DNA of 29,767 bases from Stramenopiles sp. TOSAG23-6 (Eukaryota; Sar): contig LT635968.1 of the NCBI GenBank assembly GCA_900128565.1, forward strand, positions 1 through 29,767, read 5' to 3'. The position numbers were made by a program, and so were the translations under genes. A model generated the notes under the pieces. The model was not told the DNA's origin. It made no database searches and was given only the letters and a program-made list of their open reading frames with translations. Below are positions 1 through 29,767 of this stretch, in pieces (within the stretch, counting starts at the first letter, position 1; each line of letters begins with the position of its first letter).

Positions 1-54
1 TTTATACCTAACAAATTTAAGTTTTTTTTTTTGAAATATTTTTCCAAAATACAT
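1..54 (+). mobile_element. Introner-like intron, 3' part only
   Basis: The window opens inside an element: TACCTAAC at about 6-13, a T tract, then GAAATATTTTTCCAAAATACAT ending at 54. It is the same 3' arm as in the other copies, and the end is AT rather than AG. Confidence 0.75.
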
Positions 55-354
55 GAAGTTACGGGTATTCCAAATGGTAAAATATTATGTACTACAATCG
101 ATGAGAATAGAGACATTATGTACGTTTTCATTATGAATTTCAAATTTATCTTTTTCATAGAAAATTTCGTACCTAATGAATTTCGAATTTGAAATATTTC
201 TTCATAATCCATGAAAGATTTGCTTGGTGTAAACCCTCAGAAATTTCGACCAAGTATTCCTAATCTTGTGTATCAATATTCAGTATATTGTAATTATAAT
301 TCAATACGACTTTCACAAAGAAATGAAGAAATTCCAGCTGACCCACAAGTATAA
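55..354 (+). CDS. 3' end of an unrecognised gene (two exons)
   Basis: Two short exons, 55-119 and 213-354, are separated by an AG-less element (120-212). Joining them at the element ends gives an open frame of 69 codons ending in TAA at 352-354. The translation contains GIPNGKILCTT, then after the junction KDLLGVNPQKF, and ends EEIPADPQV. I recognise no domain. A second frame is open in the first exon but stops about 60 bases into the second, so the frame used here is preferred but not certain. The gene starts upstream of the window. Its 3' end converges on the RCHY1-like gene with only 122 bp between the stops. Confidence 0.4.
120..212 (+). mobile_element. Introner-like intron, divergent copy
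   Basis: It starts GTACGTTTTC, has the core variant TTTCGTACCTAAT, and ends CATAATCCAT. Removal restores an open frame (att at | g aaa). ATG is directly repeated at the two ends. It is one of the most degraded copies, suggesting an older insertion. Confidence 0.65.
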
Positions 355-476
355 TTAAGTATTATTCTCATAAACATAAAAGAAATATCAAAAAAAGTCA
401 TTAGTTTAACATTTATTTTACATTTCAAACAATTATTTCGTTCGACATGTGTTATAAGAACCACATCTATTAACAA
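355..476. other. Convergent intergenic spacer
   Basis: This spacer lies between the TAA of the leftmost + gene and the stop of the RCHY1-like - gene. Most of the right part is one copy of a 44 bp duplication that also covers the end of the RCHY1-like coding region. No other signal seen. Confidence 0.6.
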
Positions 477-515
477 TTATTTCGTTCGACATGTGTTATA
501 AGAACCACATCTATT
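428..515. repeat. Exact 44 bp tandem duplication (2 copies)
   Basis: Copies at 428-471 and 472-515 are identical. The right copy holds the last codons and stop of the RCHY1-like gene; the left copy is therefore a duplicated coding end lying downstream of the stop. Confidence 0.95.
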
Positions 516-1697
516 TGGATGTGTTCGTCTAGAAAGATGATTTGAAACGGGAGGTCTTGATTCGTGTGCTGCTATTGCAGTTCTTATAAGACTTGGACGT
601 CGATTTGATTCCTGTGCTGCTATTGCAGTTCTTATAAGACTTGGGCGTCGATTTTCTATTGGTGACGAAGAATTGGAATCTCCGCCGCCGACAACACTGG
701 CTGCAGCCACAGTAACCTCTAAAGATGGTGTTGAGTTTCCAAAACCAACAGAAATGGCAGCATTAGCAGCATCGCGGGCTACAGTTATATATTGTTGTTC
801 TCTATTCGTTTCAATTTGCTCCGAATCAGTCATGTTTCTAAATTGATCTGAAATAATTTCACTACTAGAGGTTTCATTAATCTCGGGAAGTTCAGATTGT
901 TTAGATTCGGTATATTCAATATCAGAAGATTGTCTATCAGATAATAATGCCATGCACTTTAACCCAACAACATGCCACTGTGTCATTGATTTTCTATTAC
1001 AATCGTAGCAAAGTACCTCAACCATTTTATCTCTATACTCTACTGGCATTGGAGTCCTCAAAATTTCCTGATCTAAACGAGTAAAGTAATCCGACAAGTA
1101 TTTATCTTGCACTAAAGACTTCGAACAAAGGGGGCACTTATATGTTGTTTCCAATAGTTTTTCAAGACAATCCTTGTGAATTCCATGACCACAACGCATT
1201 GAAGCAACTTCTTTACGGGAGTAAAAAAGCTCATCCATACAAATAGGACAATTTGAAAGCATGGCATTTTCTATACAGTTGTGTTCTCCATCAGTAGTGA
1301 AGCACGTGCCGCACTTTACGCAATGCTCATAATTCTCTCGGCCACCTACTCGACATATTCCACACTCATTGCAGTGGAATTGTTCTTTTGATGTGTCATC
1401 GTCAAAGAGCCGACAAGTCATACAGCTGTAATTTCCAAAGCATACACCACAATTTTTACAAGACTCGGACAAAGGTTGGCGTACATCACAAACCAAACAC
1501 TGAAGCTCTGTAACTGCAAAACGATCCAAACTATGCATCTTCTTCGGGTTCTTATAATCGTCTGCATACTTTTCATCGTGACAAAAACGGCATGTAAATA
1601 CTTCATTACAACAAGGTGCCACCAAGGCACAACTTCGCCTATAATGAGCACAACCATGTTTAACCGTACCCATTCTTGTAGTTGACAAATCCATCAT
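477..1697 (-). CDS. RCHY1/PIRH2-like CHY and RING zinc-finger E3 ubiquitin ligase
   Basis: Intronless frame of 406 residues. An N-terminal CHY-type zinc finger (about residues 12-90, HGCAHYRRSC and following Cys/His pairs) is followed by a CTCHY segment (about 91-145), then a RING finger (about 150-191: CPIC, CGHGIH, CPLC) and a zinc-ribbon-like region (about 218-250, CYDC...). This order is diagnostic of RCHY1/PIRH2 and plant CHY-RING ligases, which transfer ubiquitin from an E2 to substrate proteins. The C-terminal 150 residues are Ser/Thr-rich and include a 16-residue tandem duplication, each copy starting NRRPSLIRTAIAA, with an RRxS basophilic-kinase-type site. Two adjacent ATGs occur at the start; the first is taken. 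The stop lies in the 44 bp duplication. Family certain, substrates unknown. Confidence 0.88.
   Translation of the reverse strand: MMDLSTTRMGTVKHGCAHYRRSCALVAPCCNEVFTCRFCHDEKYADDYKNPKKMHSLDRFAVTELQCLVCDVRQPLSESCKNCGVCFGNYSCMTCRLFDDDTSKEQFHCNECGICRVGGRENYEHCVKCGTCFTTDGEHNCIENAMLSNCPICMDELFYSRKEVASMRCGHGIHKDCLEKLLETTYKCPLCSKSLVQDKYLSDYFTRLDQEILRTPMPVEYRDKMVEVLCYDCNRKSMTQWHVVGLKCMALLSDRQSSDIEYTESKQSELPEINETSSSEIISDQFRNMTDSEQIETNREQQYITVARDAANAAISVGFGNSTPSLEVTVAAASVVGGGDSNSSSPIENRRPSLIRTAIAAQESNRRPSLIRTAIAAHESRPPVSNHLSRRTHPNRCGSYNTCRTK
557..652 (-). repeat. 48 bp in-frame tandem duplication in the RCHY1-like gene
   Basis: Two copies (557-604, 605-652), nearly identical, encode the 16-residue unit NRRPSLIRTAIAA(Q/H)ES twice. 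The period is a multiple of three, so the frame is kept. Confidence 0.93.
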
Positions 1698-2183
1698 CGG
1701 AAATCCAATAAAGTAAAGTATCCTATTGGGAAGTTAAGGCGAGCTAGGAAATTTTCTGCTTTAGGCTTTAGGCTTTCGTTTGTAATCTCAACTGGGACAT
1801 TCTGAATTCAAATATTCGGAGAGTGAGTGAATATACAGCTTCTTAGCGCCTTGTAATAGCCTGTAGTGCCTGTGCGACTGAACACAAATATCAATCAGTG
1901 ATGTTGACACGTGCCACGGTCAACCGACACAACCGTTTCAATCAACACAAATATTATTATTATTATTATTATTAACCGTTAGCTTGGGTAAAATAACGTT
2001 TTTTCAGTTCTGCATGTCATTTTTATGAACAAAATTCGATTATTAAAAGTCAACCAAAGGAACTCGAATTATTTTTATAACGAAATTTAACTCAATTACT
2101 CAAATCAAAATGCTTCCCGAACAAATATAGCATGTAATTTAAAAAAAAAAANCATTATTTTATTCAACAATTTAGACGTAAAT
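1698..2183. other. Intergenic region: RCHY1-like promoter side and glycosyltransferase 3' side
   Basis: 486 bp between two - strand genes. It must hold the 5' leader and promoter of the RCHY1-like gene and the 3' UTR of the downstream gene. It contains an (ATT)7 microsatellite, a short CTTTAGG heptamer repeat near 1755-1780, and an A-run with an ambiguous base at 2152. No gene or introner element is visible. Confidence 0.6.
1953..1974. repeat. (ATT)7 microsatellite
   Basis: Seven uninterrupted ATT units in the intergenic region upstream of the RCHY1-like gene. Confidence 0.95.
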
Positions 2184-4953
2184 TTATTTTTCTTGCATAA
2201 AATGCTGAAAACCTTTTCGGAGTTTCATGTGTTTCCATCCATCTAGTAGTAGCTCATCATATTTCAACCATCTATTGGAAACATTGCAAAAGGGTTTCTT
2301 ATTCTCATGACATAGACCTTGTGTTTCAGCTTCCTTTACATTACAAGAGCAAGAATCAATTTCAGTGTTATCACGAAATAAGTTTTGTACTTTTGGCACT
2401 GCAATTGCTCTAAGCCAAGTATAATGCTTAAAATGATGATTTTCCCCTATACCATCAACAACTTCTTGTTGAGTCATTAATGCAGCGACGTCGAAGCCAG
2501 CTGCTTCTAAATGCCGTTCTAATGACTCTTCACTAAAACCTACAGAATGAATATCTCCAGGACTCTTCTGTCCACCAAATATATAGTATGAGGAAAGATC
2601 TGCCTTCCATACACCATTGACCAAATTCTTACACAAACCTGTCAATGATGGTACGATGACTTGTAATGTGCCACAACATGGTTGCAACACTCGATGCCAT
2701 TCTGATAGAACAGTTTCAACCTCAGCATGTTTGAAGTGTTCTAAAATGTCCTTTGCAAGTATCTGTGAAACTGAACCATCTGGCAATTCCCACATATTTC
2801 CTACATCAAGACCAACTACAATTTTTCTACGCTTTTGAAGTGTTTCTTTGGTATCATTATTTTTTCCTATACCAATACTATCCCAGAAAATTTTCACTGT
2901 TGGTGGGACACTTTCATAATTTGAGTTTTTTTCTATTCTTGAACCAACCCATTTGTCAATATTGATCCAAGGAGGAGGTAAAAGCATATCTCCAGCACCA
3001 ATATTCAGATAGATATTACTCGGTAAGGTACTTGGCAAATTTCCTAATGCATCATAAAATAACCGACCTCCGTATAATAATGGGCTATTCCCATGTGCTG
3101 CTACATAGTTTTCTTCGTATCCATTATATATAAGGCCACTGGTGGTATTCGAAATATTTTCATTCTTATTTAAATGTAATAAGTATTTTCCGGCTTGATG
3201 TTTCACTGTATCTGCTTTCAAAGTTGTATCTTTTAAGTAAAACTTGGTTATCTCAGATGGAAGCTTTGCCTTCCATTGCCTTGAAAGTTGGCCAAACAAT
3301 TCCGATACTTTTTTCCATTCCATTTCTTCAGTTTTTGTACTACGTTGTAGTGCGGCAATGGATGCATTTTCTAACTCATTTAATGCATACCACAATGTCT
3401 TAACAATGTCAATATTTCCATCAATACTAGAATGATTTTTTTTGTTTGCTTTATTTGTATGGCTCGCACTCGCTGTAGCAGCAGCAAGTAAAGTTGCGGC
3501 ACGGTCAACCGGATCTTGAATATCCTCCCAAAAATATTCCCTTAACCAATGACGAGTATTCAAATGTTTTGCAAAATATTCTGACTCACTCTTGAAATCA
3601 GTAACATCCACATTATTTATAGGATTGAAGTAAGATTTTGCCAGAATCGTAACTTTACTTGGTGCAATCCCAAAAGCCCGACTTAACAATCTTGGCCCAG
3701 TTGCGTTTAATACATCCTTCATATGTGAACTATTAATTGCTTCCACTAAAACGACTTCCCAGAAGGGGTGCCTTGGTGGTGATGCCATTAATGCATTTTG
3801 TACATCTTCATTCAAAGAATTTGCAGATGCAACAATATGAACATTCTCTTGGGACAAATATTTGTAAAAGTTTGCATTGCAGACATAGTCCATGTCTGCG
3901 TAAATTCCACCTATCTTTTGTAAAATAAGGTAACGCGCCAGATCTACTCTCATTATTTGTTTAGGATAACTATCATAAAGTTCTAACATATGCACTGCAT
4001 TATTTTTGACCCAAAGTCTTAAGGAAACATCCGTCCATAATATATGTTTATATTCAGTAGGTGGAAAATATAAATTCCAAGTTTTGTGTGCGTTAATCCA
4101 ATCAGTATGCCAAGTGGATATATTTTCACTGGGAACCATTTGATGAATTATCTTTGGAATGTTGTCAACTTTTTTATTTGGTATGTGTGGCTCTAATTGG
4201 GCGTCAGTGAGAAGTTTTGTGTATGACACTCCCACTTCTTTATTATCCGAAATAATTGTTGTTGCAAGAACAGGAAATAAACGAAGACACTCAACTGATT
4301 CATTTAAACAAACTGTAGAGAAAGCTTTTTTACATTCAATTTGAATGGGGCTCAGATCTTGTTGAGTTTCAATAATTGGGATCGTGTAATGTAAGTTAGA
4401 GGGCGTTGACCAAGAAATACCACGTATTGTGAAAAAATATTTCAAAAAAAAATCGTTAGGTACGAAATTTCGTATGCTGCTTGCAGAATGAATATATAAC
4501 ATCAACCGGTTGCTGTCCTTCCATAATATGCAAAATTCCTAAACTTATCTCATTTTCTTTAGTATCAATGGTACAATGACTTGTCAAAGTTGTAACTTCT
4601 TCTTCAGTGGTAAATGCACAGCGCCTATCAGTGTTTCTAAGAATAAAGTTTCCAGAACCATCAAGCAGAACTTCTGCCACAAATATGATGGGTTTCGTTC
4701 GATTGCACGAAACTCTATCAAAGCTACAAGCATCAATTAGAATATCATTTCTCAATGTCCATGGTAGATCTTGTCTATTTTTCATGAAATCAGAAATGAC
4801 GTCAACTGGTTCAAAGCCTTCATAAATAATAACTGTACCAATATCCTGGCCGTCTATCTCAATCTTTCTCTCATACAACAATTCAGGTATAGAACAAAGT
4901 ACATTTTTTGAAAGCAGGAGTAACACAATAAAACATAGTACTTGAGGCAGCAT
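2184..4953 (-). CDS. OCH1-like (GT32-type) glycosyltransferase fused to a SAM methyltransferase domain, secretory pathway
   Basis: Two exons (4953-4476 and 4423-2184) join in frame to about 905 residues. The ATG at 4953 is chosen because it begins a clear signal peptide or signal anchor (MLPQVLCFIVLLLLSKNVLC). Next come two related N-terminal segments sharing PVDVIxxF (one ends PVDVISDFMKNR, the other PVDVIYSFCKQ), the second crossing the intron. The transferase domain follows: IPKIIHQMVP at about residue 248 and the metal/sugar-nucleotide motif GGIYADMDY at about 332-340, as in OCH1/GT32 enzymes. The C-terminal third has class I methyltransferase features: LNIGAGD at about 632-638 and LAKDILEHF at about 715-723. 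Inference: a Golgi enzyme that adds and may methylate a sugar on glycoprotein or glycolipid. Donor and acceptor cannot be told. Confidence 0.8.
4424..4475 (-). mobile_element. Introner-like intron, shortest copy (5' arm missing)
   Basis: It begins directly at the palindrome (ATACGAAATTTCGTACC), continues CTAACG, a T tract, GAAATATTTTTTCACAATAC, and lacks the GTATGTTTT and T-rich 5' arm. The coding frame before and after, and the conserved PVDVIxxF repeat that runs up to it, fix the junction within about 2 bases: AT-AC or AC-GT type, not GT-AG. Confidence 0.75.
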
Positions 4954-5241
4954 TTTCTTTAGAAATATAGTTTTGTTTTGACGCACTGATAGGTTTACTT
5001 ACTCAATGAAGTGTTAATTGGTAACATTTGCATCAATAATGTTGATTAGATGCGAATAATTACAACAAAAATGAAAGATCGTAGTCGAGAGTACCAACGC
5101 GATTTCGGATTTCGATTTGATTTCGACGGTTTCAACTACCCTACCGTCCGTTGAAGCAAACAAGGTATTGTTCCCATTATTCTCAATATCATGTTATTGC
5201 ACAATGAACTGGTAGACTACGTATAATACTTATCGAAAAAT
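4954..5241. promoter_or_regulatory. Divergent intergenic region, probable bidirectional promoter
   Basis: 288 bp separate the ATG of the glycosyltransferase (-) from the ATG of the EMAP-like gene (+). Both promoters must lie here by position. No TATA box or other motif stands out. Confidence 0.4.
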
Positions 5242-8200
5242 ATGGGACAGAAGATAGGCAAATGCCAGCTCCGGCCAGAGTTTCAAAACTCACTAATATT
5301 AGACATGGCTTTATTATCAAAACTTCAAGAAAATATACAGAAATGTAGAAAAGTCAATAGAGGTAAAAGCTATAATTGCACTTCCATAGTTTTCAATGAT
5401 GTCGCTGGGTTCTTCATATCTAATGAATACGATGAGAAGAAAGTGACTTCTCTACTCTTCGAGGTTTTGGATACAGATGGTGATGATACTATTGACTTAT
5501 TGGAATTTTACATCGTTATGGTTTTTTTATCTACTATATCTAGACCCAAGAAAATTGAGTTGATCTTCAATACTTATAATTTCCAGCAAAAGGAGCGCAT
5601 TAGTGTAGCTTTGCTCTTTATAATGATTTCAAGTTTGACTTCAGGCCTATCAAAGCTTGCAGACACTCCGAGTCCAAGTCCAATTGTATGCCAAAGTCAA
5701 ATTCTACTAATATTAGGTTTGAACATCGAACAAAGCAGACGTAAAATGCGCAAGATATTAAATAAAGGAGTTTCGATAGAAATGGTTGCAGAATATATGT
5801 ATAGCTCATCAAGTGTTCAAACTTGGTTTGATTATTTTAATCTCACGGCAACAGGCCGAATTTCAACTGATCGATATGAAGAAACACAAAACGCTTCAGC
5901 AATTGTTAGACAAATTCAACGCCTTTCTCACAAAGTTAGTCTTCTCACAGTAGAAATTAGTGATCGAAGCTCTGAGTTAGTGAATGAAATATGTGAGTAT
6001 CAAAAACAGCAATTAAGACACGAAATAACAATAGATACATTCAGGAAGCGTTCAAAGGAAGTGTTAAAAAATTTGGAGAATGAATTGGAAATGGAAGTAG
6101 CAGACAGAATTTTTTTTAGAGATAAATTGACTCATCTAAAACGAGGAATTAATTTTTCAAAACGAGACATCCTTGAAGTTAAACAAACAATAGAAACATT
6201 GAATAACACAGCGTATATACCAGGCTCGAAACTGAGTAGCACAGTTCAAGCACGTCGGGAAGCAATGAGATTGTTAGAGATTTGGTCTGCTTGTCAAATA
6301 GCCGAACAATTTACTAGACGTCCGACCAATCAGGCTGAATATTTGATCACTGAAGAAAACAGCAACCCTAGACCACCAGTAAAAGGTGTAATTATTCCAC
6401 CTGACGTTAACTTAAAACTAAGCTGGATATATGGGTATGATGGAAGTCTCGGAATGTGGCATAATGTGCGATATAATAAAAAACATGATATTGTATACAC
6501 TGCTGCACAGATAGGTGTAGCGTTAGACAAAGCTGCTTGGTCTCAAAAACATATGATAAGCCATAGTCATAAAATATCTGCATATACAATGCACCCAAAT
6601 AGAATTGATATTGCAACTGGAGAATTTGGCGAATATCCATCTATATTAATATGGTCATCTTTATTCCCAAAGGTTCCAAAAATACATTTAAGTGGATTCC
6701 ATGCTGTTGGTGTTGGCAATCTAGCATTTAGTCCATGTGGAAAACTACTCATTTCAATAGGAAAAGATCCTCTTCAGCATATTGCGGTGTATGAATGGGA
6801 AAAAGAATTAATAGTATTTGCAACACCAACTACATCATGTCGCATAAATGGTGTTATTTCCTGCTCATCTCGGGGCTTCATAACGTACGGCGAAGATCAT
6901 TTGTGCTTTTGGAAAGAAAAACCAACTGCATGTATGTTTTAATTTTTTTTCAATTTTTTGTCTAAATTTTTTTTATAGGAAATTTTGTACCTAACAATTT
7001 TTTTATGATTTTTTTTTGAAATATTTTTCCAAAATACATCTGACATTGAAAAAGAAAGAAATAGGATGAGAATGGAGAGGATAGCACGACGCGCATTACA
7101 TAGTCAAGCAAAAACCAATGCACGTGGGTCGGACTCGGATATATCTCCAATCAATTCTCCAAAGGTTGATCGTTTTAGAAAGCACAATATTTCTACAATA
7201 TCTGGCGGTAGATTCCAAAACTTGGATAATGATAAAAATAATGATAAAGAAACTGCAAAATCCAATAGAAATCCTCAAGATGTAACTGATAATCATACGA
7301 TAAAGTCAACGGAGTTTTATGGGATGTGTGGCCTTTCGCGAATGAAAAGTTCACCCAAAACATTCTATTGTGCTTCAGCAGTATTAGGCCCTGCAATCAA
7401 TGGAACAGTTTTAGAAAACGATAATAATGGTATGAGTATACTGGGATCTTCGTGTGGTAAGCTATGCTTATACCATGGCCAGCACATGCTTTGCTCGATA
7501 AGTGCTCATAAACAATCTCTGGGTGGTTGCACTTCTGTATTTTCATGCTCACATGGAATACTTAGTGGTGGTGGGGATGGTCGCCTTTTTGTATGGAAAT
7601 TAAAACATACAGAAGCGGACGGCTATAAGCTAATTATTCATAAAATGATTGAAGTTGCACAGTTTGGGTGTTTAACGCCATGTGTACAATCGTTGTGCTG
7701 GCATGATAATGGCGACACAATAATTCTTGGTGTTCTCAGTTGTGAAGTGTATGAAATATCCTTACTTCAAAACATTGATATCAATAACGGACCTATAATA
7801 CACTGCCATTCTGCGCGAAATGAAGTTGGGGAAATGTGGGCACTTGCTGTGCACCCGACGTTACCTCGTGCAGCAACGGCTGGAGATGATGGTATCGTAA
7901 GAGTTTGGGATATAAAAACACATAAACAAATAGCTGCTGTGCGAATGCGATGTATGTGTCGTTCGGCATCGTATTCCTCGAAGGGAACATGGTTATGCAT
8001 CGGTTTAGGTGGTCCCGAAGAGATCCGACCAAAATCATCACGTAAAGATGGCGCATTTTGTGTTGTGAACCCAAACAATTTGAAAGTAATATGTGAAAGA
8101 CGTTTCTCACATGCGTGGATATCCGCCGTTACATTTAGTGCAAATGATGAATTTCTTGTCGTGGGCACTGGAAGTGGTGAGATATTCTTACATCGATGTG

Positions 8201-11200
8201 TTATACATGGTATAGGATCTGCAACTGGTATAAAATTGGATTTTCCATTGATACACAAATTCAAAGTTCGAGATTCTGGTGCCGTGCGAAGACTTGACTT
8301 TGACAAAAGAAGTCGCTGGTTACAAGTAGAATGCCGACTTACTTTTGCAAGAAAGCGGTGGGTTGAAAGATTCGATATTAAAAAACTATTACCAGGAGAA
8401 GCCAAGGACAAGAAAAACGTCACGTGGCATACTTGGACTATGACTGTTGGAGATATGTTGGAAGGTATCTACTATGGACAAGTGCCTTTAGAAGTATGTG
8501 CTAAATCAAGATCGGGAAAATTAGTTGCTATAGGAAGTGGCGCTGGAGAAGTAATGCTTGCGCGATTTCCATGTAAGAATTCTGGACCGTTGGTAAAACA
8601 TTTCTGTGGCTCAGTTAGTCACATTTCCAACTTAAAATGGAGTTATGAAGACAAGTATCTAATGGTTTCCGGGGGCGATGATAAATGTGTATTCCAATAC
8701 ACTACACAGATTGATGATGCCGATCCAAATGCAGAAGGAAGGCGACAGAGGCTTGAGCTTCTTCACGAAGACCAAAAGAAATTAAATTTAGAATCCAAGA
8801 AGGTCTTCCGACAGACACGAGATATGTTGGCGCCTTTCATCAAAAAGAAAAATGCTCTTATTTCGCGCCAAGAAATTCTTGTAAAAGAAATANAAAGCCT
8901 TAAAGAACAAGCAAGTAAGTTCAAAGCTATTGGAAAGGAACCACTGTACATTACAAATATGTTGTTTAATGCGCGAAAAGAGTTGAAAGAGTTAAATCCG
9001 CCGTTGTCTTCGATACGTAGACGGCTTGCAGAACATACCGTAAAACTCAAAGGTAAAGATAGTCTTTATGTAGAATTGCAAACGAAACAAGCAAAGCTCA
9101 AGAGAGATATTGAAGAAATCTCAGGATATTCTGCAGATGCAATTATTGGGGGGGTTCTTATTGATAAGACTGATTCTTTAGATAATACTGAAGAAGCGAC
9201 AGCTGGTGCTTTAAGAGTTGCGTATTGGGCCAACACCAAAGAAAACTTATTGGATACCGAAGACTTCATCGGGGATCGTACAACTGCAGCTCCAAAAAGT
9301 ACACTTGAATTATCCTGGGTTTATGGGTTTGATGNTAGAGGAGTTCAAAACAATCTGATGTATGTGGGAACCAATCAAATTTTGTACACAATAGCCCGAG
9401 CCATTGTAATTTATGATGTTGTAACACACACACAGCGTCGCTTTGGCGAACACCATTTCGACATACTTAGTATTGCTTCACACCCCAATAAAGAACTTAT
9501 CGCGTCGGGAGAGCGGGGGGATATCCCCATGATAAAAATCTGGCGAATTGATGATCTTAGTGTTGTACAGACTATTGTAGGCTATCATCGAAAAGGTATC
9601 TCACATTTGTGCTTTTCCAAACAAGAGGGTCGATATTTACTCACCGTTGGTGAAGATTTTTGTCATTGCATTGCTATGTACGATTGGAAAGTTGGCGAAG
9701 TTCTTTGTCATGTAAAAGGTGGGGTTGAGACTATATATGCGGCTATATTCATGCCAGATACTTGTGGCTTCATCCAATGTGGGTATAAACATATTAAAGT
9801 GCATAAATTTCATGGTCGTCACGTAGAAACGAAACGTGTTTTATTTCATGGCAAAGGCGACCTTCAGCGGTTCTTGTGTGTATGTTTTTCCGGATCATAT
9901 CCAATCATTGGTACCGAAGATGGCCACTTGTATCAATTACGGAGTGATTCCCGGAATTTATGGAAGGTTGTCAAAGCACATATAGGTGCAGTGAACTGTA
10001 TACGAGGGTACACCAATTGTGTTATTAGTGGAGGAAACGATGGTCTTGTAAAAATTTGGTCAACAACGCTTGTTCTCCAGATAACATTGGATTTGAATGC
10101 TCTCGATCAAAATGTTGACGATACTTGTGACATAGCTGACGCATATAGTGGTGACGAAGCTACATCAAGTGATGATGTAAATGCATGTACAGACGATGAA
10201 CCCTTGTTAGCCGACGATTCAAAATTTAAAGGTCAACTTTTAGGGAATAATTGGAAAAAGGTCCTAAATGAACGAGCGCGTCGAAAGCAAGAAGCAAAAA
10301 CATCAACCCAACAAAGAGAGAAAGAGAGAAGGGAGCGTTCTGAAAGACAGGTTGATTTGTATGAAAAACGAAACAAAAAACAAATAAGAGAACTTGAGCG
10401 ACAAAAGCGTAAAGAAATAAAATTGTCTGAAAAGTTGAAGCGTAAAGAAGCCCGAGCACAGCGGAGGGCTTTAAAGGCGACTAAGAAAGCATTGAAACAA
10501 TCTAATTTAGATGATAATGCAGATGATGAAGCAACTGATATTTCTAGTGATCCCGAGGATACCGACGACATTACATCCGATTCTGATTCCGATTTGTCTA
10601 ATTTGTCATCTTCATCAGATGAAAATGCCGATGGCGGAGAAAAAAAAATGACTATCAGTAATACGGTGAAAGATCCAGAAGGGCCTGAAAAGTGGCAATT
10701 GTGTCTTCCTAGTAGTTTTAGGAAGATACGCGCATCAAAATTGCGTGAAATGGATTTTAAGGACTCAGGAGGGAACTTTGAAGGTGCCATTGAGTGTGAT
10801 TTATCTGGGGAAAAACTTGCTAACGAATATTTCGATTTCGAAACGAAGCTTAAGGAAATGGAGAATACGGGGAATGATAGTGAAAGCGAAAAAGAAGAAG
10901 ATGCCGAATTTTGGTACACTCGAATTAACAATGATGGTAAAGGTCGAGCATTCATCCTATCTTCGCACGCATATAATCTAGCATTTCCTACCAAAGCAAC
11001 AGATCTGAAAAAACAAAACTTTTTTAGAACTTCTTTGACTCGTATTGTGCAATCTATTCCTGGAAAAGTCACTGCTAAGTATAAAGAAATTAGCATCGAC
11101 GAGGACGCTGAATTTCTTTGTCCTCATTCAAATGAAGATCTCAAAGAAGAATTCTTTTATCATGCTTGGCTGAGAGACGATACACCAATAGATATATCAA

Positions 11201-14200
11201 TAAGTGCATTTGGAGAAGAATATTCAGACGGGGATCTATTGAAATTAGCTGAATTTAATATCGCCGAAACAAACTTTGAGAAAGACAAAGATTCAGATAC
11301 TAGAAGTTTATCAAGAACATCATCGCCTACAAATTTGGATAATTCTAAGCCCAATGAAAATGTCGATCTGGCATCTAAGAATAGCCCAGAAGATCCAAAG
11401 TTTGGTGTTGATTTTCCAGAATTACCAGATTTTATAGATAAGAATGATGTTAACGAAATTAACTTTGAAACTGAACATGAAGACAAGAATGAACTATCAA
11501 GTAGTGGAAATTATGAATTATATACATTGAAAAATCATCCAGATGCAAACACGCGCGAATGGCATTCAATATTACGTGAAGGTGGTGATGTTCGAGCGAT
11601 GATTGCTGAAAAAGCGCGAATGGATGCAATTGCAGACGCAATTCGTTTAGCATCGGAAGCCGATCAAAATATATTCGCAGGAGTTGACGATGACATGGTA
11701 AGCTCGGGTGAAGGGAAACTGTACAACTTCAAGACAGAGTTTCGCGCCGAAGGTGATTATCGTACAATGCAGCTATTAAATCTAGAAAACACTAATAAAA
11801 ACAAGAATGAGAATGAGTTTGAACGATTGTTAGGTAATCATAAGGCCAATGATAATAGTGACATTTCTTATGACTCTAGCTCTAACGACAGTATGGCAAG
11901 TTCCGGTGTTGAAAAACCATTCTGTATCCGTGATGGAGTACATTTGAATGGTGATAGTGATGAAGAAAATGTATATGGCACTGTCATGAGCGATTCATCT
12001 GCGTACGACAGTAATTGGTCTGGTCCTGGTGCAATTTCAGATAGCAGTGGTTTGTTAGATTTATTTGAGCTAAAGGATGGTTTATCGCCATTTGCTGAAG
12101 GTCGGTTAGCTCGGACCCAAAGACAAATCAGAAATGGAATTCTTGATGATGCGTATATACCAGGTGTATTAAATCATCCTAAACACATGCGAAGATTCGA
12201 CCCTAGACGCGTAGAAATTTTTGACCAGGAAGTTGTTTTGGCTAAATGTATTAAAGATTATGATTGGATGGTGGAGGGCGATATCGATGAAGTATTGGTG
12301 GGCACAATGGTGCTCGTTCTGGATAACAACTTTGATGCTCGTCCTGGTCCTTGCAGTCCCGATGATAAATGGATGGTACGTGATATCCACAATTCCAAAA
12401 ATGTTGGCACAGCCTTCGGTCATTGTTTCGAAGTAATTTCCAAGAGACCATTAGGAAAGTCACGAATGGGTTGCTTACAAAAGTTTTACGCAGAATATGC
12501 TCCAAGTCGTAAAGGTTTATTAACAGTAGAAAATACTCTATTGCGATATCAAAACAAGGAACAAAAGCTCTTCAACTTATTACATAAAAAGTATGGCAGT
12601 GCCCCAGAGGAATTAATTCTACCAATGTTCGAAGCTCCAAAATCTGAGGATTTATCAATTGGTATGCTTGTTGAAGTCAATGTCAGAGGTAAAGGCAAAT
12701 GGTTCAAAGGATTTATTCGTCGTCGTAGAGGTCGCCAACGATTTGATGTAGAACTAAAGGATGGCGATCCAGACTTAATTTTATATGCTAGCGACCTATA
12801 TAGTGCCGGAGAAGACGATGGAAGTTTATCTGATGAAACTCTTAATCAATCTGAAGATTCCGACGAATGGACTTCTGTAGGAACCATAGATGACGATGAA
12901 GTGAAGGTGATTGAACAAAAAGAAGTAAAGGTACCAAAATTTCTTCAATTAGCGAAACAAACTCAAAATAGAACCCCGACTAAACCAATTCTTGTGAAAA
13001 CAAAAGTGTCAAAGAGAACAAAGGACAACCTTTTTAGACATAAAATTGCATCACTATGTTGGGATGGAGGTGAAAAGGTCGTTGTCGGTACACTCAGTGG
13101 ACAAGTAAGAGAAGTATGGGTCAACGACGATAAAAAGACAATCGATGTTAATAAGAATCCAGTTGTACATGGTCAATGGCAATGGGATTGGGTCAGAAGG
13201 ATAACTACGGACAGCTATGATATGCATAAGCCTATTGCAATGTGCTTTCGTAATCGTCATAATGAGTTCTTTACAGTCGACGGGGCTTTACTTTCTGTCT
13301 ATACGTTTGAACATCATTTGGCTCCATTAAAAAGGAATAAAAGAAGAAAAGCAGTTTACATGAGACAGAATGGAAAACTACGATTATCTGAGTCATGTCG
13401 TTCTACCCCTGACGGAAAGCTTGTAGCTGTTGGGCACACAGGAATATTTGGTATTGGATTCTCAACATGCACACTATATGACACAGATACTTTGAAACCA
13501 ATGTACTTCTTTCGTGACACTGAAAGAAGCAACCTTAGCACAACGACTTGTATTCAGTTCAGTAAAGACGGGAAATTTATAGCAACTGGTATGAGCAATG
13601 GATATGTACACATCAGGCAAGTTGAAGAATTTTATGAAAACAAAACAAAACGGTTCGTACTAAAATGTTCAATAAATATGTCAGAAAATCACGAACGAAT
13701 TGAGCAAATGGATTGGTCCACTTCAAATGCTAACTTAAGAGCTACAGACAAACTAGGGAATTTAAGATATGCTAATTTGAAAAATTTAGAAACTGCAGAT
13801 TTTATATGGCAGAAAGACACTCTTGCAATTGTAGCTCAATCTACATCGTGGGTGACATTCACCTGTAGGGATTCATTTTGTAACATAAAACGACATAGTA
13901 CAAACAGACTAACATTTGACGGAAATCATATACCAACGACAGGTTGCAAAACAATGAAACATAATAAGAGACAATATATTGCTGCTGGTGCACCAGGTGG
14001 ATCATTGCTGTTTATGAGCTATCCTTGGATCAGGGGGAGAGCAAATTATAAATATCATTTACATACTTCAGGAATTCGTCAAATGGAATTTTCTTTTGAT
14101 GGCAAATCTCTTGCTGTTTGCGGAGGAATAGATAGAGCTATTTCGTTATGGTCAAAAGAGTATGTGGAACAAATGTTTGAGTGGGGAATTTCATTAGATT

Positions 14201-17200
14201 TTACACAATACTTATTAGAAAAAGATGCGTGGTATATGAGCCCAGAAGAAAATTCATTCGTCTCTAAATCAATGTTAGTAGAAGATGGAAAATTGCGAAA
14301 AGCAGGAATTCCTTTAAACATGTCTTTAGTATGGTGTTATTCCCCAGTTTGCTCCGATGTTTTCTACACACAAAATCATGAAGTTGTATTCTATTCAGAA
14401 TCAGTCGCTGTGGTATACAACAAGAAAAGACACCAACAGAAGTTTTTCGAGAAACATATGGCTGATATTTCGTGCATTGCTCGATCTAACAAAGGTGATG
14501 TTGTGGCCACAGGCGACGTGTATCATACCCCAATGATTCGTGTATGGAATAGCATGACAATGCAAGAGTCATGCGCATTAAAGTTAGATACAAAAGAAGG
14601 CGTAGATTGCATCGCCTTCAGTAAGGACGATTTGTCGTTGGCTGTAATCGGAAAAGATGCGGAGCATACATTAAGTATCTTCCGATGTAATGGCCCACAC
14701 TGGGGATTTGGAGGAAATCTTTTAGCATCACACGGAATTGGTCCCGCACCATGTATATCTGTTAGCTTTACTCCATGGTATGATTTGCCAATTATGACTG
14801 TTTCGTTAGACACCGTTAAGTTCTGGCAATTACGAGGGCGGAATCTGCGTTGGATATTTTCTATAGATGAAGATGAGGAAAACTTGAAAAAGCAACAAGA
14901 AGTAGATATTGAAATTGGTGATGGTCTTCCTACAAATATTCGATGGTTAGGAATGAATGACAATAATGACCTAGAAGTTGTCGATGGTGTACAAAAAATG
15001 TACAGATCTGACGGAAATGAACGTGCTGTAACACCTATCACCATCCTACGCACAGCAACTGAAGATAATAACACCAAAACTCAGGACGGCGAAACTGATG
15101 ATACAAGTCCAGAATACATTGCAGCGCAAATGAGAGACACATGCACACTGTTATTTGGTAAAGTTAATTCAGAAACAAAAAACGATGAAAGTAAAAACAA
15201 AGCACACAGGATTAACTCTGAAAAGAAAAAAAACGAATACGACTTTATACCTCTTCAAGGAGCTCAGTTGTTACCTATGACGAATAATGATTCTAAGTCA
15301 AGTGAAGATGACAATAAAAAGGGCGCGAAGAAGTCACGTCGTAAATCTTTATCAGGCGCCATAGTCCACGGGATTGATAGTGAAATATTAAACCCATTTG
15401 CATCTATTCAAGGGAAACATCGGAGTTCGATTGAAAAATTAGCAAAATCGAAAAAACAAAATTGGATAGCACCACCTGGATTAGGTGTCTGCTTGATTAG
15501 TAATCTTCGTTACATGGAAAATGAGATTGATGGGCTAATTTCTCTGAAAGGTCTTTCTAGTAATGTAGCTGGTGGAGTTGGCTCATTTGAGATAGGTTTT
15601 GGTGAAAGCTTATCAAGCGATAAAGAATATAAATTACAAAACGATAAAGATTCTTCAGCATCTTCTAGTTCAGATGAAATGGAATATGTAAATGAAGAAA
15701 ATAAGGATTTGGTTCTTCAACAAAGGAATGTTTTAGATACTTTGCGAAATAAAAACAAACCAGTTAGGCTTATTCAGCGAACAGACAAGCCGGGCAAGAG
15801 AAAACTAAAAATACATACTGGGCTAAGCATTGATACAGATTTAAACGAAGGATTAATTAGCCCGCCAGGGACTTTGAGTCCGTCAAGACCATCTACAAAT
15901 TCAAGCTTGGTAAGCCTACGACAGATGAGTTCTGTGTTGGAGAGTGACCGCTTTTCAAGAGACGGAAAAAAAAATAGTAGGTTCAGTTTTCAGCCAGATT
16001 CTCGAAGAAGCAGCGCTAAATCAGGAAAACGAAACAGTGGTGTACAAATGAGTTCCCCACAGTCATCTGAAGGAAGTCGGCGCCAGTCCGTTCAGTCGTC
16101 AAATAAGAGGAACAATCGTCGAATGAGTAAAGATCTCACTAATATAGGAGGAAACACATTGAAGCAAAACCTAAAGAATATAACAACTACAGCTGGGCAA
16201 ATAAATGAAAATACTTCATCAAACAGGCGGATGAGTAAGACTGGCAAGATGAGAAGATTGAGTAAAATCTCAGGTGGGCGTAGATTAAGTCAGTCAATAA
16301 AAATGAAAAATGTAAAAAGAAATACCAGAAGGTTGAGTAAAGAGTTGACTACTATGGCGAATGAAAGGCGAATGAGCAAAAAGGAAAGTACACGATATAT
16401 TCGACGCTTGAGTGAATCAGAATCAAAGCGAGTAAATTCGTTGGATAAAAATGGAATGCGAAGATTAAGCCGAGTTTGTGACTTGGGCTCTTATCAAGGA
16501 AGAAGTTCCCGTCAAAGTCACAGGCTTAGCTTTGTTAGAAAAGACTCGCGTGCGAGTAAGGCTCTGAAACGCATGAGTAGCATAAGTAACTCTTACGGCG
16601 ATGACAATGTTGTCGAGCAAGCATCCCATACTGCGGATATTCTAGACGAAGATGACACTGCAGTAGCCGCCCAGATACTGTGTATTACTCAATTTGGTGA
16701 ATTCATGATAGGTGGTGACGTAGATGGGTTTCTTGTTATATTTGAGTACGAGATCATAACAGAAAGAGTCAATGCGCATAATGATGAAATACTTTGTTTG
16801 CATTCAACTTCCATGGGCCTCGCAAGTGGCAGTACCGATGGTATAGTCAAACTTTGGAACCATCGCCTGATAATGACCCATCAGTATAATATGTATCAAA
16901 TGCCTAGTTCATGTATACGAAGTATCTTTTGGAACACCGAAGCGGATTCAATTCTGGCAGCGATGGAGGACGGTAAAGTTGTTGAGGTTACCATTCATAG
17001 TGGAACAGTTACAGAAATCATGGATGCTCACCATGATGATGTCATTATTGATTTAGCGACACACCCAGTAAACCCCCTGCTTGTGAGTATCGGTGCTGAT
17101 AGACGGATGAACATTATACATACCCAAAACCAAGGAATCATAAGAAAAACACAATTTGATACAGACCCAACTGCAGTGTGTTGGTTCCCCAAAAGCAATT

Positions 17201-18012
17201 TTATTGCCGTTGGCTTCAAAGAGGAATTTAGTTCTCAAAAAGCAACGAACCCATGTTGGGCAATATGTAGTGGAGTAAATCTTTCCATTTGTTTTGTCGG
17301 GGTGCAGACAAAAGAGACTATAACGTCACTATGTATATCACCCGATGAAAAAACTCTCGTTGCAATGACCAAAAAAAATAAGATTGTTTTATATTCAACA
17401 AGTCCTCAGAATAATTCATTGGTATCGAACATAACATGTAATTTGATCAGATGTATCGATGTTACGACAGTCTTACCTATCCATCATATGGGATTCCGAC
17501 CGGACGGAAGAATTCTACAATTTTTTCGTGCCCACGAATCAGGGAAGGCTCGAATACAAAGTGTTATTGACCTAGATGAAACGGATGAAGCGTTAAAAGA
17601 GTTTGATGCTGATAGCGGTGCTGCTTCAGAAGATTGGAGAGGAGTCTGGATTAGTATCGAAGCAGCAAATGACGCATTGCTGGTATTTACACGACCATCG
17701 CATCAAAATCCATCTTATACAAAACTTGTTGACGCAAGCCATGGGACTGATAAAGAATTGAACTTTAGAGGATTCAACATTGATCGTTATAAATGTAAAG
17801 CAAAGCTTGGATTTCCCCATGCTTCCGTCGCAAAGTATGATAGCTCAGGCAATGTTCTTTTCATTACAAATATGAATCGCCCGTCTTTGATGCAATATAG
17901 ACTGAAGGTTGTAGATTTAAGAACACAAAATAAAAAATCTGCTGGCCCAAAACGAGTTGAAATGCGAACTAGTATTGTGTATGGAGCTGAACGAGATGGT
18001 GTCAAATGGTAA
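5242..18012 (+). CDS. Giant EMAP/EML-like WD40 protein with N-terminal EF-hand
   Basis: Exon 1 (5242-6931) and exon 2 (7040-18012) join in frame to about 4,220 residues, roughly twice the size of animal EML5/6. The N-terminus MGQKIGK could be N-myristoylated. One EF-hand loop is at residues 77-88 (DTDGDDTIDLLE), then a coiled coil. HELP-type motifs that begin EMAP tandem-propeller units appear at about 391 (KLSWIYGYDG), 1319 (LELSWVYGFD) and 2992 (SLVWCYSPV), each followed by many WD40 blades such as DGIVRVWDIKTH. Between them lie a Lys/Arg/Glu-rich coiled coil (about 1645-1720), acidic Ser-rich linkers and a Tudor/Agenet-like basic segment (near 2450, KGKWFKGFIRRRRGR). A basic Ser-rich tail segment has 11 RRxS sites. 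EMAP-like proteins bind microtubules, so an axonemal or cytoskeletal scaffold is likely. Two codons contain an N (8893, 9335). Confidence 0.87.
6932..7039 (+). mobile_element. Introner-like intron in the EMAP-like gene
   Basis: GTATGTTTTAATT...TTTTGTACCTAACAA...GAAATATTTTTCCAAAATACAT, 108 bp. Removal joins gca t | ct gac in frame and links the HELP/WD40 exon to the long exon; without removal the frame stops at TAA 6940-6942. Confidence 0.9.
15990..16480 (+). other. RRxS motif array within the EMAP-like protein
   Basis: This low-complexity, basic and Ser-rich stretch encodes eight RR(L/M)S motifs plus RRSS and RRQS within about 160 residues (for example NRRMSKD, MRRLSKI, TRRLSKE, ERRMSKK, IRRLSES); one more, RRKS, lies at about 15336. 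RRxS is the consensus of PKA and related basophilic kinases. The repetition is at protein level; the DNA units are not tandem copies. Confidence 0.85.
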
Positions 18013-18091
18013 ATATTTATATCCATTAGTTCGAGTTAAGAATGCACTCTTACACGTTTTCAAATAAAGGAATATCAATTTATTTATTTAT
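18013..18091. other. Short convergent spacer
   Basis: 79 bp separate the stop of the EMAP-like gene from the stop of the ATP-grasp gene. It contains a TTTA repeat (about 18080-18093) reaching the ATP-grasp stop codon. The two 3' UTRs probably overlap. Confidence 0.6.
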
Positions 18092-19788
18092 TTATGATGA
18101 GAAAGAATCAATACTTGAAGAATTAATTCCTGCTTTTTTTTTCATTTTATCTTTACCCATCAATATATCAATTGAAGCACGTTCATGTGAAGGAACACCA
18201 TTGAATGAACTTTTATTAGAATAAGCCTTATCATCCGATTCAGATGTATTTGAATCTGAATGATAGTTGTCAACATCAGAAACGAAAGGGGATATAGCGG
18301 GAGATGTGGATACTGTAGAAGGTTCTATATTGGATTGTAACACTAATGCTCGAGGAACAATTGAAGCATCGGATTGAGTTCGTCTTAAGACTTTTTTTTT
18401 TTTTTTTGAGATTACTTCGATACTGTTTCGTCTTCGATTTTTTTTTGGTTGTTTCGATTTATTGCGAATATTTTTATAGAATGGGAATAAAGGTTTCTCT
18501 CCTTTCCTCGCATTATCCTTACATACTTTGGCAGCGTATTTGAGGATACGATGAAGTACTGTATAATCAATACCACTATTTCTAATACAGTGACTATATA
18601 TCTGTGGATTTGAATTAAGTTCAATAATATAGCCACCCCCTGATTTATACGATTTACTTAAATCTCCTAAGAAATCAATTCCAATCATCTTTTGGTCTGG
18701 AAACATTGCTGCTACAGTTTCACACATTTTAAAATTGTGTTTGTGCATAGCAGCAATAGGAAATCGAAATGCTTCAGCACCAAGTGACACATTTGCTTTA
18801 TCCTGTACTACTCGCCACTCATGTCTTTTGGAAAAATATTTCACAAAAAAAACTCGTTAGGTACAAAATTTCGTACAAAAAAAATCGAAGTTGAAAAAAA
18901 ATCAAACATACATCATTCTCGGGAACATCGTCAAATGGACCTAATGTTTTACTCACTTTTATTATTGATATCCGACTTCGTTTTCTAATTCGATTATGTT
19001 TAGCTACAAGTTCAGCAGTTGTGGATGAACCATCCCCTAAAACACGAGCTGGAACCCTAACAGCTATATCGCATATTACCCCTCCAAGCAGAAGAATCCT
19101 ATAGTCATGACCTGACACCTGTTTTTGAATTATACATGGTGATGAATTACTTTTCCATTCTTGTGACAAAGCAACCTTAATTTCTTGAAGCGAGCTTAAC
19201 CCCATAACAACTCCTTTCCCCTGAGAACCTTTAATTGGTTTTACCACATAGGGTGGAAAAGTTTTTTTTGGAAGTCGTGGTTCTACACCCAGGTCACGAT
19301 GAACAATAACAGTTGGACAAACAGGCATGTATTGTGAAAAAATATTACAAGAGTTTTGTTATTAGGTACAAAATTTTTCAAAAAAAAAAATAGGTAAAAA
19401 AAATAATGAAAACGTACATAGATTTGGCCGATAAGAATCGATGCGTTTCAAATTTATCTTTCATTACCTTTGCAGAACGTGTGCAACTCAAACACTGAAA
19501 CTTATGTTTCTTAATGATGAATCCAGGATCACCTCTTGGAGGTCTAATATACACTTGACTATTTCTTTTTGACATAACTTCGACATTCCAACCAGATAGG
19601 TGTTTAGCAGCATCAGCATACAGATTTGTGTACTGTGAACGACACCTTCGAGGAACACTGCGAAATTTTTTTTCAACCCTAGCCCAATTGATTCTGACAA
19701 AAAGTGAGTTATGTGGGTCCTCGCAATCCCCAAATTCGTTTATACTATTTTCAGTGGAAATATTTGGAGAACTCAAACACATTCCCAT
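18092..19788 (-). CDS. ATP-grasp ligase-like protein related to cyanophycin synthetase / GshAB
   Basis: Three exons (19788-19418, 19326-18912, 18820-18092) give 504 residues. The start MGMCLSSP fits dual N-myristoylation/palmitoylation (Gly2, Cys4), suggesting membrane attachment. The ATP-grasp fold runs from about residue 115 to 335: KDKFETHRFLSAKSM before the domain, VVKPIKGSQGKGV (ATP-binding Lys and Gly loop), QKQVSGHDYRILLLGG, RVPARVLGDGSST, and the metal-binding ELNSNPQI at about 328. RVPARVLGDG and the surrounding pattern are typical of the ATP-dependent amide ligases in cyanophycin synthetase and bifunctional glutathione synthetase. The Mur-ligase half of cyanophycin synthetase is absent, so polymer synthesis cannot be assumed. 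The tail (about 390-504) is Lys- then Ser/Asp-rich, including a 16-base A-run encoding KKKKK. Substrate unknown; possible bacterial origin of the domain is inference. Confidence 0.78.
18821..18911 (-). mobile_element. Introner-like intron 2 of the ATP-grasp gene
   Basis: Read on the - strand: GTATGTTTG, TTGTACGAAATTTTGTACCTAACG, GAAATATTTTTCCAAAAGACAT. Removal joins aat gat | gag tgg in frame inside the ATP-grasp domain. ATG is repeated at both ends. Confidence 0.9.
19327..19417 (-). mobile_element. Introner-like intron 1 of the ATP-grasp gene
   Basis: On the - strand it runs from GTACGTTTTC through TTTTGTACCTAATAAC to TTCACAATACAT. Removal joins tct at | g cct, giving KSMPVCPTV, the expected continuous segment before the ATP-binding loop. 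Confidence 0.9.
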
Positions 19789-20113
19789 CTTGTGTTACAT
19801 GCACCAACTTCAGCACAATAGCAACATGGCCTTATCGGCCATAGTGGCAAAATATTTTTGACGCACTTATGCCACTGAGCTGAAACTAATAACTTCTGAC
19901 GCGTTATTATCTGAATGGATAAGCAAATCACACACACAGCTATATGTGCAGAAATATTAAATCAATTAAGTTTACAGAAAATATCACTAATATGGATGGC
20001 ACTGAATTAACGGAAAATTTAACGTAAAGAATATCGATATCTGTACCGGGAAACCGGGTACCTAGTAATCAAACTTTTATCTTTATTATGAGCAAATGGA
20101 TAATTATATTTTT
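19789..20113. other. Intergenic region between sulfite oxidase and ATP-grasp genes
   Basis: 325 bp between the sulfite oxidase stop and the ATP-grasp ATG, both on the - strand, so it carries the 3' UTR of the former and promoter of the latter. A near-perfect hairpin (GTACCGG-GAAA-CCGGGTAC) lies at about 20043-20061. No gene or introner element seen. Confidence 0.55.
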
Positions 20114-22028
20114 CTACTCATCACTGTCATCGACAATAATATTAACTCTGTCCCACGAATTATTAAGGATTCCACGTAAATTCCAGATTGACGCAGGATT
20201 CTCAGGTTGTGTATTGAAAGATTCATCAATTGCTCTAACACAAAGTTCAACATTTCTACCTTTTTTGTCATTCACTACAGAAATTTCAGTGGGAAGACCA
20301 ATACTTTTATCACCATCTTCAGAAAGCACAACATCAGCCTCCCATAGAGTCCATGTACTGTGAAAAAAATATTTCAAAAATTTGAAATTCATTAATAAGG
20401 TAATTTGATGCAAAAAAAATATTTCAAAAATTTGATACAAAAAAAAATAAATTTGAAATTCGTGATGTAGACGTACATGCCCAGGCTTTGCCTAAAGGTT
20501 GTTGTGATCCTTCTTTTAATGTAGCAGTGTGCCAATTTTCACCACCATCAGCCGAGACATCAACCCGAACAATTTTTCTACCACCACCAGCCCAAGCATA
20601 GCCAGCAACTGAAATAGCTTCACCTTTTTCTGCTTCAATCACTTCACCTTCTTGAGGATAAGTGATTGCAGACTGTACAGGTAACTCTTGTACTGAATGT
20701 CCTTCATTCACATCAACACCAGAAAAATCTCGAATATTAGGACTATATCCTCTATATGCCTTACCTCTCTGCCATGTGCTATATGCCTCTTCATGACTTA
20801 AAGTGATCTTGTCCACCCATTTGACAGAACGAGCACCCAAATGACCTGGTACTAAAACTCGTACAGGATATCCATGTTCTGGTGGTAATTCTTCACCATT
20901 CATTTCAAAGGCAAGCAAAACATCTCCTTGGTGACTGCATGCCTTATGCACGGATACCGATGCGTCATATGGTTTATCTGTAGCAGTAAATTGAACATAT
21001 TTTGCACCCTTTTCCATTGCATCATTTTCAGAATCCACACCAGCAAGACGAAGAACATCACGTAACCAAACGCCACCAAATTCTGCAGTAGACATTGCAC
21101 CTCTGCCCCAAGGTAAACCTTGTGTAGGTCGAATCTCATTTAATCCAGAACGTCTGTTGCCTGCGCACTGTAAAGTCATCACAATTTTTTGTTTGTCAAA
21201 AAGATTTTTCAGATCGTCAATAGTCAAATCCAATTCAACTGAAAGAGATTTACCTCTTATCTTTAATCGATAATCTTTCGGATCAACTTTTGGAACAGGA
21301 AAATGATGACGACAATAAAACAATCCCTTTGGTGTAATATATTTTTCACCTATGAGCGAGGCAGGAGGTTCAGCATTAAAGGCACGCTCAGTATGCACGT
21401 TGAGTGCTGCGCTACGATGACCAGTACCAAATTTAGGTTCATCTATATAAGGATCATCCAATGCCATTGGCTTTGCCTCATTAGGTGCGACATTTCCGAT
21501 GCGCATTTGTCTCAGTGTGTCAGCTATTAGTGCAGCAGGTCCGCTAGCTAAGTGCTGTTGATAAATATCCCAATATGGACCAACATCGGCACCAGCGGCC
21601 ATTGCAATACGGTTCCCACCAGGATGTACGGATATGAAATCAGTAATATCATAAACACCATCTTTATAGGTAACCCATACACCGTTCTCGCTAGTCTTGT
21701 GTTCTGCAATCTCTGCTCTAGTGTATGTGGGAAGACCACTCTTACGCTGCCCAATACTATCTAAAGGATTCGTTTGAGATGATTCAGCAGCCGCTACTAA
21801 TGAAATAGATGACATCGATGATTCACCACCACATATAAATTTGTCGAAACCATTCAAAGCAAGAAACGAGCCTGCTGCAAACACAGAAGCAGCAACTCCA
21901 AGTTTTGAATAATTTGTTCCAGAAGAAGATCTAGAGCTAGAGCCAACAAAACGAACGCATGAACGATACTTACATATACTCGCTCGTAAAGGCTTCGCAA
22001 ATATACTTGAAACACCACGAGAAATCAT
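20114..22028 (-). CDS. SUOX: Sulfite oxidase, mitochondrial
   Basis: Two exons (22028-20477 and 20352-20114) give 596 residues, close to animal sulfite oxidases. The N-terminus (MISRGVSSIFAKPLRASICK, Arg/Ser-rich, then a hydrophobic stretch) looks like a mitochondrial intermembrane-space presequence. The cytochrome b5 domain is at about 105-180 with heme ligands in HPGG (135) and a His near 159. The molybdopterin domain has the catalytic Cys in MTLQCAGNRR (Cys288), followed by RGAMSTAEFGGVWL and PEHGYPVRVLVPGHLGARS. The C-terminal dimerisation domain ends IWNLRGILNNSWDRV. The enzyme oxidises sulfite to sulfate and passes electrons to cytochrome c; it needs molybdenum cofactor and heme. The single intron falls in the conserved AWAWTLW-like segment. 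It is transcribed divergently from RibB. Confidence 0.95.
20353..20476 (-). mobile_element. Introner-like intron in the sulfite oxidase gene, diverged core
   Basis: On the - strand it starts GTACGTCTAC and ends TTTTTTCACAGTACAT. The usual palindrome/CTAAC box is replaced by ATTACCTTATTAATG, and TTTTTGAAATATTTTTTT occurs twice. Removal gives AWA-WTLW, matching the invariant family sequence. The CAG near the end is not used: splicing there breaks the frame. Confidence 0.88.
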
Positions 22029-22292
22029 CCTGCTTCTATCAAGCCTTTCTATTAATAAATCGTTTGGTGGTTGTCGAGTTGTTTGCTACTAATATTCATC
22101 CGGTAATATCAGATAATCTTCGAAGAATCCATTCAAGGTTATTGATCAACAATGTCATTTTTTTGCAGGTCAAAACAAAAGCCTGATACCCGGTACCAAT
22201 AGTAGAATTCGAGTGATTCGAGTCAAAGTTTGTGTTCACAACAGCCAACACGTTCTCCATATACCTAGTAAATATAGTCGGAATACATATAA
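22029..22292. promoter_or_regulatory. Divergent intergenic region between sulfite oxidase and RibB
   Basis: 264 bp head-to-head spacer that must hold both promoters. It includes a GATACCCGGTACC motif at 22185-22197, echoed by CCGGGTACC near 20055. No TATA box is evident. Confidence 0.4.
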
Positions 22293-23239
22293 ATGTCAGA
22301 ATTTAGTTCAATTGAACAGGCATTAGCTGCTCTTCGCCGCGGCGAATGTATTATTGTTTTAGACGACGATAATCGAGAAAATGAGGGTGATTTGATTATC
22401 CCTGCAGATAATATCACGCCGGAAGTGATTAGTTTTATGTGTCGAACGTGTACTGGAATAATTTGTTGTGCCACAACAGAACAGCGAGTTTCAGAACTAA
22501 ACTTGCCTCTGATGGTTCCAAAGAATACAGAGAAACATGGATGTTCTTTCACAGTATCTGTAGATTATAGACATGGAACTACAACTGGAGTTTCGTCTCA
22601 TGACCGTGCGTTGACGATAAAACAACTTGCACCTGGCTCAGGAAGTGTGAGCAGTGATTTTAATAGACCGGGTCATGTATTTCCACTTCAAGCCCGTGAA
22701 GGCGGTGTATTGCAACGTGCCGGTCACACAGAAGCGTCCGTAGATTTGGCAAAATTATCAGGATACTCTCCTGCAGGCTGCATTTGTGAAATAATGAATC
22801 CAGATGGAACCATGGCTAGACTTCCGGAGTTAAGATTATTTTCGAAAAAACACAGTCTTCATATGATTACCATAGCAGATCTTATGACATATCGACTCAC
22901 TCACGAAAGTTTTTTGAGTTCCAATTTATTGAAAAATAATTCTGTTGTAAAAACACCATTTGGTTTGTTTAATAAAAGTGTTTTCCGATTCACAGTTGAT
23001 GGATCGGAACATCAAGTTCTAACAACAACTAGAAATACTGAACAACTATTCTCAAGAGGGTTAGGGTTATCTGAAAAAATTGGTGTGGTATTTGTTCACG
23101 TGGAAAGTATTGATGACAACTGTTTGTTTGGCACAAGCAATGACAAAGAAAATGACCCTACCTCTCGTTCTAGTCTCTTGCGTGGTATATCTGACGTTGC
23201 TAAATATTCTTCTAAAAGTGTTGGCGTTGTTATTCATAC
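22293..23239 (+). CDS. ribB: 3,4-dihydroxy-2-butanone 4-phosphate synthase with a decayed, truncated GTP cyclohydrolase II-like domain
   Basis: About 315 residues up to the first element. The RibB domain is complete (about 1-205): LDDDNRENEGDLI at 23-35 (acidic metal/substrate loop), TTTGVSSHDR near 96-105, RPGHVFPLQAREGGVL at 125-140, GHTEASVDLAKL. It converts ribulose 5-phosphate to the four-carbon precursor of riboflavin. A second domain begins at about 215 (TPFGLFNKSVFRF) and resembles RibA but has lost the zinc cysteines: HSECLTGD is replaced by HVESIDDN, and the CDC pair is gone. It stops after about 95 residues (GVVIHT), less than half a normal RibA domain, at an introner element. The next exon is PAN2, not RibA. 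The DHBP synthase should work; a cyclohydrolase role is unlikely. The real 3' end of this gene may be missing. Confidence 0.88.
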
Positions 23240-23338
23240 GTTTTCATCATTCATTTCAATTATTTTTTTTTGTTTTTTGTAATGAAATTTTGTACCTAAC
23301 GATTTAATTTTTTTTTTTGCGTCATTTTCACAATATAT
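23240..23338 (+). mobile_element. Introner-like intron at the RibB-to-PAN2 join
   Basis: ATACGTTTTC at the 5' side, TTTTGTACCTAACG core, and an unusual 3' arm (TTGCGTCATTTTCACAATATAT). Taking GTTTTC as the start gives an in-frame join (cat ac | g cgt); taking ATACG, as required in the copy at 26642, gives a frameshift and stop. The genes on the two sides are unrelated. Confidence 0.75.
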
Positions 23339-26300
23339 GCGTGTTGGTTCTGCTGTTGCAACTTTACAAAATCATTCTGGAAGAGTCAATATGGTAGCTA
23401 GTGAATTCAATACTCTTGTGACATGTGGTTCTTCATTACTTGCCGAACGAACGTCACAACAAATTTGGATAAATGAAAATGTATGTTTTATATGAATTTC
23501 TAATTTAAATTTTTTTTTCATACGAAATTTTGTACCTAACAAATTTAAGTTTTTTTTTTTGAAATATTTTTTCACAATATATGGAAAGGAAGAAGTTAAA
23601 AAAAGACGTTTAGGACCGGACCCAATGATGAATGTGTATGATGTGCGAAGAATTCCACCGACTCTTCAAAAACCAGTAAATTTTAATACCATGGGCATGC
23701 CCTCTAATTTACGTGTGAAACCGTGTGTGCTGGAATTTCTTCCAGGGCATAGACTTCAATTAGTGGCTGCTTCAATATCTGGCATTGTACGTACTTTTGA
23801 TTTAAGTGGTCATTCATTTTCTCCTGGGGCCGATTCACAACTTGCAATGGCTCCAGGCGCACATGTTTCTAGTATTAGTGTATCAAGTTCTGGTAATGTT
23901 ATTGCTTTGGGAGATACTGCTGGTGTTGTGCATTTATGTACAACTACTCCAGAAGATTCTCAAAAACGACGAACAGATGGTAGTGTTTGTATACCAAGCT
24001 TAAATCCTACTGTATGGAGAGTTGATGATCCTCCTCCAATGTGTAGAAAACCGTTGTTATCTATTGATCCATCCGATTGTGCACCAGCTGGGAAATATGC
24101 AATGTTACCTCAATTAGGAGAGAGGATGCGTATCAAAGAAAATCCTCCTCTATTACTCTCTACGCCTTTACGATGGATGGAAAATCAAAGCATGTATGTT
24201 TCCAAAATTGAATGTTTGTACCTACATTTTTTTTTTTACGATTTCAAAAACAAATTGTACCAAACAAATTTCTTTTTTACTAAAAAAAATTTTTTTTTTT
24301 TTTCAAAAACAAATTGTACCTAACAAATTGTTTTTTTACTAAAAAAAAATATTATTTCACGATACATTCAACAGCAACCTGCTCGAGTTATTTCAAAGGC
24401 CGTATTATCTGCTGTCCTTAAAAGTCAACCTGGCGACTATATTAGTTTTGTTTCAAATCAAACATTTGGTTTCAAAAAGGGAACTTTGTTGTTTGGAAAT
24501 ACAGATGTAATCACAGTATCTGACCCCCGTGGTGTAACAAGTACGGAAGATGATGGTGATACTGATGACGTCGATGCAGATTTGCCTCGTGTTGAGTTGC
24601 CTGAAAATTATAAACCTGTTGTTATCGATATGAGAGCTTTGAGGTTTGGATTAGATACTTTTGATTTCGGTTCGTTTAATGGAACGAAATTTGCTGGACT
24701 TGAAAATGGTTTCTCGAATGATTATGTTTGTTCCGAGTTACAAATGTTATATCATATATCACCTATTCGGTCTTTGTTATTAAATCATCTTTGCGCTGAT
24801 CCTACCTGTATTTCATGTGAAACGGCGTTTTTATTTGATATGTTACTTCAGGCTCAAGGTGTATGTTTTATATGAATTTCTAATTTTATTTTTTTTTCAT
24901 ACGAAATTTCGTACCTAACGATTTTTTTTTGAAATATTTGAAATATTTTTTCACAATACGTGGCCCTCCAAAATCGAAAAGTTGCCAACCGACGAATTTT
25001 CTCCGCGCATTACGATTGGTCCCAGAAGCCGCAGCTCTTGGTCTATTGGAAACAAAGGGTAGTCCTTCACGTTTACCTCTTGGAATGCGAATTGAGGCTT
25101 TACATGAATTCTTACTCGAAAAATTTGTGAAGGAATGTGGTGATAACTCAAGAGTTCAAGATTTAATGGGAATCAAATTAAGATCTTTTTGTCAATGTTC
25201 TGAAGGTCACGGTAGTTCCCGTGATACTATTGCGTTAAACACACGACTTCAATATCCAAAATTACCATTGAAGTCAAATATCCCAAGTTTTAAGGATATT
25301 TTGAAACGTTCTTTGGTGAGAAAATTAAAGCAACCTAGAGCATGGTGTAATATATGTAAAAAGTATTCTGCAACGAAGCAAAATATTTGGCCATATTCTT
25401 TACCTGTATTTCTTAGTTTTACTGCGAATGTTAATGTTGGTGAAAAAGCTCGTAGGTTCTCTACCGATACCAAAGATGTTTTACCTGCTGAAAAGTTTTG
25501 GAGCGAGGGAGGTAAAGAATGGTTACCTTCATATATAGCTGTATCTGTCGATGCAGAGGATTCATTTTCTGCCAAAACAAAATGCGATGCTGTTAATTCT
25601 CATGCATCTGAAAACGTACTCATTGCTGAAGGATCATCCTTACAAGAAATCGTTGCATCGCTTGACGAGTTGGATGGACGTGGTAAACCTCCTTTTGTTT
25701 TCGCAAAGCCTAAAGCCGTGTATTTTTTACATACTGAATGTTCAAATGTTTTTTTTGTGTGTTGCATCCAACTGATTCAAATTTTGTAACATTTCTAACA
25801 ATTTTTTATAAACCAAAAAAAAATATTTTTTCACAATACATCGATCTGCTACGTACTCCTGTCAAGGGTAATATCTCTACTGGTAATTTTCCTAAAACGC
25901 CTATTAGTACAAATGACCAGAATAATTCGTGTCAGAGCAGCTGTAATAAAAATGACCAGAATAATTCGTGTCAGAGCAGCTGTAATAATTCTCGTCGTAT
26001 TTATCAGTTACAATCTGTGATATCTCATGTGAATCCTTGTCCTGGGTCTACAAGCACAAGTAGTGGGCATCTGATACTGCATACTCTTTCTAATGATAGA
26101 TGGTTGTTATTTAATGATTTTAAAATTATTGAAGAACCTTTATCAAAAGTTATTGACTTCACTTCACCATGGCGCACAGCATCTGTGGTTGTATACAAAG
26201 CAGTATCAGATGTTGATTCCGAAATGGCTACTGTATGGAAGCAGAGTAAACAAAATATGGTTGCCGCATCTATTTCACCTATCAAGCCACAATTATTTGG

Positions 26301-26438
26301 CGATAAAGATGGTCCTCTTATGGGTGAATATTCACCGACAACGTATCATAAGTCATTACGTCGTAAAGATAGTGGAGCAATGAATACTCCAATTGGAAAA
26401 TTAGCCTTAAGTTTCTTATCTAATCCTGAAATGGACAT
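23339..26438 (+). CDS. PAN2: PAN2-like poly(A) nuclease subunit, central part only (end of WD40, linker, UCH-like domain)
   Basis: Five exons (23339-23480, 23583-24193, 24368-24860, 24962-25719, 25842-26438) keep one frame for about 867 residues. They cover the last WD40 blades (LVTCGSS, DPMMNVYDVRRIP, GNVIALGDTAGVVHL), the PAN3-binding type linker, and the catalytically inert ubiquitin-hydrolase-like domain (FAGLENGFSNDYVCSELQML, LCADPTCISCETAFLF, NFLRALRLVPEAAALGL, RAWCNICKKYS, RWLLFNDFKI). PAN2-PAN3 shortens mRNA poly(A) tails in the cytoplasm. About 230 N-terminal residues (first blades) and the whole C-terminal DEDD exonuclease are absent: exon 5 runs through an element into ILVBL. As shown this cannot be an active deadenylase. 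Either the contig is chimeric here or the gene has been shuffled. Confidence 0.85.
23481..23582 (+). mobile_element. Introner-like intron (PAN2 1/2)
   Basis: GTATGTTTTATATG, CATACGAAATTTTGTACC, CTAACAAATTTAAG, end TTCACAATATAT. It joins gaa aat | gga aag in frame within the last WD40 blades. AT is repeated at both ends. Confidence 0.9.
24194..24367 (+). mobile_element. Introner-like intron with duplicated core (PAN2 2/3)
   Basis: 174 bp. The segment TTTCAAAAACAAATTGTACC occurs twice, 59 bp apart (24242 and 24301), followed by AAAC in the first and TAAC in the second, so only the second keeps the CTAAC box. It ends TTCACGATACAT and joins agc at | t caa in frame. Confidence 0.88.
24861..24961 (+). 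mobile_element. Introner-like intron flanked by GT repeats (PAN2 3/4)
   Basis: GTATGTTTTATATG, perfect palindrome TACGAAATTTCGTA at 24900-24913, CTAACG, end TTCACAATACGT. The flanking repeat is GT, not AT, so this is a GT-GT or GT-AC intron. It joins caa ggt | ggc cct in frame in the UCH-like domain. Confidence 0.9.
25720..25841 (+). mobile_element. Introner-like intron, diverged core (PAN2 4/5)
   Basis: It starts GTATTTTTTACATAC, has TTTTGTAACATTTCTAACAA in place of the usual core, and ends TTCACAATACAT. It joins gt | c gat in frame. Confidence 0.8.
25912..25989 (+). repeat. 39 bp in-frame tandem duplication in PAN2 exon 5
   Basis: The 12-residue unit NDQNNSCQSSCN is encoded twice with a one-codon spacer (period 39 bp) and identical DNA. 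It lies in a variable insert of the UCH-like domain. Confidence 0.93.
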
Positions 26439-26547
26439 GTATGTTTTATTTTTTTTTTTAAACAAAAAAATCGATTTTTTTTTCATACGAAATTTCGTAC
26501 CTAACGATTTTTTTAGATTTTTTTTTAAATATTTTTCCAAAATTTAT
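26439..26547 (+). mobile_element. Introner-like intron at the PAN2-to-ILVBL join
   Basis: GTATGTTTTATTTT, palindrome TACGAAATTTCGTA at 26486-26499, CTAACG, end CCAAAATTTAT. It joins gac at | t ctt gca in frame; the TTGCAG just after (26550-26555) is coding for LAG of the conserved LAGTVCDFR, not a 3' splice site. The genes on the two sides are unrelated. Confidence 0.82.
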
Positions 26548-28530
26548 TCTTGCAGGTACAGTCTGTGACTTTCGTATGAATTATGGTCGGTGTCTCAAAA
26601 GGAAATCACGAATTATTTCAGTAAATCGTTCAAAAGTTGATATACGTTTTATTATATTTTTTTTTAAATTTGAATTTTTTGTATGAATTTATTTTTTTCA
26701 AAAAATTTTGTACCTAACAAATTTTCAAAATTTTTTTTCAAATATTTTTCCAAAATACATTTAACTTTGAATTCTGATATGTTCTGGAAGCCTACTATAA
26801 CATCTCAATCTGATCCAGCCATGCATGTTTTTTTTTTTTCAAATTTGAATTTTTTTTTTATAGAAAATTTTGTACCTAACAAATTAAAAATTATTTTTTG
26901 AAATATTTTTTCACAATACATGTTTTTTATTTCTCTTGCCAAAATTCTTTGTGATTCTCAAGACAAACTTTCTACGATATGGGGTGTACGTTTTAATTTT
27001 TTTTTTGTAATTTTTTTTTCGTACGATATTTCGTACCTAACGATTTTTTACGTTTTAATTTTTTTTTTTGTAATTTTTTTTTCGTACGATATGTCGTACC
27101 TAACGATTTTTTTTTTTTTTGTAAAATTCGTGTTTTTTCACAATACATGTAAGTATACCTCCATCGAATCATCAAACTTCGATACAACATCCAAAAACAG
27201 AACACGCTGAGAGGAGATCAAAATGGGCTCAACAATTAAAGCAATCACAAAGAGAAAGAACGTTTTCACATTATGAATTTTTTACCTAAATTTTTTTTTT
27301 TTGGTTTCATACGAAATTTTGTACCTAACAAATTTCGAATTTAATTTTTTTTACAATATATGTGAAGCAAAGACTCGAAAAAAGGCGAATGAAATATCTA
27401 TCGGTCGTGGAAGTGCTAAAGGAGAAAGTCTCATCAATCCACTTGATTTATGTATGTTTTATTTTTTTTTGTACGAAATTTTGTACCTAACAATTTTTTT
27501 TAGAGTTTTTTATGTATGTTTTTTTTTTTTTTTAAAATTTGAAATTGAATTTTTTTTTTTTTTTTTTTATACAAATTTTGTACCTAACAAATTTAAGTTT
27601 TTTTTTTGAAATTTTTTTTTCAAAATACATGTTATCATTTAGATGCTTTATTACCTGACAATAGTATTCTTGTTGCAGATGGTGGTGATTTTGTCGGTTG
27701 TGCAGCGAATACAATGAGCCCTCGTGGTCCTCTCCGATGGCTTGATCCTGGTGCATTTGGGACTCTTGGCGTTGGTGGTGGTTTTGCACTAGCTGCAAAA
27801 TTATGTAAACCAGACGCTGAAGTATGGATTATGTATGTTTTATTTTTTTTTTCGGTAAAAAAAAAAATCGATTTTTTTTTTTTTTTCGTACGAAATTTTG
27901 TACCTAACAAATTTTTCTAAAATTTTTTTTGAAATATTTTTCCAAAATACATATGGGGAGATGGAAGTTCTGGCTATTCATTGGCCGAGTATGACACCTA
28001 CAAACGTCATAAAACACCCATTGGAGGTCTTATCGGAAATGATGCTTGTTGGATGTTTTATTTTTTTTGAATTTTTTTTAACTACATTTTTTTTTTTTTG
28101 AAAATTTTGTAGCTAACAATTTTTTTTTTTTTTTTTGAAATATTTTTCCAAAATACATGGACTCAAATTGAACGTGAACAAATACCAATACTAGATAGTG
28201 ACGTGGCATGTCCTCTTGACTATTGTGCGTACGAAAACGTTGCTAAAGGGTATGGTGGTAATGGTATTGAATGTCGAAAACCAGATGAGAAGGAAATACG
28301 TCAAGTGATCAGTTTGTATGTTTTAATTTTTTTTTTCAATTTTTTTGTCTAAATTTTTTTTTTGTAGTAAATTTTGTACCTAACAATTTTTTTTTTTTTT
28401 GGTAAAAAAATTTTTTTGAAATATTTTTCCAAAATACATGGCACAAAAGAAAATGGCATCAGGCGAACCAATGGTAGTGAATGCCTGGATTGGGAAAACA
28501 AATTTTAGAGAAGGTTCGATTTCTGTATAG
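26548..28530 (+). CDS. ILVBL: ILVBL/HACL2-like thiamine-diphosphate enzyme, C-terminal half in nine exons
   Basis: Nine exons (26548-26641, 26761-26822, 26922-26985, 27149-27272, 27362-27451, 27631-27832, 27953-28050, 28159-28315, 28440-28530) give 326 residues and a TAG stop. The start of the segment, [15 protein letters not shown], lies in the central domain of acetolactate-synthase-like proteins. Then [45 protein letters not shown], and the TPP motif GDG...GND ([10 protein letters not shown] to GLIGNDACW) with [12 protein letters not shown] after it. Homologues (2-hydroxyacyl-CoA lyase 2 in animals) cleave 2-hydroxy fatty acyl-CoA using TPP and Mg. The first ~340 residues, with the catalytic Glu domain, are missing; the frame continues upstream into PAN2. 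Nine exons in under 2 kb, as short as 62 bp, make this the most heavily invaded gene here. Confidence 0.9.
26642..26760 (+). mobile_element. Introner-like intron starting AT (ILVBL 1/2)
   Basis: It starts ATACGTTTTATT and ends TTTTTCCAAAATACAT. Homology (NRSKVD then LTLNSDMFW) places the join at gat | tta act. Starting at the nearest GT instead shifts the frame into a stop, so the 5' dinucleotide is AT. Confidence 0.85.
26823..26921 (+). mobile_element. Introner-like intron starting GC (ILVBL 2/3)
   Basis: It starts GCATGTTTTT, has TTTTGTACCTAACAA, and ends TTCACAATACAT. It joins gcc at | g ttt ttt in frame. The 5' dinucleotide is GC at the place where most copies have GT. Confidence 0.82.
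26986..27148 (+). mobile_element. Introner-like intron with internal 62 bp tandem duplication (ILVBL 3/4)
   Basis: A 62 bp unit (26988-27049, 27050-27111), including the palindrome and CTAACG box, is present twice with one core difference (ATTTCGTACC versus ATGTCGTACC). It ends TTCACAATACAT and joins ggt | gta agt in frame. Confidence 0.9.
27273..27361 (+). mobile_element. Introner-like intron, degraded 5' end (ILVBL 4/5)
   Basis: The 5' end is ATGAATTTTTTACC rather than GTATGTTTT; the core CATACGAAATTTTGTACC and CTAACAAATTTCG are intact; the end is TTTACAATATAT. An in-frame join is cat t | gt gaa; another in-frame placement a few bases away is possible. Confidence 0.75.
27452..27630 (+). 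mobile_element. Double introner-like intron (ILVBL 5/6)
   Basis: 179 bp holding two starts (GTATGTTTT at 27452 and GTATGTTTTTT at 27514) and two TTTTGTACCTAACAA boxes, but only one 3' end (TTCAAAATACAT). It looks like a second element inserted into or recombined with the first, whose 3' arm is lost. It joins gat tta t | gt tat in frame. Confidence 0.87.
27833..27952 (+). mobile_element. Introner-like intron (ILVBL 6/7)
   Basis: GTATGTTTTATTTT, TTTCGTACGAAATTTTGTACC, CTAACAA, end TTTTTCCAAAATACAT. It joins tgg att at | a tgg gga, giving the expected single residue between W-I and WGDG of the TPP motif. Confidence 0.92.
28051..28158 (+). mobile_element. Introner-like intron starting GG (ILVBL 7/8)
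   Basis: It starts GGATGTTTTATTT and ends TTTTTCCAAAATACAT; the core is TTTTGTAGCTAACAA. The conserved GNDACW-TQIER requires tgt t | gg act. Excision from the GT in ATGTTTT gives a frameshift and an early stop. The intron begins GG, or is shifted within the GG repeat found at both ends. Confidence 0.88.
28316..28439 (+). mobile_element. Introner-like intron (ILVBL 8/9)
   Basis: GTATGTTTTAATTT, TTTTGTACCTAACAA, GAAATATTTTTCCAAAATACAT. It joins agt tt | g gca caa in frame. Its 5' half closely resembles the intron at 6932 (shared TTTTTTGTCTAAATTTTTTT), so the two are probably recent relatives. Confidence 0.9.
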
Positions 28531-28787
28531 ATCTTGAAAAATGTATGAAATGTACTTTCATGAAATATTGATTCCAAATGAAATTTTTTTAAAAAAAATC
28601 AACAAAAATCTTTAATTTTTATATTGTAGAGAGTATCATGAAAAATAAAAAATTGTGCTCTAGTCACACTTGTCACTTGATGACTTTTTCGTTTTATAGT
28701 AGATTTTTTTCTTTTTTGTACGAAATTTTCTTTTTGAAATTTTTTTTTTTGAAAATTTTTTTTTTGAAAAATTTCTTTCTGTTTTTT
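28531..28787. other. Convergent intergenic region with a possible introner relic
   Basis: This region lies between the TAG of ILVBL and the stop of the lipid-kinase gene. Around 28716-28775 it holds TTTTGTACGAAATTTTC followed by repeated GAAATTTTTTTT tracts, resembling the right half of an element without the CTAAC box or end. No gene seen. Confidence 0.45.
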
Positions 28788-29690
28788 CTATCCAAGACTA
28801 AATACTCTGGCAATTCCATTATGAGTCTCAACTTGACATCTTCCATACGGCACATGTTCACCATCTAACGAGATATAACCAGTTTTATTTTGATCCAGAG
28901 GCTCTAATCGAAATGCGTCACATTCCAATGTAGTATGAAAAAATATTTCAAAACAAAAAACAAAAAATTGTTAGGTATACAATTTTGTATACAAAAAAAA
29001 AAAAAAAAAAAAAATTGGGTTAGGGTTAGGGTTATGGTTCAAAAAATAAAATGTACACAAAATTACACCTGGGAAATTTATATGTGTTCCTTCTTCTAAA
29101 GGTCCTGCAAACATTCTAAGCATGCTACATCTAGAAATCTTTTGAGCAATGAGAATTTTCCATTTTCCACCAGATAGCTTTGTACCAGGACATTGATGCA
29201 TGTATTGTTTGAAAAATATTTTTTTTTTTTTGTGTATAAAAATTTGTTAGGTACGAAATTTCGTACGAAATGTTTTGAAAAAAAAAAAAAAAAAAAAAAT
29301 TCAAAATTGAAATTGAAAAAAAATAAATAAATTCGAAATTGAAAAAAAAAAACATACATGTCATATGCTGCATGTGAAGTATTTGTTGCCCAAAATAGTT
29401 GAAATTTCCCCTCAATCATCTTCCATGTTTCTCCTTTGGATTTTTTTTGTAAAAGATTTTGGTGAAGTGATGGAAGAGTATATATTGTGGAACAATAAAT
29501 TCGAAATTGAAAAAAAACCCGTTAGGTACAAACTTTCGTACGAAAAAAAAAAATCGATTTTTTTTGTAAAAAAAAAAAAATAAAACATACATGAATAAGT
29601 GTGCCAGTAGGGTTAGTGGTAGACTTTGAATCACTGGGTACCCGGTAAAACAATCGACCTTCATATATCCGAAGATTTAAAATTCGAAGT
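28788..29690 (-). CDS. Sphingosine-kinase-like lipid kinase (DAGK family), C-terminal exons
   Basis: Four exons (29690-29591, 29479-29358, 29199-29069, 28927-28788) join in one frame for about 164 codons and end in TAG. Recognisable pieces in order: LRIYEGRLFYRVPSDSK, GKFQLFWATNTSHAAYDM, CPGTKLSGGKWKIL, SRCSMLRMFAGPLEEGTH, CDAFRLEPL and ISLDGEHVPYG. This is the C-terminal half of sphingosine/long-chain-base kinases, where AFRLEP and DGE are conserved near the end. The family phosphorylates a lipid hydroxyl with ATP, usually at membranes. The nucleotide-binding half with the GGDG motif lies beyond the right edge. Ceramide or diacylglycerol kinase specificity cannot be excluded. Confidence 0.85.
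28928..29068 (-). mobile_element. Introner-like intron containing telomere-type repeats (lipid kinase)
   Basis: On the - strand it starts GTGTAATTTTG, and has TACAAAATTGTATACCTAACAA as core and TTTTTTCATACTACAT as end. Between start and core sits a short array of CCCTAA repeats (TTAGGG on the + strand, 29015-29037) next to a long T run. It joins cca g | tg gaa in frame. Confidence 0.85.
29015..29039 (+). repeat. Interstitial telomere-like TTAGGG repeats
   Basis: TTGGG-TTAGGG-TTAGGG-TTATGG inside an intron. TTAGGG is the telomere unit of many eukaryotes; here it is internal and short, so not a chromosome end. Confidence 0.85.
29200..29357 (-). mobile_element. Introner-like intron (lipid kinase)
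   Basis: On the - strand: GTATGTTTTTTT, long T/A-rich arm, perfect 16 bp palindrome GTACGAAATTTCGTAC (29251-29266), CTAACAA, end TTCAAACAATACAT. It joins gac at | g cat caa in frame. Confidence 0.9.
29480..29590 (-). mobile_element. Introner-like intron (lipid kinase)
   Basis: On the - strand: GTATGTTTTATTT, CGTACGAAAGTTTGTACC, CTAACGGG, end TGTTCCACAATATAT. It joins att cat | act ctt in frame; AT is repeated at both ends. Confidence 0.9.
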
Positions 29691-29767
29691 ATACATTTTA
29701 GAAAAATATTTCAAAAAAAATTTTAGAAAAAATTGTTAGGTACAAAATTTTTTTACCAAAAAAAAAA
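29691..29767 (-). mobile_element. Introner-like intron, 3' part only
   Basis: On the - strand: TTTTGTACCTAACAA, GAAATATTTTTCTAAAATGTAT, then the lipid-kinase exon. The 5' half lies beyond the window. Confidence 0.78.

Follow-up and report, generated by a model that had tools for sequence, protein, structure and literature searches.

The window, a stretch of 29,767 nucleotides that makes up contig C18 of a stramenopile assembly (8.03 Mb; 8,027,113 bases in 408 contigs), is interspersed with copies of one short element that interrupts coding genes. The elements are about 100 nt long, start with GTATGT or GTACGT, contain a GTACCTAAC core and a T-tract, and end in ATACAT. They are very probably U2-type introners in which the duplicated target acts as the acceptor, and which would be spliced without an AG, in departure from what is among the most fixed rules in eukaryotic gene structure. 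An earlier sequence-only reading of the window had proposed both the introner nature of the elements and their AG-less splicing, and reading frame, sense orientation, even codon phases, target duplication and the restoration of conserved proteins all argue for that proposal.

An abundant family in unrelated genes

A pattern scan of the 8,027,113 bases found the exact GTACCTAAC core 2,378 times (1,246 forward and 1,132 reverse), against 62 occurrences (27 and 35) of the reversed pattern in the same bases. The first of these counts is somewhat inflated by mirrored contigs; mirror-image core positions occur in contigs C2 and C4, as expected for amplified single-cell DNA. Ends and flanking repeats were counted in 103 copies parsed from 292,278 fetched bases, with both ends set by weight matrices that were trained on 44 clean copies, that made no use of the reading frame and that favour near-consensus ends; the set includes one double parse (27452-27542) and a few mis-set 3' ends at locus edges. 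Since known core positions guided part of the choice of what to fetch, 103 copies per 292 kb is not a density. A subset of 258,052 bases contains 92 exact cores, and accepted copies take in 75 of these. Within the window, the 25 elements first reported are all accounted for, as 18 distinct parsed copies, four placed by eye and three partial ones; the parser gave 19 rows, one of which (27452-27542) covers part of 27452-27630 a second time.

The median copy length is 98 nt, and the consensus, with slashes at the junctions, is AT/GTAYGTTTT ... GTACCTAAC ... TTTTTYYAMAATACAT/. The donor is GT in 92 of the 103 copies and AG in none, and the A of the presumed branch point lies 27-56 nt upstream of the copy end. 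The 3' variants CCAAAA and CACAA occur in all combinations with the 5' variants GTATG and GTACG, and identity between nearest neighbours has a median of 0.83 and a maximum of 0.94. The 103 parsed copies are thus similar, apparent introns in unrelated genes, as expected of introners. Matches outside the assembly, in viral contigs (three) and genome contigs (16), are isolated and unlike the element, and were set down to chance.

Reading frames point to introns of the sense strand

Seventy-one copies have 150-nt flanks that are each open in a single frame, and in 69 of them the frame survives excision from the GT to the last base; with flanks of 120, 90 and 60 nt the figures are 61 of 64, 51 of 53 and 26 of 27, where chance would give one third. 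An earlier parse by regular expressions had kept 49 of 58 in frame; many of its misses were wrongly placed 5' ends, hence the weight matrices. When 90-nt flanks are joined across a copy, the sense strand is open in 90 of 95 cases and the antisense strand in 13, whilst the copy left unspliced is open in only four of 95. Codon phases are even (29, 28 and 27 copies for phases 0, 2 and 1), as expected if insertion were blind to frame. The window junctions at 23236-23338 and 26439-26547 join different genes and are unusable as splice evidence; the switches of gene identity there are probably chimaeras that arose at the repeat during assembly or amplification.

A two-base target duplication as the probable acceptor

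The two bases that precede the GT are the same as the last two bases of the copy in 73 of 103 cases, against a mean of 56.3 and a maximum of 67 in 10,000 shuffles. Matching exceeds expectation at positions -2 and -1 only; the direct repeat proposed earlier is thus real, at two bases rather than two to three. The duplicated pairs are AT/AT (63 copies), TT/TT (four) and GT/GT (three), with AA/AA, TG/TG and AG/AG also present, whereas in the remaining 30 copies the duplication is not exact, in some because their ends are mis-set at locus edges. This is the pattern that a 2-bp target duplication, usually of AT, would leave. The base before the final pair of the copy (position -3) is a pyrimidine in 102 of 103 copies; 76 end in YAT and 78 in YAY, and a YAY triplet stands before the 5' site in 52.

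Perfect repeats leave the position of the cut ambiguous, and this is the ground for one of the alternatives: that both cuts lie two bases further left (NN..ATAC), giving introns with ends that read AT..AC and that the minor (U12) spliceosome could process. In the 73 copies with a perfect duplication the mRNA would indeed be identical under either cut. Cut placement was therefore compared in the 30 rows with unequal repeats, where the leftward cut produces in-frame stops in ILVBL at 28051-28158 and in locus L004, and in L032, which we read as DHCR24, changes the F in the IPF motif of that protein; in ILVBL at 28316-28439, only the GT cut yields the L of the homologue P0241. Most other unequal cases are silent, weak or uninformative, and three kinds were set aside: the double parse 27452-27542, where the GT cut itself gives a stop; L024 at 7451, where the alternative cut does so but the upstream flank is not coding-like; and unequal rows with a 3' end mis-set at a locus edge. 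Since the earlier cut brings stops into two unequal-repeat copies, the comparison favours a cut at GT..NN. Moreover, U12 introns have a minor-type donor and a branch point near the 3' end, whereas here the donors are the U2-like GTATGT and GTACGT and 27-56 nt separate the presumed branch from the end, which is far for U12. We therefore regard AT-AC-like processing as very unlikely.

Restored proteins and the question of a hidden AG

An AG falls within the last 30 nt of only 18 of 103 copies, and in frame in only two, as against 69 of 71 for the AT end. A single copy of the 103 ends in AG, as ordinary GT-AG introns do, and in that copy AG stands on the exon side too. The first AG after the branch coincides with the copy end in one of 100 copies; in 43 its distance from the end is divisible by three, slightly more often than in one copy out of three. 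The earlier assertion that no copy has a usable AG captures this rarity and slightly overstates it: in SUOX, a CAG lies 5 nt before the end, as CACAG immediately upstream of TACAT.

HSP70 on contig C83 holds three copies of 98, 108 and 92 nt, and its GT..AT product aligns without gaps to PDB Hsc70 chains from about residue 280 to 578, a span that covers all three junctions (residues 305, 362 and 496). At the third of these, IPPM/LRGV is common to five of the seven compared homologues, the remaining two having IPPAPRGV. SUOX spliced from GT to AT reads KAWAWTLW without insertion, as in nine of nine compared homologues, in agreement with the AWA/WTLW junction of the sequence-only reading. Nine copies were excised from ILVBL (2-hydroxyacyl-CoA lyase 2), including the probable chimaera at 26439-26547. 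Of the eight junctions internal to the gene, seven are gapless against its nearest homologue, P0241, and the last (26986-27148) falls in a gapped, variable stretch of that alignment; SDPAM, LDLCY, VWIIWGDG and GNDACWTQ are all restored as in P0241. The earlier GNDACW/TQ junction is thus borne out, whereas the motif first given as WI.WGDG is corrected to VWIIWGDG.

The public gene models choose otherwise. The SUOX of the assembly corresponds to EukProt P0001 (88%) and its HSP70 to P0142 (89%), both entries being labelled GSMAST32; by eye, the exon segments in common show no differences, and the mismatch comes from stretches omitted or changed in the models. In SUOX, the model reads KAWACTTWTLW, with three residues added; in HSP70, STTQ and MLR are lost and HVLV replaces HEVV. 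As read from the DNA, the model junctions in SUOX, and the first and third in HSP70, are GT-AG choices. Could the elements then be ordinary GT-AG introns, with the nearest YAG as their true acceptor? The copies with an AG near the end, the CACAG of SUOX, the slight excess of in-frame first AGs and the existence of a true GT-AG intron in this genome, in HSP70 of contig C282, would all sit well with such a view, as would the use of metatranscripts in the study that is the presumed source of the models (according to the accessible part of PMC5778133). However, an AG is hardly ever in frame where the AT end almost always is, and the models that rely on it break HSP70 and lengthen SUOX. We consider this reading highly improbable; rather, the comparison suggests that the public gene models of the organism are wrong at some introner junctions, those of HSP70 included.

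The same labels bear on the identity of the host, which is probably a MAST-3 stramenopile, as read from GSMAST32. Tara Oceans single-cell genomes of MAST-3A and MAST-3F have been published (PMC5778133, accessible part), and the P0001 and P0142 models presumably stem from that work. Among the best 120 matches of each protein search there was no cDNA of the species; for SUOX and HSP70 the near matches were the EukProt gene models only, at 88-89%, and the best 120 of a further protein search held nothing above 66%.

Ordinary introns and the splicing machinery

The HSP70 gene of C282 (L036, minus strand) contains an ordinary intron of 147 nt, GTAAGT..CAACAG, and also the start of an introner at the contig end, and thus both kinds of intron in one gene. 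AG-ended and, it would appear, AG-less introns coexist in this host. A codon-score scan for further ordinary introns gave two GTRAGT..YAG candidates, against five to nine with six control endings, and five GTRAGR..YAG candidates against four to six in the controls; a stricter run gave none. Of the two GTRAGT..YAG candidates, one is the C282 HSP70 intron and the other spans an introner. Perhaps this single introner family supplies a large share, even most, of the introns here, with a spliceosome that takes whatever dinucleotide was duplicated, as long as a pyrimidine stands before it and a T tract and a CTAAC branch point are in place; we would give this wider proposal an even chance.

As for the machinery itself, a Prp8 gene is present: an open frame of 2,021 aa carries the domain with an E value of 8.6e-231. 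Searches of the partial assembly for U2 snRNA, U6 snRNA and U2AF1 found none of them; the control searches matched nothing either, and absence is not implied. The best match to the U2AF large-subunit model scores 96.9 bits, below the cut-off of 310.3, and lies in a 654-aa frame with two further RRM-like matches, which may be another RRM protein. Removal by the U2 spliceosome with a tolerant acceptor seems the likeliest route; the RNA would then be cut at the points described, with CTAAC as the putative branch point.

Insertion, terminal repeats and removal

We posit the following course of events. A short, non-autonomous mobile element would insert into a gene at a 2-bp target, usually AT, and duplicate it. 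The element would bring with it three signals: GTATGT or GTACGT as a U2-type donor, CTAAC as branch point, and a T-rich tract. The downstream copy of the target would serve as acceptor, and hence most introns would have YAT where YAG is the norm. The host spliceosome would accept this intron without an AG, and the element would be removed from the pre-mRNA as a spliceosomal intron.

The inverted repeat at the ends, described earlier as ATGTAT...ATACAT, is short: four bases (GTAT/ATAC), all of them present in 38 of 49 GTATG copies and in none of 29 GTACG copies. Some known introner families have terminal inverted repeats, and some have target duplications. Pairing between the ends finds no support, with 337 paired cells against a shuffle mean of 332.7 (sd 2.4), a value that 5% of shuffles reach, and in 27 of the 103 copies the minimum-energy fold pairs the ends. 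End pairing is not needed for removal. It is barely credible that the elements leave the DNA, as internal eliminated sequences do in ciliates, or the RNA without a spliceosome, through pairing of the ends, as euglenid introns do, for although short terminal repeats, a 2-bp duplication and the paired folds are in keeping with this, DNA removal has no need of the sense-strand bias, the T tract and CTAAC lie where a pyrimidine tract and branch point should, and pairing barely exceeds the shuffles.

A DNA transposase presumably moves the elements. The MITE-like origin proposed earlier is less secure: the terminal repeats are very short and no autonomous partner was found. Tc1/mariner elements duplicate a TA target, and here the duplication is mostly AT. 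A 364-aa DDE_3-type transposase frame lies between two genes in L060 (C298:5200-8200; 779-1873, plus strand), and its surroundings, on reading, show no terminal repeats that tie it to the family. An introner lies in the adjoining gene near 2145-2245, and an introner-like 3' end lies near 505, both on the minus strand.

Relation to known introns

Several eukaryotes offer partial parallels, compared here on the accessible portions of the papers cited. In the dinoflagellate Amoebophrya, more than 60% of introns are non-canonical, and its introners have 8-20 nt inverted repeats that can fold into hairpins, direct repeats 3-5 nt long, and no clear terminal motif in the portion consulted (PMC7789003). 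The likeness lies in repeated introns, many of them there without GT-AG, in direct repeats at the junctions and in a transposon-like spread; the long hairpin-forming inverted repeat and the 3-5 nt direct repeat are absent here, where a single stramenopile family has a GT donor, CTAAC, a 2-nt repeat and no need of a hairpin. The larvacean Fritillaria has AG/AC and AG/AT as its main classes and a duplicated U2AF; YAY ends its introns and often precedes the 5' site, and 3' AT occurs in 34% of F. borealis introns (PMC13326754). Our family shares the YAY end (78/103) and the YAY before the 5' site (52/103), whereas its donor is GT (92/103) and never AG, and only the acceptor departs from the rule.

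Introners of diverse eukaryotes are likewise near-identical introns across genes, with target duplications from which splice sites can be recruited; their splice-site nucleotides are GY/AG, with GC and GA donors rare, whereas here the acceptor is the duplication itself, usually AT (PMC9860276). The nonconventional introns of euglenids and diplonemids are also protist introns with non-GT-AG ends, which base pairing brings together, a pairing that is not supported here (PMC12621601, PMC4770533). On these sources, the family shares parts of the Amoebophrya, Fritillaria and general introner systems, and is a full fit to none.

Titles and abstracts, a coverage that mostly excludes subscription journals, gave no account of these introns in MAST-3, and the word "intron" does not occur in two MAST papers (PMC8163842, PMC12614181). 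The earlier suggestion that a GT-AT class may be undescribed therefore applies to the family, to its lineage and to the combination of a GT donor with this acceptor, and not to AT-ending introns as such, which are known from Fritillaria (PMC13326754, accessible portion). On the wider proposal made above, to which we gave an even chance, a dropped AG requirement would have freed a transposon from needing an AG in its target and allowed it to invade a whole genome. The host would join Amoebophrya and Fritillaria as a lineage whose repeated introns accompany a departure from the GT/AG rule. As the other signals look normal and only the acceptor is left to the duplication, such a family separates the AG requirement from the donor, the branch point and the pyrimidine tract, and opens it to test.

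Copies in the window

Table 1. Introner copies in the window. Slashes mark junctions; (s), gene name taken from the sequence-only reading.
Position	Strand	Gene or context	Details	Placement
1..54	+	contig end	3' part of introner	
120..212	+		GTACGTTTTC..CATAATCCAT	by eye
about 4422..4476	-	glycosyltransferase-like gene	3' part, without 5' end	
6932..7039	+	EML-like WD40 gene	GCAT/GTATGT..ATACAT/CTGA	
18821..18911	-	ATP-grasp-like gene (s)		
19327..19417	-	ATP-grasp-like gene (s)	CTAT/GTACGT..ATACAT/GCCT	
20353..20476	-	SUOX	GT..AT gives KAWAWTLW; without CTAAC core; CAG 5 nt before end is the public-model acceptor and adds three residues	by eye
23236..23338	+	joins DHBP-synthase and PAN2-like pieces	probable chimaera	
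23481..23582	+	PAN2-like gene		
24194..24367	+	PAN2-like gene	longer, core duplicated	
24861..24961	+		GT/GT duplication, AGGT/GTATGT..ATACGT/GGCC	
25718..25841	+		diverged, with TTTCTAAC	5' end by eye
26439..26547	+	joins PAN2-like and ILVBL pieces	probable chimaera; TTGCAG just downstream, if used, would bring in-frame stop	
26642..26760	+	ILVBL	starts AT	
26823..26921	+	ILVBL	starts GC; junction codon ATG fits SDPAMF of P0241	
26986..27148	+	ILVBL	duplicated core; junction in gapped variable stretch	
27258..27361	+	ILVBL	starts GA	
27452..27630	+	ILVBL	two head-to-tail introners, one removed unit; LDLCY as P0241	
27833..27952	+	ILVBL	VWIIWGDG restored	
28051..28158	+	ILVBL	GG..AT; GNDACWTQ restored; cut two bases earlier gives stop	
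28316..28439	+	ILVBL	GTTT/GTATGT..ATACAT/GGCA	
28928..29056	-	sphingosine-kinase-like gene (s)		
29200..29357	-	sphingosine-kinase-like gene (s)		by eye
29480..29590	-	sphingosine-kinase-like gene (s)	TCAT/GTATGT..ATATAT/ACTC	
29690..29767	-	contig end	3' part of introner	

Two minor features of the window were seen alongside these copies. TTAGGG-like repeats (GGGTTAGGGTTAGGGTTATGG) lie at 29015-29035, within the introner at 28928..29056, and two tandem duplications lie at the CHY zinc-finger gene, at 428-515 (44 nt, identical) and 557-652 (48 nt, 96%).
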